64,000 bases of DNA from Rhizobium sp. TH2. GTDB lineage: Bacteria > Pseudomonadota > Alphaproteobacteria > Rhizobiales > Rhizobiaceae. Positions 1-64,000 of the stretch are shown piece after piece. Location: the NCBI RefSeq assembly GCF_024707525.1, contig NZ_CP062231.1, positions 2,356,001 to 2,420,000 of the forward strand. The letters run 5' to 3'. The notes beneath the pieces are model-generated. The model had not been told where the DNA came from. It made no database searches and was given only the letters and a program-made list of their open reading frames with translations. Each line of letters starts with the position of its first letter. Positions within the stretch are counted from its first letter, which is position 1. Both the position numbers and the translations under genes were made by a program.

Positions 1-104
1 GCGACAGTATTCGGCTGCGCAGATTCTGATGATGCCGGCATGGCGCTTGCCAATGCGACGATGATCGCTGCAGCGTATGTAAGCTTCGACGGGAATGGGG
101 GCAT
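1..104 (-). CDS. Secreted protein, N-terminal fragment cut by window edge
   Basis: The gene runs off the left edge, so only about 34 residues are visible. The start is chosen because AGGAGG lies just before the ATG at 102-104. The visible protein begins with a short polar and lysine region, then a hydrophobic run (AAAIIVALASAMPA) that looks like a Sec signal peptide with an Ala-x-Ala type cleavage region. The mature function cannot be told. A copy of the regional 20-bp box sits 66 bp upstream in the same relative position as for the DJ-1, kinase and epoxide hydrolase genes, so this gene probably belongs to that regulon. Confidence 0.55.
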   Translation of the reverse strand, partial: MPPFPSKLTYAAAIIVALASAMPASSESAQPNTV

Positions 105-169
105 GACTTCCTCCTGTGGGATTGCCGCTGTTCAGATGCGTAGTGGCTAGGCCCGGAGCAGAGCCAAAG

Positions 170-189
170 CTATTGCACGATGGTATCGG
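170..189 (+). promoter_or_regulatory. Regulon box 1 (CTATTGCACGATGGTATCGG)
   Basis: This is one of five copies of a 20-bp sequence. Its CTATTG end points toward the leftward secreted-protein gene, whose start is 66 bp away. It forms an inverted pair with the copy at 229-248, as expected for a divergent promoter region with one activator site per gene. Binding by the FixJ-like regulator encoded nearby is inference. Confidence 0.6.
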
Positions 190-228
190 CAGTACTTTCG
201 GATTGCCTGTTTCGACTATGCAGCGCGA

Positions 229-248
229 CCGACACCAAGGCACAATAG
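229..248 (-). promoter_or_regulatory. Regulon box 2 (CTATTGTGCCTTGGTGTCGG on minus)
   Basis: Minus-strand copy of the 20-bp box. Its CTATTG end lies 71 bp upstream of the DJ-1/PfpI start at 319. Together with box 1 it fills the divergent intergenic region. Confidence 0.6.
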
Positions 249-318
249 ACCTGTGTGGCCTATAGGCTCATCTTCGACACCCTTGCGGAACAGAACCCTA
301 AACATGCGGAGAAAGACG

Positions 319-990
319 ATGAAAATCCTGATGGTTTTGACTTCACACGACAAGCTCGGCAACACAGGCGAGCCGACCGGCTTCTGGCTCGAGGAGTTCG
401 CCGCACCCTATTACGTCTTCACGGAGGCCGGCGCTGAAGTGACTCTGGCGTCGCCGAAAGGCGGCCAACCGCCGATCGATCCCAAGAGCGATGATCCTGC
501 TGGCCAGACCGAGGCGATGATCCGGTTCAAGAACGATCCTGTGGCGAAAAAGGCGCTGGCCAACACCATCAGGCTCAGCGACATCAAGGCCGATGGTTTC
601 GATACGGTGTTTTATCCCGGCGGACACGGCCCGATGTGGGATCTCGTCGATGACAGACACTCGATTTCCCTGATCGAGCGTTTTTACAACGCAGGCAAGC
701 CCGTCGCGGCCGTCTGTCACGCGCCGGCGGTGCTGAAAAACGTGACGTACCAAGGTCAGCCGATCGTCAAGGGCAAGCGCGTCACCGGCTTCACCAACAG
801 TGAGGAGGAAGCCGTTCAGCTGACGAAGGTTGTGCCGTTTCTGGTCGAGGATGAATTGAAGCGCCTGGGCGGCCTCTATGAGAAGGCTGCCGATTGGGCG
901 GATTTTACCATCGTCGATGGACGCCTGATAACCGGCCAGAACCCGTCGTCGTCGGGCTCGGCAGCCCGGGAGCTTCTGAAGCTCCTGTAG
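319..990 (+). CDS. DJ-1/PfpI family protein (type 1 glutamine amidotransferase fold, Hsp31-like)
   Basis: A 223-residue protein of the DJ-1/PfpI superfamily. The start follows GGAGAAAGACG; the upstream in-frame codons look non-coding. The nucleophile elbow is AVCHAPAVL with Cys near residue 133 followed by His, and TGEPTGFWLEE near residue 16 supplies the acidic residue typical of the Hsp31/YhbO-type branch. Members act as glyoxalase III, deglycase-like or chaperone proteins in carbonyl and oxidative stress. Which activity applies here cannot be read from sequence. It has its own promoter region with a regulon box and stands beside tautomerase, SDR and epoxide hydrolase genes, which fits a reactive-electrophile response. 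Confidence 0.85.
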   Translation: MKILMVLTSHDKLGNTGEPTGFWLEEFAAPYYVFTEAGAEVTLASPKGGQPPIDPKSDDPAGQTEAMIRFKNDPVAKKALANTIRLSDIKADGFDTVFYPGGHGPMWDLVDDRHSISLIERFYNAGKPVAAVCHAPAVLKNVTYQGQPIVKGKRVTGFTNSEEEAVQLTKVVPFLVEDELKRLGGLYEKAADWADFTIVDGRLITGQNPSSSGSAARELLKLL

Positions 991-1056
991 GTATAGATGC
1001 CGATGCGAAGGTCCGCCGCCTTGCGACATGCAGGCGGCGGACCTTTGGTAGCAACC

Positions 1057-1299
1057 TCAGGACTTTGCCGCTGCCGCGGCGCGGATCTGGCGATACTGCT
1101 GCGTCGGCAGTCCGCCCCAGCCCCAGTTGTCGAGATCGACTTCCTCGATCACCACATAGGTCGATTCAAGCGGCTTGTTGAGGACATCGAGGAGCACCTG
1201 ACTGACACCCTTGATGATGGCGGCTTTCTCCTCCGATGAAACCGAGTTGCGGTCCGGTGTGGTTCCCTCGCGGGTAACCTGGACGGTGACGATGGGCAT
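1057..1299 (-). CDS. 4-oxalocrotonate tautomerase family protein
   Basis: An 80-residue protein beginning Met-Pro-Ile-Val-Thr-Val. Removal of Met would expose the catalytic Pro1 of this superfamily. Length and the beta-alpha-beta pattern (SSEEKAAIIKGVSQVLLDVL, then YVVIEEVDLDNWGWGG) match small tautomerases rather than the 62-residue 4-OT type. It ends in a short Ala-rich tail. It lies 69 bp downstream of the SDR gene on the same strand, so the two are probably cotranscribed. The substrate is unknown; relatives act on enol/keto acids or are promiscuous. Confidence 0.8.
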   Translation of the reverse strand: MPIVTVQVTREGTTPDRNSVSSEEKAAIIKGVSQVLLDVLNKPLESTYVVIEEVDLDNWGWGGLPTQQYRQIRAAAAAKS

Positions 1300-1368
1300 T
1301 GCAGTTATCCTTTCGAACTTTCCGATTTGAATGGTTGCGCAGTCGCGCGCTTGTCTGTGGGTCGTTGT

Positions 1369-2082
1369 TCACCAGCGGCCGGCGTTCTGGCCGCCATCGA
1401 CGTGCAGGATCTCGCCGGTGACGAAATTCGCCCCCTCGAGATAGAGCACGGCATCGACGACATCGCTGATCTCGCCCATGCGGCCGACCGGATGCAGGGT
1501 CGAAAGCGCAGCATGCGTTTCCGGCGGGTTCATCGGGGTCTTCATGATGCCGGGCGATACCGCGTTGACCCGAACGCCGCTCTTGGCGAACTCGATGGCA
1601 AGCGCCTTGGTGGCCGCATTCAGGCCGCCTTTGGTGAGCGAGGCGAGCACGGCGGGCACGCCTGATATCGGCTGGTTGACCAGGCTGGTGGTGATCGTGA
1701 CGATGTGGCCCGAGCCCTGCTTGAGCATCTCAGTCGACGCCCGCTGCGTGATGTTGAAGAAGCCGGCGACATTGACGCTCATGTTGTTGTCGTAGTCCGC
1801 CTGAGTGAATTCCGCGAACGGCTTGGCCAGGAAGACGCCGGCATTGTTGACCAGCGTATCGATACGGCCGAAGCGCTCCAGGCCCTCGCGAACGATCCGT
1901 TCCGCAGTCTCCGGCTTGCCGATGTCGCCCGCCACGGCCAGTACGTCCGGATCGGCACTGGGCTTGATTGACCGGGATGTGGCGATGACGCGGAAATTCC
2001 GGTCACGATAAGCCTGGACCAGGGCGGCACCGATTCCCTGTGACGCGCCGGTGACGATAGCGACTTTCTGTTCATTGCTCAT
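1369..2082 (-). CDS. SDR family protein with substituted catalytic tyrosine
   Basis: A 237-residue short-chain dehydrogenase/reductase. The start ATG follows AGAGGATC; the longer upstream reading is unsupported. TGASQGIG near residues 11-18 binds NAD(P), LVNNAG sits near residue 80, and the VNAVSPG segment and C-terminal LHVDGGQNAGRW are classical. In the active-site segment PAVLASLTKGGL, the position four before Lys is Ala, where classical SDRs have Tyr (YxxxK). Either catalysis is altered or another residue substitutes. It follows the LysR gene on the same strand and precedes the tautomerase gene. The substrate cannot be predicted. Confidence 0.85.
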   Translation of the reverse strand: MSNEQKVAIVTGASQGIGAALVQAYRDRNFRVIATSRSIKPSADPDVLAVAGDIGKPETAERIVREGLERFGRIDTLVNNAGVFLAKPFAEFTQADYDNNMSVNVAGFFNITQRASTEMLKQGSGHIVTITTSLVNQPISGVPAVLASLTKGGLNAATKALAIEFAKSGVRVNAVSPGIMKTPMNPPETHAALSTLHPVGRMGEISDVVDAVLYLEGANFVTGEILHVDGGQNAGRW

Positions 2083-2223
2083 GATGAGATCCTCTTTCGG
2101 TTGCAGCCCCGTTTTTCGGCGACCGCCCCGAGGCCCTCGGCTTCGGTGCAACTGATTTAGATCTGTTCGATCATCGGGAGAATGGATGCGATTTGGCGAA
2201 CAGTCCACCGGATATCGGCATAA

Positions 2224-3156
2224 TCAGAAGAGGATGCCGGCCTCTGCCGCCAGACGCGAGAACTCCTTGCGCAGGCGCGGTGCCGCGAAATCGACAAAGG
2301 CGCGGACCTTGGGCACCGACATGCGGCCGTGCGGAGCGAGCAGATGTACAGGCAAAGGCGGATGTTCGGCATTCGCCAGCACGATCTTGAGCCGCCCGTC
2401 GCGCACATATTCCGCGACATGATACGAGTAGAGCCGGGTCAGCCCGATGCCCGCGGCGGCCGAAGCAGCAGCCGCTCGGACATTGTTCACGATGAACCGT
2501 GGCGTGAAATGAACGGTTCGCGGGATCGAAGAGCCCGGCCCCGGCGCGAAGCCCCAGGAATCGAGACCGAAATTGCTGAAGGCAACGATCTTGTGTTTTG
2601 CCAGATCAGCAGGTTCTTCGATATGAGCGTTTTCGGCGAGATAGCGCGGGGAAGCGACGACGACGCGGCGAACGTCACCACCGAGCCGCGTGGAGACATG
2701 CGAGGAATCCTGAAGATGACCGATGCGCAGGGCGAGATCGACCCCTTCATCGACCAGATTGACGAAGCGATCCAGCATGAGAAGCCGTGCCGAAACGGCC
2801 GGATGGAGATCGAGAAAGGCGTCGAGGATGGGGCGCAAGACCTCCTCGCCGAAGACAGGCGGCGAGGAGATGGTCAGCATGCCGCGTGGTGCTGCGCGTT
2901 CGCCGCCGACGAGCATGTCTGCTTCCTCCAGGTCGATGAGGACCCGGCGACATGCTGCGGCATAGCGCTGGCCGGCTTCGCTCAGCTTGAGCGTGCGCGT
3001 CGTTCGATGCAGCAGTTCCATGCCGACATGGGCTTCCAGGAAGCTCAGCGCCCGGCTGACCGCCGTTGGCGATCGTTTCAACTGCCGCGCCGCGCCGGCG
3101 AGGCTGCCCTCGTCGATCGCGGCTATGAACACCTTCATCGCGTCAATTCTGTCCAT
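2224..3156 (-). CDS. LysR family transcriptional regulator
   Basis: A 310-residue LTTR. The N-terminal winged helix-turn-helix covers about residues 5-65 (SLAGAARQLKRSPTAVSRAL, LHRTTRTLKLSEAG). The remaining 220 residues form the periplasmic-binding-protein-like effector domain (GMLTISSPPVFGEEVLRPIL onward). It lies 141 bp upstream of the SDR gene and reads in the same direction, rather than the usual divergent arrangement, so it may be the first gene of an LTTR-SDR-tautomerase unit. The effector is unknown. No copy of the 20-bp regional box was found upstream. Confidence 0.9.
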   Translation of the reverse strand: MDRIDAMKVFIAAIDEGSLAGAARQLKRSPTAVSRALSFLEAHVGMELLHRTTRTLKLSEAGQRYAAACRRVLIDLEEADMLVGGERAAPRGMLTISSPPVFGEEVLRPILDAFLDLHPAVSARLLMLDRFVNLVDEGVDLALRIGHLQDSSHVSTRLGGDVRRVVVASPRYLAENAHIEEPADLAKHKIVAFSNFGLDSWGFAPGPGSSIPRTVHFTPRFIVNNVRAAAASAAAGIGLTRLYSYHVAEYVRDGRLKIVLANAEHPPLPVHLLAPHGRMSVPKVRAFVDFAAPRLRKEFSRLAAEAGILF

Positions 3157-3299
3157 GATCCCGTCGCTTTTCGGTATAATGATCTCTTTCTTGGAGATAT
3201 TGCCCCGAATTGCGAACGAGATAAACAGGCTGACCGGCTGTGTCAGAGGATTGAAGCGCTGGCGACGCGCAGGCGCCTGACAATTGTTCGCGTGTCGCG

Positions 3300-3917
3300 C
3301 TAATGCGCGGTGCCGAGTTTGGCGGCCATGTTCACCAGATCGGGAAGCGAACGGGCCTCCATCTTCCGCATCACCTGGCCGCGATGCGCCTTGACGGTGA
3401 TCTCGCTGATGCCGAGCTCGTAGGCGACTTGCTTGTTCAGCAACCCGGAGACGACGAGTGCCATGACCTCTCGCTCACGACGGCTGAGCGACGCATGGCG
3501 ATTTCGGAGCGTCCGGATTTCCGAGACCTGCGTAAACGAAGCTTTGCTGCGCTCCAGCGCGTTGGTGATCGCGCCAAGCAGTTCATCGTCGTTGAAGGGT
3601 TTGGTCAGGAACTCCGCCGCTCCAGCCTTCATCGCCCTCACAGTCATCGGCACATCGCCGTAACCGGTGACGAAAATAACCGGCATATCGGAACGCTCCG
3701 AGGACACGAGTTCCTGTAGACCAAGTCCATTGAGATCCGGCAGATTGACATCGAGGACCAGGCAGGTCGGGCCCTCCAGCCTGGGATGATCGAGGAATTC
3801 CTCGGCGGAGGCGAACAATTGCGGGCGCCAGCCCGCAGTACTGATGAGCAGCTCAAGCGATTCACGAACGGAGATATCGTCATCGACGACAAATACGATA
3901 GGGGTACCCTGCGACAT
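3300..3917 (-). CDS. FixJ/NarL-family response regulator
   Basis: A 205-residue two-domain regulator. The receiver domain (about 1-120) has the acidic triplet FVVDDD near residue 12, the phosphoacceptor Asp in [13 protein letters not shown] near residue 57, and the conserved Lys in FLTKPFND. The C-terminal LuxR-type HTH ([28 protein letters not shown], then TVKAHR) follows. The start chosen (GAGG ten bases before ATG) gives a normal FixJ-like length; a TTG at 4040 would add 41 unrelated residues. It is divergent from the multi-PAS kinase, its likely partner. The shared intergenic region holds two copies of the 20-bp box, so this protein is the natural candidate for the factor that reads it. 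Confidence 0.9.
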
Positions 3918-4318
3918 GGGATGATAACCTCGTTCGGTCGCCGAATGCAGCCATAAGTCCGCGTATATCGCGTTGTACTCCTCCAATTCGCTGCCCACAA
4001 GACGCAAGCACGCGACTGCCCAATACTGGTCAGGCCGCAATGTTGAGCTCTTTTCGCAGCGGATACTGCGAGGTTCCTGGTCTATTGTGCTTCGGTGTCA
4101 ATGTGCGCGTTGAGGCTCAGTTCGGCGACATTCTTCACTGCGGTATGGAATACGAACGCCAATGATGCCGACGGCGAAGGCCGTCCGCCGATCCGCGTGG
4201 TTCACCTGAACCAGATCGGGACTGAAGGCCATAGGATCGAAACCGATACCATCGCACAATAGATTTCCTGGCTGAGCCAGAGCATGCTCGCGCCGGGATA
4301 TTTATGAGAAGGACGGCA
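3918..4318. promoter_or_regulatory. Divergent intergenic region with two regulon boxes
   Basis: About 400 bp without a gene between the response regulator and kinase starts. It contains two inverted copies of the 20-bp box: CTATTGTGCTTCGGTGTCAA at 4082-4101 (plus) and the minus-strand copy CTATTGTGCGATGGTATCGG at 4243-4262, whose end lies 57 bp before the kinase ATG. The box facing the regulator gene lies 165 bp from its start, so that transcript would have a long leader. This layout suggests autoregulation of the two-component system. Confidence 0.6.
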
Positions 4319-7177
4319 ATGGAGACGTATCTTGGCGCCGTCCTGGATGTGCTGCCGGTCATGGTGTGGACTGCGCAACCTGGCGGAAGCGTCGATTTTG
4401 TCAATCGATGCTGGTCTGAATATACCGGTCTTCGTCTCGACGAGGCTCGCGATCGGACATGGCAGGCCGCAATCAATCCGGATGATCTGGCACGATTGCT
4501 CGAACGTTGGCGCCTAATTCTTGCGTCCGGCGAGGCGGGCGAGATGGAAGCGCGCATAAGACGCTTCGATGGACAGTATCGGTGGTTCGTCTTCCAGTGC
4601 AGTCCGATGCGCGACGATCTCCAACGTGTCAGCAAGTGGTTCGTTGTCGGAACGGATGTGGACGATTTTCGTCGCTCCGAGGAAATCCACTGGAAGCGCG
4701 CCGAAGAAGCCCTGCAGATCAGCAAGAACAATCTTGGCCTTATCATCAATACGTTTCCTGTCATGGCCTGGTCGGCAGGCCCTGACGGGTCCGCCGAGTA
4801 TTTTAACCAGCAGTATCTCAACTACGTCGGACTATCCCTTGGTGAGCAGCGGGATTGGGACTGGACGGCGGCGATGTCGGAATACTGGGATCTGACCGTT
4901 GCCATCCACCCCGATGACGTGAACATACTTGCTGCGACCTGGCGGGCTATATTGGCTTCTGGTCAGTCTGGAGAGGCGGAAGCACGACTCCGCCGATACG
5001 ACGGCAAGTATCGGTGGTTTCTGTTTCGCGTAAACCCGCTGCTCGACGCCGCCGGCAGTGTTGTCAAATGGTATGGCACGTGCACCGATTTCGACGATCA
5101 GAAGCGCGCCGAGGAGGCACTTCGCGAGAGCGAGCGCAACTTCAAGCTAACCATCGACACCATTCCCGCGCTGGCCTGGACGGCTCGTCCCGACGGCTCG
5201 GTTGAATTCATCAACCAGCACTATCTCGACTATCTCGGTCTTTCGGCTGAGAATGCCCAGGGCTGGGGTTGGACCTCTGCCGTTCATCCCGACGATCAGG
5301 AGACGTTGAAGGCCACCTGGCAAGCGATCATTGCATCTGGAAAACAAGGAGAGTCCGAAGCGAGGCTGCGCCGTTTCGACGGCGAGTTCAGGTGGTTTCT
5401 GTTCCGCGTCAGTCCTTTGCTCGACGCATCCGGGAACATTCTCAGCTGGTATGGGGTGAATGCTGATATTGACGACCGCAAGCGCGCGGAGACCAACCTC
5501 GCCAGCGAAAAACATCTATTGGAGATGATTGTTTCCGGAAGTCCGCTTCGCGATGTCCTCGGCGCGCTCTGCCGGATGGTCGAAGAGCTTGCCCCCGATT
5601 GCTTTTGCGATGTCCACCCAATGAATTGGAGCGATCAGACCATCGAATATAGCGTGTCCTCCACGCTTCCTAAAACCTACACCGATCTGATCGCGGGACT
5701 ATCGGTCCGTGGTGATGATTTGCCCTGCGCGGTCGCTGCGCGTCAGAAAGTGCAGGTAGTCACGGAGGACTTCGAAACGGACTCGCGCTGGCAGGTGTCA
5801 GATCTTCGAACCCATGCTCTGCAGCACGGTCTCAGGTCGGTCTGGAGCACGCCGATTTGCGCAAAGGACGGGCGCGTCCTCGGCACCTTCTGTGTCTATC
5901 AACGCAGCCCGGCGACGCCCTCGGCTCATCACCAAAATCTTATTGCGCACGCGTCCCACATCGCAAGCATCGCCATTGAGCGGTCGCGAACCGAGGCAGC
6001 GCTCAAGCGCAGCGAGACGCTTCTCGCGGAAGGTCAGCGGCTCAGTGCGACAGGGACATTTTCATGGCGAGTGGACACGGACGAGATCACGTTTTCAGAA
6101 GAGCTCCATAATATTTTCGAGTTCGACGCGGGCACCGCGATAACCCTCGAGCTGTTTCGTACGCGCGTGCATCCGGAAGATATGTCTCTTGTGGCAGCGC
6201 AATTGGATCGGGTGCGTGCCGGCCACGACTATTCCGGTTATGAAATCCGTCTCATGATGCCGGACAATAGGGTAAAATACCTTCGTACTTTTGGCCAGGT
6301 GATTTGCCATCAGGACGGCCGGCTGGAGTGCCTGGCCGCGGTACAGGACGTAACCGCAAGCCGCCTCGCGGATGAGGCACTCGGCAAGGCTCGCTCCGAA
6401 CTTGTCCACGTGGCGAGGATCACGAGCCTCGGGGCACTGACGGCGTCGATCGCGCATGAAGTCAATCAGCCGCTTTCCGGAATCATAACAAATGCCGGCA
6501 CCTGCCTTCGCATGCTGGCGGCAGACCCACCAAACATGGACGGCGCGCGCGAGACGGCACGGCGCACCATCCGCGACGGCAATCGTGCCGCCGATGTGAT
6601 CAAACGCCTGCGCGCACTTTTCAGCAAGAGAACCACGGTCCGACCGGTTGATCTTAACGCAGCGGTTCGAGAGGTCATCGAGCTGTTGTGGAGCGATCTC
6701 CAAGCAAACCGCGTGGTTCTCCGCACGGCTTTTGCCGACAACCTTCCGTTCGTCAGCGGCGACCGCGTCCAGCTTCAGCAGGTGATCATGAACTTGCTCC
6801 GCAACGCTACGGATGCCATGGGCGATGTCGGCGATCGCCCCAGACGGTTGCTGGTAAGTACCGAACTGGATGAGGACGATCATGTGCGTTTGTCCGTGCA
6901 GGACGCCGGCGTCGGGTTCAGAACAGAGGATCTGGGTCGGCTCTTCGACGCGTTTTACACGACTAAGAGCGACGGCATGGGGATCGGCTTGTTCGTCAGT
7001 CGATCGATAATCGAGAACCACAGCGGCCGCCTGTGGGCATCATCCAGTGATGGTGCCGGGGCCACGTTCTCGTTCTCTGTCCCCACATATTCAATGGATC
7101 AGGCGCCCGCGCAAAATATTGACGCCGCACGGACGTCGTTGTCAGCACTGCCCAATGGGCTAGCGGAGACTTTATGA
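4319..7177 (+). CDS. Multi-PAS/GAF hybrid-type sensor histidine kinase
   Basis: A soluble kinase of about 952 residues with no membrane segment. The start has AAGGA seven bases before ATG; an ATG five codons earlier is the alternative. Three near-identical PAS-PAC repeats occupy about residues 10-395, each with a WTA/WSA-PDGS, HPDD and GEAEARLRRxDGxYRWFLFR pattern. A GAF-like domain (about 405-560) and a fourth PAS (575-690) follow. The HisKA phosphoacceptor is the His in ASIAHEVNQPLSGI near residue 713. The ATPase domain shows NLLRNATDAM, DAGVGF and GMGIGLFVSRS. The repeated PAS units look like recent internal duplications. The stop overlaps the receiver gene by ATGA. The ligand is unknown. 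Confidence 0.9.
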   Translation: METYLGAVLDVLPVMVWTAQPGGSVDFVNRCWSEYTGLRLDEARDRTWQAAINPDDLARLLERWRLILASGEAGEMEARIRRFDGQYRWFVFQCSPMRDDLQRVSKWFVVGTDVDDFRRSEEIHWKRAEEALQISKNNLGLIINTFPVMAWSAGPDGSAEYFNQQYLNYVGLSLGEQRDWDWTAAMSEYWDLTVAIHPDDVNILAATWRAILASGQSGEAEARLRRYDGKYRWFLFRVNPLLDAAGSVVKWYGTCTDFDDQKRAEEALRESERNFKLTIDTIPALAWTARPDGSVEFINQHYLDYLGLSAENAQGWGWTSAVHPDDQETLKATWQAIIASGKQGESEARLRRFDGEFRWFLFRVSPLLDASGNILSWYGVNADIDDRKRAETNLASEKHLLEMIVSGSPLRDVLGALCRMVEELAPDCFCDVHPMNWSDQTIEYSVSSTLPKTYTDLIAGLSVRGDDLPCAVAARQKVQVVTEDFETDSRWQVSDLRTHALQHGLRSVWSTPICAKDGRVLGTFCVYQRSPATPSAHHQNLIAHASHIASIAIERSRTEAALKRSETLLAEGQRLSATGTFSWRVDTDEITFSEELHNIFEFDAGTAITLELFRTRVHPEDMSLVAAQLDRVRAGHDYSGYEIRLMMPDNRVKYLRTFGQVICHQDGRLECLAAVQDVTASRLADEALGKARSELVHVARITSLGALTASIAHEVNQPLSGIITNAGTCLRMLAADPPNMDGARETARRTIRDGNRAADVIKRLRALFSKRTTVRPVDLNAAVREVIELLWSDLQANRVVLRTAFADNLPFVSGDRVQLQQVIMNLLRNATDAMGDVGDRPRRLLVSTELDEDDHVRLSVQDAGVGFRTEDLGRLFDAFYTTKSDGMGIGLFVSRSIIENHSGRLWASSSDGAGATFSFSVPTYSMDQAPAQNIDAARTSLSALPNGLAETL

Positions 7178-7548
7178 AAGTAACGCATCCAGCCGTATCA
7201 ATCGTCGATGACGACGAGTCCGTACGCGAGTCACTACCCGATCTGCTCAACGAGTTCGGCTTCAGCGCGAAGACGTTCGCTTCTGCCGAAGAATTTCTCG
7301 CCTCCGATAGTGTCGGCACGACAAGATGCCTGGTCCTGGACGTCGCAATGCCAGGAATGACAGGTCCCGAGCTGCAGCGCGAACTGGCCCGCCGGGGCGA
7401 GTCGATCCCGATCGTCTTCATCACGGCGAATGCGGACGACACCATTCGTCCGCGCCTGATGGAGCAGGGTGCTGTCGAGTGCCTGTTCAAGCCATTCAGC
7501 GATACGGCACTTCTCGAGGCGCTAAGTTCGGCGCTCAGTGCGCCTTGA
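7174..7548 (+). CDS. Stand-alone response regulator receiver protein
   Basis: A 124-residue single receiver domain with no output domain. It has SIVDDDESVRES near the N-terminus, the phosphoacceptor Asp in CLVLDVAMPGMTG near residue 55, ITAN for the switch Thr region and CLFKPFSD for the conserved Lys. It resembles the receiver half of the FixJ-like protein encoded at 3300-3917. The start codon overlaps the kinase stop (ATGA), so translation is coupled. It could act as a phosphate sink or as an intermediate between the kinase and the FixJ-like regulator. Confidence 0.9.
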   Translation: MKVTHPAVSIVDDDESVRESLPDLLNEFGFSAKTFASAEEFLASDSVGTTRCLVLDVAMPGMTGPELQRELARRGESIPIVFITANADDTIRPRLMEQGAVECLFKPFSDTALLEALSSALSAP

Positions 7549-7712
7549 ACGCCTGAAGCGCTATGACCAAATCAAGCGATGGTCGCTGAGATGAAAGAAA
7601 TGGAAGGCAATTGAATATTCAAAAAGGCGAATTTTAACGTTGCCCTCTTCGAGTGAACGGCGGCATCGGCACGCTCGGGAGGTGACAGGGCGGCGTTGCC
7701 GCCCCATCCGCT

Positions 7713-8999
7713 TCAGATTGATTGCCGTAGCGGTCGAAACGCAGCCCGGAGCTCGGAGGAAAAGATCTGCGGCTGTTCCCAGGCCGCAAAGTGTCCGCCC
7801 TTTTCGAGCCTGTTGTAGTAGATCAGATTGGGATAGGCCCGCTCTGCCCAGCTCCGCGGCACCTGATAGAGCTCGTCGGGAAATGCGCTCACGGCCACAG
7901 GGATGGTGACGCCCATCGCGGCAAAGAAGGGAAGCTTGTTCTCCCAGTAGAGACGAGCCCCGGAGAGTGCCGTATTGGTCAGCCAGGTGATCGTGATGTT
8001 GTCGAGAACGTCGTCTCGCGTGAGACCCTCGGGCTGCCCGTCGAAGGCGCGCGCAATGAGTTCGTAACTGCGGACGTCGTGATCGAGGAACCAGGCGGCC
8101 AGTCCGACCGGCGAATCCGCAATCCCGTATAGCGTCTGCGGCCGGCTACCCATCTGCTGAGCGTAAGCCACGCCATGCGAGAAGAACACGTCGAGCCGTT
8201 CGAATGCGTATCGTTCGTCAGCAGAGAGACCTGGCGGCGGCTTGTGACCGGCGAGTGCCTTGAAAATTTCCGCCGGCACGGCAGACGGCATGTTGGTGTG
8301 GATCCCAAGCAGCTCCTCCGGCGCCTGTGCGCCCATCTGCTCCGTGATGACCGCCCCCCAATCGCCGCCCTGCGCGACAAATTTTCGGTAGCCGAGGCGC
8401 TTCATGAGCACAGTCCACGTCCGTGCGATATGGACAGGATCCCAGCCGGTCGTGGTCGGCCTGCCGGAGAAGCCGTAACCCGGCAGCGACGGGATCACCA
8501 CGTCGAAAGCATCCGACGCCTTCCCGCCATGCGCGGTTGGGTTGGTGAGCGGATCGATGATCTTCAACTGCTCGACGATGGAGCCGGGCCAGCCATGCGT
8601 GACGATAAGCGGCAGCGCATTCTCGTGCTTCGAGCGGACATGAATGAAATGGATGTCGAGCCCGTCGATTTCGGTGATGAACTGAGGCAGAGCATTCAGC
8701 TTTGCCTCACATTTGCGCCAGTCATATTCCGTGGCCCAGTAGCGGGCAAGATTCTCGATCACGTCGAGTTGCACGCCTTGCGTTGCGTCCGCGACCGTCT
8801 CCCGGTCGGGCCAGCGCGTAGCAGCAATCCGTCGGCGAAGCTCGGTGAGCTCTTCGCCCGGGATGTTGATGATGAAGGGACGAACCGCGTCGCGGTTCGT
8901 TGCCCCGAGCAAAGTCTTGGGCAGCAGGCTGGCGGCGCCAACAGTAGCGGTGGCGGCAAGCAGTTGTCGCCGTGTCGGCGATAGTGATGTCGATGACAT
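7713..8999 (-). CDS. Exported epoxide hydrolase (EHN plus alpha/beta hydrolase)
   Basis: A 428-residue protein. The start follows GAGGAGGATGAC. Residues 7-35 form a twin-arginine signal (SPTRRQLLAATATVGAASLL). An epoxide-hydrolase N-terminal domain (IPGEELTELRRRIAATRWPD) is followed by the alpha/beta hydrolase fold: oxyanion motif HGWPGS, nucleophile Asp in GGDWG near residue 213, and the catalytic His in GGHFAAWEQP near the C-terminus. It is paralogous to the first gene of the same operon at 10358-11638. It is the last gene of a probable four-gene unit, 219 bp after the VOC gene. It converges with the receiver gene. The substrate is unknown. Confidence 0.85.
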   Translation of the reverse strand: MSSTSLSPTRRQLLAATATVGAASLLPKTLLGATNRDAVRPFIINIPGEELTELRRRIAATRWPDRETVADATQGVQLDVIENLARYWATEYDWRKCEAKLNALPQFITEIDGLDIHFIHVRSKHENALPLIVTHGWPGSIVEQLKIIDPLTNPTAHGGKASDAFDVVIPSLPGYGFSGRPTTTGWDPVHIARTWTVLMKRLGYRKFVAQGGDWGAVITEQMGAQAPEELLGIHTNMPSAVPAEIFKALAGHKPPPGLSADERYAFERLDVFFSHGVAYAQQMGSRPQTLYGIADSPVGLAAWFLDHDVRSYELIARAFDGQPEGLTRDDVLDNITITWLTNTALSGARLYWENKLPFFAAMGVTIPVAVSAFPDELYQVPRSWAERAYPNLIYYNRLEKGGHFAAWEQPQIFSSELRAAFRPLRQSI

Positions 9000-9218
9000 G
9001 TCATCCTCCTCGGTTTCGAATGCAATCACTGAGCGGCGGGAAGAAATCCCGGCCGCCGTCGCATATGCGACGTCAGGATCCGCGCTAAGATTGTGGTCGT
9101 TGGCTGCTACCGTGCGTCGTCCTCAACGGCGGAGTTGGACCTCACGTGTCATCGAGGACGCACGTGCCGATTTGCAGCACGGCGTTTCGGTGGCGACGAT
9201 GGCGTCGCAACCGTTTGT

Positions 9219-9869
9219 TCAAAGCGGCAGCGGCTTGCCCGACTGCTCAGCCACCATGTAAGCGGCATACCAGTCCGGCCAGTTTTCGTCCCGCTGGCCG
9301 CCATTCCGTGCCTCATGCTCGCCGTGAGCGGTGGACGCGCGCCGGAAGGCGCTTGCCAGATCTGATGCCGAGGCGAAGCTTGTGACATTCGAGTCGATCC
9401 GCCCCGGGAACCGGTTGGTGACCTCCTGCAATAGCCATTCGTTGCCGTCGGGGTCGCTGAACGTCGCGTAGGTAAAGTAGCTGCGACGCTCGGGATCCGG
9501 ACCATTGACAGCCGGCTTTCCCGGACCGGGCCGATGGAATATTTCGCCCACCTCGACCCCACGCCTGACGAGTTCGGCGCGGGCTGCGACGATGTCGGAT
9601 ACGACAAGAAACATTCCGCGCGCCGATCCCGGAGCGTCCGATGTCATGCCCTTGCCGACGTGGATCGAGGCCGGCGAGCCGGGAGGCGTGAACTGCATGA
9701 CGTGAAAATCGTCCCCGACGGCGAAATCTGCGTCGAGCCGCCAGCCCAGGTTGCTGTAGAAGCGCTTGGCGCGGTCGGGGTTCGAAATGGGGACAACAAC
9801 GACCTCAAGCTTCATGTCGCCCGTTGCTGCGGAGTGTGCGACGTCTCTCTCAATCACGATCTGATTCAC
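9219..9869 (-). CDS. VOC/glyoxalase-fold protein
   Basis: About 216 residues. The GTG start is preferred because AAAGGAAA precedes it; an ATG 14 codons upstream lacks support. The vicinal oxygen chelate domain spans about residues 18-135 (MKLEVVVVPISNPDRAKRFYSNLGWRLDADF, FSDPDGNEWLLQEV). The last 60 residues form a separate tail (FASASDLASAFRRA, then ENWPDWYAAYMVAEQ) found in some VOC proteins and resembling a small DUF-like helical extension. It lies between the cupin and the second epoxide hydrolase. It may act on a small electrophile or aromatic; the true reaction is unknown. Confidence 0.8.
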   Translation of the reverse strand: MNQIVIERDVAHSAATGDMKLEVVVVPISNPDRAKRFYSNLGWRLDADFAVGDDFHVMQFTPPGSPASIHVGKGMTSDAPGSARGMFLVVSDIVAARAELVRRGVEVGEIFHRPGPGKPAVNGPDPERRSYFTYATFSDPDGNEWLLQEVTNRFPGRIDSNVTSFASASDLASAFRRASTAHGEHEARNGGQRDENWPDWYAAYMVAEQSGKPLPL

Positions 9870-9919
9870 GGCTAGTTTCCTTTGCTCTGTTGGTTGTCTG
9901 GAATCACACAAGCTTTCGC

Positions 9920-10330
9920 TCAGTTAGCCGGGGCCGGCTCATTGAGCTTGAGGAGGGGTTTTCCCTTCTCGACGATGTAGGTGGCCAGCTCGGACGCGTT
10001 GCCGTCTCCGATATTCCTCGCCGAGTGGATCGTTCCGGCCGGAATGAACAGGGAGTCACCAGCTTTCAGTGTCACGGGTGGCTGACCCTTAAACTGGTAT
10101 TCGAACTCTCCCTCGATGACGTACGCTATTTCCACGCCGGGATGGCTGTGCGGGGGGAAAGCCACGCCATGGGGGAAATCGACGCGCACCTGAATGACTT
10201 CACGGTCCGCCGCGTCTAGGTCCTGCCGCACAAGATCGGTGCGCTTCACTTCCGAGTGTGATTGCGCCGCGTGCAACAGACTGCTGCCGACGAGCAGTGC
10301 GGTCGCCGAGATGAGAAGGATGGCTTTCAT
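9920..10330 (-). CDS. Periplasmic cupin domain protein
   Basis: A 136-residue protein with a clear Sec signal (about residues 1-22, AILLISATALLVGSSLLHAAQ). The single cupin domain carries motif 1 (PPHSHPGVEIAYVIEGEFEY) with metal-ligand His/His/Glu and motif 2 (AGDSLFIPAGTIHSARN) with the second His. Family members bind a divalent metal and may be dioxygenases, isomerases or simple binding proteins. It lies 27 bp after the first epoxide hydrolase gene and is almost certainly cotranscribed with it. Confidence 0.85.
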   Translation of the reverse strand: MKAILLISATALLVGSSLLHAAQSHSEVKRTDLVRQDLDAADREVIQVRVDFPHGVAFPPHSHPGVEIAYVIEGEFEYQFKGQPPVTLKAGDSLFIPAGTIHSARNIGDGNASELATYIVEKGKPLLKLNEPAPAN

Positions 10331-10357
10331 GTGGATCTTCCTTTCGTTTCACATTGG

Positions 10358-11638
10358 TCAGAGAGGCATCCGAAGCGGCCGGAAAGCTGCGCGCAATTCG
10401 GCGGAGAAGAGTTCCGGCTCTTCCCACGCGGCGAAGTGCCCGCCTTTGTCCACCTCGTTGAAATAACTCAGGTTGCGATAGGCGCGCCGCGCCCACGTCT
10501 CGGGCGCTCGATAGACCTCGTCGGGAAATACGGTGATGGCGACCGGCAATGAAATTTCTGCGGTCTTCTGCGCCGTGGAGAGAAGCACGCTCTGCCCCAT
10601 GGTTTCCCAATAGATCCGGGCCGCGGATGTGGCGGTGTTCGTCAACCAGTAGAGCGTGACATCATCGAGCATCTCGTCCTTTGTCAGGAAGCGCTCGGGT
10701 TCAGCATTGTTGTAGTCGTACATCCATGCGGCAAGCCCGACAGGAGAATCCGTCAGGGTGTAGCCGATGGTCTGTGGCCGCGTTCCCATCATTGCCGCAT
10801 AGGCGCGATACTTCTTGTAGAAAGTGCCAAGCGCATTGAACGCAGTGCGCTCCTTTTCGCTGAGATCAGCCGGCGCCGGGCCTCCGCCGGCGAGCGCTGC
10901 CGCGATGTCGGGCGTTATGGTCGCGGGCAGGTTGATGTGAATACCTGCCAGGCCCTTCGCCTCATGCCGCGCCATCGCGCTGGAAACAGGCGAGCCCCAG
11001 TCGCCGCCCTGAGCGACATAATGCTCGTAGCCCAGGCGCTGCATGAGTTCTGCCCAAGCGTGGGCGATGCGATCAGGATTCCAGCCCTTGCCCTTTGGCT
11101 TTCCAGAGAATCCGAAGCCCGGCATCGAGGGCAGAACCAGGTCGAAAGCATCTTCCGCTCGACCGCCGAACGCCGCCGGGTCAGTGAGGGGACCGACGGT
11201 CTTGAGCAATTCGAATACAGAGCCCGGCCAGCCATGCGTCATGATCAGCGGCAGCGCATTGGGATGTCTCGACCGAACATGGATGAAGTGGATGTCGAGC
11301 CCGTCGATCTCGCTGATGAACTGCGGGAGAGCATTCAGCGTCGCCTCTGCCCTGCGCCAGTCATATTCGGTCCTCCAGTAATGAAGTATCTCCTGTAGAC
11401 TGGCGTGTTGAATTCCTTGTGACCGGTCATCGACCGTTTCACGATCGGGCCAACGTGTCGCCGCGATGCGCAGGCGGAGGTCGACGATGTCTTCTTCCGG
11501 GATATTGATGGTGAACGGTCGAATTAAAGAACCCTCAGTCGCTGCTTGCGCTGCTTCGGGGAGGAGCTTGATGGCGCCAGTTGCAATCGTCGCGGCCAAC
11601 AATCCTTGCCGATTGAGAATTGAGAATGCTGCTGACAT
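10358..11638 (-). CDS. Exported epoxide hydrolase, first gene of operon
   Basis: A 426-residue protein with an N-terminal export segment (NRQGLLAATIATGAIKLLPEAAQA) that keeps only one Arg of a twin-arginine motif, so its route of export is uncertain. The epoxide-hydrolase N-terminal domain (IPEEDIVDLRLRIAATRWPD) precedes an alpha/beta hydrolase domain with HGWPGS, the nucleophile Asp in GGDWGS near residue 213, and the His of GGHFAAWEEP. It is a close paralogue of the enzyme at 7713-8999. It begins the operon with cupin, VOC and the second hydrolase. A copy of the 20-bp regulon box lies 68 bp upstream. Confidence 0.85.
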   Translation of the reverse strand: MSAAFSILNRQGLLAATIATGAIKLLPEAAQAATEGSLIRPFTINIPEEDIVDLRLRIAATRWPDRETVDDRSQGIQHASLQEILHYWRTEYDWRRAEATLNALPQFISEIDGLDIHFIHVRSRHPNALPLIMTHGWPGSVFELLKTVGPLTDPAAFGGRAEDAFDLVLPSMPGFGFSGKPKGKGWNPDRIAHAWAELMQRLGYEHYVAQGGDWGSPVSSAMARHEAKGLAGIHINLPATITPDIAAALAGGGPAPADLSEKERTAFNALGTFYKKYRAYAAMMGTRPQTIGYTLTDSPVGLAAWMYDYNNAEPERFLTKDEMLDDVTLYWLTNTATSAARIYWETMGQSVLLSTAQKTAEISLPVAITVFPDEVYRAPETWARRAYRNLSYFNEVDKGGHFAAWEEPELFSAELRAAFRPLRMPL

Positions 11639-11705
11639 AACGTCCTCCTCGATTTACTCGACCCCGTTTGGTTGGGGGATAAATCGACCGTCAGCAGCGG
11701 AAAAT

Positions 11706-11725
11706 CTATTGCACGATGGTATCGG
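11706..11725 (+). promoter_or_regulatory. Regulon box 5 (CTATTGCACGATGGTATCGG)
   Basis: Identical over all 20 bases to the copy at 170-189. Its CTATTG end faces the leftward epoxide hydrolase operon, 68 bp before the start codon. This spacing matches that of the copies before the DJ-1, secreted-protein and kinase genes. Confidence 0.65.
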
Positions 11726-11928
11726 CGATACCTTGGTATGGTAGGTGTCGCGGCATACCGCTGAGGGACTCAACCAAAGTTTGGAAGAAGTTTAGGGGCT
11801 CAAAGGAGAAGAGCGAGGTGCTCGACTATAGGTGCCGCAAAGCGGTCGGTCTGGATTCGGCTCCATATCGGTCCCCGCTCAACGCGCTCCATTTCTATAT
11901 TTTGGCGCAAAGCGCGGCCATTCAAACA

Positions 11929-11944
11929 TTGCACCCGGGTGCAA
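11929..11944. repeat. Cassette box 1, perfect palindrome TTGCACCCGGGTGCAA
   Basis: One of eight related boxes in the island. This copy has two identical TGCAA-type arms around CCCGGG, making a perfect 16-bp palindrome, whereas most copies pair a GAAA arm with a TGCAAAA arm. Confidence 0.6.
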
Positions 11945-11994
11945 AGTTTCGAGGAAAAAATAACCTTAGGTATTCAGGCACTTGTGGGGATCAA

Positions 11995-12069
11995 GGGAAG
12001 GCAACCTAAGTCAAATTATCCAATAAAATCAATAAGAAATTCAACGATGTTGGAACTAGTGTTGGAACC
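11995..12069 (+). repeat. Dispersed repeat, copy A (doubled GTTGGAACC)
   Basis: About 75 bp matching the sequences at 14619-14693 and 17769-17844 in the same orientation. Shared parts are a GGGA/AGGGCAACC start, an AATAAAATCAA block and a tandem GTTGGAAC(C/T) at the right end. The function is unknown. Confidence 0.55.
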
Positions 12070-12192
12070 GCTGTTGCCACGTCGTCATTTATTGAACCGA
12101 GCGCAAAACCACGGGACTACTATCCGGAGAAACAGGCCCTAGCGGGTATCGGTATCCGGGACCGCGCACACGAGAGGCGTGGGCGGAGGGAC

Positions 12193-12846
12193 TTAGACTG
12201 GGAATCTCTTCACTGCGAGTTCGGCGCCCAACGTGCGGGCGACCATGGCTCGGGCGTCGATCGGCGACATCCCTGACGACACAAGTTCGCTAAACCGATC
12301 CCGCATCAGGATATGGTCTTCTGGATGTTTCCGAAGTGCAGACGGCAGCTTCGCGCCGCCACGAAAGGGCTCACTAGTCCCGTCAGCCGTGTCCACCCAT
12401 AGAATATTTGGGTCTGGTATGAAGATGAAGTGTTCGGGGACATCGATTAGCTGCGGCGTTAGGCAACGCCAGAGCCCCTCCCTCTGGACAACTGAGTGGA
12501 GAATGATCCAACCCCAAACGTGGCGGGTCAATCCTTGCGGGTCGCCTGCGGCGTATTGCGCACAGTTCACATGGCAGTTGTAAGGAACCATCCCAATTTT
12601 CAGCAGATGGTCTCTCGGGGGTCGCGTAACCGCCACCCTTGGGAGCGCAAGGACTTCCGTTAAAGCATCCGCCTCCGCCTGCGTAGCTGGGAACGCCATC
12701 TCCTCGACGTTCCGGAGGATAAGCTCGGTCAGGGACTCGCGGTATAGATCCGTAGAAGCTTCTGGATTGTTTCCTAGCGGAGCGTCTTTCAAGTGGATTT
12801 CGCCTGTTTGGTTCGAGTGTCCGAAATCGAAAGGCAGCTTGATCAC
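12193..12846 (-). CDS. Conserved-type hypothetical protein with Cys/His motif
   Basis: About 217 residues, not a family I can name with certainty. The GTG start at 12846 is favoured: GGAAGAAG precedes it and its GTGA overlaps the stop of a small upstream frame. An ATG at 12888 would add 14 low-complexity residues. Conserved-looking points are YNCHVNCAQYA, GWIILHSVV, LWRCLTPQLIDVP and FIFIPDP, a pattern (Cys-x-x-Asn, then Gly-Trp, then His, then TPxxxD/PD) seen in small hypothetical proteins that may have a papain-like fold; that is inference. It lies in the first module of the island. No catalytic role is assigned. Confidence 0.6.
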   Translation of the reverse strand: MIKLPFDFGHSNQTGEIHLKDAPLGNNPEASTDLYRESLTELILRNVEEMAFPATQAEADALTEVLALPRVAVTRPPRDHLLKIGMVPYNCHVNCAQYAAGDPQGLTRHVWGWIILHSVVQREGLWRCLTPQLIDVPEHFIFIPDPNILWVDTADGTSEPFRGGAKLPSALRKHPEDHILMRDRFSELVSSGMSPIDARAMVARTLGAELAVKRFPV

Positions 12847-12986
12847 AGAACTTCTTCCGGGGAAAGCCGGCGAACTCGATCCTGACATCCGGTGCGAATT
12901 ATAGGAGTTTGCGCGCCGTTCTCCACGACCGTGCGAGCCGCTTGAACCTCCTCGATTATGCGTTCGCGTTCCGTCAACTCCAACAA
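12843..12986 (-). CDS. Possible small coupled protein (47 aa)
   Basis: A frame that reads as helical, charged protein (ERERIIEEVQAARTVVENGA) ends TGA exactly over the GTG start of the next gene (GTGA overlap), the arrangement of translationally coupled pairs. The open frame extends to about 13073 without ATG or GTG; a TTG at 12984-12986 gives 47 residues. No strong ribosome site is visible, so the start is uncertain and the gene may be a remnant. Confidence 0.35.
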   Translation of the reverse strand: MLELTERERIIEEVQAARTVVENGAQTPIIRTGCQDRVRRLSPEEVL

Positions 12987-13340
12987 TTCCTTGACGGCGC
13001 CAGGGCGGGAGCGCCTGAGGGTAAAAGAAATGGGTGGCCGCAGTATGGGCGCATCACTGAGACGACGTCACGGCCGATTGGTGGCGATAACGGTCATCCT
13101 GGTAAGCTATCTCGACCGGATGCAAACCGCTCGAAAGGACGTTGAAATGACCCGCGCCTCCAACACCGCAGCCTCAATGAGGCCAGCCGTCGGCTTACCC
13201 AGCAACGCCTTGAAATTTGCCTTGAGTGCGGCCGACTTGGAATAGTTCGATTTGGATGTCCTTTCAGCGCGCGCGATGTGTCCCGTGCCAGTCCCTTCTT
13301 GCGCCGATTTGACTGGGACAACCCTTCAGGCTGCTTTCTA
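12987..13340. other. Gap with a possible gene remnant on the minus strand
   Basis: No confident gene. On the minus strand between about 13327 and 13107 one frame reads as protein-like sequence (SKSNYSKSAALKANFKALLG, then PTAGLIEAAVLEARV) but has no usable start codon and is closed by stops on both sides. It looks like a decayed or truncated small gene. Confidence 0.3.
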
Positions 13341-14051
13341 TTAAAGGATTGTCTGTATCATCACGAACGGCGACTTCGATGCCTCGCCACGCCTCATCTG
13401 CGAGAGATACATATCGAAGTTGTGAAGGACGCAAACCCTGAACTTTCTTTTTGCAAACCCCTTCAGCGCTTTACTTGAGGTTGCGGTTAGATAACCAAGC
13501 GTGATCAGAGAAGGTGGGAAGTGGTCGTCGGCAGGTAGCCCTGCTTTAAGCTTTTTTAGCCTGGATGGCGCAATTTCGTGCACAATTCCGATGAACTGAG
13601 CGAGCAGCATCGGGTAGACTACCAGCTTTTTCACTTCAGCGAACGTCGCCAGCGCGTTATTGTCCAGCGCCACCCATTTTTGCTTTGCTTTCGCCTTTGG
13701 CACCTTGTCGTCGCCTACAACGACGGCCACGTCCACAACATAGACTGCCTCATCCTTGTGGCCCCCCATCACCGCGAGGTTGGAATGTATCTCGTAAAGC
13801 TCATCAGCTTTGACACACTTGAACCATGAGAAATTATAAGGGTAACCACGAGACGACAGCTTGGCCACAAAGAGGCCATTAATCGCGTTCTCCACCGTTA
13901 CCGTGAACCCTGCCAGCCGGTAGTGTTCGGTCGCCATGGTGAGGGCGCCCAACTCTAGAAGTGCGGTCTCTCTAACCGCTAGGTGCTCGAATTGAACGGA
14001 GTGCTTACTGATGAAGGCTTTAAGCTCCTTCTCGATATCGGCGACGTTCAA
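13341..14051 (-). CDS. Unknown protein, possible PD-(D/E)XK-like nuclease
   Basis: 236 residues, TTG start overlapping the stop of the upstream gene (TTGA), with GAGAG upstream. I do not recognise the family. The central part (YEIHSN, then AVYVVDVAVVV, then about 30 residues, then LATFAEVKKLVVYPMLLAQFIGIVHEI) has the order of a restriction-endonuclease-like core: an Asp on a beta strand, then E-x-K, then a helix. This assignment is weak. The C-terminus (KFRVCVLHNFDMYLSQMRRG) has no visible motif. It pairs with the 149-residue gene upstream, suggesting a two-component module in the island. Confidence 0.6.
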   Translation of the reverse strand: MNVADIEKELKAFISKHSVQFEHLAVRETALLELGALTMATEHYRLAGFTVTVENAINGLFVAKLSSRGYPYNFSWFKCVKADELYEIHSNLAVMGGHKDEAVYVVDVAVVVGDDKVPKAKAKQKWVALDNNALATFAEVKKLVVYPMLLAQFIGIVHEIAPSRLKKLKAGLPADDHFPPSLITLGYLTATSSKALKGFAKRKFRVCVLHNFDMYLSQMRRGEASKSPFVMIQTIL

Positions 14052-14497
14052 CGTTCTCTCGCAAACATCATCGCGGCCACATCACTGAGACTACCGCTTT
14101 CCACAACTAGGTCCTCGATGTCGAGCTTATCTATCAACATGTAGAGTTCCTGACGAAGGTTTCTACCCTCAGTGACTGCCGAGGAATTTTGGCTGATTTC
14201 GTCTCGCCCGATGCGGAAGCCGCGTGTTTGAGGCGGACCTTCCGATCCTGGAGCTGTTCGCGTTGCAATGCTGATGCAGTCGTTCATTATCCAGAACTGG
14301 CTGTTTACAGCGGACCAGATCCGACGGATGGCGACAATAAGCAGGAACTGGTCCAGTCTGTCACCGTTGATCTCGACGCGGGCGTCCCTCGCGATATCAG
14401 GAACTACTGCGGCAACGGCGTCAACGTAGCCGTTCACACCTTCTCTCAAAGAATAGGGCAGTCGCTCCGTAATGCTCTGGACTTGTCGGCTTGGCAT
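14048..14497 (-). CDS. Hypothetical protein, first of a coupled pair
   Basis: 149 residues, no recognised domain. The sequence is mostly helical with an RIWSAVNSQFWIMND segment near the middle and ends VESGSLSDVAAMMFARER. Its stop overlaps the TTG start of the possible nuclease gene, so the two are translated together and probably act together. The start ATG at 14497 has only a weak ribosome site. Lower-GC codon use than the core genes fits acquisition with the island. Confidence 0.55.
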   Translation of the reverse strand: MPSRQVQSITERLPYSLREGVNGYVDAVAAVVPDIARDARVEINGDRLDQFLLIVAIRRIWSAVNSQFWIMNDCISIATRTAPGSEGPPQTRGFRIGRDEISQNSSAVTEGRNLRQELYMLIDKLDIEDLVVESGSLSDVAAMMFARER

Positions 14498-14618
14498 CGG
14501 TCACTCTGCTGTAAAACTGGTTGCAATAACTTACAGGTGTCTTCCATCGCTGCGTCAAGCTCGATCCTCGCGCTCGGTCTCCATCGCCCCTATTTAGTGC
14601 CGAGTTGGTGCGGATGAC

Positions 14619-14693
14619 GGGAGGAGAACCCAGTCGAATTTGTCTAATAATATCAACATATAATAAGGCGATGTTGAAAGCAATGTTGAAACC
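14619..14693 (+). repeat. Dispersed repeat, copy B
   Basis: Second copy of the 75-bp sequence, more diverged (GATGTTGAAAGCAATGTTGAAACC at the right end is the doubled motif with changes). It ends 18 bp before the IS3 element. Confidence 0.5.
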
Positions 14694-14743
14694 GGCGCCC
14701 AAGAGCAGACTGAATAGCCCCGAGTTTCGTAGACACCCTCGGG

Positions 14744-15604
14744 TTAGATTTTCTGCTGCTTTTCGAACTCGACGGGCGACAGCATCCCGTTCCTGACGTG
14801 TTTGCGTTTCGCGTTATAGAACATCTCGATGTAGTCGAACACGTCCTGTCGAGCTTCATCTCGTGAACGGTAGACCCTGCGGCGTATTCTCTCTCGCTTC
14901 AGAAGATTGAAGAAGCTCTCGGCCACCGCATTATCATGGCAGTTGCCGCGTCGGCTCATCGAGTGAACCAGATTGTGGTGCTTGAGGAACGCGGCCCAGT
15001 CCATGCTCGTGAATTGCGAGCCTTGGTCCGAATGGATCAGCACCTGGTTCCTTGGCTTACGTCGCCACACCGCCATGAGCAGAGCCTGCAGCACGACGTC
15101 CGTGGTCTGGCGGCTCTGCATCGCCCAACCGATGACCCGGCGCGAATAGAGATCGATGACGACGGCGAGATAGGCAAAACCCTCGCAGGTCCGGATGTAA
15201 GTGATGTCCGTGACCCAGGCCTTGTCCGGAGCCGCTACGCCAAATTGCCGGTCGAGTGTGTTGTCGATAGCGACGGCAGGCCTGCCGCCATAGATGCCGG
15301 GACGGCGTTTGTAGCCGATCTGCGCCTTGATCCCGGCGAGACGCGTCAGACGCGCGACCCGGTTCGGGCAGCACATCTCTCCCTGATCGAGAAGGTCGTC
15401 GTGCAGCTTGCGATAACCGTAGACTTTGCCGCTCTCTTCCCATGCCTTCAGGAGCAACTCGGTCTGTCGCTTGTCCTCGTTGGCTCGCCTGCTCAGCGGG
15501 GTCTTCAGCCAGGTGTAAAATCCACTCGGGTGAACCCGCAGAAGGCGGCACATCGTCCGCACCGAAAACTGCAAGCGATGCAAAGCAATGAACGCGTACT
15601 TCAC
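14744..15604 (-). CDS. IS3-family transposase OrfB (DDE integrase)
   Basis: 286 residues. An HTH_21-like region (RANEDKRQTELLLKAWEESGKVYGYRKLHDDL) precedes the integrase core with DDE residues in WVTDITYI, LIHSDQGSQF and NAVAESFFNLLK. The product is normally made as an OrfAB fusion by -1 frameshift on the A7 run inside OrfA: shifting there reads through KKSSRVFRQGCKVKYAFIA into this frame. The listed start is the GTG overlapping the OrfA stop. It catalyses cut-out circularisation and integration of the element. Confidence 0.9.
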   Translation of the reverse strand: MKYAFIALHRLQFSVRTMCRLLRVHPSGFYTWLKTPLSRRANEDKRQTELLLKAWEESGKVYGYRKLHDDLLDQGEMCCPNRVARLTRLAGIKAQIGYKRRPGIYGGRPAVAIDNTLDRQFGVAAPDKAWVTDITYIRTCEGFAYLAVVIDLYSRRVIGWAMQSRQTTDVVLQALLMAVWRRKPRNQVLIHSDQGSQFTSMDWAAFLKHHNLVHSMSRRGNCHDNAVAESFFNLLKRERIRRRVYRSRDEARQDVFDYIEMFYNAKRKHVRNGMLSPVEFEKQQKI

Positions 15605-15870
15605 TTTGCATCCCTGGCGAAATACGCGGCTGCTTTTTTTAGGATGTCTCGCTCCTCGGTGACGCGAGCCAGTTCCTTCTTCAGCCGCCTGATCTCCTCG
15701 GCCTCGTCGTTGCCCTTGGCGTTAGACGCCGCGAACTTCTTCTTCCATTCATACAGGGAATGCTGGCTCACGCCGAGGCGCTGAGAAACCTCCGCAACCG
15801 GATAGCCTCGCTCCGTGATCTGACGCACGGCGTCGCGCTTAAAATCTTCGCTGAAATTCGATTTGTTCAT
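15601..15870 (-). CDS. IS3-family transposase OrfA
   Basis: 89 residues with a helix-turn-helix (FSEDFKRDAVRQITERGYPVAEVSQRLGVSQHSLYEWKK) that binds the element ends and a C-terminal leucine-zipper-like region (EEIRRLKKELARVTEERDILKK). The frame holds the A7 slippery run near its end. The OrfA stop overlaps the OrfB GTG start. Confidence 0.9.
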   Translation of the reverse strand: MNKSNFSEDFKRDAVRQITERGYPVAEVSQRLGVSQHSLYEWKKKFAASNAKGNDEAEEIRRLKKELARVTEERDILKKAAAYFARDAK

Positions 15871-15993
15871 GGTGCTCTTCTTGCCTCAAAATTAGGAAAG
15901 AAGGCGTCTACAAATCTAGGGGCTATTCAGACCTATTGCTTGTTAGTGCGGGTGTTCGCTGTGCTACATATTACCCGCTAACTGGAGGTCGCG

Positions 15994-17688
15994 ATGTACG
16001 ATGCTGCTTTTTGGTTGCGAATACAACGGTCGGTCCTAGTCGGACAAAAGAGTATGCGGGAGGTGGCTCGGGAGGAAGGTATTTCCCGGAACACAGTCAG
16101 AAAAATTCTAAGGACCGGAAAGCCTCGGCCATATAAGAGGTGTTCCGTCGCGCATACGGTGATGGGTGACCACAATGAATATCTTATGAAGCTGCTCAGC
16201 CTACGTCGTGACGGTGAGCGTCAAAACGTGACTGCCATTTACCATCAGCTGAAAACCCTACGCGGATACGAAGGAAGCTACAGCTCCGTGAGGCGAGCTG
16301 TCCGTTCCATATGTTTGGACGAGACGATCTGGGGTGTTGCCCTTGACCATATCTTAGGCTTGAGGCGAGCGGACGCGATTGCCTTCTTGCGAGAGACAAC
16401 TAACATCCAAAGGCTCCGGGGCAGCGAGGCCTTTCCATCAGACGGGTTCAGGCGGCGTGCTGAGACGCCATTGATCCGGCTTCAGTACGGAAATGACGCG
16501 GGTCGGCGGGCAATTGGATGGTTGCTTGAGGTTCTGAGTTCTCGGAGCGGCGACGAGGAACCTAATGAGCAAATGCGTCAGTTGACCGACCTTGCTCAGA
16601 TCACACAACGAATGCGCACCGGCGACCTCCGCGACCGCAAGAAGGCGCTAGCCGTATTGGCAAAAGTGCAAGGTATACCTGGAGCCGTGACATGCAAATT
16701 CCTTGGCCTGAATAGGCATACTTATCTCGTGTACAACCGCGCCTATGGAGAGGGAGGTGCGGACAATCTGTTCACCAGACAGCGCCGACGCAGTCGAAAA
16801 AGTGAGGATCGAACACTTTGTGAAAATGTCTTTAGCGTGCTCCATGAGCCGCCATCTGCGTACGGGCTTAATAGAACGTCGTGGCGGATGGAGGACTTAG
16901 CGGAGGTCTTGTCAGTGAAAGGTACGCCCGCGTGTTTAGCCGTAATTAGAGAAATCACTAAAAAGGCCGGCTACAAATGGCGAAAGGCAAGAATTGTACT
17001 AACTTCGAGTGATCCAGAATACGCGGTCAAGCTAGCAAAACTTCAGCACATTTTACGCAATCTGAGGCCAGACGAGGCATTTTTTTCGGTTGACGAGTTT
17101 GGGCCATTCGCAGTGAAAACGAAGCCTGGCCGCGTTTTGGCGCCGCCGGGTAAGGCGCCATCCGTGGATCAATGGCAAAAGTCTCGGGGATGCCTGATTT
17201 TGACGGCGGCCCTTGAGTTATCGGAAAATCAGGTCGCACATTTCTACAGCTTGAAAAAGGACACCGACGAGATGATCAAGATGTTGCGCCTTCTCGCCGA
17301 CCAGTATCAGGGGTATTCTCGCATTTTTCTGTCTTGGGATGCTGCATCATGGCACATGTCGAAGAAGCTTTTGGGTACAGTTGAGGCGCATAACCGCGAT
17401 GCCAAATCAGGCCGATGTCCCATGGTCGAGCTAGTTCCACTTCCGGCGGGCGCGCAGTTCTTGAACGTGATAGAGTCGGTCTTCAGCGGAATGGCAAGGG
17501 CCATTATTCATAACAGCAGCTATGAGACCGCTGACGCCGCCGTGCGCGCGATTGACAGGTACTTTGCGGAAAGAAATGCGCATTTTCGCGCCAACCCCAA
17601 ACGAGCTGGCAACAAGATTTGGGGCTTAGAACGCGAGCCTCCCGTATTCTCTCCCTCGCACAATTGCAAAGACCCGGCGTACCGTTGA
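15994..17688 (+). CDS. IS630-family-like DDE transposase
   Basis: 564 residues; GGAGG five bases before ATG. The N-terminus (SMREVAREEGISRNTVRKILR) is an IstA-like HTH, and a long central region contains a second HTH (GAVTCKFLGLNRHTYLVYNR). The C-terminal DDE core shows FSVDEFGPF, IFLSWDAASWHMSK and FLNVIESVFSGMAR for the three acidic residues, as in IS630/Tc1 enzymes. It is longer than typical IS630 transposases (about 350) because of the N-terminal half. No terminal inverted repeats were identified, so element limits are unknown. An imperfect inverted repeat (GTTAG...CGGGT / ACCCGCTAAC) lies just upstream at 15942-15981. Confidence 0.85.
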   Translation: MYDAAFWLRIQRSVLVGQKSMREVAREEGISRNTVRKILRTGKPRPYKRCSVAHTVMGDHNEYLMKLLSLRRDGERQNVTAIYHQLKTLRGYEGSYSSVRRAVRSICLDETIWGVALDHILGLRRADAIAFLRETTNIQRLRGSEAFPSDGFRRRAETPLIRLQYGNDAGRRAIGWLLEVLSSRSGDEEPNEQMRQLTDLAQITQRMRTGDLRDRKKALAVLAKVQGIPGAVTCKFLGLNRHTYLVYNRAYGEGGADNLFTRQRRRSRKSEDRTLCENVFSVLHEPPSAYGLNRTSWRMEDLAEVLSVKGTPACLAVIREITKKAGYKWRKARIVLTSSDPEYAVKLAKLQHILRNLRPDEAFFSVDEFGPFAVKTKPGRVLAPPGKAPSVDQWQKSRGCLILTAALELSENQVAHFYSLKKDTDEMIKMLRLLADQYQGYSRIFLSWDAASWHMSKKLLGTVEAHNRDAKSGRCPMVELVPLPAGAQFLNVIESVFSGMARAIIHNSSYETADAAVRAIDRYFAERNAHFRANPKRAGNKIWGLEREPPVFSPSHNCKDPAYR

Positions 17689-17704
17689 AGGGGCATCTTG
17701 TCGA

Positions 17705-17721
17705 TTTTGCACCCGGGTTCA
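17705..17721 (-). repeat. Cassette box 2 (TTTTGCACCCGGGTTCA)
   Basis: Minus-orientation copy (TGAACCCGGGTGCAAAA), 17 bp after the IS630-like transposase stop. It pairs a TGAA arm with a TGCAAAA arm around CCCGGG. Confidence 0.6.
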
Positions 17722-17768
17722 CAAAAGCACAGCCGCGAGCGTCGCAGTCGCCACGTAAGTGGGCCCGG

Positions 17769-17844
17769 AGGGAGGGCAACCAACACGTTTTTATCTAATA
17801 AAATCAACGTTATTTTTCGCAATGTTGGAACCAATGTTGGAACC
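17769..17844 (+). repeat. Dispersed repeat, copy C (exact tandem ATGTTGGAACC)
   Basis: Third copy of the 75-bp sequence and the most regular one: the right end is an exact tandem of AATGTTGGAACC. Read on the minus strand all three copies give a short peptide-like pattern (GSNIGSNIA, GSNTSSNIV, GFNIAFNIA) near stops, so they could be 3' ends of lost genes. Confidence 0.55.
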
Positions 17845-17865
17845 AAACGCAGGTCACAGCGCGCC

Positions 17866-17884
17866 TTTTGAACCCGGTTGCAAA
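17866..17884 (+). repeat. Cassette box 3 (TTTTGAACCCGGTTGCAAA)
   Basis: Copy with a TTTTGAACC left arm and GGTTGCAAA right arm. It begins the module carrying the HNH gene and its membrane partners. Confidence 0.6.
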
Positions 17885-18186
17885 TCGGACCCCAGTCCGG
17901 GTGGATGATCGCATCAGCCTTCCTCATGCGCATGTGGGAGAGGCTCCCATTATTGATCAGCGCTACGAGCAACAATAAGCAGAGAAAAGGCCTACAAAAC
18001 CCCTTACGGCTCTCTCTGTCTTCTGTTGGCGTGTCCTTGCGGTTGAAATCAAAGCCGCGCATACTTCGGGCTTTCGGGGTGTCATTAGCTATCGGATGGG
18101 ACCGGCCCCTGATCAGGTGCAACTGAGCGCTGATCGTGGATTGGGCTGGTTTAAGCCGAAATGCAAGCAGCTTGGGGGAAGGCTAC

Positions 18187-18453
18187 ATGGCATTTGAACT
18201 TCGCAAAAATGAGGGAACTACTCCTCTCCGAATTCGCGCAATGTGGGGAACAGTTGAAGACCTTGAGAGCGCCGTTCGCCGCTACGAGAACGAGTTGGGC
18301 TTTGCCTCGCACGTCGGTGTCCTTCGCGATATTATCCACAATCGGACCCACGGCGTGGCGATCAAACTCCAATTGGAAACCCGCATCATTGCGTATGCCG
18401 CATTGGCGCTGGCGGCAATCCAGACCTACTTCACCATCTGGCCCAGAATTTAG
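18187..18453 (+). CDS. Small protein with one C-terminal membrane segment
   Basis: 88 residues; start chosen for GGGGAAGG nine bases before ATG. The N-terminal two thirds are soluble and charged (LRIRAMWGTVEDLESAVRRYENELGF), and one hydrophobic helix lies near the C-terminus (IIAYAALALAAIQTYFTIW), so a tail-anchored protein is likely. No family recognised. It is 11 bp upstream of the next membrane-anchored gene and they probably form an operon with the HNH gene. Confidence 0.6.
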   Translation: MAFELRKNEGTTPLRIRAMWGTVEDLESAVRRYENELGFASHVGVLRDIIHNRTHGVAIKLQLETRIIAYAALALAAIQTYFTIWPRI

Positions 18454-18464
18454 GAGCGACCGTA

Positions 18465-19148
18465 ATGAAGACGAACGCTACTTTCTGGACGAGGTCGCGG
18501 ATTGTCGCTGCCGTCGTTGTTTCCGTTATTGGCATTATGATTTGGCGGCAGAGTGAAGTCAGTAAGCAACGAGCACAAGAGCAGACCCGACAGGATCAAA
18601 TCGCGCTCGATCGTTTTGACCAGATTACGACCGCGAGTGAAGCTTCGGTCCGAGAATTCGAGACAATCACCAATTACTACAACAGCTCGTCCTTTTCTCG
18701 GATTTACAATGATCGAAAGATGGAGCCGATAATCATCAGGCTAGACCGCTATCTCAAAGGCCCGTTTCAGATTTCGAAGCCCATACCGGGCGGTATCCTT
18801 GAAAAGGTTCTGGATAACGATTGTCGGAGTTATTCTTCTGCGTACGAGACTTTGAAGGGTGCGGACCGCGAAGAGAAGCTCGGCAGATATCGCGATCAAT
18901 ACGGCTACCTATATCGCGCATTCGGAAAGCACATGGGCTCCGTTGCCGCCCATGAGGAACGGTGCACCGGATATGTCAAGGCTGCGGAGAACCGATATGC
19001 CGAGAGCCAGAAATCGACCGGCGAAAAACTGGGTGAGCTTTACGGAAAGGTGAGCAACGAAGCGTCGAGCGCCTTAGATGACGCCACCAAGCCGCTTTCA
19101 GATTTCTATGCCGATTTCCAGATAGGCATGGATAGCGCCGAACCCTAG
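18465..19148 (+). CDS. Membrane-anchored hypothetical protein
   Basis: 227 residues; AGGAG precedes the ATG. One N-terminal membrane helix (VAAVVVSVIGIMIWRQ, about residues 14-29) is followed by a long mainly helical soluble part with likely coiled coil (SEVSKQRAQEQTRQDQIALD) and a C-terminal helical region. Topology suggests an inner-membrane anchor; the side on which the bulk lies is not certain. No family recognised. Position between the small tail-anchored protein and the HNH gene suggests a shared system, possibly phage defence. Confidence 0.6.
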   Translation: MKTNATFWTRSRIVAAVVVSVIGIMIWRQSEVSKQRAQEQTRQDQIALDRFDQITTASEASVREFETITNYYNSSSFSRIYNDRKMEPIIIRLDRYLKGPFQISKPIPGGILEKVLDNDCRSYSSAYETLKGADREEKLGRYRDQYGYLYRAFGKHMGSVAAHEERCTGYVKAAENRYAESQKSTGEKLGELYGKVSNEASSALDDATKPLSDFYADFQIGMDSAEP

Positions 19149-19223
19149 AGCAACGCTAAGGTGCTGTTCGTAGGTAAGTGCGCCGTCAGGACAAACGATG
19201 AAGCAAGGTAGGGTTAAGGGCGC

Positions 19224-20360
19224 ATGAGTGGAGAGAGAAAGCAGCCTTCAACTGAAGTTAGACAGGCGATCTGGGAAGCTTGGGATAAGAAGTCGGCCTA
19301 TACGGGCGAGCCGGTGGCGTGGCCAAATTTGCATGTCGACCACGTCATTCCTGTCAAGAAGCCAAAACTGCTGGCGGACCTTCAAAGCAAGAGGCTAGCC
19401 CCAGCTGACTTCGATATTAATGGCTTCGAAAACCTGCTTCCCTCCGCCAATTTCCAAAACCAAGGAAAATCCGCTAAGCAGATGGAGGAGAATGCCTTGG
19501 TCTATTATCTTGAGCTGGCCCGGCAGAAAAAGCCAGAAATCCAGAGGCGTCTTGCAGCGCGATACAGGTCGAACGCTGAGCTTAAAGCCTACCTCGATCT
19601 GAAGGCCGCATCCGAGAAGAATGACGTTTCGCTTGAGGAAATGCTTACCGTTTTCGCTCATCGAGCCGAGGGCGCCGTCACCCTTCGTATCACTCCAGCA
19701 ATCGAAGGGGCAAATCTCGCTACCGCCAATTCATCTGTGGCCGCCACACTGATGGACAGGCCCTTTGCCTTGGGTGGAGGAACGGTGACCGAGGTCATCG
19801 TGCATTCATCGAACGGCCATTCGCTAACTTGCACTACGAGCAACGAATTCATTCGGGCTCAACAACTCGGCTACTTCGCCTTAACCCAGACGGATATCAA
19901 GATTGCCAGCATGGCCAGTGAGACAACTGAGGCGTTGCGGGCCATCCGAGACTCCACGTTCGCTGATGAGTCCGAGTTGCGTGAGCCGATCGTGAAGCTA
20001 AGACATTTGGACCGTTGGGCGGCAGAATGGGTGGCCGGCGGCCTCGTTGATCATGATGACTTGGAAAAAATCGCTGGACTTAAGACTATCTCGGATGTGG
20101 TCGACGCAGGCCTCTGTAAGGTCGAAAGTCTCGAAGATCACGAGGTCAGTTTCATTGTTCACCACGGTCTCGATGTGACGCTTCGGGAGTTGATGAGAGC
20201 CGATCTCGACGGAGACCGGTGGGAAGAAATATTGATATTCAATTATATGTCGGCCGCTCGAAACGGAGGGACCCTCGGCGGAGGACAGGCGTTTATGGCA
20301 AAGATTGCAGAGGACGGGCTGCTGCATATGCAAGCTTATCCGCCAGAAAAGACGGAGTGA
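19224..20360 (+). CDS. HNH endonuclease domain protein
   Basis: 378 residues; AAGGGCGC precedes ATG. The HNH core lies at about residues 25-85: YTGEPVAWPNLHVDHVIPVK gives the His-Asp-His pair, and NGFENLLPSANFQNQGKSA gives the Asn and the conserved FENLxP pattern. The usual zinc Cys pairs are missing. The remaining 290 residues carry no recognised domain, but contain a repeated alpha/beta character (TVTEVIVHSSNGHSLTC). It is likely a metal-dependent DNase. It follows two membrane-anchored genes and faces a third membrane protein, so a membrane-associated defence nuclease is plausible but unproven. Confidence 0.75.
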   Translation: MSGERKQPSTEVRQAIWEAWDKKSAYTGEPVAWPNLHVDHVIPVKKPKLLADLQSKRLAPADFDINGFENLLPSANFQNQGKSAKQMEENALVYYLELARQKKPEIQRRLAARYRSNAELKAYLDLKAASEKNDVSLEEMLTVFAHRAEGAVTLRITPAIEGANLATANSSVAATLMDRPFALGGGTVTEVIVHSSNGHSLTCTTSNEFIRAQQLGYFALTQTDIKIASMASETTEALRAIRDSTFADESELREPIVKLRHLDRWAAEWVAGGLVDHDDLEKIAGLKTISDVVDAGLCKVESLEDHEVSFIVHHGLDVTLRELMRADLDGDRWEEILIFNYMSAARNGGTLGGGQAFMAKIAEDGLLHMQAYPPEKTE

Positions 20361-20413
20361 CCAGTGTTGGTGGAAATAATTTGCTGGTCGGTCGGCGCGA
20401 ACAGCCTGGGCGA

Positions 20414-21361
20414 TCAGGGACCAAACCATCCGATGACAGTAGATTTTCCCATGTCATAGATCGCGTTCAACACAACAGTCGAAAGCACCAAGCCGGCAAC
20501 GGTACGATGTAAGTACGCACGCCAGCGGCTCGTCTTGTAGAATTCCATCGGTGGGAATAGCCAGCGCACGTACTGGAACACGAAACGTATGAACAGTAAC
20601 GATAAAAGTAGCGCGTATATTCCTATGATGACGTTAATGAAAGTTGTCTGCGTACGAAGCCAGTCACCGAAAAATCCCGAATTCTGGTGGTAGAGCCAGA
20701 TCAATGTCGGTAGAAAGACCAAGTAAACGAGATAGTCGTAGGTGCCAGAGCCGTGTATTGCTGGTCTGTACGACTTCTTCCTTCTAAGAAAGTCTTGGAT
20801 ACGAGCTTCCGTCGAGATGACCCAATCTTCATCGCGCCCATAGATATTTATCACGCTACGGTTCGCGGTGGCGTTTGACGGCACGGTCTGCCAATCGATC
20901 TTCAATGATGGCTTCTCAAAGCTTAAAAATGCGTCCACAACATTTAAGGGGCGCGTGTTTATCGCGCGCTGTGCGTACGTGGCGTTCGAAACAAAGAACC
21001 CCTTCAGATCGTCGGGAAACTCCAGGTCTCTTGTATTAGGCATGCCTCGCCCCTGCGTGATATCGTCTGACGCCGCAGTGTACTCGTATTCGATTGCGAC
21101 GAATTCTTCCACCCGCGCTCTTGCCAATTCTGGAGTATCAAAAGAGGCAATGTCGAGGGCGTTGTACTCGATGACTCGGGCCCTATCATTGGCTTTCGAC
21201 AGAATTTGAGTGAACTCATAGAGGTCGTCGGCGGATAAAACCACATTGTGAGGAAAGATGTTGCGGCGATACTGTGCGACACGCTGGGGAGGGGTTAGCG
21301 CCTCTTGAACTGGCGGATCAATTGCTGCAAGCGTAGGAACAAGTTCTTTCGATTTCGCCAC
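20414..21361 (-). CDS. Hypothetical membrane protein, three C-terminal helices
   Basis: About 315 residues. A GTG start with GGAG nine bases upstream is preferred; an ATG six codons earlier lacks a site. The first 205 residues are soluble with no recognised domain. Three hydrophobic segments follow (YLVYLVFLPTLIWLYH, FINVIIGIYALLLSLLFIRFV, TVAGLVLSTVVLNAIYDM). It is convergent with the HNH gene (about 50 bp apart). The pattern of a soluble domain fused to membrane helices beside a nuclease recalls two-part effector systems, but I find no specific family. Confidence 0.6.
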   Translation of the reverse strand: MAKSKELVPTLAAIDPPVQEALTPPQRVAQYRRNIFPHNVVLSADDLYEFTQILSKANDRARVIEYNALDIASFDTPELARARVEEFVAIEYEYTAASDDITQGRGMPNTRDLEFPDDLKGFFVSNATYAQRAINTRPLNVVDAFLSFEKPSLKIDWQTVPSNATANRSVINIYGRDEDWVISTEARIQDFLRRKKSYRPAIHGSGTYDYLVYLVFLPTLIWLYHQNSGFFGDWLRTQTTFINVIIGIYALLLSLLFIRFVFQYVRWLFPPMEFYKTSRWRAYLHRTVAGLVLSTVVLNAIYDMGKSTVIGWFGP

Positions 21362-21848
21362 GTTAAATCTCCGCCACAAATGCTGTGAGAGTAGTCAGAT
21401 TGGGCGCACCTAGCTAGGGCAGTTGAGCTGAGCAGCGGAAAAATCGAGTCAGGGGCAAATTAGCGGCATGAGCCCGTCGCTTTTTTTGAAACCGGGTGCA
21501 AAATTTCGTATCTCTTTGTCGCTACAATCCCGCTCCGTGTACTTGCGCCATCCCCTCGTTCCCCGTTTCAAGCAAAGTCCTTAGTGAACGGCCTTGCACT
21601 TGCGGTTCAGTCATCGGAAGTTCCATTGCAGGGCTTAGCATTGATCCATAGCCAAAGCGCTCGGCTTGACGGAGTAGAGTGGCCACTGAAGCTATAACAC
21701 CGATCCGGCGCAGCGTAACGATAGTGCTTTTCCGTCAGGTGCGCTTGAATGGAAAATTGGTAGCGCGCTGCCCGCAAAGATTGCGCCATTGATTTACGGA
21801 TTTTCAACCTCGGGCCTTCAAAACTCTCAAGACATTGAGGGCAAGAGT
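21362..21848. other. Non-coding gap with cassette box 4
   Basis: Nearly 490 bp between divergent genes. It holds cassette box 4 and otherwise nothing I can name; short minus-strand open frames here have no start signals. Confidence 0.4.
21488..21507 (+). repeat. Cassette box 4 (GAAACCGGGTGCAAAATTTC)
   Basis: Consensus form of the island box: GAAA and TTTC at the ends, CCGGG near the centre, preceded by seven T. It separates the HNH module from the MrcB_N-HNH gene. Confidence 0.65.
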
Positions 21849-22838
21849 ATGAATTTAAGAGACGTTCTTCACGCGATCAGTACCACATACCACTCCATCG
21901 CCATCAGAGATATAGCAGCCACTAAATCTCGACCGAAGGAGCCGGGAAACTACGTTGGGCATCAACTGGCATCGCTCATCCGCAACGAAGCAGCAGAAGT
22001 ACTCTATGACTGTGTCGCCTTAGGCCAGTCGAATTTCACGACAACAAAGGGCAGTCCTGGCCAAGATGATTGGGCATATGTTCCGTGGCTTGCGGTCTAT
22101 GATCCCTTAGCATCCGCCGGTGCAATGCACGGATATTACGTCGTGTATCTGTTCGATGCACCGCGCAAAGCGGTGCACCTGAGCCTCAATCAAGGCACGT
22201 ATTCGGTGCAACAAGAATTCAAGTTCAGGGCGACCGAAGTGCTCTTGGATCGAGCGGCACTAATGCGACGCAAGATTTCCGATGTTTCTACCGGGTTTGA
22301 TACGACTCGAATAACCTTCGGGCACAACAGCTCTCTCGCAACAAACTACGCGGCCGGGCATATTGTGGGACGAACCTATGAAGGGGAAAACCTTCCCGGC
22401 CTCGGTGAAATCGAGGCGGATCTTCAGCATTTGATGAAGGTGTATCGAACTCTTATTTTTCGAGGGGGGCTCGACTTCGAAGACCAAAAACCGGACCCGG
22501 CGGGTTCAAAAAAAACCCTTACCGAGGTTCGTGCCTATCGCCTACATAAGCGAATTGAACGAAATCCAAAAGCATCAAAGGAGGCGAAGAAAGTACACGG
22601 CTACGTTTGCAAATGTTGCGAATTCGATTTTGCTGAAGAATATGGCGATCGGGGCAAACACTATATCGAAGCTCACCATATCAAACCACTTTCTTCTCTG
22701 ATTGAAGGGGCTCCCGTTGAATATGACATCAAGAACGACTTCACCGTTCTATGTTCAAATTGTCATAGAATGGTTCATCGTCATAACGACTTGATTGATG
22801 TGGTCACCTTGAAGAAGAAGATGAAACGACGGGTGTGA
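21849..22838 (+). CDS. MrcB_N (DUF3578)-like plus HNH endonuclease fusion
   Basis: 329 residues; GAGGG eight bases before ATG. The first 180 residues match the pattern of the MrcB N-terminal/DUF3578 domain (AYVPWLAVYDP, GYYVVYLFDAPRKAVHLSLNQGT, then a helical end), a module known from modification-dependent restriction proteins. The C-terminal HNH (about 255-325) is intact with zinc Cys pairs: CKCCEFDF, HYIEAHHIKPLS and DFTVLCSNCHRMVHR. This points to a restriction enzyme recognising modified or particular DNA, acting alone as no methylase is adjacent. It stands between two cassette boxes as a single-gene module. Confidence 0.8.
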   Translation: MNLRDVLHAISTTYHSIAIRDIAATKSRPKEPGNYVGHQLASLIRNEAAEVLYDCVALGQSNFTTTKGSPGQDDWAYVPWLAVYDPLASAGAMHGYYVVYLFDAPRKAVHLSLNQGTYSVQQEFKFRATEVLLDRAALMRRKISDVSTGFDTTRITFGHNSSLATNYAAGHIVGRTYEGENLPGLGEIEADLQHLMKVYRTLIFRGGLDFEDQKPDPAGSKKTLTEVRAYRLHKRIERNPKASKEAKKVHGYVCKCCEFDFAEEYGDRGKHYIEAHHIKPLSSLIEGAPVEYDIKNDFTVLCSNCHRMVHRHNDLIDVVTLKKKMKRRV

Positions 22839-23387
22839 ACGTCCCTCGACGCAAGAGCGGGCTCATCGCCAGATCGGAGCGCCGCTCGGCAGAGCGGAAG
22901 CGATGTATCCGAGGAGCATTTGGCGCCGAGCGAGCGTTCACGCCGCAATGATTTCCGGAGACGCTTGCCCACCCGCCTCTTTTTGAAACCGGGTGCAAAA
23001 ATTTCAGACCTGCCGTCGATGTGCGTATGACGGCTACTCGCAGCCCACACCATCGCTATCAGCGTCTAAGCGATAGCCCGCTACGTGTAATCATCGCCTC
23101 ACAGCCCCAAATCCCGGTTCAAACAATGCCCGCTTTTGACCCGATCCGATGTAGCTGACCCCGTTGCTGATATCGAGCTAATCGATCGAAATGCGGCGCA
23201 CTCAGCTTCCTCCGATCAATCTCAAACTGGGTTGCCGACATCCTGCACCCCGCAGGCATCGAACGTCGAGCATACGGATGAAGTTAGCCTAGCTAGGCAC
23301 AAACCGTGGCCCGCGCTTGCAGAGGCAATATCGGCAATGTATGGTTGCCGATCGGGTCTCTCAACCAAATAGGATCTAGACAACGCG
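22839..23387. other. Non-coding gap with cassette box 5
   Basis: About 550 bp. It contains cassette box 5, an inverted GTGAACG/CGTTCAC pair spanning about 22838-22952, and a weaker partial box (CCCGGTTCAAAC) near 23115. No gene is supported. Confidence 0.4.
22985..23005 (+). repeat. Cassette box 5
   Basis: GAAACCGGGTGCAAAAATTTC-type copy, one A longer than box 4, also preceded by a T run. It separates the MrcB_N-HNH gene from the PD-(D/E)XK module. Confidence 0.65.
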
Positions 23388-25619
23388 ATGATTGCACTGC
23401 CTGACGGCAATTCTGCTGAGAAAGTTTTGGCAGAACTCAGGGGTACCTGCCTAGAAATTCGGAGGCTGGTCCGAACTCAGTCGCCAAAAGCCCTCATAGG
23501 TTATCTTTGGGCGCAAGTGCTGATGTCGCTTCTTGGCAAATCGTCATCAAGTCCGAAGAAGGCGCAATTGCCAAATGTGTCCACCGATGAGAACACGATA
23601 ATGTTCGCCATGGAATACATCCATGCGACCGTTGTGGTAGACGGCCTCGCCGAAACTGAAAATAAGGTCGACGAGGCAATCGCCAAGCAGATCGTTGACC
23701 TATCTGAAAAAGCAAAGGGCCTGTGCTTTCAATATGCGATGGTCGACACGGCGTTAGACGCTTCTGCTTTACCTACGGTCGATAAAAAGTTGGCCTTTCA
23801 GATACTTACTAACTGGATACTAATAAGGGGTCGTAGGTTTCAGGTTTTGGAACAGGAGTTTTTTTCCTATGTGTTAGCTCCGCATAACGATCAAATCCAG
23901 TCTACTTACGGCATTTCGTCGTTTGAGCTCGCAAATGAAATTCAAAAGGTAGCGGATGCCATTCGTGCCGGTTTCGATAAGGCCCAGACTAGAATGATGC
24001 AAATATTTCTTGAGATAAGGTCGGGGATCGGTAAAAACGGCATCGACATGCAGGCGGCGATCGAAAGTGCGAACAAGAAAAAACCCGAATTAGCCGGGGA
24101 GTTAAAAGCAATATTCGACGACCTATTTCTGGGTGGTTTGTTCAATGTAACCAAACATAGCTCAATTCCGCAAAAACTGCTTGAGGATCTCTCGTTTCAA
24201 CCGGGCGAGAATAGCGATTTTGACAAAGGGTCCAAAATTGGCGGGACGCCATTCATGACCCTGCCCGCTCGGGTAAAGCCATTCATTAAGCTTGGGGCAG
24301 ATTACTATTGCACAGATCCCAACTTTGTTCGTGACGCCTCCTACCGCGCCATCCAGCGAGCGCTGGTTACTCGGAAGCCCACATATCGCGAAGAATGGAA
24401 CAAGCGGCAGAAACGAATGTCCGAGGACGCATTTGCCGACATTATGGCAGCGCACCTTAAGGGTGCCCGTGTGTTCAAGGATGTTTATTATCCCATTGGA
24501 AAGAACCAATGGGCCGAGACTGACTGCGTGATACTTATAAACGATGTATTGATTAATGTGGAAGCCAAGGCGGGTGCGGAAGCCTTAAGTGCGCCTGCCG
24601 AAAACCTAGCACGCCACGTTAAACAGATCGAAGAACTCATTGAGAGCGCTTATCGGCAGACAAAAAGATTTCTCGATTATGTCCATCAGAAGCCTGAGGC
24701 GCCGATTTATCGACGGCTGCCTGACGGAAAACATGAAGAAATTGCTCGAATAAGACACTCGGAACTTCGACACGTATTTCCTATTGGGCTTACTGTTGAA
24801 GCGTTCACTCCATTTTCTTCCTCTATTAAGGAGAATGCATCAGTAGTCGCGATTGCAGATCGTTACGACTTCATTTCAATTTCAATGGATGATCTCTTGG
24901 TTGTGCGGCGGATATTGAGCGGTACGGGAGAGTTCTTGCACTACCTCGCTGTCCGACAGGGGCTCGCAGGTATCAAAAACGCGATGCTTTTCGATGAAAT
25001 GGATCATTTAGGAGCATACATCTCACAGAACCGCGCCGATCTCCGCATCAAGGAAATGCTCAGTGAACATGAAGCGGACTACCTTTGGCTTGACGGAATG
25101 GATCAAGACATCATCGGTCCTTACTTTTCGGATGCCGATTGGCCTAACGCCAAAAAGCCAAAGCAAGATTATCCGCCGATTGTCCTTGAGCTTCTAGAGG
25201 CTCTTGAACTGGCGGCTGCACCGCTTTGGCTGGCGGCGGACGAATTCATCAGGGATTTGGATGACGTTGGCAGACGCCAAATACAAGATAGTTTCGAGCG
25301 TGCTTTGCCTAACCTGAGAGCGAAGCCTTTTACGTATTTCGCAACATCCGGTGACGCGGGTGCGGTTTTCGGCGTGATAAGGGAAGACGCCCGCAACGCC
25401 CGTCGGGACTTGATATTTGAAACCGAGGCTCTCGCAATGGCACTCAGGGAAGATCGTGTCCGTCTGATCGAGATTGGAGTCAACTCTAGGGGAAAGATTA
25501 CTAGCGCGCACATGTCGTTCGTAAAGCGGCCTTCGATGCTTCGATCCGACTTTGCGTCGCTGTCGGCTGAGGCGGTACGTCTCGAAGGGAAATTTATACG
25601 AGCCGAAACGCGCAAGTAG
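23388..25619 (+). CDS. Large protein with PD-(D/E)XK (NERD-like) nuclease core
   Basis: 743 residues. The first 330 residues are helical and unrecognised. A nuclease core follows: GARVFKDVYYPIGKNQWAETDCVIL, with Asp near 379, then LINVEAKAG with Glu392 and Lys394, and a helix with Gln/Lys (HVKQIEELIESAYRQTKRFL). This is the D-(x12)-E-x-K order of NERD and related PD-(D/E)XK nucleases. The C-terminal 280 residues are mixed alpha/beta with no named domain. The start has AGGATC upstream. It lies 47 bp before an unknown gene on the same strand, and the pair is bounded by cassette boxes 5 and 6. A defence nuclease role is inferred. Confidence 0.7.
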   Translation: MIALPDGNSAEKVLAELRGTCLEIRRLVRTQSPKALIGYLWAQVLMSLLGKSSSSPKKAQLPNVSTDENTIMFAMEYIHATVVVDGLAETENKVDEAIAKQIVDLSEKAKGLCFQYAMVDTALDASALPTVDKKLAFQILTNWILIRGRRFQVLEQEFFSYVLAPHNDQIQSTYGISSFELANEIQKVADAIRAGFDKAQTRMMQIFLEIRSGIGKNGIDMQAAIESANKKKPELAGELKAIFDDLFLGGLFNVTKHSSIPQKLLEDLSFQPGENSDFDKGSKIGGTPFMTLPARVKPFIKLGADYYCTDPNFVRDASYRAIQRALVTRKPTYREEWNKRQKRMSEDAFADIMAAHLKGARVFKDVYYPIGKNQWAETDCVILINDVLINVEAKAGAEALSAPAENLARHVKQIEELIESAYRQTKRFLDYVHQKPEAPIYRRLPDGKHEEIARIRHSELRHVFPIGLTVEAFTPFSSSIKENASVVAIADRYDFISISMDDLLVVRRILSGTGEFLHYLAVRQGLAGIKNAMLFDEMDHLGAYISQNRADLRIKEMLSEHEADYLWLDGMDQDIIGPYFSDADWPNAKKPKQDYPPIVLELLEALELAAAPLWLAADEFIRDLDDVGRRQIQDSFERALPNLRAKPFTYFATSGDAGAVFGVIREDARNARRDLIFETEALAMALREDRVRLIEIGVNSRGKITSAHMSFVKRPSMLRSDFASLSAEAVRLEGKFIRAETRK

Positions 25620-25666
25620 CTGAACCTATATTGAGACTCAAACACTAGTTCGCTACGTCATCACAT

Positions 25667-26725
25667 ATGACCTTAATTCAAGAACTCATCACCATTCGGA
25701 AGTCAGACACCAAACGCTTCGATACAGAGGTGTGGGATTTTATGGATTTGGTTGACTCCCAGCAACACGGTGGTAGTCGATTGCATCAGATGACCCCAAA
25801 TGATCTCGTAAAGAGGCTGGCACAGATCGAGCTTAATATCCAATACTTGGATGACGGCGTAAGTGACTATCAAGATCGTGATCACAACGGAGGGTGGGGC
25901 TCTCCCTGGTGGTGGTACCGTGCACGACATTGGACGCTATTAGAGTTCCAACGCCGCCATATGGTTCCTGAACAGAGTCGTGAACTCGCGCCAGCACCAA
26001 CGCTTCTTCCGCTATTTCGAGGCGCCTACGCAGGCGGAACCGAGTTGCTCGTTAGGGTCAGCCGCAGACAGTGGCTGCTAGATGCGCTGACGCTGGGTAA
26101 ATTGCGATTTTCTCCCGCTGCTGCATATCAAAACAGTGCCCTAAATGAAGCGAGAGCCGATGACGAGATGAGTAAGGGCTACATCCGACCCGGCAACGCG
26201 CTTCGGATCACCACGACGGATGGCAACTCGATAAATCCGATTGGGGACGTGAGGTTTGCAACAGAAAGGCGCGTTGAATTTTCAGGTTCTCTTGTCGACC
26301 GGCCTTACTGGATGATGTCCTTCAGCAGCGATCTGGACCCCCGAATTTTTGACGATCTTCCAAGCAATGACCCTATCGAAGACGCCGCCCTGGTCATCTT
26401 TGACGTTGCAGCTTTTGTCCATAGAGCGGTACCACTGCTTTTCCGAGCAGCACCAGGAACTACGTTCGAAACGGTTCGAAATATTTATTTCGATCCGTAC
26501 AACCCACCCGCAGAAAGGATGTCCGCAGTCCGTCATAAATTAATGCGATATGCCTATCAGCGAGAGGTTCGCTTGGTGCTGGACCCTGGTAGCGGTCCTC
26601 CTATCGCCGCCGGTGGTGTGCTGGAAGTGGAGATTGGTACACTTGAAGATGTCGCTGGTGTCTACGATCGGCTCGGCAATAAGATCGCGGGCTCGGGACC
26701 TCCAAGTTTCTTAGCGAACGTTTAG
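25667..26725 (+). CDS. Hypothetical protein, possibly DUF2971-like
   Basis: 352 residues, no clear ribosome site before the ATG. The middle part has a pattern resembling DUF2971-type proteins: KLRFSPAAAYQNSALNEARADDE, then YWMMSFSSDLDPRIFDDL, then a region with YAYQREVRLVLDPG. I give this resemblance low weight. It follows the large nuclease gene by 47 bp on the same strand, so both are likely one transcript and one system. Nothing in it looks catalytic beyond conserved Arg/Glu residues. Confidence 0.6.
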   Translation: MTLIQELITIRKSDTKRFDTEVWDFMDLVDSQQHGGSRLHQMTPNDLVKRLAQIELNIQYLDDGVSDYQDRDHNGGWGSPWWWYRARHWTLLEFQRRHMVPEQSRELAPAPTLLPLFRGAYAGGTELLVRVSRRQWLLDALTLGKLRFSPAAAYQNSALNEARADDEMSKGYIRPGNALRITTTDGNSINPIGDVRFATERRVEFSGSLVDRPYWMMSFSSDLDPRIFDDLPSNDPIEDAALVIFDVAAFVHRAVPLLFRAAPGTTFETVRNIYFDPYNPPAERMSAVRHKLMRYAYQREVRLVLDPGSGPPIAAGGVLEVEIGTLEDVAGVYDRLGNKIAGSGPPSFLANV

Positions 26726-26897
26726 TCGTAACGATGCAGTGGCATTTTAGCAGATCGCGAGCGCAAGCGGTGCGGCCAATATAAGAGCCGCCAGTTCGCT
26801 ATGCTTTCAGACACACAAGATTAGCGTGGAGGCTAAATGGGGGATCGAATTTACCAATCGCGGCCACTCTCGGTCTCCTGCAATTTCTTTCAAAAAT

Positions 26898-26917
26898 GAA
26901 ACCGGGTTCAAATTTTC
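26898..26917 (+). repeat. Cassette box 6 (GAAACCGGGTTCAAATTTTC), contains resolvase stop codon
   Basis: Here both arms are of the TGAA type, so the copy is nearly palindromic (TGAAACCGGGTTCA). The TGA stop of the minus-strand resolvase gene lies inside it. Confidence 0.65.
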
Positions 26918-27519
26918 CTTTTCGCGATTTTTGCAACAGTTGCACGAGATGCGCCAGTTGCATTTTGTATTTGCGTCCATGATATCCCTGCTTTCAGCAT
27001 GGAAGCGATACCTTCGTTCCGCTTTACGTCTTCGATCCGGCCTCGATACCGTCCCTCCTCCTTGGCCTTGGCTTGACCCTGAGCCTGTCGGCGTCGGCGG
27101 TCCTCATAATCCTTCCGCGCGACAGCAGCGAGGACGTCCAGCATCATACCATTTATCGCCGAGAACATGCGCCCGGTGAAATCATCTGTGGAGACGGCGG
27201 TGAGCATCCAAGAGGTCGGAAGGTCCATCGCGACGACGCGGACCTGTCGGGCGTCCAATTGGACGCGGAGCTTCTGCCAGTCGGCGGCGGTAAGGCGTGA
27301 CAGGCGGTCCACTTGCTCGATCAATAGCACGTCGCCGGGGCGCGCGTCGGAAAGCAGTCGGAAGAGTTCGGGACGGGAGAGTGTCGATCCGCTTTCATTC
27401 TCAGCATAGGCTGCGGCGATGGTTAGCCCACGTTCTGTGGCGAATGCCTCAAGCTCGGCACGGGCTCGGCTTGCATCCTGTTCATTCGTAGAAGCCCGAA
27501 GGTAGAGTCTTGCAAGCAT
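26908..27519 (-). CDS. Serine recombinase (resolvase/invertase family)
   Basis: 203 residues. The catalytic Ser is near residue 10 in YLRASTNEQDA; the core continues with SRPELFRLLSDARPGDVLLIEQVDRLSRL and an E-helix region. The C-terminal HTH (SMLKAGISWTQIQNATGASRATVAKIAKRK) is complete, so the protein is full length. Members resolve plasmid or transposon cointegrates or invert segments. A set of TGAACCAG repeats about 75-125 bp upstream is a possible res site. The stop codon lies in a cassette box, so it may act on these boxes or may itself have travelled as a cassette. Confidence 0.9.
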   Translation of the reverse strand: MLARLYLRASTNEQDASRARAELEAFATERGLTIAAAYAENESGSTLSRPELFRLLSDARPGDVLLIEQVDRLSRLTAADWQKLRVQLDARQVRVVAMDLPTSWMLTAVSTDDFTGRMFSAINGMMLDVLAAVARKDYEDRRRRQAQGQAKAKEEGRYRGRIEDVKRNEGIASMLKAGISWTQIQNATGASRATVAKIAKRKI

Positions 27520-27591
27520 TCGAAAATTCCCCGAAAGTTTAATTAGGATGGTCTACATATAAGTGGTTTACTTTGAATGGTCAAACACCAT

Positions 27592-27644
27592 TTATTGAAC
27601 CAGCGCAGGTCTGGTTCATTGGAAGCATACTCATAATGAACCAG
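27592..27644. repeat. Candidate res site, CTGGTTCATT/AATGAACCAG
   Basis: A perfect 10-bp inverted repeat (27611-27620 and 27635-27644) plus a third TTGAACCAG at about 27594-27603, located upstream of the resolvase start. Resolvases of this family often bind repeated sub-sites upstream of their own gene. Confidence 0.4.
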
Positions 27645-28075
27645 CCCATGCAGTGTGATTTCATGATGTCAGGCTATTCACCCTTTCTAATTATCATTAA
27701 TACCCAGTCACCGACGAACCGGCATTTGGTGCCGACATGGGCGAGCAGTGATATCGCCGAATTTCTCCCGCTGTGACGCGTGAAATCGAAAACAGTGGCA
27801 ACCGCTAACCCCTTGCCAAACCTAGCGGAATGATCCCTAGCGGCGGTCGAGCAAGAGCTTTTAAACGTTAGGGGAAATGCGGGAATAATCGGGGCATTTC
27901 TCTGGCGTATAACGGGAAAATTCTCTCATGGCGTAACGGGAAGAACGCAATGCTATTGGGAAGCTCTCGTTGTCCGGTGATAATAGGACCGCAAAGCCGC
28001 CAAGCGCTCACCACGGGTCAACTCGGGACGCTTCAATCGATAGCAAACGCGGACTGCTCCTCCGCATCAACATCC

Positions 28076-28096
28076 GAAATTTTTGCACCCGGTTTC
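28076..28096 (-). repeat. Cassette box 7
   Basis: Minus-orientation consensus copy (GAAACCGGGTGCAAAAATTTC), identical to box 5 but inverted relative to it. Confidence 0.65.
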
Positions 28097-28190
28097 ACTA
28101 TTTCTGTACAGGGCTCAAATCATCGGGAAAACGCCCTTCCCGATACAATCTGCCAAATTTAAGCTCTCGCCCCGTCTGAGAGAAATCCCC

Positions 28191-28316
28191 ATGACTAAAC
28201 GCAATCTGCCAGCGGCTCTTCTCAGCAACGCCTGGCACGAACATTTTGATACTACGGCAGCGTTTCTGATGAAATTTTTGGAAACCAGTTTCGCGCATCA
28301 TAGTGTAAATCGATAA
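28191..28316 (+). CDS. Possible small protein (41 aa)
   Basis: A 41-residue frame with GAGAGAAA upstream of the ATG (MTKRNLPAALLSNAWHEHFD). No family recognised. It precedes the replication gene by 300 bp. It may be a real small regulatory protein or chance. Confidence 0.3.
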   Translation: MTKRNLPAALLSNAWHEHFDTTAAFLMKFLETSFAHHSVNR

Positions 28317-28616
28317 CATGTATTCAGCACACCAGGCCTATTAAAATCCATGATCGAACGCTCTCACGTTATCCTACAACAAGTTTCAAAATATACTTTT
28401 ATGTTGCTTTCTGTTCACGCGAAATAGTTATCGACACTCTTTTCTCCAACACCGTTATGCTGCTCATAGTATTGCTCGGAGCGCATTTTTTTGTTAGTGT
28501 GTACTATCGCGTTTTCAAGACGTGATCACGACGACGGTTGTGTTGCAGAGTGACGCCGATGCCCGACTTTTGCCCTTTGAACGGGCATCGGCGCATCGGG
28601 TATAAAAGGGTTTCAA
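28317..28616. promoter_or_regulatory. Upstream region of the replication gene with a 12-bp hairpin
   Basis: AT-rich 300 bp. A perfect 12-bp stem (CGCCGATGCCCG at 28554-28565 with CGGGCATCGGCG at 28582-28593, 16-nt loop) lies between a possible -10 (TACTAT near 28502) and the start of the replication gene. It could be an operator, an origin hairpin or a leader stem. Confidence 0.4.
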
Positions 28617-30152
28617 ATGGAAAACGTACTACGGCCCAATTTCGGCCGACTGACTTCGCACGCCCTTATTCATGAGATGAGCGAGCAAGACCCGCTGGGC
28701 GGGCTCGCCCGCGCTTGGTATGCCGACAAGGGAAATCCCAAGTGTCAGATGGATTTATCGCGCTTTTTTGATCGCCAACTTCGAGATTACTTCGATCTCA
28801 ACGTTTACTCTATGCTTCGCCACCTCTTCGACCAGACAATTCAAATGGGCCGAGACAGTTGGGGGTTTACCTACATGAGGATAGCCAAAGGCGACACCAT
28901 GACTAACGGCGTCGGCTGCGACGAACGAACAGCTAAACGCCTCGTGGCGCAACTGGCAGAGATCGGAGTTATCATCAAGGAACCCAATCCCAAGGGTGTT
29001 CAGATAACATTCAATCTGAACTGGAGACCCCAACCCGGTCAGCGGCGTGCGTATGAGGACCGAAAAAAGGCACCGACAAGGAAAATGGGTGACACGCGTG
29101 TCACCCGTCCAGTGACAGGGATGTCACCCCCGGCAGTGACAGGGATGTCACCCATAAGAGAAGAAGATGTACGAGAAGAAGAAATAAGAGGAGAAGCATT
29201 TTACTCGGCTCCCGCTTCGCAGAACCGAGTGATCGGTTCTTCCGATTTTAATTTTATTGAGGAAGTGGAGCCTGCCTCACCCTCGGCGCAAGAACCTCCA
29301 GCTCCGCAGAGTTCCTCGTCGCCCCAAGTGCCAACCGGCACCCCCACTAAGGAACTGCGCAAGACCCATGATCGGCCCACCCAGGCACAGCAAAAAGTGA
29401 AACCGGGTGCAATTGAGGAAACGTTCCGCGCTGCATTCGATGATGCCTTCCGGGACTATCCCGGCGCAATCTGGGTAGGCTGGACCGGGAAAGAACGTGC
29501 CATAGTCAACAACGCCCTGATCAAAAAATGGGAGAGAAAACCCGAAGATTTGCACGAGTTCTTGCGCTGGGCGGTCACCAACTGGACACAGATCATGTCC
29601 TATCGCTTCTCCTGGGTAAAGCATGACCGCCCGGAAATCCCGACGCTTTCGTTCCTGATTTCAATGCTGGCGCACTTCCGCAAAGCTTATGCTTCCGACA
29701 TGACGGAAGGGTGGTTACGCTCGATCAAGGATCACGAAAAGGCTGAGTTTGCCCGTCTAACCCTCAAGGGTGGCTTGACCCAGGAAGAGGCCCGCATGAA
29801 GATCGCCGAAAAACGCGCCGTGAGCCGGATGTGGGAGAAGAACAATGCGGTCGAATTGGCAGCATCCCAAAAATATCACTCAGCACTGCGTATGCAGGAG
29901 GACGCGAAACGATACGGAGCCTTGCCGATACATCCCAAGTCGCAGCGCGCGATGGAAATACGGCGCGAGGCAAGTCAGAGGCGCGAGCAGGAATATCGAG
30001 AGGAGGTCGAGGCAGAACTTAGGGAGAAGGACGCCTTGCGCGCCAAGTATGATCTTCAAGAAAGAAACATAGCTGAGCCATCTTCCTCTTCTTTGATTGA
30101 AGGCGTTTACGATTTTGGGAAGGTCCCGAGGTGGGAGGATATCCATGGGTAA
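28617..30152 (+). CDS. Phage/ICE-type replication initiation-like HTH protein
   Basis: 511 residues; AAGGG precedes ATG. The N-terminal 140 residues hold a winged helix-turn-helix region (MLRHLFDQTIQMGRDSWGFT, then CDERTAKRLVAQLAEIGVI) followed by GVQITFNLNW. The next part is the low-complexity linker typical of replisome organiser proteins (TRVTRPVTGMSPPAVTGMSP). The C-terminal 270 residues are helical and basic with likely coiled coil. Cassette box 8 lies inside the coding part (reads VKPGAI), which suggests the box was captured or the C-terminal region was joined through it. It probably starts replication of the island after excision; the family is inferred. Confidence 0.6.
   Translation: MENVLRPNFGRLTSHALIHEMSEQDPLGGLARAWYADKGNPKCQMDLSRFFDRQLRDYFDLNVYSMLRHLFDQTIQMGRDSWGFTYMRIAKGDTMTNGVGCDERTAKRLVAQLAEIGVIIKEPNPKGVQITFNLNWRPQPGQRRAYEDRKKAPTRKMGDTRVTRPVTGMSPPAVTGMSPIREEDVREEEIRGEAFYSAPASQNRVIGSSDFNFIEEVEPASPSAQEPPAPQSSSSPQVPTGTPTKELRKTHDRPTQAQQKVKPGAIEETFRAAFDDAFRDYPGAIWVGWTGKERAIVNNALIKKWERKPEDLHEFLRWAVTNWTQIMSYRFSWVKHDRPEIPTLSFLISMLAHFRKAYASDMTEGWLRSIKDHEKAEFARLTLKGGLTQEEARMKIAEKRAVSRMWEKNNAVELAASQKYHSALRMQEDAKRYGALPIHPKSQRAMEIRREASQRREQEYREEVEAELREKDALRAKYDLQERNIAEPSSSSLIEGVYDFGKVPRWEDIHG
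29399..29414 (+). repeat. Cassette box 8 inside the replication gene
   Basis: GAAACCGGGTGCAATT within the coding sequence, with both CCGGG and arms retained. It is located near the junction of the linker and the C-terminal domain. Confidence 0.5.
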
Positions 30153-30246
30153 AATAAAATTTTCAGGAGACAAATTTACGGCACAAGAGGCGACACTTAT
30201 TGCGCGCTCCAGTCTTTTCATGTTACTGTTTATACAATTGATCTAG
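30145..30246 (+). CDS. Possible small overlapping protein (33 aa)
   Basis: A frame starting inside the end of the replication gene with a strong GGAGG eight bases before its ATG. It has a polar start (MGKIKFSGDKFTAQEATLIA) and a hydrophobic end (SSLFMLLFIQLI). The strong site and the overlap suggest coupled translation; it could be a truncated gene. Confidence 0.4.
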   Translation: MGKIKFSGDKFTAQEATLIARSSLFMLLFIQLI

Positions 30247-30314
30247 CAATATACGAAGTTTTCGTCAACATCTACTTTGCACATTGGCGACAATATTAAA
30301 GAGCAGCGGGCGAC

Positions 30315-30536
30315 GTGCATAGAATGTTTCATTCTCGTCACAAACACAGCGAGCGTGACTTCACGTTGGAACGGCTTAAAGCCGCCCGCGTGACGGTCGC
30401 GCAACTGCTGGAGGAAGACCCGATCTATGCGCCGATATTTATTCGGCTCGAGAATGAGATAGCGGCAGAAGAGGCGAAGGGTGACCCCCTCGCCCGCGCT
30501 CGGGCAATTGTTGCTACTCAGAGCGCGATGGCTTGA
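30315..30536 (+). CDS. Small hypothetical protein (73 aa)
   Basis: 73 residues, basic at the start (MHRMFHSRHKHSERDFTLERLKAARVTVAQLL) then acidic helical. Its end overlaps the 3' end of the convergent integrase gene by 19 bases. No family recognised; proteins of this size and place (beside an integrase) are often excision or regulation accessories, but no HTH is evident. The start at 30315 lacks a strong ribosome site. Confidence 0.5.
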   Translation: MHRMFHSRHKHSERDFTLERLKAARVTVAQLLEEDPIYAPIFIRLENEIAAEEAKGDPLARARAIVATQSAMA

Positions 30537-31798
30537 AGCACGTCGCGCTTATGCGCCAGTGTAGCACCTTCGCCGTATCGCTCACGGCCAAGCGAATGGC
30601 CGAAGAGGTCACGCCGGATACGTTCATCTATTCCCGCCGCCAGCATGCGATCCTCGAATGTGTGTCGCAAGCTGTACAGAACGTGGTCCTCCGTTTCGAG
30701 TAGCCCGTGTTGGCGCAGAAACTTGTTAACAGTGGCACTAAGGCTGGCGCTAGAGGTCTGATAGCGGGGGAACCCATTAGGGCATTCCTTGAACGCCTCT
30801 AGGCTTACGCCGACCAAAGGAATGACCCGCTCCGAAACCTTGTTCTTAAGTTGTCGGCCTTCCGGCTCAATCGAGATATGAGGCAAGTCCACGTCGAGCC
30901 GGATATGATGCGGCAGGAGGCCCGCGGCCTCGCCGGGGCGATATCCCGTGTTGATCATGCCCAGAACGATGCAACGCGCTTCCTTGTTCAATTCGGCGAG
31001 CGCCCCCGATGCCAGAAGCTTGGTCTTGATCCACTCAACCGAAAACGTCGGGCGGGTGCGATTTTTGTCTGCCTTAAAGGTCAGGCCATCCAGCGGCAGA
31101 ACAAGGCCGAGCCTCTTCATCTTCACAACGGTTTTCAGGATGTTGCCAATGTGCTGCAAATCCTTATTGGCGGTATCGGGCTGAGCTTCCCCTGCAACAA
31201 TACGGTCCATCCACGACTGACGAAAATCCAGCATGTCGTCCGGGCTGATATCGGAGATATCTTTGTCGCCCAGCAGCTCGATCAAATTGGTGATGGCTCG
31301 CCGACGCGGATGTTCCCAGCGGCGGACCTGATCCTCGCTCTTGCCGAGGGTATCTTGTTTCGCCAGCGTCCAATAGGTTTCCAGCGCCTTGCTGATGGTC
31401 ATGTCTGGCTGACGTGCACCGCCGAGGACGGCACGGGCCTCGATAGTGGCAGCCTCCCCGGAAAGCTTCGTGACCGACTCGATGCGTGCCAACAGCTCCT
31501 CTTTCGGCAGCCGCGCCACGCGATCAGCTGGCAGGTAGCTATAGCCGCGTACTGCGGCCAATTCCTTTGCCGCCCCAAACCGGCGCTCCGCATCGTCGGT
31601 CGCGCCCGCAAGCGCCGCTTCCCATCCTTCGATCATCTGCGCCCATGCAATCGGCGCTTTCTGCTGTGCGATGGTCTGCGAGTCGGTGTGGAGGCTAATC
31701 CATACCTGGGTGCGCGGCTCGACCGACGCATAGCGCTTCGGAACTCGGCGGATTATCTGCCATGTCTTGTTTCGGAGAACGAGTTTCATGAGGCCCAT
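30518..31798 (-). CDS. Tyrosine recombinase, island integrase
   Basis: 426 residues. An N-terminal SAM-like/arm-binding region (about 1-210, LVLRNKTWQIIRRVPKRYAS is typical of the DUF6538 start) precedes the catalytic domain: Arg in NTGYRPGEAAGL, the second box LYSLRHTFEDRMLAAGI (His and Arg), GHSLGRERYG with His and the nucleophile Tyr. It is intact. It lies 170 bp from the 3' end of tRNA-Asn and reads away from it, the standard arrangement of a genomic-island integrase with attachment in the tRNA. The start may be three codons further in. Confidence 0.9.
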   Translation of the reverse strand: MGLMKLVLRNKTWQIIRRVPKRYASVEPRTQVWISLHTDSQTIAQQKAPIAWAQMIEGWEAALAGATDDAERRFGAAKELAAVRGYSYLPADRVARLPKEELLARIESVTKLSGEAATIEARAVLGGARQPDMTISKALETYWTLAKQDTLGKSEDQVRRWEHPRRRAITNLIELLGDKDISDISPDDMLDFRQSWMDRIVAGEAQPDTANKDLQHIGNILKTVVKMKRLGLVLPLDGLTFKADKNRTRPTFSVEWIKTKLLASGALAELNKEARCIVLGMINTGYRPGEAAGLLPHHIRLDVDLPHISIEPEGRQLKNKVSERVIPLVGVSLEAFKECPNGFPRYQTSSASLSATVNKFLRQHGLLETEDHVLYSLRHTFEDRMLAAGIDERIRRDLFGHSLGRERYGEGATLAHKRDVLQAIAL

Positions 31799-31847
31799 AT
31801 GTCCAAGGAAGCGTCACTTTCTTGGTCAGCATACCTTGGATAGGCAG

Positions 31848-31870
31848 AATGTACAGCAAAATGTATAGCA
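31848..31870 (+). repeat. Tandem AATGTACAGCA/AATGTATAGCA, possible integrase arm sites
   Basis: Two near-identical 11-bp direct repeats separated by one base, between the integrase gene and tRNA-Asn. This is where integrase arm-binding sites are expected. Confidence 0.4.
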
Positions 31871-31931
31871 TAAATCCGCAGCCAGATTGATGCGCTTAGA
31901 AGGAGGAAGCGTAACGTATTGATTTACATAG

Positions 31932-31963
31932 AAAAAGGCCTCTGCATTTCTGCAAAGGCCTTT
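31932..31963 (-). terminator. Intrinsic terminator after tRNA-Asn
   Basis: On the minus strand AAAGGCCTTTGCA - GAAA - TGCAGAGGCCTTT then T-rich. It would end transcription of the tRNA gene. Confidence 0.6.
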
Positions 31964-31969
31964 AGAATT

Positions 31970-32044
31970 TGGCTCCCCGGGCCGGATTCGAACCGGCGAC
32001 CTGTCGATTAACAGTCGAATGCTCTACCGCTGAGCTACCAGGGA
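31970..32044 (-). tRNA. tRNA-Asn (GTT)
   Basis: 75 bases including encoded CCA. Acceptor stem TCCCTGG pairs with CCGGGGA (one G-T), the anticodon loop CTGTTAA gives GTT, and GGTTCGAATCC is the T loop. It is the border and likely target of the island: the integrase lies just 3' of it. Confidence 0.95.
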
Positions 32045-32248
32045 ATGTCTGCGTTGCCGCAGCGTTGGGTGGCCTAATACAAATGCTTTCCCGATTTGCC
32101 AAGCGATTTTTTGAAGATTCTGCGGAAAAGCGGGGATAGCAGGCATTTCACGTGGTTGGACTATACCCTTCATCCATTATCCACGCCACCAAAATGAACT
32201 TTTGCTTCGCCAAGCCGTATCAAACTGCGACCGCAATGGAATCGCAGC

Positions 32249-33709
32249 ATGCCGCATGAAGCCCACCCGCACTCGCCCGCCATCCTCTGGTTCCGCCGGG
32301 ACCTCCGGTTGGCCGACAATCCCGCACTCGAGAAGGCTTTATCGACCGGAGCCCCGGTCATCTGCCTCTATATCCGCGAGCCGAACGATCCCCATGCCGG
32401 CGCCAGTGGTGCGGCGCAGGCGTGGTGGCTGCACCATTCCCTAGTGGCGCTGGATGCGGAACTCCGGGCGCGGGGCAATCGCCTGCTGCTGCTCACCGGC
32501 GACCCCCGTCATCTCATCGAATGGCTGACCGCGAAGACTGGTGCGCAAGCTGTCTTCTGGAATCGCCGCTATGATGGCCAAGGCCGCCAAACCCATACCG
32601 AGATCAAGGCCGAACTCCGCAAGGCGGGCATCCGCGCCGAAAGCTGCTCGGGCTTTCTCATGCACGATCCTGCCGTGCTCCAGACTAAGCAGGGTAAGCG
32701 CTACGCCGTCTACACGCCCTTCTGGAAAGCATTCTCCGCGTCTTACGAACCGCCCTCGCCCATAGCGGCTCCGAAGTCCATTCCGGCTGCTGGGCAAGAA
32801 ATCGAAAGCGAGTCGCTGAAGGATTGGCACCTGTTGCCGACAAAGCCCGACTGGGCAAAGGGATTCGCCGATCTCTGGCAACCCGGCCAAGCTGGCGCAC
32901 ATAAGTGCCTGGCAGAGTTCATTGCCAATCAACTTCAGGACTATGGCGACCAGCGCGATTTTCCGGCGACGCCAGCCACCTCGCGCCTGTCGCCCCATCT
33001 CGCCTTCGGTGAAATCTCGCCACATGCCCTGTGGCGCGCAACGATCGGCTCCAAGTCGCCTGCCGGCGATATCGAGCGCTTCCGCAAGGAAATCGTCTGG
33101 CGCGAATTCGCCTGGCACGTCTATTTTCACAATCCAGACATGGCTGACACCAATCTCGACCGCCGCTTCGACCGTTTCGGCTGGAAACATGCCCCGAAGA
33201 AACTTGAAGCCTGGCAACGCGGCATGACCGGCTACCCCATTGTCGATGCCGGCATGCGCGAACTCTGGCATTCCGGCACTATGCACAATCGCGTCCGGAT
33301 GATCGTCGCCTCGTTCCTGATCAAGGACCTGCTGATCGACTGGCGTGAGGGCGAACGCTGGTTCCGCGACACGCTGCTCGATGCCGACCGCGCCAGCAAT
33401 GCCTTCAACTGGCAATGGGTCGCCGGCTGCGGCGCGGATGCCTCGCCCTTCTTCCGCATCTTCAATCCCATTCGACAGGGCGAGACATTCGATTCCAAGG
33501 GAGCCTACGTCAGGCGCTTCTGCCCGGAACTCACAGACCTGCCGGACCACTATATCCACAAGCCTTTCGAAGCACCGAGGGAAGTCTTGGAAGAAGCAGG
33601 AGTGACGCTGGGCAAAACCTACCCCCATACCATCGTAGATCACGCTGAGGCCCGCGACGCAGCACTTGCTGCGTTCCGCGCCACGCGTCAGGACCGCGAA
33701 GACGACTGA
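32249..33709 (+). CDS. phrB: Deoxyribodipyrimidine photo-lyase
   Basis: 486 residues, full length for a class I cyclobutane-dimer photolyase. The N-terminal antenna-binding domain begins ILWFRRDLRLADNPAL. The FAD domain shows WREFAWHVYF, the conserved GYPIVDAGMREL, MHNRVRMIVASFLIKDLLIDWREGERWF, and NAFNWQWVAGCGADASPFFRIFNP with the Trp electron path. It repairs UV pyrimidine dimers in DNA using blue light. It is the first core gene after tRNA-Asn. The start has only a weak ribosome site. Confidence 0.95.
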   Translation: MPHEAHPHSPAILWFRRDLRLADNPALEKALSTGAPVICLYIREPNDPHAGASGAAQAWWLHHSLVALDAELRARGNRLLLLTGDPRHLIEWLTAKTGAQAVFWNRRYDGQGRQTHTEIKAELRKAGIRAESCSGFLMHDPAVLQTKQGKRYAVYTPFWKAFSASYEPPSPIAAPKSIPAAGQEIESESLKDWHLLPTKPDWAKGFADLWQPGQAGAHKCLAEFIANQLQDYGDQRDFPATPATSRLSPHLAFGEISPHALWRATIGSKSPAGDIERFRKEIVWREFAWHVYFHNPDMADTNLDRRFDRFGWKHAPKKLEAWQRGMTGYPIVDAGMRELWHSGTMHNRVRMIVASFLIKDLLIDWREGERWFRDTLLDADRASNAFNWQWVAGCGADASPFFRIFNPIRQGETFDSKGAYVRRFCPELTDLPDHYIHKPFEAPREVLEEAGVTLGKTYPHTIVDHAEARDAALAAFRATRQDREDD

Positions 33710-33854
33710 AAGCCTTCCAATCAGTCGTTTTGAAACGCTCTGGGAAATGTTTTCTCCACCCTCAACTTCGGGCAGCAACATATTTCTTGCGCTCGAACCC
33801 TTGCCGATGAAATAGACGCGGCATAGTTTCACGCCACGAAAACGGAATGATCCG

Positions 33855-34895
33855 ATGCCCACGCATGACAATGTCCTCGAAGCCATCGGCAACACGCCGC
33901 TCATCAAGCTCAACCGCGCCTCGGAGCTGACCGGCTGCGCCATTTATGGCAAGGCCGAGTTCATGAACCCGGGCCAGTCGGTCAAAGATCGCGCGGCGCT
34001 CTACATCATCAGGGATGCCGAGAAGCGGGGCCTGCTCAAGCCCGGTGGCGTCATTGTCGAAGGCACGGCCGGCAATACCGGCATCGGGCTCGCCATGGTC
34101 GCCCAGGCGCTCGGCTACCGCACCGTCATCGTCATCCCCGAGACACAGAGCCAGGAAAAGAAGGACGCCCTGAAGCTGCTCGGCGCCGAACTGGTGGAAG
34201 TCCCGGCCGTTCCCTACAAGAACCCCAACAATTACGTGAAGCTCTCCGGCCGCCTTGCCGATGAACTGGCCAAGACCGAGCCCAACGGCGCGATCTGGGC
34301 CAACCAGTTCGACAACACGATCAACCGCCAGGCCCATATCGAAACCACCGCGCCCGAGATATGGTCGGATACGTCAGGCCAGGTTGATGGCTTCGTCTGC
34401 GCCGTCGGTTCCGGCGGCACGCTGGCGGGTGTCGCGGCCGGTCTCAAGGGTTTCAACCCGGATATCAAGATCGGCCTCGCCGATCCGGAAGGCGCCGCGC
34501 TCTACGAATATTACACATCGGGCGAGTTCAAATCGCCCGGTTCCTCGATCACTGAGGGAATCGGCCAGGGCCGCATCACCGCCAATCTCGAAGGCTTCGT
34601 GCCTGATTTTTCCTATAGAATCCCGGATTCGGAGGCGATACCGCTGGTCTTCGACCTCATCCAGCATGAGGGCCTCTGCCTCGGCGGCTCCTCCGGCATC
34701 AATATTGCCGGCGCGATCCGCCTTGCCAGGGACCTCGGCCCGGGCCATACCATCGTCACCGTGCTTTGCGACTACGGCAACCGCTATCAGTCCAAGCTGT
34801 TCAACCCGGAATTCCTTAGCTCCAAGGGCCTGCCGGTCCCCGAATGGATCGCGCGCAAGTCCACTATCAAGCCGCCTTACGAAACAGCCGAGTAA
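33855..34895 (+). CDS. cysK: Cysteine synthase A (O-acetylserine sulfhydrylase)
   Basis: 346 residues, a PLP enzyme converting O-acetylserine and sulfide to cysteine. The PLP Lys is in PGQSVKDRAA (about residue 46); TAGNTGIG is the substrate loop; GSGGTLAG binds phosphate of PLP; SSGIN near 285 contacts the pyridine. It is 3 bp from alaX and the following genes are on the same strand, so cysK-alaX-sseA-GNAT look like one operon of sulfur and proofreading functions. Confidence 0.95.
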   Translation: MPTHDNVLEAIGNTPLIKLNRASELTGCAIYGKAEFMNPGQSVKDRAALYIIRDAEKRGLLKPGGVIVEGTAGNTGIGLAMVAQALGYRTVIVIPETQSQEKKDALKLLGAELVEVPAVPYKNPNNYVKLSGRLADELAKTEPNGAIWANQFDNTINRQAHIETTAPEIWSDTSGQVDGFVCAVGSGGTLAGVAAGLKGFNPDIKIGLADPEGAALYEYYTSGEFKSPGSSITEGIGQGRITANLEGFVPDFSYRIPDSEAIPLVFDLIQHEGLCLGGSSGINIAGAIRLARDLGPGHTIVTVLCDYGNRYQSKLFNPEFLSSKGLPVPEWIARKSTIKPPYETAE

Positions 34896-34898
34896 TTC

Positions 34899-35630
34899 AT
34901 GCCCACGCTTCCGCTTTTCCGTGACGATTTCTATCTCTCGACAGCGGAGGCGACCGTCACGGCGGTACGGGAAACCGGAGCGATCGAACTCGACCAGTCC
35001 TGTTTCTACGCCACGTCGGGCGGCCAGCCCGGCGACACAGGCTTTCTGGAGCGCGCCGACGGTTCCAGGATCGAACTCGGCGTCACCGTCAACGGCGAGG
35101 ACAAGAGCGTCATCCTGCATGTCCCGCTCGAGGGCCAACCCACACCCGAGATCGGTGAGAAGCTGACGATCCACGTCGACTGGCCGCGCCGCTACAAGCT
35201 CATGCGCATGCACACCGCCTGCCACATCCTCTCAGTCGTCTGCCAGTATCCGATCACCGGCGCCGCAGTCGGCGAGGATGAGAGCCGCGTCGATTTCGAC
35301 ATGGCCGAAACCATCGACAAGGACGCGGTGACGGCTGATATGATGGAGATCGTCCGCGCCAACCATCCCGTCTATCTGCAATGGATCACCGACGCCGAAC
35401 TCGCCGCCAATCCAGGCATCGTCAAATCCAAGAATGTTCGGCCACCCATGGGCCTCGGCCGGGTTAGCCTCGTCTGCATTGGTGAAAACGCCGCCATCGA
35501 CAGCCAGCCCTGCGGCGGCACGCATGTCTCCGAGACCCAGGAGGTCGGCGATATCCACATCGCCAGGATCGAGAAGAAGGGCAAGGAAAACAGGCGCTTC
35601 CGGATAAGGTTTGGCACGCCCGAGGCCTGA
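34899..35630 (+). CDS. AlaX-type alanyl-tRNA editing protein
   Basis: 243 residues. It is homologous to the editing domain of alanyl-tRNA synthetase and should deacylate Ser-tRNA(Ala) or Gly-tRNA(Ala) in trans. FYATSGGQPGDTGF starts the domain; the zinc ligands are in MRMHTACHIL (HxxxH) and QPCGGTHVSET (Cys, His). There is no aminoacylation part. It overlaps no gene but is 3 bp after cysK. Confidence 0.9.
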   Translation: MPTLPLFRDDFYLSTAEATVTAVRETGAIELDQSCFYATSGGQPGDTGFLERADGSRIELGVTVNGEDKSVILHVPLEGQPTPEIGEKLTIHVDWPRRYKLMRMHTACHILSVVCQYPITGAAVGEDESRVDFDMAETIDKDAVTADMMEIVRANHPVYLQWITDAELAANPGIVKSKNVRPPMGLGRVSLVCIGENAAIDSQPCGGTHVSETQEVGDIHIARIEKKGKENRRFRIRFGTPEA

Positions 35631-35666
35631 TCTTACCTAACGTCAAGTCACCGGGAGGAGACTATT

Positions 35667-36521
35667 ATGTCCGAAGAGAGAAGCCGCTTCATCGTCTCCG
35701 CCGATTGGGTCGAGAAAAACCTCGGCGCGCCCGAATTCAGAATCGTCGATTGCTCCTTCTACCTGCCGGCGCAGAAGCGCAACGCGGCGGAGGAATATGC
35801 CGAGGCGCACATTCCAGGCGCCGTGCTGTTCGACCAGGACAAGATCGCCGATCAATCGTCCAGCCTCGCCCATACCATCCCCTCGCCCGAATATTTCGCT
35901 GAAGAGGTCGGCCGGATCGGCATCTCGGAGACGGACACGATCGTCGTCTATGACGGCATCGGCATGTTCGCCTCGCCCCGCGTCTGGTGGCTGTTCCGGG
36001 TCATGGGCGCCAGGAATGTCTATGTGCTCGACGGCGGCATGGATGGCTGGAAGCGCGATGGCCGCCCGGTGACATCCGAATTGCCCGAACCTGCACCCGC
36101 AACCTTCAAGCCGAACTACGACGCCTCGAAGGTCACCACGCTCGACGCCATGCGCAGGATCGTCGACGCCGGCAAGATCCAGATCGCCGATGCCCGCAGC
36201 GCCGGCCGCTTCACTGGGGTCGATCCCGAGCCCCGCGCCGGGCTGCGCTCCGGCCATATGCCCGGCGCGAAAAGCCTGCCATCGGGCATCTTCGCCGAAA
36301 ACGGCAAGTTCAAGTCGCTGCCGGAACTCAGGAAGACCATCGAGGCATCCGGCATCGATCTCTCGAAGCCCATCGTCACGTCGTGCGGCTCGGGGATAAC
36401 AGCGGCGATCATCACGCTGGCGCTGACATCGCTTGGCCATGCCGACAACACGCTCTATGATGGTTCCTGGACCGAATGGGGCGGCCTTGACGATACGCCC
36501 GTCGTCACCGGCAAGGATTGA
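35667..36521 (+). CDS. sseA: 3-mercaptopyruvate sulfurtransferase
   Basis: 284 residues, two rhodanese domains. The first is inactive-type (about 5-125), the second carries the catalytic Cys in VTSCGSGITAAI near residue 237, the loop sequence (CGSG[IV]TA) of mercaptopyruvate rather than thiosulfate sulfurtransferases. It transfers sulfur from 3-mercaptopyruvate to a thiol or cyanide. It is 36 bp after alaX, preceded by GGGAGGAG. Confidence 0.9.
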   Translation: MSEERSRFIVSADWVEKNLGAPEFRIVDCSFYLPAQKRNAAEEYAEAHIPGAVLFDQDKIADQSSSLAHTIPSPEYFAEEVGRIGISETDTIVVYDGIGMFASPRVWWLFRVMGARNVYVLDGGMDGWKRDGRPVTSELPEPAPATFKPNYDASKVTTLDAMRRIVDAGKIQIADARSAGRFTGVDPEPRAGLRSGHMPGAKSLPSGIFAENGKFKSLPELRKTIEASGIDLSKPIVTSCGSGITAAIITLALTSLGHADNTLYDGSWTEWGGLDDTPVVTGKD

Positions 36522-36524
36522 GAT

Positions 36525-37097
36525 TTGAAAATTACATCACGGAAGACGCCGCGGGCACTCAAGGCGCATATCACACGGCTGGAAATGACCGCGCCACCGC
36601 GCCAGAGTATCGCGCTCCCGGTTAATCTGCATACGGCCGTGATGCGCGTTCCTGACATTCCGCTCGCCTATTATCGTTACCTCTACGATCAGGTCGGCCG
36701 CCGCTGGCACTGGGTCGACCGGCTCAGGATGAGCGACGAAGCCTTGACGGCACTCCTGCGCGACAAGCGCACCGAAGTCACGGTGCTCTACGTCAACGGC
36801 GCGCCGGCGGGCTTCTATGAATTCTTCTGCGAGGACGGGGACACCGTCGAACTCCGCCATTTCGGTCTGATGGAGCATGCGCGCGGCCTCGGCGTCGGCA
36901 AGTGGTTCCTGCTGCAGACCCTTTATGCGGCCTGGGCGCATGAGCCGAAGAAGGTCGTGGTCACCACCAACAATCTCGACCATCCCCGCGCGCTGCAGCT
37001 ATACCAGATGTTCGGCTTCTCGCCCGTTTCCACGTCAGACGCACTGGTGCGCCCGCTCAGCGACGACGAGATCCTGAGAATGCATAAGGGTGGCTGA
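36525..37097 (+). CDS. GNAT family N-acetyltransferase
   Basis: 190 residues. The TTG start 3 bp after sseA has AAGGA upstream; an ATG at 36585 is an alternative. The acetyl-CoA pyrophosphate loop is LMEHARGLGVGKWFLLQTL (about 105-125), and the NLDHPRALQLYQMFGFSPV end is the beta6-beta7 part of the fold. The substrate is unknown. It lies at the end of the cysK-alaX-sseA run. Confidence 0.85.
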   Translation: MKITSRKTPRALKAHITRLEMTAPPRQSIALPVNLHTAVMRVPDIPLAYYRYLYDQVGRRWHWVDRLRMSDEALTALLRDKRTEVTVLYVNGAPAGFYEFFCEDGDTVELRHFGLMEHARGLGVGKWFLLQTLYAAWAHEPKKVVVTTNNLDHPRALQLYQMFGFSPVSTSDALVRPLSDDEILRMHKGG

Positions 37098-37100
37098 CGA

Positions 37101-37526
37101 ATGAATACCGAGGGCCAACCGGTTGTCGTCAGGCGGAGGTTCCGCTGGCAGTACGCCCTCATCATCATCGCGGCTGCCATTCTGTTCTTCTGGGAGCCGA
37201 TCGACGACTGGTTGAATTTCGAGACCCAGACCGTCGAGGTCAAATCGGTCCAAACGCTCTGCACTGCGTTCGATGAAGACAGCCCCGTGCCGCGCGAAGT
37301 CGGCCCATGCGATGAAATCCGGACCGAGTATGGAAGCAACGCAACGGCAGAAATCCGCGAGCAGACCTTCGTCTCCTTCGACTACACCTCGCCCGCCGAT
37401 GGCAACGTCCACGGCACCAAGATCGTCCGTGAAAAGGACGATGCCGGCCAGCCGATCCAGGTCGGCAGCCGCATCACGGTCCGCCTATCCAGCAAGCAGG
37501 CTGACTTCGTGAAGCCGGATCAATGA
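37101..37526 (+). CDS. Small membrane-anchored protein, paralogue 1
   Basis: 141 residues. One N-terminal membrane helix (YALIIIAAAILFFWEP) then an extracytoplasmic part with two Cys (QTLCTAF and GPCDEI) that could form a disulfide. It shares the pattern VExxxVxxxC ... C ... FxYxSPADxxVH with the next gene. Its function is unknown. It is 3 bp after the GNAT gene. Confidence 0.7.
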   Translation: MNTEGQPVVVRRRFRWQYALIIIAAAILFFWEPIDDWLNFETQTVEVKSVQTLCTAFDEDSPVPREVGPCDEIRTEYGSNATAEIREQTFVSFDYTSPADGNVHGTKIVREKDDAGQPIQVGSRITVRLSSKQADFVKPDQ

Positions 37527-37583
37527 CGATTAGGATTCTATCTCATCGTTTAATCATATCTGAATTGCTTTGGCCGATTGTGA

Positions 37584-38036
37584 ATGAAATCTCACGTTGT
37601 GCTCGGCATGGTCAAACGACTCGTTATCTCTTTTTGCTTGGTTCTCCTTTTAGGCTGCGCCGCCATCCCCGCATTCCTGATATGGGATCGCAAGCATAAC
37701 TACGTTTCCATGGCGGTTGCTGTCGAGCACGTCGAAGTCATGTGCAGCACTGAGAGAAATCGGTATCGACTAAGCCTCAGACGGCCGAAGCATCGGACCA
37801 TCAAATCGAAAGTCGCATCTTGTGCGGAAGTGCTGCAACGGCTCAGAGAAACCAGTGATGATAGAGCCGATATCATAACCTGGGCTCGTATTGACTTTCA
37901 CTATCGATCGCCCGCCGATCATCAGGTTCATCTCGGAAGACGTTGGCTCCGGCTCCGTCCTGACTATCCGGCCCACAGGATTCCCGATCAAATTACCATC
38001 CTCGCTTCGCTCCATGATCCGCTGAGAGTGAGATAG
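37584..38036 (+). CDS. Small exported protein, paralogue 2
   Basis: 150 residues. A basic start then a hydrophobic segment ending LLLGCAA, which may be a lipobox, so it could be a lipoprotein. The following part repeats the two-Cys and SPADxxVH pattern of the preceding gene (HVEVMCST, VASCAEVL, FHYRSPADHQVH), so the two arose by duplication. The start could also be the ATG eight codons later. No function known. Confidence 0.65.
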   Translation: MKSHVVLGMVKRLVISFCLVLLLGCAAIPAFLIWDRKHNYVSMAVAVEHVEVMCSTERNRYRLSLRRPKHRTIKSKVASCAEVLQRLRETSDDRADIITWARIDFHYRSPADHQVHLGRRWLRLRPDYPAHRIPDQITILASLHDPLRVR

Positions 38037-38304
38037 GATGATGGACAGCCGATCGCATTCAGGGTGATTGGTGGGGGCAAGAAATGAGACCGGCCAGCCA
38101 GTAGCCAAGCGCGATGTCATTGCCATCAGGGTTTCCCGGCTAAATCCCGCGCGTTACATCGACTGATGCTGGGACGGACTGCTGCATTTCAAAGCTCCCA
38201 CCGGACTCAGCGCCCTGTGCCGGCAGGTTCGCTTTTACAAGTTCCGGGTGGAAGCTAAGGCGCGGGTGGATCATGAAGATACATCACCAACCGAGGAGCC
38301 TGTC

Positions 38305-38775
38305 ATGTCCATACATTTCACCGCCATGCCGACCAAAGACGCCGAAGCCTTCTGGAACGGCGGCACCGATGCCTACGGCCTCACGCCCGACACCATGGTG
38401 TCCGACGGCCCCGGCCATCCCTGCCGTCATTGCCTCGCCAATATCGACGAGGGTGAGAAACTGTTGGTCTTCGCTTACCGGCCCTTCCCTGAAGTCCAGG
38501 CATTTGCCGAGACCGGCCCGATCTTCCTGCACGCCAAACCCTGTAAGCGCTATGCCGCCGAGGAGGTCAGCCCCGCCATCCTCGCCACCAGCCCGGATTT
38601 CATCCTGCGCGGTTATAACGAAGAGAACAGAATCGTCTACGGCACCGGCAAGGTCACGCCGATTGCAGATATTCCAAGCTATTCCGAGGCGCTTTTCGTC
38701 CGTGACGATATCGCCTATGTCCACGTCCGCTCCGCCCGCAACAGCTGCTACCAGTGCCGCATCGACCGGGCGTGA
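38305..38775 (+). CDS. DUF1203 domain protein
   Basis: 156 residues; GAGGAG before ATG supports this start over an upstream one. The DUF1203 pattern is present: GHPCRHCLANIDEGEKLLVFAYRPF, GPIFLHAKPCKRY and the final YVHVRSARNSCYQCRI. Cys pairs suggest metal or disulfide. No function is known for the family. It is preceded by about 270 bp in which I see nothing. Confidence 0.8.
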   Translation: MSIHFTAMPTKDAEAFWNGGTDAYGLTPDTMVSDGPGHPCRHCLANIDEGEKLLVFAYRPFPEVQAFAETGPIFLHAKPCKRYAAEEVSPAILATSPDFILRGYNEENRIVYGTGKVTPIADIPSYSEALFVRDDIAYVHVRSARNSCYQCRIDRA

Positions 38776-39058
38776 ACGCGCCTTGAAAAGCCGTATCACC
38801 GAGGCTTTTGGTCAACCCGCTGACTCCCAGTTGGCGGGTCGTATATCCCCGGCATTTACTGTAACGTACTTGCGGGACACCATTCTTTTCGACAGGCTAC
38901 CTCGCTATGGGCGGCAGACATACCCGCCCGAGAAACCGAGGGGGGACAAGCATGTTTCAACAAGCATTCCGAGCGCTGCGGATAGTGGCTTGACCGGCCG
39001 CCTTCCCTGATACCGATCCGGGCGGCACCCGGTGTGAGTTACCTACGGAGATGCCAAC

Positions 39059-39517
39059 ATGCGAAAGCCATTTCTCATCCTCATCGCAGCCGCGGTGGCC
39101 CTGTCGATGGGGACCGCCATAGCCGGTCCGCTGCAGGCGCCGTCGCACCCGACGGTGTCGAGCGACAACGGACTGTTCGTCACTGTCGCCAAGAAGAAGA
39201 AGACCGTCAAGAAGAAGAAGACGGTCAAGAAGACAAATAAGAACGGCAAGACGACGAAGAAAACCACGAAGACGAAAAAGACAACCAAAAAGAACTACAA
39301 CAACAACAACAGATATCATAACAACCGCTACAACCACGGCTACAGGGCCTGGAACCGGCGGCCGTACTACGGCAGCGTCGTCGCCGGCGTGGCGCTCGGC
39401 ACGGTCATCGTCGTGGGCGCATCGCGCGTGCCGGTGCAGCCTGATCCGGATCTGTGCTGGTACTGGTCGAACAACGGCCAGACCAGCGGCTATTGGGATT
39501 ATTGCGTCCCGCGCTAA
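39059..39517 (+). CDS. Secreted Lys/Asn-rich low-complexity protein
   Basis: 152 residues. Signal peptide (about 1-22, LILIAAAVALSMGTAIAG). A Lys/Thr tract (KKKKTVKKKKTVKK, about 45-80), an Asn/Tyr/His stretch, a hydrophobic segment (VVAGVALGTVIVVGASRV) and a C-terminal LCWYWSNNGQTSGYWDYC motif with two Cys, seen in small rhizobial envelope proteins. It is followed by a strong terminator. Its role is unknown; the basic tract may bind nucleic acid or cell-wall polymers. Confidence 0.75.
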   Translation: MRKPFLILIAAAVALSMGTAIAGPLQAPSHPTVSSDNGLFVTVAKKKKTVKKKKTVKKTNKNGKTTKKTTKTKKTTKKNYNNNNRYHNNRYNHGYRAWNRRPYYGSVVAGVALGTVIVVGASRVPVQPDPDLCWYWSNNGQTSGYWDYCVPR

Positions 39518-39543
39518 CGCTGGACCCGCATATCCCGAACGAA

Positions 39544-39573
39544 AAAGGCCGGCGGATCGCTCCGCCGGCCTTT
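39544..39573. terminator. Bidirectional intrinsic terminator
   Basis: AAAGGCCGGCGGA - TCGC - TCCGCCGGCCTTT with A and T tracts on both sides, between the convergent Lys-rich gene and ald. It can serve both strands. Confidence 0.8.
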
Positions 39574-39593
39574 GAATTTTTGAGCGTGCCCAA

Positions 39594-40709
39594 TCAGGCA
39601 GCGAGTGCTGCTTCCGCCTCATGCATCTGCAGGCCAAGCGCTTCCGCCACCGGCAGGTTGGTGATCTTGCCCTTGTGGACGTTGAGGCCGTTGCGCAGGT
39701 GCTTGTCGGCGAGGATCGCCTTGATGCCCTTGTCGGCAAGCGCCAGGCCGTGGAAGATCGTGGCATTGTTCAGCGCATGCGCCGAGGTCACCGGCACGGC
39801 GCCCGGCATGTTGGCGACACAATAGTGGATGATGCCGTCAACCTCGTAGGTCGGGTCCGAATGCGTCGTCGCATGCGAGGTCTCGAAGCAGCCGCCCTGG
39901 TCGATCGCAACGTCGACGATCACAGCGCCCTTCTTCATGCCGCCGAGCATCTTGCGCGTCACCAGCTTCGGAGCAGCGGCACCGGGGATCAGCACCGCGC
40001 CGATCACGAGATCGGCCGAGAAGACTTCGCTTTCCAGCGCGTCGATCGACGAGAAGCGGGTATGAACCCGGCCGCCGAAGATATCGTCGAGCTGGCGCAG
40101 ACGCGGCAGCGAACGGTCGAGGATGGTAACGTCGGCACCGAGGCCGACCGCCATGTTGGCCGCATGCAGGCCGACGACGCCGCCGCCGATGACGACGACC
40201 TTGCCCGGCAGCACGCCCGGCACGCCGCCGAGCAGCACGCCACGGCCGCCATAGGCCTTCTGGAGTGCCACCGCGCCGGCCTGGATCGACAGGCGTCCGG
40301 CCACTTCCGACATCGGTGCGAGCAGCGGCAGGCCGCCACGATCGTCGGTCACGGTCTCATAGGCAACGGCGGTGACGCCCGAAGCGAGCAGGCCCTTGGT
40401 CTGTTCCGGATCCGGAGCCAGGTGCAGGTAGGTATAGAGGATCTGGCCTTCGCGCAGCTGCACCCATTCGGACGGCTGCGGCTCCTTGACCTTCACGATC
40501 ATGTCGGAATTCTGGAAGACTTCAGAGGCGGTTGCGGCGATCTTCGCGCCGGCGGCGATATAATCGGCGTCCGAGGCGCTGATGCCGGCACCGGCATTGG
40601 TCTCGATGAGAACGGAATGGCCATGCGCCACATATTCGCGGACGGAGGCAGGCGTCAGGCCGACGCGGTATTCGTGATTCTTGATTTCCTTCGGGCAACC
40701 GACGCGCAT
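39594..40709 (-). CDS. ald: Alanine dehydrogenase
   Basis: 371 residues; AGGGGA before ATG sets the start. NAD-dependent interconversion of alanine and pyruvate plus ammonia. The start [20 protein letters not shown] is diagnostic; catalytic Lys near residue 74 in [10 protein letters not shown], His near 96 in [10 protein letters not shown], and the NAD loop [21 protein letters not shown]. Divergent from an Lrp-type regulator, as in other alphaproteobacteria where it controls ald in response to alanine. Confidence 0.95.
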
Positions 40710-40863
40710 GGATATTCCCCTGTCTTTGATGTTCTGGGCGGGTTTCGATATGCGCGGGATTAGACTGCAAAGCCCACGAAATGTCCTTGCAAAGTTGCAT
40801 TGCCGGACAGCCACCATTCGAATATTATTGCAAGTCAAAACGATTAATTCGAAGGACGTGCGA
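40710..40863. promoter_or_regulatory. ald/regulator divergent promoter region
   Basis: 154 bp between ald and the Lrp-type gene. AT-rich in the middle (CGAATATTATTGCAAGTC), the kind of sequence where Lrp family proteins bind. No exact operator is assigned. Confidence 0.4.
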
Positions 40864-41331
40864 ATGGACAAGCTGGATCAAATCGATCTCGCCATCTTGA
40901 AGACTCTGCAGCAGGATGGCCGCATCTCCAATGCCGACCTTGCCGGCAAGGTCGGCCTGTCGCCGTCCTCCTGCTCGCGCCGCCTCGACATCCTCGAAAA
41001 ATCCGGCGTCATATCGGGCTATTATGCCCAGGTGTCGCATAAGGCGCTCGACTACAAGATGATCGCCATCGTCCACATCTCCCTGTCCGGCCAGTTCGCC
41101 AAGACGCTCGCCGAATTCGAAGCCGCGGTAAAACGCGTGCCAAATATCCTCGTCTGCTACCTGATGTCGGGCGAATACGACTACATCCTGCGCGTCGCCT
41201 GCAAGGATCTCGAGGATTACGAGCGCATCCACCGCGACTGGCTCTCGGCCCTGCCCCATGTGGTGAAGATCAATTCGAGCTTCGCATTGCGTGAGATCAT
41301 CGATCGGCCGAACGTCGCGGCGTTTGGGTAA
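40864..41331 (+). CDS. Lrp/AsnC family regulator, likely of ald
   Basis: 155 residues; start chosen from GGACG and the family start [23 protein letters not shown] about 5-50 ([24 protein letters not shown]), then the RAM/ligand-binding domain ([24 protein letters not shown]). Next to and divergent from ald, it is probably the alanine-responsive activator (AldR/Lrp-like). Confidence 0.9.
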
Positions 41332-41368
41332 AGATCGAGGATTGGTCACTGCTCTTGACAGTCGAGTT

Positions 41369-41582
41369 CACCCCTCACCAACTTCGGCCAAGCGATCGGC
41401 GATCGGCTATCGCCTCTCGCGGCCTGCGTATCCTCTCCCGCAAGGGGAGAGGTAAAGTGCCACGCGCTCGCCCTTCACTTCAGGCGAGGCGGTGCCACGA
41501 GTTTTACCTCTCCCCCTGCGGGAGAGGATAGCAAGTCCGCGTGAGCTTCAGCGAACGCATGGACGCGCTTGGTGAGGGGTGC
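41369..41582. repeat. Large intergenic inverted repeat (CTCTCCCGCAAGGGGAGAGG type)
   Basis: Nested palindromes: CCTCTCCCGCAAGGGGAGAGGTAAA (41431-41456) with its complement near 41503-41528, inside an outer CACCCCTCACCAA/TTGGTGAGGGGTG pair (about 41370 and 41569). This is the type of mosaic intergenic palindrome common in Rhizobiales genomes. No gene lies in it. Confidence 0.65.
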
Positions 41583-41769
41583 TCTTTGGGCTAACGTCAA
41601 TTTCTTCGCAGCAAAATCAATTACTTATCAGAAGTGCAGGGAAATAATTCATCGTTTCGCAGAGTTTGATGCATTTCCTCAGATCATTATCGTTCAATAT
41701 CAATCGCTTGCGTCAAAAAATCCACACGCTCTCCAGCCGCCTTATAATCATCCCCGTTCCGTATCGGCT
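41583..41769. other. AT-rich non-coding stretch
   Basis: No gene seen. AT-rich from about 41600 to 41740, perhaps containing the promoter for the structured RNA region that follows. Confidence 0.3.
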
Positions 41770-42110
41770 ACACCCTGAGGCGTCAGGGCGAGGCGGGACC
41801 GGTGACCTTCATGGAGAAGCGACGTAAGTCTCCATGCGGGGCGTCCGCGAGAAGGGCCAGTCCTCTGGGGACGGCAGCGGAGACGCTGAGTTTCGCCCCG
41901 GACGTGCGCTGTAGCGCACACATGATCGTTCCCCAAGGCTCCTCAAAGGCTGCGGGACAACGGGGGCAGTGCTGGCGAGTTCGGGGATGGAGACACCGTT
42001 TAACGGGGCACGGCGACGTGTCTTAACGGCCGCGAAAGCGGCCATATAACTTGGCACGGAGACGTGCCCCGGCCGATCCTCGTTGTCCAGACAAAGGGAT
42101 CGGGAACCAG
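41770..42110 (+). ncRNA. Candidate structured RNA or long leader, GNRA hairpins
   Basis: About 340 bases with many strong stems and no gene. Three neighbouring hairpins are each closed by a GNRA tetraloop on the plus strand: CACG-GCGA-CGTG (about 42008-42023), GGCCGC-GAAA-GCGGCC (42029-42044), GGCACG-GAGA-CGTGCC (42054-42069). Also TGGAGA/TCTCCA, a long CGGGGCG/CGCCCCG domain and GTGCGC-TGTA-GCGCAC. The last stem (CCGATCC/GGGATCGG) lies just before a small open frame and cpdB, so it may be a riboswitch-like leader. No known RNA family was recognised. Confidence 0.5.
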
Positions 42111-42112
42111 AA

Positions 42113-42238
42113 TGCCTCACACCACGGACGGAATCCCGCCGCGTGAACGAGAAACTGCGCCTGCAACTTTAGGATTGCCAATTGGCGAACGAAGAGTTTT
42201 TATCATCTGGTAAAAAATCTGTCATGAACGCCATGTAG
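42113..42238 (+). CDS. Possible small protein after structured RNA (41 aa)
   Basis: An open frame of 41 codons (MPHTTDGIPPRERETAPATL...) beginning 3-10 bp after the last RNA stem; the GGGATCGG side of that stem would cover its purine-rich upstream part. It ends 57 bp before cpdB. It could be a leader peptide or chance. Confidence 0.35.
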
Positions 42239-42295
42239 CGGCTGTAGCGTGCGTCAGAAAACGCCCACCCATAAGCGACACCAGAGGAGAACATC

Positions 42296-44278
42296 ATGAG
42301 CCAAATTCTGGACATCACATCCACCCGCCGTTCGCTGCTCAAGGGCATGGCGGCAAGCTCGGCGCTTGTCATGCTTCATCCTTTCGCAGCCCACGCCCAA
42401 GCCAACCAGGCCCATCTCCGGATCATGGAAACCACCCGTATTCACGTCGCCGTCTACCCCTACGACTATTATGCCGATGCGCCAGACGACAAGCTCGGCC
42501 TGTCGCGCACCGCCTCGATCATCGACAAGATCCGCGCCGAGGCCGGCAATTCCATGCTGATCGACAATGGCGATTTCCTGCAGGGCAATCCGCTCGGCGA
42601 TTTCATCGCCTATGAGCGCGGCATGAACAATGGCGATATCCACCCCGTGATCAAGGCGATGAACACGCTCGGCTACGATTGCGGCACGCTCGGCAATCAC
42701 GAATTCAACTACGGCCTCGATTATCTGTTCAAGGTCACGAAGGGCGCGAACTTCCCTTACGTCTGCGCCAACCTGACCAAGGGCCAACTCGCCGAGGACG
42801 CCCGCAAGGATGAGCTCTTCCTCAAGCCTTACATGATCATCGAGAAGACGGTGAAGGACGGTTCGGGCGCTGAGAGCACGATCAAAGTCGGCTTTATCGG
42901 CTTCGTGCCGCCGCAGATCATGGTCTGGGATTCGAAGAATCTCGAGGGCAAGGCCAATACCCGCGATATCGTGCAGGCTGCCAAGGCCTGGGTGCCGCAG
43001 ATGAAAGAGGACGGTGCGGATATCATCATCGCCCTCTCCCATTCCGGCATCGATGGCGCTGGCGAAAAGGAGCGCATGGAAAATGCCTCGCTCTATCTCG
43101 CCGGCGTCGAGGGCATCGACGCGATCTTCACCGGCCACCAGCATCTCGTCTTCCCGGGACCCAAGGGCTGGGATGGCATTGCCGGCGCCGATCCGGTCAA
43201 GGGCACGCTACAGGGCAAGCCCGCCGTCATGGGCGGCTTCTGGGGCTCGCATCTCGGCCTGATCGACCTTCTGATCGAGATGGATGGCGGCAAATGGAAG
43301 ATCGTCGATTTCACCACCGAGGCGCGCGGCATCTATCACCGCGAGGAGAAAAAGGTGATTCCCGACGTCAAGGACAAGGCCGAAGTCCTTGATTCAGTGA
43401 AGGAAGAGCATGAAGCGACGCTGGCCTATGTCCGCCGGCCCGTCGGCAAGACCTCGGCACCGCTCTATTCCTATTTCGCGCTGGTCGCCGATGATCCATC
43501 AGTCCAGATCGTCAGCCAGGCCCAGCTTTGGTACGTCAAGGACCTGATGGCGAAAACCGAATACAAGGATCTTCCCATCCTCTCGGCCGCCGCACCTTTC
43601 AAGGCCGGTGGCCGTGGCGGCGCCGAATATTACACCGATGTGCCTGTGGGCGCCGTGGCGATCAAGAATGTCGCCGACCTCTACCTCTATCCCAACACGC
43701 TGCGTGCCGTCGTCATCACGGGCGAGCAGGTCAAGAACTGGCTCGAAATGTCGGCTGGAATCTTCAACCATGTCGAGGCCGGCGCGAAAGACGCCATCCT
43801 GATCAACCCCGATTTCCCGTCCTACAATTACGATGTCATCGACGGTGTGACCTACCAGATCGACTTGAGCCAAAAGCCGAAATACGACAAGGACGGCAAT
43901 GTGATCAGCGCGGAGTCAAGCCGGATTCAGAACTTGAGCTATGACGGAAAACCGATTGATCCCGCTCAAAAATTCGTCGTCGCGACGAACAACTACCGCG
44001 CCGGCGGCGGTGGCAATTTCCCCGACATCAAGGACGACAAGGTCGTGCTGGTCGCGCCTGATACCAACCGCGACGTGCTGGTGCGCTACATCATCGACCA
44101 GGGCACGATCAATCCGTCCGCCGATGCCAACTGGACGTTCAAGCCGATGGCCGGCACGACCGTGCTCTTCGAAACCGGCCCCAAGGCCCGCTCCTTCATG
44201 GCTGACGTCAAGGGCGCGAAAATCGAGGATGCCGGCGAAGGCGCCGATGGCTTCGCGAAATTCCGCATGACCCTCTGA
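42296..44278 (+). CDS. cpdB: 2',3'-cyclic-nucleotide 2'-phosphodiesterase/3'-nucleotidase, exported
   Basis: 660 residues. A Tat-type signal (STRRSLLKGMAASSALVMLHPFAAHA, about 9-34). The metallophosphatase domain has DNGDFLQGNPLG, GTLGNHEFNYGLDY and the GHQH motif of the dimetal site (FTGHQHLVFPG). The C-terminal 5'-nucleotidase domain binds the base (NYRAGGGGNFPDI). Periplasmic scavenging of nucleotides to nucleosides and phosphate. The catalytic GNHE and GHxH motifs are complete. It may be controlled by the structured leader upstream. Confidence 0.92.
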   Translation: MSQILDITSTRRSLLKGMAASSALVMLHPFAAHAQANQAHLRIMETTRIHVAVYPYDYYADAPDDKLGLSRTASIIDKIRAEAGNSMLIDNGDFLQGNPLGDFIAYERGMNNGDIHPVIKAMNTLGYDCGTLGNHEFNYGLDYLFKVTKGANFPYVCANLTKGQLAEDARKDELFLKPYMIIEKTVKDGSGAESTIKVGFIGFVPPQIMVWDSKNLEGKANTRDIVQAAKAWVPQMKEDGADIIIALSHSGIDGAGEKERMENASLYLAGVEGIDAIFTGHQHLVFPGPKGWDGIAGADPVKGTLQGKPAVMGGFWGSHLGLIDLLIEMDGGKWKIVDFTTEARGIYHREEKKVIPDVKDKAEVLDSVKEEHEATLAYVRRPVGKTSAPLYSYFALVADDPSVQIVSQAQLWYVKDLMAKTEYKDLPILSAAAPFKAGGRGGAEYYTDVPVGAVAIKNVADLYLYPNTLRAVVITGEQVKNWLEMSAGIFNHVEAGAKDAILINPDFPSYNYDVIDGVTYQIDLSQKPKYDKDGNVISAESSRIQNLSYDGKPIDPAQKFVVATNNYRAGGGGNFPDIKDDKVVLVAPDTNRDVLVRYIIDQGTINPSADANWTFKPMAGTTVLFETGPKARSFMADVKGAKIEDAGEGADGFAKFRMTL

Positions 44279-44297
44279 CACGGAATAATTTGAGCGT

Positions 44298-44320
44298 CGG
44301 GCGGCAGCCATTGCCGCCCG
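44298..44320. terminator. GC-rich hairpin between cpdB and aldolase gene
   Basis: GGGCGGCA - loop - TGCCGCCC without a clear T run. It may act as a weak terminator or as an mRNA 3' end stabiliser. Confidence 0.35.
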
Positions 44321-44382
44321 GCGCATTGACCCGACGACGCAGGCAGCGCATTTTGGCGTCACACGAATTCAGGGAGAACCCG

Positions 44383-45150
44383 ATGTCCGCCAACGTTGCT
44401 TCGATGCCGAAACTGACCAACCTGCCCTTCTACGAAGAGCGTGTCGATCTCGCTGCCGCCTTCCGCTGGACGGCACGCCTCAACATGCATGAGGCCGTCG
44501 CCAACCACTTCTCGCTCGCCGTCAACGACGAAGGCACCCGCTTCCTGATGAACCCGAATCAGGTCCACTTTTCCCTGATCAAGGCTTCGTCGCTGCTGCT
44601 GCTAGATGCCAACGATCCGAAGACCATGGACCAGCCCGATGCGCCCGACCCCACGGCCTGGGGCCTGCACGGCTCGATCCACCGCCATCTGCCGCACGCC
44701 CGCTGCGTCATGCATGTCCATTCGATCTATGCGACCGTGCTGGCTTCCCTCGCCGACTCGCGCCTGCTGCCGATCGACCAGAACTGTGCCACCTTCTTCA
44801 ACCGCTATGCGATCGACGACAGCTATGGCGGTCTCGCCTTCGAGGACGAGGGCGAACGCTGCGCCCGCCTGCTCAAGAATCCCAAGCACAAAGTCCTGAT
44901 CATGGGCAATCACGGCGTGCTGGTGCTCGGCAAGGACGTCGCCGATGCCTTCAACCGCATGTACTATTTCGAGCGCGCCGCCGAGACCTATATCAAGGCG
45001 CTGCAGACGGGCCAGAAGCTCCGCGTCCTATCCGATGACGTCGCCGAAAAGGTCGCCCAGGAGATCGAGGATTATCCCGGCCAGTGCGAACGCCACCTTG
45101 CCGACCTGAAAATCCTGCTCGAACAGCAGGAGCCTGATTATCTGAACTGA
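44383..45150 (+). CDS. Class II aldolase/adducin family protein
   Basis: 255 residues; GGGAGAA before ATG. Metal ligands of the fold are in HGSIHRHLPHARCVMHVHS (two His) and IMGNHGVLVLG (His), with Asn/Ser phosphate contacts near ANHFSLAVND. Members include fuculose-phosphate and related aldolases and decarboxylases; which is unknown. It follows cpdB, separated by a hairpin, and ends at a terminator. Confidence 0.85.
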   Translation: MSANVASMPKLTNLPFYEERVDLAAAFRWTARLNMHEAVANHFSLAVNDEGTRFLMNPNQVHFSLIKASSLLLLDANDPKTMDQPDAPDPTAWGLHGSIHRHLPHARCVMHVHSIYATVLASLADSRLLPIDQNCATFFNRYAIDDSYGGLAFEDEGERCARLLKNPKHKVLIMGNHGVLVLGKDVADAFNRMYYFERAAETYIKALQTGQKLRVLSDDVAEKVAQEIEDYPGQCERHLADLKILLEQQEPDYLN

Positions 45151-45164
45151 TTCCAGAAACAAAA

Positions 45165-45188
45165 ACGGCCCCGCAAGGGGCCGATTTC
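45165..45188. terminator. Intrinsic terminator
   Basis: CGGCCCC-GCAA-GGGGCCG followed by ATTTCATT and preceded by an A tract, between convergent genes. Confidence 0.75.
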
Positions 45189-45210
45189 ATTGAACAAATA
45201 CGCGACGAGC

Positions 45211-45528
45211 TCAGACCTGCCGCTCGGCGGCACCATCGCCGAACAATCCCGCACCATGCTGATCAATAATCTGCTTGGCCTTGCGGAACGTGGTCTCCAC
45301 CGCATCGTCTTCGCTGGAGAAAATGTCGGCGCGGATGAACTTGCGGACCTTGATACCGTCGGGCGTATCGCTCTCGATCCGGCCGGCCAGCCGCCACTGG
45401 CCACCCTCCTTCATCGGCGTCGCATAGACGGCATATTCGCCGATCCGCTCCATCCGCTGCTTGCCGCCAGTGGGAGCAGCGGCATCGCCGCCGCCAAATC
45501 CAAACAATTTTGAAAGAAATCCTGCCAT
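45211..45528 (-). CDS. HlyU family protein
   Basis: 105 residues. The HlyU-like domain is clear: EYAVYATPMKEGGQWRLAGRIE, then KFIRADIFSSEDDAVETTFRKAKQIIDQHG. In Vibrio HlyU (unrelated winged-helix) has the same name; this is the small PF10115 family of alphaproteobacteria whose function is not established. It starts FLSKLFGFGGGD, a Gly-rich N-terminus. Confidence 0.85.
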   Translation of the reverse strand: MAGFLSKLFGFGGGDAAAPTGGKQRMERIGEYAVYATPMKEGGQWRLAGRIESDTPDGIKVRKFIRADIFSSEDDAVETTFRKAKQIIDQHGAGLFGDGAAERQV

Positions 45529-45627
45529 AAGATTGCTCTAGCATAGCGATTTCGGTCAAGGAAGCCTCATTCGCATGCTAGAATGGCCCCATGCATCGGT
45601 ACATTCCGCTGTGGGAGGCGGCGGCAG

Positions 45628-46626
45628 ATGAGGGCATCCAAGATCGTATTTCCCATCGCAATCCTCCTGGCCATTGTGATCCTGCTTCTCGGCGCGGCAT
45701 GGCTGTTCGGCCCGCGAACCCCCGTCGATACGACCATCACTTTCGATCCGGCGACAATCGGCGACGATCTCGACTCCTATCTCGACAAGGCCGAAGCGAA
45801 AATCCGCGGCATCCAGCCCAACCAGCACAAGGACATCGTCTGGGCCGATGCGGAGACCAAGACCAGGACCCCGATCTCGATCATCTACATCCACGGCTTC
45901 TCGGCCTCTCCAGGAGAGATGCGGCCACTGCCCGACATCGTCGCCGGAAACCTCAGGGCCAATCTCTATTTCGCCCGCCTCAAAGGGCATGGCACGACGA
46001 CCGACGCCATGGCTGACGTCAGCGTCAACGCCTGGATCAACGACTTCGCAGAAGCCGTTGCGATCGGCGAACGGCTCGGCGAACGCGTCGTCGTGATGGG
46101 CACGTCCACCGGCGGCGCACTTGCGACCTGGTCCCTGACGCGACCGGAATTCAAGAACCGCATCCATGCAGCAGTCTTCTTCTCGCCGAACTATGGCGTC
46201 CAGGCGTTCGGCTCCTCGCTGCTGACCGTGCCTTTCGCCCGCGAACTCTCCCGCCTCGTACTTGGCGAGACCCGTTCCTTCGAGCCCGGCACCGAGCGCC
46301 AGCGGGTCTTCTGGACCACGAGCTATCCCGTCGAGGCGCTCCTACCGATGGCGGAAACCGTCAAGATGGCCGTCAACGCACCGGTCGAGACCATCTCAGA
46401 GCCGGCTCTGTTCCTGATCTCAGCGGATGACAAGGTCGTCCGACCCGCCATCACCCGCGACATCGAGAAACGCTGGGGCGGCCCGCACAATCTCATCCAG
46501 GTCGATGGCGTCGAGGATCCAAACCACCATGTCCTCGCCGGCGATGCAATGTCGCCCGGCACAACGGTTCAACTCGCCGGACTGGTCGCAAGCTGGCTTA
46601 GGGAAACGCTCGAACTGCCGCGTTGA
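45628..46626 (+). CDS. Membrane-anchored alpha/beta hydrolase
   Basis: 332 residues; GGGAGG before the chosen ATG. An N-terminal membrane helix (IVFPIAILLAIVILLLGAAWLF) anchors a hydrolase domain: oxyanion region YIHGFSASPGEM, nucleophile Ser in MGTSTGGALA near residue 164, acid Asp in ISADDKVV and His in EDPNHHVLAGD. It may be a carboxylesterase or monoacylglycerol lipase of the periplasmic face. The substrate is unknown. Confidence 0.85.
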   Translation: MRASKIVFPIAILLAIVILLLGAAWLFGPRTPVDTTITFDPATIGDDLDSYLDKAEAKIRGIQPNQHKDIVWADAETKTRTPISIIYIHGFSASPGEMRPLPDIVAGNLRANLYFARLKGHGTTTDAMADVSVNAWINDFAEAVAIGERLGERVVVMGTSTGGALATWSLTRPEFKNRIHAAVFFSPNYGVQAFGSSLLTVPFARELSRLVLGETRSFEPGTERQRVFWTTSYPVEALLPMAETVKMAVNAPVETISEPALFLISADDKVVRPAITRDIEKRWGGPHNLIQVDGVEDPNHHVLAGDAMSPGTTVQLAGLVASWLRETLELPR

Positions 46627-46715
46627 CGCAATCTTGAGCGGCACCTTCCTTGACCCTGCCATAAGGCCCGTCTCTTATTCTGCCTGACAGCAGATGATTC
46701 CCGGCGGAGAAGACG

Positions 46716-47282
46716 TTGAAGATATCCCAGCTTCTTGCGGCAGCGATGATGATAGCAGCGCCCGGACTGACATTCGCCGGCCAGGTCACCGATCTCGCCA
46801 CCGAGGCAGAGGAACTGATCGGCAAGGGCGATGGCCCGGCGGCCTATGACAAGATACGCCAATCGCTGGCGGCCGTCTCCGACACCATTCCCTTCGATAT
46901 CCGCAAGGCATTCTTCGTCAGCGAGAAACCGTTGATCTTCGGCAGCTACAAGCGCGTCGCCAGCAACGAATTCCCCAAGGGCTCGTCGCTGATCACCTAT
47001 GCCGAGCCGATCGGGCTTGCCTGGGTTGCTGATGGAGACGGCGTCAAGAGCGCCTTCACCGTCGACTTCGAACTGCGCAACCCCGCCGGAGAAATTCTCG
47101 CCGAGCAGAAGGCCTTCGGCAATTTCAAGGTCGAGAGCCGCGAACCGCTGTTCGAGATCTACACGCCCTTGACGCTGGATGTATCCGCCGTGCCGGCCGG
47201 CGACTATGTGCTGAAATACACGTTCAACGATGTGAACTCGAAAAAGAGTTCGAGCATCGAACAACGATTCAAACTGAAATAA
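46716..47282 (+). CDS. Secreted hypothetical protein
   Basis: 188 residues with a TTG start preceded by GGAGAAGACG. Signal peptide about 1-21 (ISQLLAAAMMIAAPGLTFA). The mature part has an all-beta look (YAEPIGLAWVADGDG, FTVDFELRNPAGEIL, VPAGDYVLKYTFNDVNSKKSS), similar to chaperone-usher-like or Ig-like periplasmic proteins, but no family named. It ends directly against the lolD stop. Confidence 0.7.
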   Translation: MKISQLLAAAMMIAAPGLTFAGQVTDLATEAEELIGKGDGPAAYDKIRQSLAAVSDTIPFDIRKAFFVSEKPLIFGSYKRVASNEFPKGSSLITYAEPIGLAWVADGDGVKSAFTVDFELRNPAGEILAEQKAFGNFKVESREPLFEIYTPLTLDVSAVPAGDYVLKYTFNDVNSKKSSSIEQRFKLK

Positions 47283-47972
47283 TCAAACCTCGACGACCCT
47301 GCCCTCTTCGAGCGTCACGCGGCGGTCCATGCGGGCTGCAAGCTCATGATTGTGCGTGGCGATGAGGGCCGCCAGACCGGACTGGCGCACCAGCGCTTCC
47401 AACGCATCGAAGACATAATGCGCGGTCACCGGATCGAGATTGCCGGTCGGTTCGTCGGCGAGGAGCACGAGCGGTGCATTTGCCACCGCACGCGCAATCG
47501 CCACCCGCTGCTGTTCGCCACCCGAAAGCTCGGCCGGACGGTGATGGCCGCGATGGCCGACGCGGAGATAATCGAGCAGCTGGGCCGCGCGCTGCTCGGC
47601 CTCCTTGCGCGGTAGGCCGGCAATCATCTGCGGCATCATCACGTTCTCGGCGGCGGAGAATTCCGGCAGCAGGTGATGATACTGATAGACGAATCCGATC
47701 TCCATCCGTCGGATCGCCGTGCGGTCCTTGTCGGACAGCGAGCCGCAATCGACGCCATTGACCAGAACCCGGCCGCTATCCGGCTTTTCCAAGAGGCCCG
47801 CGAGATGCAGCAGGGTCGACTTGCCGGTGCCCGAAGGCGCGACAAGACCGACGATTTCACCCTTCCGCATGGTGAAGTTCGCATCCTTGAGAATGTCGAG
47901 ACGTTGCTCGTTCTCACCGAAATGACGCGACACATTGTGGATCTGAAGGACGTCGGCAGTCAGTTCATTCAT
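47283..47972 (-). CDS. lolD: Lipoprotein-releasing ABC transporter ATPase LolD
   Basis: 229 residues. Walker [10 protein letters not shown], signature LSGGEQQR, Walker [14 protein letters not shown]-loop in [10 protein letters not shown]. It powers release of outer-membrane lipoproteins from the inner membrane with the permease encoded immediately upstream (8 bp overlap). Confidence 0.93.
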
Positions 47973-49284
47973 ATCTGAGAGCCTGCACAGGATCGATGGT
48001 GGATGCCCGCCAGGCTGGCAGGATGGTGGCGATAAAAGAAAGCGTCAGCGTCATGACAACGACGGTGACGGTCTCGCTGAGGTTCATTTCCGCCGGCAAC
48101 TGGCTGAGGAAATAGAGTTCGGGGTTGAAGATCGTCGTACCCGACAGCCACGAGAAGAATTGCCGGATACTCTCGACATTGAGGCAGACGATGACGCCCA
48201 GGATGACACCGGCAAACGTCCCAACGATCCCGATTGTCGCCCCCGTCATGAAGAATATCCGCATGATGGCGCCTGATGTCGCGCCCATCGTGCGGAGAAT
48301 CGCAATATCCGGCCCCTTGGATTTCACCAGCATGATCAGGCCCGAGATGATGTTGAGCGCCGCGACCAGCACGATCAGCGTCAATATCATGAACATCACG
48401 TTGCGTTCGACGGAAAGCGCCGAGAAGAAGGTGCGGTTGCGCTGCCGCCAGTCGGTGATGAAGATCTGCCGTTCCGCCGATTGCTCTATCAGCGGCCGCA
48501 TCTCGTCAATCGCCTCGGGATGATCGAGGAAAAGCTCGATCGACTGCGCGATGCCTTCGGCGTTGAAATAGAGCTGCGCTTCCTCGAACGGCATGAAGAT
48601 GATCGAGGCGTCGTATTCCGACATGCCGATCTCGAAGATCGCCGAGACCTTGTAGGATTTGACGCGGGGATTGACGCCCAGCGGCGTCACGTCGCCCTCG
48701 GGCGAGATCAGCGTGATCGTGTCGCCGGCGGAGAGCCCGAGTTGTTCGGCCATGCGGGTGCCGATTGCCACGCCTTCGCCGGCGGCAAAGGGGATCAGGT
48801 CGCCCTGCCTGATATTGTCGGCCACCATCTTGAGTTTGCCGAAATCATCGGCGCGCACGCCGCGCACAAGCGCACCTGTGCCAGCGCCCGCCTTGCCCGA
48901 TGCAAGCGTCTGGCCCTCGACCAACGGGATCGCTTCCCTGACGCCGGGGATCTTGGAGAACCGGTTGGCGAGGTCGGCGTAATTGTCGAGTACGCCGTCG
49001 ATCGGCTGCACGATCATATGGCCGTTGATGCCGAGAATGCGGGTGATCAGCTCGGTGCGGAAGCCGTTCATCACGGCCATCACGATAATCAGCGTCGCAA
49101 CGCCGAGAACGATGCCGATGAACGAGAAGATCGCGATCACCGAAATGAACGCTTCCTTGCGGCGCGGCTGCAGGTATCGCAGTGCGACCATGCGCTCGAA
49201 GGTCGAGAACGGACGAGCAGAGGGCCTCGGCGCCTCATCTCGCTCCTCGGCGGCTGTCCCCGCATCGGCCGTTTCGCTCACCAT
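47965..49284 (-). CDS. Lipoprotein-releasing permease LolC/LolE family
   Basis: 439 residues; the start with GGAGCGGGT before ATG (five codons in from a TTG). Four membrane helices of the FtsX/MacB type: one near the N-terminus ([20 protein letters not shown]) and three near the C-terminus, with a large periplasmic domain between. A single permease with LolD is typical of alphaproteobacteria, which lack separate LolC and LolE. It follows proS with the end and start close. Confidence 0.9.
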
Positions 49285-49295
49285 ACCCGCTCCGT

Positions 49296-50624
49296 TCAAT
49301 CGGCTGCCGTGATCTTGTTGATTGCGGCCTCAATAGACAGCGTCTCGCGTGCGCCAGACTTGCGGTCCTTGAGTTCGACCTCGCCTGATGCCACCGAGCG
49401 CGGCCCCACCACAATCTGTGTCGGCACGCCGATGAGATCGGCCGTCGCAAACTTCGCGCCGGCACGGTCGTCGGTGTCATCGTAAAGCACGTCGAGCCCC
49501 GCCTTGGAGAGTGACGCGTAGAGCCCCTCGCTCGCCGCATCGCAGGCCTGATCGCCCACCTTCATATTGATGATCGAGACATCGAAGGGCGCCACGGATT
49601 TCGGCCAGATGATTCCGTTCTCGTCATGTGAGGCTTCAATGATGGCTGGAACAAGGCGCGTGGGGCCGATGCCGTAGGAGCCCATATGCACCGCATGCTG
49701 CTTGCCGTCGGGCCCCTGTACCGTCCCGCCCATGGGGTCGGAATACTTGGTGCCGAAATAGAAGATGTGGCCGACTTCGATGCCGCGCGCCGAAAGCCGG
49801 TCGGTCTCGGGAATGGCGTCGAAGACCGCCGCGTCATGCATTTCCGATGTAGCGGCATAGACCGACGTCCATTTGTCGAAGATCGCCTTCAGGCCGGCAA
49901 CATCATCGAAATCGGTATCGACGCCGGGAATGTCGAAATTCACGAAATCCCGGTGCGAGAAGACTTCCGACTCGCCGGTATCGGCCAGGATGATGAATTC
50001 GTGGCTGAGATCGCCGCCGATCGGACCGGTATCGGCCCGCATGGGGATGGCGCGCAGGCCCAGCCGGTCGAAGGTGCGGAGATAGGCCGTGAACATCTTG
50101 CGATAGGAATGCTCGGCGCCTTCCTTGGTCAGGTCGAAGGAATAGGCGTCCTTCATCAGGAATTCACGCGAGCGCATCGTGCCGAAGCGCGGACGCATCT
50201 CGTCGCGGAACTTGATCTGGATATGATAGAGATTGAGCGGCAAGTCCTTGTAGGACTTGACGTAGGAGCGGAAGATCTCGGTGATCATTTCCTCATTGGT
50301 GGGACCATAGAGCATGTCGCGGTCCTGGCGGTCCTTGATGCGCAGCATTTCCTTGCCATAGGCGTCATAACGGCCGCTTTCACGCCAGAGATCGGCCGAC
50401 TGCAAAGTGGGCATGATGAGCTCGATCGCGCCCGAGCGGTTCTGCTCCTCGCGGATGATCTTGTTGACCTTATCCAGCACGCGCTTGCCCAGCGGCAGCC
50501 ACGAATAGATGCCCTGGCTCTGCTGGCGGATCATGCCAGCGCGCAACATCAGCCGGTGCGACACGATCTCGGCTTCCTTGGGGTTCTCTTTCAGGATGGG
50601 CAGGAAATAACGGGAAAGGCGCAT
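49296..50624 (-). CDS. proS: Prolyl-tRNA synthetase (short bacterial form)
   Basis: 442 residues, the shorter alphaproteobacterial ProS without the INS editing domain. Motif 2 [26 protein letters not shown] and motif 3 [16 protein letters not shown] are complete; the anticodon-binding domain is at the C-terminus (about 345-442). Absence of the editing domain means Ala-tRNA(Pro) must be cleared by another protein. Confidence 0.95.
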
Positions 50625-50922
50625 GGAATGTCCAATTCGCTGTAAGGTCTCTGGAATCGCCGCATCGGCACGGAATTATGAGGCGTTCATATCGGCTTAT
50701 TTCGATGAAGAAAACCCGGCATCGGGCCGATCAGGCAATTGTGGCGGAAGTATGCGCCGGAATGGAAACGTTTCCGGTCGCGAGCGATTGCTTAACTCTA
50801 GGAATAGTTGCCCACTCGCAAAACACGCCAAACCGCCGTTTGAAATTTGTCAACAATTTGAGGTACTTTGCCCCAACCAGTGTGGCACATGGAACACATC
50901 CGCTACACTTCCCAAAATTCTT

Positions 50923-50951
50923 TTGTCAACGAAAAAATTTACCGATACTGT
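50923..50951 (+). promoter_or_regulatory. Sigma70-type promoter TTGTCA-N17-TACTGT
   Basis: A well spaced -35 and -10 pair reading right, about 200 bp before a perfect terminator, with no long gene between. It would drive the transcript described next. Confidence 0.5.
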
Positions 50952-50957
50952 CTCATT

Positions 50958-51162
50958 TTTGCAAAAAAACGGGTGACAGCGCTTATTCTTTAAGCTACGG
51001 TCAGGTCATAAAAGAGGCATGGAGGTCAACTCCAAGCCATTCTTCGCGGTCAAGTCTTGGGAGGATGGGATCTTAGGCGCGTTCATTCGCCGCCGCCCTT
51101 AATTGGGAATGGATCACGCGAAATTACCTATAAAACAAGGCTTTCAGCCTTGTTTTTTTTTG
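50958..51162 (+). ncRNA. Candidate sRNA or short mRNA unit
   Basis: A promoter at 50923-50951 and a strong terminator at 51134-51162 bracket about 200 bases. Inside lies a 27-codon frame (51019-51102, MEVNSKPFFAVKSWEDGILG...) whose start is only one base from an AGAGG, so translation is doubtful. The unit is transcribed opposite to proS and DUF1467. It may be a regulatory RNA or a very short protein message. Confidence 0.45.
51134..51162 (+). terminator. Strong intrinsic terminator
   Basis: AACAAGGCT-TTC-AGCCTTGTT followed by a run of about nine T on the plus strand. Confidence 0.85.
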
Positions 51163-51251
51163 CCCGGAGTCCGGCTTTATGCGGGCTCTCTCAGCCCTGT
51201 CATCTATCGTCTGCTTGTGACAGTTTTGTGAAAATCGGCTATGGCCCGACT

Positions 51252-51524
51252 CTATTTGAAGTCGGGCACGAAACGCGGCAGCGACATGGCATTGAGGCCA
51301 TAGACGTTGATCAAGGTGTACCAGCCGGCATAGATGACGGCCGAAATGGCCGTCGTCATGAGGAATATCCGCCAGAACCGGAATCGCGCCGGCGCACTTT
51401 TCACCGTGCCGTTGACGACCTCGTTCTCATCCGCCTGCGTGCGCAGGCCGATCGGCAGGACCATGAAGAGCGTGATCCACCAACAGATGAAATACTCGGC
51501 GAAGATGGAAATGAAGCTGACCAT
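51252..51524 (-). CDS. DUF1467 family membrane protein
   Basis: 90 residues, two membrane helices (ISIFAEYFICWWITLFMVLPIGL and FLMTTAISAVIYAGWYTLINVYGL). The GLRTQ motif after helix one is typical of DUF1467. It lies 6 bp downstream of ribonuclease J on the same strand. Function unknown. Confidence 0.85.
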   Translation of the reverse strand: MVSFISIFAEYFICWWITLFMVLPIGLRTQADENEVVNGTVKSAPARFRFWRIFLMTTAISAVIYAGWYTLINVYGLNAMSLPRFVPDFK

Positions 51525-51530
51525 TGGTTC

Positions 51531-53198
51531 TTAGACTCGGGTGACGAAAACCGTTACAACCGGCTTCTTACCCCAACTGTGGTTCGCTGCCGCCCGGACC
51601 GATCGCCGCACCGCTTCCTTGACCATGTCGAGATCCTTGCGCCGGACGCGCGGAATGCTTTCGACCGCGCCGAGAATGGCGTCATACAGCAGGTCTTCCA
51701 TGTCCTCGCCTTCCTCGTCGAAGGCCGGCAGGCCGATGGCCGTGACGTCAGGATCGTCGACGAACTCGTAGCGGGTGTCGAGAATGACATTGACCGCGAC
51801 ATGACCGACGAAGGAGAGCTTGCGACGGTCGCCGATGCCCATCTCGTCGAATTCGCCGACCAGCTTGCCATCCTTGAAGATGCGGCCATGCGGCGCTTCA
51901 TCGACGATCTCGGCGGGGCCGGGAGCCAGCCGCATCATGAAACCGTTGCGGACCTCGGCGACTTGCGGAATACCGACAGAGCGTCCGAGTTCGGCCTGCG
52001 CCACGAGATGGGCGGCCTCGCCATGCACCGGCACCAGCACCTGCGGCCGCACCCATTCATACATGCGCTTGAGCTCGTTGCGCCGGGGATGGCCGGAGAC
52101 ATGCACCAGCGCATCGGTATCGGAGATGACGATCATGCCCTGGTCGATCAGCGCGTTCTTGATATCGAGGATTGCCTTCTCGTTGCCCGGGATGGTGCGT
52201 GAGGAGAAGACAAAAGTGTCACCCTTGGTGAAGCCGATACCGCGCATCTCGTCGCGGGCAATCTTGGCAAGCGCCGCACGCGCCTCGCCCTGGCTGCCGG
52301 TGAGAATCACGACGGATTTTTCGCGCGGCAGGAAGCCGAACTCATCCTCGGCAACGAAAGGCTTGATACCCTCCATCAGGCCGAGATCGCCCGCCACCTG
52401 GGTGGTCCGCCGCATCGATGTGCCGAGCAGGAGAACCTCGCGGCCCGCCTTTTCGGCGGCCATGGCGATCGACTTGATGCGGCCGACATTCGACGAGAAG
52501 GTGGTGATCGCCACCCTGCCCTCGGCGCGCTCGATAATATCCTGCAGTCCCTTGGAGACCTCGAGTTCGGATGGCGACTCGCCTTCGCGCTGCGCATTGG
52601 TGGAATCGCAGACAAGCGCCAGCACGCCCTCGTCGCCGATGGCGCGGAACTTCTTTTCGTCGGTGCCCTTACCCATGGTCGGGCCGGGATCGATCTTCCA
52701 GTCGCCGGTATGGACGACGTTGCCGAGCGGCGTGCGGATGATCAGCGCCATCGGTTCGGGAATCGAATGGGCGACCTCGACCGGCTCGATGGTGAACGGC
52801 CCGACCGTCACCTTCATGCCGACCTGCAGATTCTTGACCGGGATCGGATCGCCGGAATCGTCGTAGTCGCCCTTGGCTTCGAGCAGCCCGGCGGTGAAGG
52901 GCGAGGCATAGAGCGGCACGCGGAGCTTCGGCCACAGGTCCTTGACCGCGCCGTAATGGTCTTCATGCGCATGCGTGATGAACATGCCGAGCAGGTTATG
53001 CTTCTCGCCGATGATGAAGCGGATATCAGGCAGCACGAGATCGACGCCGGGCAGATCAGGACCGGGGAAGGACACGCCGCAATCGACCATGATCCACTGG
53101 CGCTTCTGCGCTGGGCCGAAACCGTAGAGCGCCAGATTCATGCCGATTTCGCCGACGCCGCCCAATGGCAAGAATACCAGTTCGTCCGTGCCCGCCAT
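51531..53198 (-). CDS. rnj: Ribonuclease J
   Basis: 555 residues. Metallo-beta-lactamase core with the HAHEDH motif (ITHAHEDHYGAV) and further metal ligands (GDWKID), then the beta-CASP domain with the GSQGE motif (TGSQGEARAAL) and HVSGHPRRNEL, and a C-terminal domain. An exo/endoribonuclease for rRNA maturation and mRNA decay. Its ATG overlaps the birA stop (TGATG), so translation is coupled. Confidence 0.93.
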   Translation of the reverse strand: MAGTDELVFLPLGGVGEIGMNLALYGFGPAQKRQWIMVDCGVSFPGPDLPGVDLVLPDIRFIIGEKHNLLGMFITHAHEDHYGAVKDLWPKLRVPLYASPFTAGLLEAKGDYDDSGDPIPVKNLQVGMKVTVGPFTIEPVEVAHSIPEPMALIIRTPLGNVVHTGDWKIDPGPTMGKGTDEKKFRAIGDEGVLALVCDSTNAQREGESPSELEVSKGLQDIIERAEGRVAITTFSSNVGRIKSIAMAAEKAGREVLLLGTSMRRTTQVAGDLGLMEGIKPFVAEDEFGFLPREKSVVILTGSQGEARAALAKIARDEMRGIGFTKGDTFVFSSRTIPGNEKAILDIKNALIDQGMIVISDTDALVHVSGHPRRNELKRMYEWVRPQVLVPVHGEAAHLVAQAELGRSVGIPQVAEVRNGFMMRLAPGPAEIVDEAPHGRIFKDGKLVGEFDEMGIGDRRKLSFVGHVAVNVILDTRYEFVDDPDVTAIGLPAFDEEGEDMEDLLYDAILGAVESIPRVRRKDLDMVKEAVRRSVRAAANHSWGKKPVVTVFVTRV

Positions 53199-53977
53199 CA
53201 ATGTGATCCATCATTTCGAGAAAAAAAGACATCGCCCGAGGCAATGCGCATTGTGTCGCCGGAATCGAGCCGGAGCGCGAGCAATCCGTCCTTGTCGATG
53301 CCGGCAAATATGCCGGAAATCGACCTGTCTGGCAAATTGACCGTGATCGGCTGGCCGATGCCATGGACGAGCGCTTTCCACTGCGAAACGATCTCCGAAA
53401 CGCCCTCCCCACGATCCCAGACGTCGAGCGCACCAGCGAGTTCTATCATCAGATGGGCGAAAAGCGTGTCTGGAGAGGTCGAGACGCCGGCCTCGGAAAG
53501 CGAGATCGCCGGATAGAGCGGATTGTCGGGCTTGTGGGCGATATTAACGCCGCAGCCGATAACCACGGCGCTCCTGCCGTCCGCAAGAGTCTCGGCCTCG
53601 ATGAGGATGCCGGATACCTTTCGGCGATCGACCAGGATGTCGTTCGGCCATTTGATTGCCACCCGGTCCCCGCCATAAGGCATCTCCGAAACGATCGCGC
53701 GATAGAGCGCCAGCGCCACGACGAGCGGCAGCGATGCCAGCTCGGCCTGCGGCGCGGGGTCGATCAGCAGCAGCGAGGCATAAAGATTGCCGGGCTCGGA
53801 CACCCAGACGCGGCCACGGCGGCCACGACCGCCGAGTTGCCGCCGCCCGGTGATCCAGAGCTTGCCCGGATCCCCGGCGCGGGCATGTTCGAAACACACC
53901 GTATTGGTGGATGTGACGTCATCGAGGGCAATGTGCCGGAACGTCTCCGGCGCGTGTGCGCCCGCGGAATTCGCCAT
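53198..53977 (-). CDS. birA: Biotin--[acetyl-CoA-carboxylase] ligase
   Basis: 259 residues; the ATG overlapping the nuoN stop (TGATG) is chosen, since the longer frame upstream is inside nuoN. Catalytic domain with the biotin/ATP loop GRRQLGGRGRRGRVW, KWPNDILVDRRKVSGILIE, and GCGVNIAHKP. No N-terminal HTH, so it is a ligase only and not the E. coli type repressor. Attaches biotin to carboxylases. Confidence 0.92.
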   Translation of the reverse strand: MANSAGAHAPETFRHIALDDVTSTNTVCFEHARAGDPGKLWITGRRQLGGRGRRGRVWVSEPGNLYASLLLIDPAPQAELASLPLVVALALYRAIVSEMPYGGDRVAIKWPNDILVDRRKVSGILIEAETLADGRSAVVIGCGVNIAHKPDNPLYPAISLSEAGVSTSPDTLFAHLMIELAGALDVWDRGEGVSEIVSQWKALVHGIGQPITVNLPDRSISGIFAGIDKDGLLALRLDSGDTMRIASGDVFFSRNDGSH

Positions 53978-55422
53978 CAGAACAGCGATGCCGCCGCCGC
54001 CTCGGCCGCGGCACCGATGCGTCCGCCGAACACGACATAACCGACGACGAACAGGCCTGACAGGCCGTAGACCAGCTTGAGCGTACCCGGTGCCCGGCCG
54101 ACCGTGATCGTCGAAGCGTCGAACCACATCAGCTTGACGATGCGGAGGTAGTAATAAGCGCCGACGACGGAGGCGAGCACGCCGATGACCGAAAGCGCGT
54201 AGAGCCCGGCCTTTATGGCGGCGACAAAGACGAAGTACTTGGCGAAGAACCCTGCCAGCGGCGGAATGCCGGCGAGCGAGAACATCAGGATCGTCAATAC
54301 CGTCGCCATCACGGGATTGGTGGTCGAGAGGCCGGCCAAGTCATCGACCCGTTCCAGCGCTTCGCCCTCGGGCGTGCGCATGGACAGGATGACGGCGAAG
54401 GAGCCGAGCGTCATCACCATGTAGATTGCCATGTAGAGCGCGACGCCCGACACGCCTTCCTGATTGCCGGCGGCAAGGCCGACCAGCGCGTAACCGACGT
54501 GGCCGATCGAGGAATAAGCCATCAGCCGCTTGATGTTGGTCTGGCCGATGGCGGCGAAAGAGCCGAGCACCATCGAGGCGATCGAAATGAACACCACGAT
54601 CTGCCGCCAATCGGCGAAGACGGGTTGGAAGGCGTCGATCGAGATGCGAACCGTCATCGCCATGGCGGCGACCTTGGGGGCTGCTGCGAAGAAGGCGGTG
54701 ACCGGGGTTGGCGCGCCTTCATAGACGTCCGGCGTCCACATGTGGAACGGCACTGCGGAGATCTTGAATGCGAGGCCGGCAAAAACGAAGACCAGGCCGA
54801 AGACCAGGCCGAGCGAACGGGTTTCGGCGGCGAGCGCCTGTGCGATCTGTGGGAAAGCAGTATGGCCGGTGAAGCCATAGACCAGCGACATGCCGTAGAG
54901 CATCATGCCCGAGGACAATGCACCGAGGACGAAGTATTTCAGGCCCGCTTCCGTCGACTTGGCGGACTCCCGGTTCATCGCGGCGACGACATAGAGCGAG
55001 AGCGATTGCAGCTCGAGCGACATGTAGAGCGAGATCAGGTCGTTGGCCGAGATCATCAGCAGCATGCCGAGCGTGGCAAGCACGATCAGCACCGGATATT
55101 CGAACTTGTCGATCTTCTCGGCCCGGGCCATGGCGATCGACATGATCAGCGCACCCGCCGAGCCGACCAGCACCAGAATCTTCATGAAGCGGCCGAAGCC
55201 ATCGGAGATGAAGGCATTGCCATAGGCGCCGCCATCGGCCGGATTGAACAGGATCCAGCCGCCCGCCATGATGATGACCAGCACTGCGAGCCAGGACACG
55301 GGTTCCGAGGATTTCTCGCCTGCAAACACGCCGACCATGAGCAGCAAGAGCGCACCGACAGCGAGGATCAACTCCGGCGCCGAGAGTGTGAAGCTTGCAA
55401 GGATTGTGCTTTCAACGGTCAT
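53977..55422 (-). CDS. nuoN: NADH-quinone oxidoreductase subunit N
   Basis: 481 residues, about 14 membrane helices, an antiporter-like proton-pumping subunit of complex I. Key Glu/Lys residues occur in [15 protein letters not shown] and in the [17 protein letters not shown] loop. It is the last nuo gene, and birA and rnj follow with overlapping codons. Confidence 0.93.
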
Positions 55423-55433
55423 TTTGCAGTATC

Positions 55434-56945
55434 CTAGTGCGCCGTGGACGCGACATCATGGGCTGCCTGGATGGCCGCCGTGTAATTGTTGACGAGAAGA
55501 TCGACGGACGCCGCGGTCGCATCGAAGACCGGCGCGGGATAGACGCCGAAGAAGATGGTCAGCACAACAAGCGGATAGAGGATCAACTGCTCGCGCGGGC
55601 TGAGGTCCAGCATCGCCTTCAGCTTTTCCTTCTCCAGCGCCCCGAAGATCACCCGTCGGTAGAGCCAGAGCGCATAGGCCGCCGAAAGGATCACGCCGGA
55701 TGTCGCGAAGATTGCCACCCAGGTGTTGGCGCGGAAGGCGCCGAGCAGGGTCAGAAACTCGCCGACGAAACCGGACGTGCCGGGCAGACCGACATTGGCC
55801 ATGGTGAAGACCATGAAGGCGACGGCGTATTTCGGCATGATGTTGACGAGGCCGCCATAGGCGTCGATGTCGCGGGTATGCATGCGGTCGTAGATCACGC
55901 CGACGCAGAGGAAGAGCGCGCCAGAGACGATGCCGTGCGACAGCATCTGGAACAATGCGCCCTGTACACCCTGCACATTGGCGGCGAAAATGCCCATCGT
56001 CACATAGCCCATATGGGCGACCGAGGAATAGGCGATCAGCTTCTTCATGTCCTCCTGCATCATCGCCACCAGCGAAGTGTAGATGATCGCGATGATGGAG
56101 AGCGCGAAGACGAAGGGTGCGAAATACTCAGATGCCAGCGGGAACATCGGCAGCGAGAAGCGGAGGAAACCGTATCCGCCGAGTTTTAGCAGGATGCCCG
56201 CCAGAATGACGGAGCCCGCCGTCGGTGCCTGGACGTGCGCATCCGGCAGCCAGGTATGAACCGGCCACATCGGCATCTTCACCGCGAAAGAGGCGAAGAA
56301 GGCGAGCCACAGATATGTCTGCATCTGCGGCGGGAACTTGTGCGCCAGGAGCGCCGTGATGTCGGTCGTGCCGGCATCCCAGTACATCGCCATGATGGCG
56401 AGCAGCATCAGCACCGAGCCGAGCAGAGTGTAGAGGAAGAACTTGTAGGATGCGTAGACCCTGTCCTTGCCGCCCCAGACACCGATGATGATGAACATCG
56501 GGATCAGGCCGGCTTCGAAGAACACGTAGAACAGCACGATATCGAGCGACACGAAGACGCCGAGCATCAGCGTTTCGAGCAGCAGGAAGGCGATCATGTA
56601 TTCCTTCAGCCGGTTCTCGATCGAGGTCCAACTCGCCAGCACGCAGAACGGCATGAGGAACGTGGTCAGCACCACGAACAGCATCGAGATGCCATCGACG
56701 CCGAGATGGTAGGAAATTCCGGTGTTCAGCCAATTCATCTTCTCGACGAATTGGAAGCCGGCATTGGCATTGTCGAAGCTGATCCAGACGACCAGCGACA
56801 GAAGGAAGGTGGCAACCGTCGTGAACAGCGAGATATAGAGCACGTTCTGGCGTCCGCTCTCGCCGTCGCCGCGCATGGCGAGCAGGATCGCCACGCCGAC
56901 CATCGGCAGGAAGGTGACCGTTGAAAGAAGTGGCCAATCGGTCAT
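55434..56945 (-). CDS. nuoM: NADH-quinone oxidoreductase subunit M
   Basis: 503 residues, 14 membrane helices, antiporter-like subunit. The conserved Glu in [20 protein letters not shown] and Lys in [23 protein letters not shown] are present. Its start overlaps the nuoL stop by one base. Confidence 0.93.
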
Positions 56946-58981
56946 CAGAAGGAACTCCCGAGCATCATCCAGGTAACAAGGCCGGCGATACCGATCAGCA
57001 TCACGAAGGCGTAGTGATAGAGGTAACCGGTCTGCACGCGCACAACCTGGCCGGTGACATCGACGACGCGCGCGGCAATACCGTTCGGCCCGAGCCCATC
57101 GATGACGGTGCCGTCACCCTGCTTCCACAGGAACCGGCCCAGCCATTTCGAGGAACGGACGAACAGGAAGTCGTAAAGTTCGTCGAAATACCACTTGTTG
57201 AGCAGGAACTTGTAGAGACCGCTCTGCTGGCGGGCGAAGTAGCCCGGCAACTCCGGAGAACGGATGTAGAAGAGGTAGGCGACCGCCAATCCGATCACCA
57301 TGGCGATGAAGGACGACCATTTCACCAGCAGCGGGACGTGGTGATAGTGCTCTAGGATTTCATTGCCGGGCGCAGTGAACAGCGCGCCCTTCCAGAAACC
57401 AGCATATTCCTCGCCGAAGAAGTTGCCGTGGAAGATCACGCCGGCGAGCAGCGCGCCGATGGCGAGCAGGTAGAGCGGCACAAGCATGACATTCGGCGAT
57501 TCATGGACGTGATGCATCACGTCATGCGACGCACGCGGCTTGCCGAAGAAGGTCATGAAGATCAGACGCCAGGAATAGAAGCTGGTGAACACGGCGGCGA
57601 TGACCAGCAGCGAGAAGGCGAAGCCGGCGAGCGGGCTGTGGGCTGCCCAGGACGACTCGATGATCGCGTCCTTCGAGAAGAAGCCCGATGTGCCGATCAG
57701 CGTGCCGGGAATACCGACGCCAGTGATGGCGATCGTACCGATGATCATCATCCAGAAAGTTTTCGGGATATGTTTGCGCAAGCCGCCCATGTAACGCATG
57801 TCCTGCTCGTCGGAGACGGCGTGGATGACCGAGCCGGCGCAAAGGAACAACAGCGCTTTGAAAAAGGCGTGCGTGAACAGGTGGAAGATCGCCGCGCCAT
57901 AGGCACCGAGACCGAGCGCCACGAACATGTAGCCGAGCTGTGAGCAGGTCGAATAGGCGATGACGCGCTTGATGTCGTTCTGCACGAGCCCGACCGAGGC
58001 CGCGAAGAAGGCGGTGATGGCGCCCACGAACGTCACGACCATGAGCGCCGTATGCGAATGTTCAAACAACGGCGACATGCGGGCGACGAGGAAGACGCCG
58101 GCGGTGACCATGGTCGCGGCATGGATGAGGGCCGAGACCGGGGTCGGGCCTTCCATTGCATCAGGCAGCCAGGTGTGCAGCAGGAACTGCGCCGACTTGC
58201 CCATCGCGCCCATGAAGAGCAGCAGGCAGACGCCGGTGACCGCGCCAGCCTTGTCGAGATGATAGCCGAACAGGGTCAGTACCGTATCGCCTGCGACATG
58301 CGCCGCACCTTCGGCGGTGGCTGCGGCTTCCGCACCATGCTCGGCGGCAGCCGGCACATAGGTCGCGGCGGCCGCGAAGATCGATTCCAGGTTGATCGAG
58401 CCGAACAGTACGAAGCAACCCGCGATACCAAGCACGAAGCCGAAGTCACCGACGCGGTTGACGATGAAGGCCTTGATTGCGGCGGCATTGGCCGACGGCT
58501 TCTTGTACCAGAAGCCGATCAGCAGATAGGACGCGAGACCGACGCCTTCCCAGCCGAAGAACATCTGCAGCAGATTATCAGCGGTCACCAGCATCAGCAT
58601 GGCGAAGGTGAAGAGCGAGAGATAGGCGAAGAAGCGCGGCCGGTGCGGATCGTGGTGCATGTAGCCGATCGAATAGACATGCACGAGGCTCGACACCGAG
58701 TTGACGACGACGAACATCACGGCGGTCAGCGTATCGATGCGCAACGCCCATTCGACATCGACGCCGCCGGACTGGACCCAGCGCATGACGGGAACGGTGA
58801 TATGCTGACCGTTCTCGCTCATCGCAACGTCGAAGAAGACGTACCACGACAGCACCGCCACGATCAGCATCAAGCCGGTCGTGATATATTCAGAAGCTTT
58901 GGCGCCGATCGACGAACCGCCGAGACCGACGATGAACGCGCCGAGAAGAGGCAGGAAGACGATGAGTTTATAGATGAGCAT
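56945..58981 (-). CDS. nuoL: NADH-quinone oxidoreductase subunit L
   Basis: 678 residues, 16 membrane helices with the long lateral helix at the C-terminus. [19 protein letters not shown] with the proton-path Glu, and [35 protein letters not shown], are the family signature. A 35-residue Ala/Glu-rich insert ([14 protein letters not shown]) lies in a loop near residue 200. Confidence 0.93.
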
Positions 58982-58988
58982 AGCGTCC

Positions 58989-59297
58989 TCAGCCCTTCAT
59001 CATATTGACGTCTTCGACGGCGATCGTCCCGCGGTTGCGGTAGAAGACGACGAGAATTGCAAGACCGATCGCAGCTTCCGCAGCCGCAACGGTCAGGATA
59101 AACAGAGCGAACACCTGGCCGGTGATGTCGTTCAGGAAGGACGAGAAGGCCACCATGTTGATGTTGACGGCGAGCAGCATGAGCTCGATCGACATCAGGA
59201 TGATGATGACGTTCTTGCGGTTCAGGAAGATGCCGAAGACGCCCAGCATGAACAGGATGGCGCTGACGGTGAGGTAATGGCCGAGAGTGATTTCCAT
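58989..59297 (-). CDS. nuoK: NADH-quinone oxidoreductase subunit K
   Basis: 102 residues, three membrane helices, with the two conserved Glu in [23 protein letters not shown] and [14 protein letters not shown]. The expected length for a bacterial NuoK. Confidence 0.94.
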
Positions 59298-59314
59298 TTG
59301 ACTTGTCCTTCGCC

Positions 59315-59929
59315 TCAGAGGCCCTCACCGGGTTTCGGATTGACAACCGCGATCGCGGTTTCAGGCGTGCGCGCCACCTGGCGGGAAATATTCTGGCGCT
59401 TGATGTCGGTGCGATGCTTGAGCGTCAGCACGATCGCGCCGATCATGGCGACCAGCAGAACGAGCCCGGCGATCTGGAAGAAATAGACGTAGTGCGTATA
59501 GAGCACGTCGCCGAGAGCAGCCGTATTGGTTCGTTCGGTAACGGGTGGGATCGGCATCGCAATGGTCTTGGCGATCTCCGGCGTGAAGCTCGAGCCGCCG
59601 ATCACGATGACCAGTTCGGCGGCGAGGATCAGGCCGATCAGCACGCCGATTGGCGCGTAGTCCAGCGCAGTCGCGCGAAGCTTGGTGAAATCGATATCCA
59701 GCATCATGACGACGAAGAGGAACAGAACCGCCACGGCGCCGACATAAACGACGAGCAGGATCATCGCCAGGAATTCGGCGCCGGTCAGCAGGAACAGCCC
59801 CGCCGCATTGACGAAGGTCAGGATCAGGAAGAGCACGGAGTGAACCGGATTCTTCGCCCAGATGACCATGAACGCCGACGCCACTGCGACGAACGCGAAC
59901 AGATAGAAAAACAGAGCCTGCAGACCCAT
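59315..59929 (-). CDS. nuoJ: NADH-quinone oxidoreductase subunit J
   Basis: 204 residues, five membrane helices. [31 protein letters not shown] is the typical core with the pi-bulge helix. A gap of 139 bp before nuoI is the largest in the block; nothing clear is seen there. Confidence 0.93.
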
Positions 59930-60068
59930 AATGGCGCCTTTTTCGTCCCCGGGCGATGAGGCCTGACGGCCCTGCCCTGTCCTTGCCCGGAGCGGATGCT
60001 TTGTCCGCCGCCGTGGCCTTCCTTAGAATTCCACCCGGCGCGAACCGGGCAATCTCATGTTCGACGGA

Positions 60069-60611
60069 TCAGCGGTAAGGCGAATCCATAGCGATGTTGC
60101 GGGCGATTTCCCGCTCCCACCTGTCGCCGTTCTCAAGAAGCCGCTCCTTGTCGTAGTAGAGCTCCTCGCGGCTTTCGGTGGCGAATTCGAAATTCGGACC
60201 CTCGACGATCGCGTCCACCGGGCACGCCTCCTGGCAGAAGCCGCAATAGATGCACTTCACCATGTCGATGTCGTAACGCACCGTGCGGCGGGTGCCGTCG
60301 TTGCGGCGCGGCCCGGCTTCGATGGTGATCGCCTGGGCAGGACAGATCGCTTCGCAGAGCTTGCAGGCAATGCAGCGTTCCTCGCCGTTCGGGTAGCGGC
60401 GCAACGCATGCTCGCCACGGAAACGCGGGCTGAGCGGGCCTTTTTCGAAGGGATAATTGATCGTCGCCTTGGCCTTGAAGAAATAGCGCATCGTCAGGAA
60501 AAACGCGCCGATGAACTCCAGGAGAAACAGCGAGCGGATGGATTGCTTGATCGTGCTCATGCCAGAACTCGCGGCAGGCGTCGAAGCGACAGCGTGATCG
60601 TGACCGGCCAT
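60069..60611 (-). CDS. nuoI: NADH-quinone oxidoreductase subunit I
   Basis: About 180 residues with two [4Fe-4S] clusters: [12 protein letters not shown] and [12 protein letters not shown]. The ATG at 60611 overlaps the nuoH stop (TAATG) with GGGGTGGG upstream, and gives a 17-residue tail ([17 protein letters not shown]) before the usual family start at 60560. Which start is used is open. Peripheral arm subunit. Confidence 0.9.
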
Positions 60612-61654
60612 TATGCCCACCCCGTCAATTTAAGTACGAATGCAGTGATGACGACCATGGCCAGCGAGAGCGGCAGGAACACCTTCCAGCCCAGGCGCAT
60701 CAGCTGGTCGTAGCGGTAGCGCGGCACGAAGGCCTTCACCATGGCGAACATGAAGAAGCACATGCACACCTTGAGAAGGAACCAAACGATGCCAGGCACC
60801 CAGTTGATCAGCCAGAAATCCACCGGCGGCAGCCAGCCGCCAAGAAATAGGATCGTGGTCAGCGAGCACATCAGCACGATGGCCGCGTATTCGCCGAGCA
60901 TGAACATCATGTATGGCGTCGAGCCATATTCGACCATGAAGCCCGCGACCAGTTCCGATTCCGCTTCCGGAAGGTCGAAAGGTGGGCGGTTGGTCTCTGC
61001 AAGCGCCGAAATGAAGAACACGATGAACATCGGAAACAGCGACAGCCAATGCCAATCCAGGAAGGACGGGATCAGGCCGAGCTTGGTGCCGAGGCCATCC
61101 TGCTGTGCGAGCACTATGTCGGTCAGGTTCAGCGAACCGACGCAGAGCAGCACGCAAACGATGACGAAGCCGATCGAGACTTCATAGGATACCATCTGTG
61201 CCGCAGAGCGCAGCGCGCCGAGGAACGGATATTTGGAGTTCGACGCCCAGCCGCCCATGATCACGCCATAGACCTCGAGCGAGGAAATAGCGAAGACGTA
61301 AAGGATGCCGACATTGATATTGGCGATCACCCAACCATTGTTGAGCGGGATGACGGCGTAGGTCGCAAGCGCCAGCGTCACGGCCACCAGCGGGGCCAGC
61401 AGGAATACGCTTTTGTTGGCGCCCGAAGGAATGACCGGCTCCTTGAGCACGAACTTGATCAGATCGGCGAAGGACTGGAAAAGCCCGAACGGACCCACCA
61501 CGTTCGGTCCCCGGCGCAACTGCACGGCGGCCCAGATCTTGCGGTCGGCCAGCAGGATGAAGGCGATGAAGATCAGAAGGGTCACGAGCAGCAGCAGCGA
61601 CTGCGCGACCATGATCAGAAGCGGCCAGACATAGGTTGAAATGAATGCGTCCAT
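60611..61654 (-). CDS. nuoH: NADH-quinone oxidoreductase subunit H
   Basis: 347 residues, eight to nine membrane helices. Quinone-site region [32 protein letters not shown] and [25 protein letters not shown] are diagnostic. It links the membrane and peripheral arms. Confidence 0.94.
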
Positions 61655-61671
61655 AATCCCTTGCCTTCAGC

Positions 61672-63753
61672 CTATTCCGCCGCAGCTTTGAAGTTGTTGC
61701 GGGCCAGCGCAGAGCACTCCGCCATGACGGCCGAAGCGCGCGCTATCGGGTTCGTCAAATAGAAGTCTTTGACCGGAGAAGCAAACCCGGACTTGCCCAT
61801 TTTCCTCGGTTTTTTCGCCACTGCGGCAATTTCGTCGGCTCCGCCCTGCTTGATCTCGTCCTCATCAGCGAGATGCGGGAACGCGGCATAGAGTTTCGAG
61901 CGCAATTGCGAAAGCGAATCAAAGGGCAAGCGCTTGCCGAGCGTGTCGGAGAGCGCCCGGATGATAGCCCAGTCTTCCCTTGCATCGCCCGGCGCGAAAT
62001 TGGCGCGCTGGCTCATCTGCACCCGGCCCTCGGTATTGACGAAGATGCCCGACTTTTCCGTGTAGGCGGCACCCGGCAGGATGACATCGGCGTTCGATGC
62101 GCCATTGTCGCCATGCGAGCCGATATAGACGGTGAGGTTCGCGCCCTTCTTGGAAAGGTTGATCTCGTCGGCGCCGAGGAGGAAGAGGACGTCCATCGTG
62201 GTGACCTGCGTTGCCGCATCCACACCGTTCACGCCCGGCACGAAGCCGATGTCGAGACCACCGACACGCGAGGCTGCCGTGTGCAGCACGCCCAGGCCGT
62301 TCCAGCCATCCTTGATCGCGCCTGCCGCGTAAGCAAGCGAGGCGATGCTTGCCAGAACGCCCTTACCATCATTGCGCGATAGAGCGCCCTGCCCGACGAC
62401 GATCATCGGCTTCTTGGCGCGCTTGAGCTTTGAGAAGAACTTCGACGTTCCATCGACCACTTCGGTCAACGTTTCCGGGCCGGCGCCGAGATATTCGTAA
62501 TCGTAGCGCAGGTCCGCCTGTTCGCCGATCAGACCAACAGGGAATTCGCCACGACGCCAGCGCTTGCGGATGCGGGCGTTGAGGATCGCCGCTTCCCAGC
62601 GCGGATTGGCGCCGATGATGAGCAGCGCGTCGGACTCTTCGATCCGCGCGATGGTCGGGTTGAAGATGTAGCTCGAACGGCCGAAGGACGGATCGATCGC
62701 TGAGCCATCCTGCCGGCAATCGACATTTTCGGAGCCGAGCGCCTTCATCAGTTCGCCGAGCGCATACATTTCCTCGACGGTCGAAAGGTCACCGGCGATG
62801 GCACCGATCTTGTCGCCCGTCGTGCTCGCCACCGCCGACCTGATGGTCGAGAAGGCTTCCGCCCAGGTCGCGGGCACCAGACGGCCGTCCTTGCGGACAT
62901 AGGGCCGGTCGAGACGCTGGGTCCTGAGGCCATCCACCACGTGGCGGGTCTTGTCGGAAATCCATTCCTCGTTGATGTCCTCGTTGACGCGCGGCAGGAT
63001 GCGCATGACCTCGCGGCCACGGCTGTCGATGCGGATCGCGGAGCCCAGCGCATCCATCACGTCGATGGATTCGGTCTTGTTGAGCTCCCAGGGACGCGCC
63101 GTGAACGCGAACGGCTTGGAGGTCAGCGCACCGACCGGGCAGAGATCGACGACATTGCCCTGAAGCTCGGAGGTCATCGCCTGTTCGAGATAGGTGGTGA
63201 TCTCGGCATCCTCGCCACGGCCGATCAGGCCGAGCTCGCTGATACCGGCAACTTCGGTGGTGAAGCGGACGCAACGCGTGCAATGGATGCAGCGGTTCAT
63301 CACGGTCTTGACCAGCGGTCCGATATACTTGTCTTCGACGGCGCGCTTGTTCTCGGAATAACGCGACGCATCGACACCGAAGGTCATCGCCTGGTCCTGC
63401 AGGTCGCATTCGCCGCCCTGGTCGCAGATCGGGCAATCCAGCGGATGGTTGATCAGCAGGAATTCCATCACGCCTTCGCGGGCCTTCTTGACCATCGGCG
63501 TGTTGGTGAAGATTTCGGGAAGCTCGCCATTCGGGCCGCCGCGGACGTCGCGCACGCCCATGGCACAGGAGGCCGCAGGCTTCGGCGGTCCACCCTTCAC
63601 CTCGATCAGACACATGCGGCAATTGCCGGCAACCGACAGCCGCTCGTGAAAACAGAAGCGCGGAACTTCGGCACCGGCCTCCTCGCACGCCTGCAACAGC
63701 GTGAAGTGATCCGGCACTTCGATTTCTTTTCCGTCAACTTTCAGCTTCGTCAT
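61672..63753 (-). CDS. nuoG: NADH-quinone oxidoreductase subunit G
   Basis: 693 residues. N-terminal [2Fe-2S] domain (EVPRFCFHERLSVAGNCRMCLIEVKG with PAASC), the His/Cys cluster (HPLDCPICDQGGECDLQD), a 4Fe-4S CIHCTRC, then the molybdopterin-oxidoreductase-like domain. Peripheral electron-transfer arm of complex I. It ends 17 bp before nuoH. Confidence 0.95.
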   Translation of the reverse strand: MTKLKVDGKEIEVPDHFTLLQACEEAGAEVPRFCFHERLSVAGNCRMCLIEVKGGPPKPAASCAMGVRDVRGGPNGELPEIFTNTPMVKKAREGVMEFLLINHPLDCPICDQGGECDLQDQAMTFGVDASRYSENKRAVEDKYIGPLVKTVMNRCIHCTRCVRFTTEVAGISELGLIGRGEDAEITTYLEQAMTSELQGNVVDLCPVGALTSKPFAFTARPWELNKTESIDVMDALGSAIRIDSRGREVMRILPRVNEDINEEWISDKTRHVVDGLRTQRLDRPYVRKDGRLVPATWAEAFSTIRSAVASTTGDKIGAIAGDLSTVEEMYALGELMKALGSENVDCRQDGSAIDPSFGRSSYIFNPTIARIEESDALLIIGANPRWEAAILNARIRKRWRRGEFPVGLIGEQADLRYDYEYLGAGPETLTEVVDGTSKFFSKLKRAKKPMIVVGQGALSRNDGKGVLASIASLAYAAGAIKDGWNGLGVLHTAASRVGGLDIGFVPGVNGVDAATQVTTMDVLFLLGADEINLSKKGANLTVYIGSHGDNGASNADVILPGAAYTEKSGIFVNTEGRVQMSQRANFAPGDAREDWAIIRALSDTLGKRLPFDSLSQLRSKLYAAFPHLADEDEIKQGGADEIAAVAKKPRKMGKSGFASPVKDFYLTNPIARASAVMAECSALARNNFKAAAE

Positions 63754-63768
63754 ATTCGCCTTCCCGCC

Positions 63769-64000
63769 TCACGCACAACGCGCTTCAAGCCAGAGCCTTG
63801 CCTGCGGCACATAGGACCAGCCGAAGGCCTGGTCGCTATCGCCATATTGATTGAGATGATCGAGCCGGTCCTTGGCTTCCGCCAGTGTCGGCTCGTGCCC
63901 GTCCTCGACCGGCCACATCACGAAATTCTGCTTTTCCAGCACTTCGAACCACTGTTCGCGACGCTCGTAGAACGTCTTGTGCACCGTCTTCCAGACGAAA
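63769..64000 (-). CDS. DUF3291 family protein, 5' end outside the window
   Basis: The last about 75 residues of a small protein that continues past the right edge. FVWKTVHKTFYERREQWFEVLEKQNFVMWPVEDGHEPTLAEAKDRLDHLNQYG matches the DUF3291 end pattern (H..vF..R.eWFe....  VLW.V..GH.PT..EA..RL..L). It lies 15 bp upstream of nuoG, probably between nuoF and nuoG. Function unknown. Confidence 0.65.
   Translation of the reverse strand, partial: FVWKTVHKTFYERREQWFEVLEKQNFVMWPVEDGHEPTLAEAKDRLDHLNQYGDSDQAFGWSYVPQARLWLEARCA

Follow-up and report, generated by a model that had tools for sequence, protein, structure and literature searches.

The window (the whole stretch of DNA analyzed, 64,000 nucleotides of contig NZ_CP062231.1 of Rhizobium sp. 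TH2 [G000], positions 2,356,001 to 2,420,000) includes the right end of an island of about 46 kb, for which no counterpart was found at this locus in four congeners. Numbered from the first letter of the window, this end lies at a tRNA-Asn gene (31970 to 32044, minus strand), which is adjoined by a gene for a tyrosine integrase with Phage_integrase and DUF6538 matches (30518 to 31798, minus strand). Next to the integrase gene lies rep (28617 to 30152, plus strand), whose product is homologous to gp055 from Rhizobium phage L338C, and then a gene for a small serine recombinase (Resolvase, PF00239; 26908 to 27519, minus strand). Farther left are two plus-strand genes of unknown family (23388 to 26725), the first of which (23388 to 25619) gave only a subthreshold NERD match; a plus-strand gene with MrcB_N and HNH domains resembling type IV restriction enzymes (21789 to 22838); three genes that matched no Pfam family, of which one has a PHROGs HNH match (18465 to 21379); and an IS630-like transposase gene (15994 to 17688, plus strand). 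The first-pass annotation described these modules as independent defense-type units, which suits the MrcB_N-HNH gene, whereas the other genes matched little or nothing. Among the proteins scanned, which were a part of the island ORFs, there were an integrase and Rep and no virion proteins. The island is probably a phage-satellite-like element or a decayed phage-plasmid carrying restriction genes and other cargo.

Eight short boxes punctuate this region, as the first-pass annotation had claimed, and all eight positions were recovered with a refined 14-bp core, TGMAMCCGGKTKCA, which has exactly eight matches in the window (starting at 11930, 17708, 17869, 21487, 22984, 26897, 28084, and 29398) and none in each of 100 dinucleotide shuffles. 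The 20-mer originally given for the box is exact only at 21488 and reaches five places when up to three mismatches are allowed. All eight boxes fit the consensus TGMAMC-CG-GKTKCA, whose half-sites are inverted copies of each other; as the box is nearly palindromic, its occurrence in "both orientations" means little. The statement that no copies lie outside the island was nearly right: a 16-mer, TGMAMCCSGKKKCAMA, which does not detect the box at 29398, occurs at 10 distinct positions across the 6.4 Mb of the genome. Nine of these copies belong to the island, 7 within the window and 2 upstream of it (at 2352511 and 2353231 of contig C1), and 1 is isolated at 2911974, about 0.5 Mb away. The center dinucleotide was CG in all 10 sites of this genome. 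A CRISPR or terminator identity is rejected, as it already had been, since the boxes form no regular array and carry no T tract; at gathering thresholds, Rfam matched only tRNA. We found no paper in open-licence PMC text that we recognized as describing these boxes.

The placement of the boxes was judged against likely genes, meaning those with family matches or good length; mechanical ORFs that cross boxes (e.g., 17520 to 18122 on the minus strand and 11716 to 12009) were assumed not to be real. By this yardstick, six boxes are intergenic, one is at a gene end, and one is inside a gene, so that the earlier description of seven of eight in gaps or at gene ends was borne out. Box 1 (11927 to 11946) and box 3 (17866 to 17885) are intergenic, and box 2 (17705 to 17724) has its core (17708) 20 bp past the stop of the transposase gene. 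The three-gene module lies between boxes 3 and 4, the MrcB_N-HNH gene has box 4 (21484 to 21503) on its left and box 5 (22981 to 23000) on its right, both intergenic, and the module of unknown family lies between boxes 5 and 6. Box 6 (26894 to 26913) is situated between two convergent gene ends and overlaps the stop codon of the serine recombinase gene. Box 7 (28081 to 28100) lies 520 bp upstream of rep, and box 8 (29395 to 29414) lies within rep, where it encodes KPGAI with codons identical to those in Rhizobium setariae.

Related sites of the form TGCAAC-NN-GTTGCA occur in 52 to 60 copies in the 109-kb Rhizobium phages L338C and RHph_I4 and in the phage-plasmid p7. Integrase-bearing Rhizobiales islands thus share the box family with a phage-plasmid and with Rhizobium phages of 109 kb. 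In L338C, 35 of 52 sites were intergenic (P = 1.5e-23), as were 34 of 60 in p7, and sites were also present within structural genes. Spacing was more even than chance, with coefficients of variation of 0.66 (L338C) and 0.575 (p7) versus 0.93 to 1.1 in gene-aware simulations. L338C additionally carries 12 perfect sites with a 1-bp spacer, distinct from the 2-bp-spacer sites; with 1-bp-spacer sites added, the coefficient indicated more even spacing in L338C (0.56) and RHph_I4 (0.62) and slightly less even spacing in p7 (0.62). A perfect match to this 1-bp-spacer phage form, TGCAACAGTTGCA, lies in the window at 26932 to 26944, within the serine recombinase gene and 35 bp from box 6. The center dinucleotides were of 11 kinds in L338C. 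The start of a site fell within a zone running from 3 bp ahead of a stop codon to 10 bp past it in 15 of 52 cases in L338C and 19 of 60 in p7, compared with approximately 9% of random intergenic positions, and many L338C boxes were directly upstream of a sigma70-like promoter. By eye, the L338C promoters bear a separate repeated motif, AAAGGATCGGTTCC, which may be an immunity operator.

Across genomes, the box family tracks the rep gene. The gene was found in 5 of 394 genomes by a family search and in one more, G744, among 397 by an order search, and all six of these bacterial genomes contain box clusters: 10 sites in G000; 8 in R. setariae (G002), with CG at 7 of 8 centers; 10 in 20 kb in G352 (9 by weight matrix), clustered near rep loosely at best, with seven kinds of center dinucleotide; 6 in G199, on contig C40, with rep on contig C11; and 4 in G112, where 1 of 5 pattern matches was dropped. 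G744 had been chosen as a test, and it showed 3 sites in the 20 kb around rep versus no 2-bp-spacer sites in 60 kb of controls. Among 33 viral records, with the seed left out, rep was present in 4 of 11 box-dense records versus 0 of 22 box-poor ones (Fisher P = 0.008). The association has exceptions. In G773 (82 kb, 37 sites), rep was not detected, nor was DnaB in a search that had no positive control, and the record may therefore be a fragment. A single box without rep is present in G001; G005, which is outside the 394 genomes, has four box-like sites and no rep in the 60 kb examined; and G330, G093, G231, G283, and G122 each have one or two imperfect, island-like boxes and no rep. To see whether core genomes contain the box just as frequently, which the first-pass annotation had named as a refuting outcome, a strict 18-bp form was counted in the 394 Rhizobiaceae genomes; it was found in 35 of them, with one to a few copies each. 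Of 14 noncluster genomes examined, 9 carry a perfect palindrome and 5, the ones just named, carry imperfect forms; because several of these adjoin a LacI-type regulator gene, the scattered perfect palindromes are probably an unrelated operator.

Rep is also the only protein that G000 and the phages have in common (BLAST E of ≤1e-3, ORFs of at least 35 amino acids, with RHph_I4 limited to 40 to 90 kb and G744 to 4.3 kb). Rep of the window is 29% identical to gp055 over 398 amino acids. On its own, it gave as its best match only phrog_8102 (replication initiation protein), a weak hit with an E value of 0.007, and we call it O-like because gp055 matches the PHROGs family "replication initiation O-like" (4.6e-7). 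The phage gene order is gp055-gp056-DnaB-polymerase, and R. setariae retains homologs of rep, gp056, and DnaB, with DnaB adjacent there as well; a BLAST comparison with the phages revealed no DnaB homolog in the G000 island. An initiator of the O or helicase-loader type beside a DnaB-type helicase is thus seen directly for gp055; for the window, the initiator type follows only from the similarity between Rep and gp055. A site lies within the rep gene in 9 of 13 elements (P of 0.001 to 0.03), two of the nine being weaker in form. Searching viral contigs with Rep returned nothing and with gp055 only L338C itself, the p7 protein had no match in a phage database at 1e-5, and there was no match among solved structures.

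Module borders can be compared directly in one phage pair. Synteny between L338C and RHph_I4 breaks at 17 of 38 box junctions versus 23 of 142 other gene junctions, where a conserved box could itself anchor the end of an alignment. In this pair, boxes sit where the two related phages differ in their gene modules. Boxes also flank restriction systems elsewhere, namely, a type III restriction-modification system in R. setariae and a type I system in G352, whose methylase was matched and whose other subunits were read by eye.

The explanation that we favor, to which we give about an even chance, is that the boxes are dispersed, near-palindromic binding sites of the element-encoded O-like initiator Rep and that modules are exchanged at them. 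Rep would bind each box, two TGMAMC half-sites around a short center, as a dimer, in the manner of a single lambda iteron. The putative origin would be the neighborhood of rep, with a box upstream and often another within the gene. The dispersed boxes would most likely hold Rep off the origin and so limit copy number by titration, and Rep bound to them may also, or instead, silence transcription between modules as stoperators do. Modules could be swapped by homologous or illegitimate recombination at the borders, which have this conserved sequence in common, and islands would thereby come to resemble cassette arrays. A broader version is offered tentatively and is rather doubtful: a phage-plasmid lineage and its island relatives may carry the binding site of an O-like initiator not just at an origin but every 2 to 3 kb along the entire element, for the most part where genes meet. 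A single protein and its site would then govern copy number, silence or insulate modules, and provide the borders across which restriction and defense modules are swapped. Either way, rep together with TGMAMC-N2-GKTKCA offers a sequence handle for Rhizobiales islands that are related to phage-plasmids and carry restriction and other cargo. The old question of module borders in mosaic phages also becomes directly testable, because the borders bear a defined, apparently protein-linked site.

The iterons of lambda O form a tight cluster at one origin. The elements studied here resemble that system in having an O-like initiator gene near a helicase gene, with a site within the initiator gene, and differ from it in that the boxes are single sites across the whole element and not a tandem cluster. 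Since single genome-wide sites with 1- or 2-bp spacers are involved, the initiator would act unusually. The PLE satellite of Vibrio cholerae, likewise a chromosomal island with its own initiator, encodes a RepA that is DnaD-like in structure and binds a semipalindromic repeat (PMC7145576); the excerpted text of that source places the iteron in one noncoding region, mentions a large serine recombinase, and does not describe dispersed boxes. Short conserved sequences at module borders have been proposed to promote recombination in mosaic phages (PMC3029335), whereas here one common genome-wide motif with an apparent protein-binding role is found.

The location of many L338C boxes just upstream of sigma70-like promoters suggests a role in transcription, which speaks against an initiator. 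In mycobacteriophages, L5 has 24 stoperator sites and Bxb1 has 34, primarily intergenic (PMC3029335), and the L5 sites lack symmetry and point in the direction of transcription, so that reversing them abolishes repression (PMC9283540). A prophage or satellite repressor, either Rep or an unrecognized protein, might similarly block stray transcription at boundary boxes. Like the stoperators of these cluster A phages, the boxes are a short motif in tens of copies, mainly in short intergenic gaps, with a variant of the motif for each phage type, and the excess of sites at stop codons and before promoters suits such silencing. Unlike stoperators, the boxes are palindromic, have a free center of 1 to 2 bp, occur in integrated islands as well, and are associated with an O-like initiator, not with an immunity repressor. 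No repressor gene was found to be shared by the phages and G000, box 6 sits between convergent gene ends, and the L338C promoters have in AAAGGATCGGTTCC a possible immunity operator of their own. We regard silencing of this kind as possible but less likely than not. It is improbable that the boxes serve as centromere-like partition sites for a ParB-type protein. Phage N15 reportedly has dispersed sop partition sites, and the palindromes here are likewise dispersed on a plasmid-like phage, with genes annotated as ParB-like in p7, L338C, and RHph_I4. Those genes had no match among the island ORFs compared, integrated islands have no need of partition, and known centromeres have far fewer than 52 to 60 sites. 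That the boxes are LacI-family operators, the same as the perfect palindromes of many Rhizobiaceae chromosomes, is very improbable. The form TGCAACCGGTTGCA lies less than 700 bp from a gene that we take to be of the LacI family from its HTH motif in 4 of 7 loci inspected, and an operator of this type fits several scattered perfect palindromes. It does not fit the island boxes, given one to a few copies in other genomes versus 10 in the island and mostly different half-sites there (TGCAAC is 1 of 20).

In pdif modules and integrons, modules are flanked by short inverted-repeat sites, as the box modules are, and the first-pass annotation proposed a comparable site-specific cassette insertion. 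Part of that proposal held: the boxes are concentrated in mobile DNA, between modules, beside restriction systems, and at the breaks between the two phages, and the nearly invariant CG center in G000 and R. setariae is compatible with crossover. Support for a dedicated cassette recombinase is lacking, because center sequence and spacer length vary and because relatives of the serine recombinase lack boxes. The center differs within single genomes (L338C, p7, and G352), and variable center dinucleotides and 1-bp spacers are not expected of a crossover site, which should not allow them. Sites are also regularly spaced and present within structural genes, and a BLAST comparison of element ORFs found no recombinase common to all elements. 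Taken together, this makes a dedicated cassette system, like partition, improbable in comparison with sites read by Rep. The serine recombinase itself made a crossover site of the hix/Mpi type attractive, because in G000 a box overlaps its stop codon, in R. setariae one comes immediately after that codon, and in G199 one follows at a distance of approximately 25 to 30 bp. This candidate was rejected, as only 1 of 32 relatives of the recombinase has the box core, at a locus (L029) from R. setariae on the same contig as G002. At the 31 loci outside R. setariae, neither the 14-bp core nor a 20-bp match with up to two mismatches was present in the 6.5 to 20.6 kb examined per locus, a range beyond which distant boxes would escape detection; L032 and L040 each had one 20-bp match with three mismatches. 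The enzyme is probably cargo and not the box enzyme. Its relatives have other repeats in common, located upstream of the gene.

The eight boxes reported in the first-pass annotation (at 11929, 17705, 17866, 21488, 22985, 26898, 28076 and 29399) were recovered, as the core TGMAMCCGGKTKCA matched just those eight places in the window and none in 100 shuffles; the literal 20-mer given there had a single exact match. Among 10 island sites counted, the half-sites were TGCACC (8), TGAAAC (6), TGAACC (5) and TGCAAC (1), and the centre was CG in all 10. The annotation had also seen no copies outside the island. This held for 9 of the 10 distinct places found genome-wide with a 16-mer form, two of the nine lying just left of the window, but not for the tenth, at 2911974. 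A perfect phage-type site with a 1-bp spacer, TGCAACAGTTGCA, was found at 26932-26944, inside the serine recombinase gene (26908-27519, minus strand).

The chromosome is common to Rhizobium sp. TH2 and its congeners G003, G004 and G005 as far as about -17,000 in window coordinates, and between about -14,560 and 31,960 no match was found in the stretches compared from four congeners (G001, G003, G004 and G005), the comparison with G001 covering the tRNA side alone. The island ends at tRNA-Asn, which is adjoined by a tyrosine integrase, and tRNA-Asn and tRNA-Cys, which are no more than about 1 kb apart in the congeners, are separated by 46 kb in TH2. The absence of the insert from the congener stretches and the parting of the two tRNA genes therefore place the boxes in an insert about 46 kb long. 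We conclude that the boxes are real and are concentrated in mobile DNA.

Comparison of ORFs between box islands identified rep (28617-30152, plus strand) as the gene common to them. Profile searches detected rep in six bacterial genomes, five among the 394 searched at family level and one more among 397 at order level. Box clusters were present in all six, counting G199, where rep and the cluster lie on different contigs, and G112, where one of five pattern hits was discarded as chance. G744, examined after the prediction that rep implies boxes, had 3 sites in the 20-kb stretch holding rep versus 0 in three other stretches of that length. Boxes without rep occurred in G001 (one), in G005 (four; 60 kb searched) and as scattered sites of other Rhizobiaceae. 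Rep matches gp055 of the Rhizobium phages L338C, P11VFA and RHph_I4 and also a protein of plasmid p7. In PHROGs, gp055 matched replication initiation O-like proteins (4.6e-7), one member of the gp055 alignment matched a DnaD-like helicase loader, and the window Rep alone matched a replication initiation protein (E 0.007).

A genus search gave a box match in 4 of 9 genomes; G002, taken as Rhizobium setariae KVB221, has eight boxes near tRNA-Ala and an integrase. The strict 18-mer form was present in 35 of 394 Rhizobiaceae genomes, and inspection of 20 stretches from 16 of these revealed box clusters in two, G352 and G199. The perfect palindrome TGCAACCGGTTGCA occurred in 9 of the 14 non-cluster genomes, one or two per stretch, and imperfect forms in the inspected stretch of the other five (G330, G093, G231, G283 and G122). 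A LacI-type gene lies beside the scattered site in 4 of 7 loci inspected. The reading of the modules as defence-type units holds in part: the cargo between boxes is often restriction, namely, type III restriction-modification in R. setariae and type I in G352 (methylase by search, the other two subunits, S and R, by eye), but it is not always defence, as cellulose-synthesis genes lie beside the boxes of G199. A three-gene unit between boxes at locus L076 (4175-8408), encoding an AAA ATPase, an HATPase and a response regulator with TCAD9, is a candidate defence module. The box islands at G112:C1 1137296-1169376 and G352:C14 54111-61258, of two genera, share one chromosomal locus, with gene and integrase oppositely oriented relative to the common left flank. 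Box-like sites at 72998, 77295, 119339 and 123636 of contig G005:C22 form two mirror pairs, to be explained either by a large inverted duplication or as an artefact of assembly.

The circular 109-kb plasmid p7 of Rhizobium bangladeshense (NZ_CP071625.1; loci L097, L099 and L100) carries capsid, tail and replication genes and is therefore regarded as a phage-plasmid; it is catalogued as an ordinary non-mobilizable plasmid and is of gp055 type. L338C contains 47 perfect TGCAAC-NN-GTTGCA sites, or 52 when the pattern is relaxed, together with an additional 12 perfect sites whose spacer is 1 bp; no perfect sites were found with spacers of 0, 3 or 4 bp. The corresponding relaxed, perfect and perfect 1-bp counts were 60, 41 and 2 in p7 and 52, 45 and 7 in RHph_I4. 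P11VFA, 99.95% identical to L338C over the longest segment, provides no independent evidence. Intergenic sites made up 35 of 52 in L338C, although 90% of its genome is annotated as coding, and 34 of 60 in p7. Spacing in L338C and p7 was more even than random, also with sites placed in real gaps, and RHph_I4 had a CV of 0.74 (p=0.015 versus uniform placement); after addition of the 1-bp sites, CVs were 0.56 (L338C), 0.62 (RHph_I4) and 0.62 (p7). The 1-bp form, TGCAACNGTTGCA, occurs in all three and often fills large gaps of L338C. Two IMG/VR records had CVs of 0.69 (G774, p=0.005) and 0.53 (G772, p=0.0006; 27 of 28 sites used).

A pattern scan of IMG/VR gave at least 80 loci, and 34 of the records behind the 80 listed were sampled, not randomly but with multi-hit records and long contigs first. 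Record-wide counts separated 12 dense records, among them L338C, with 0.23-0.5 sites per kb from 22 sparse ones (1-4 sites); two of the dense records are 7- to 8-kb contigs with just 2 sites. We detected rep in 4 of 11 dense records besides L338C versus 0 of 22 sparse records and, among records of at least 79 kb, in 4 of 5 dense versus 0 of 5 sparse (p=0.048); a wider rep profile gave no additional rep among viral records. DnaB was sought, without a positive control, in five of the seven dense records that lack rep and was found in none, so these may be fragments.

Alignment of L338C with RHph_I4 gave 40 segments of at least 200 bp, 66-85% identical. Segment ends fell at 17 of 38 box-bearing gene junctions versus 23 of 142 others (p=0.0007; 1-bp sites excluded) and, at junction gaps of at least 60 bp alone, at 15 of 34 with a box versus 5 of 38 without (p=0.004), with the caveat that a conserved box could itself prolong an alignment to that point. 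Four segments start within 1 base of a box. In L338C/P11VFA, a pair too alike to inform, 1 of 6 segment ends was near a box.

These observations establish the distribution of the boxes, their co-occurrence with rep, their even spacing and their coincidence with module borders. The protein that reads the box would be Rep, as suggested by parsimony (it is the sole shared protein found), by its O-like family and by a site inside the rep gene, at differing positions, in 9 of 13 elements (the G774 and G199 sites being weaker forms and G772 judged on the full gene). The last feature is a likeness to lambda, whose origin lies within gene O. The dispersed copies may act in initiator titration, in stoperator-like transcription silencing or in other ways; stoperators are known dispersed transcription-silencing sites (PMC9283540, PMC6550527 and PMC3029335). 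Among satellites that encode an initiator and carry an iteron of their own, PLE is the closest (PMC7145576). The site-specific cassette insertion proposed by the first-pass annotation, on the pattern of pdif modules or integrons, was not supported by this evidence, which does not indicate a new cassette recombination system. The boxes are a dispersed-site system shared with phage-plasmids, of which we found no description in the open-licence PMC text searched.

Several other repeats were observed. A recurrent promoter-like unit, TTGACAAAGGATCGGTTCC...TTAGATT, lies roughly 7-14 bp past many L338C boxes (L094/L095; e.g., 3919, 61232 and 73292), and an inverted repeat in its spacer may serve the phage as operator. 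Immediately upstream of the serine recombinase gene, in the window (27520-27620) and in many relatives among loci L029-L060, AT-rich repeats containing TGAACC-like half-sites were seen by eye; they are probably the res/operator site of that gene. A 54-nt repeat at 12016-12069, 14640-14693 and 17791-17844 (copies 70-76% alike) carries a GTTGGAACC-like unit twice at its end, and a similar pair of GGTTCCAC directly follows the recombinase gene in locus L032. The island also holds two epoxide-hydrolase-like paralogs (7713-9029 and 10358-11638), 1.3 kb apart and 71% identical in DNA over 300 nt.
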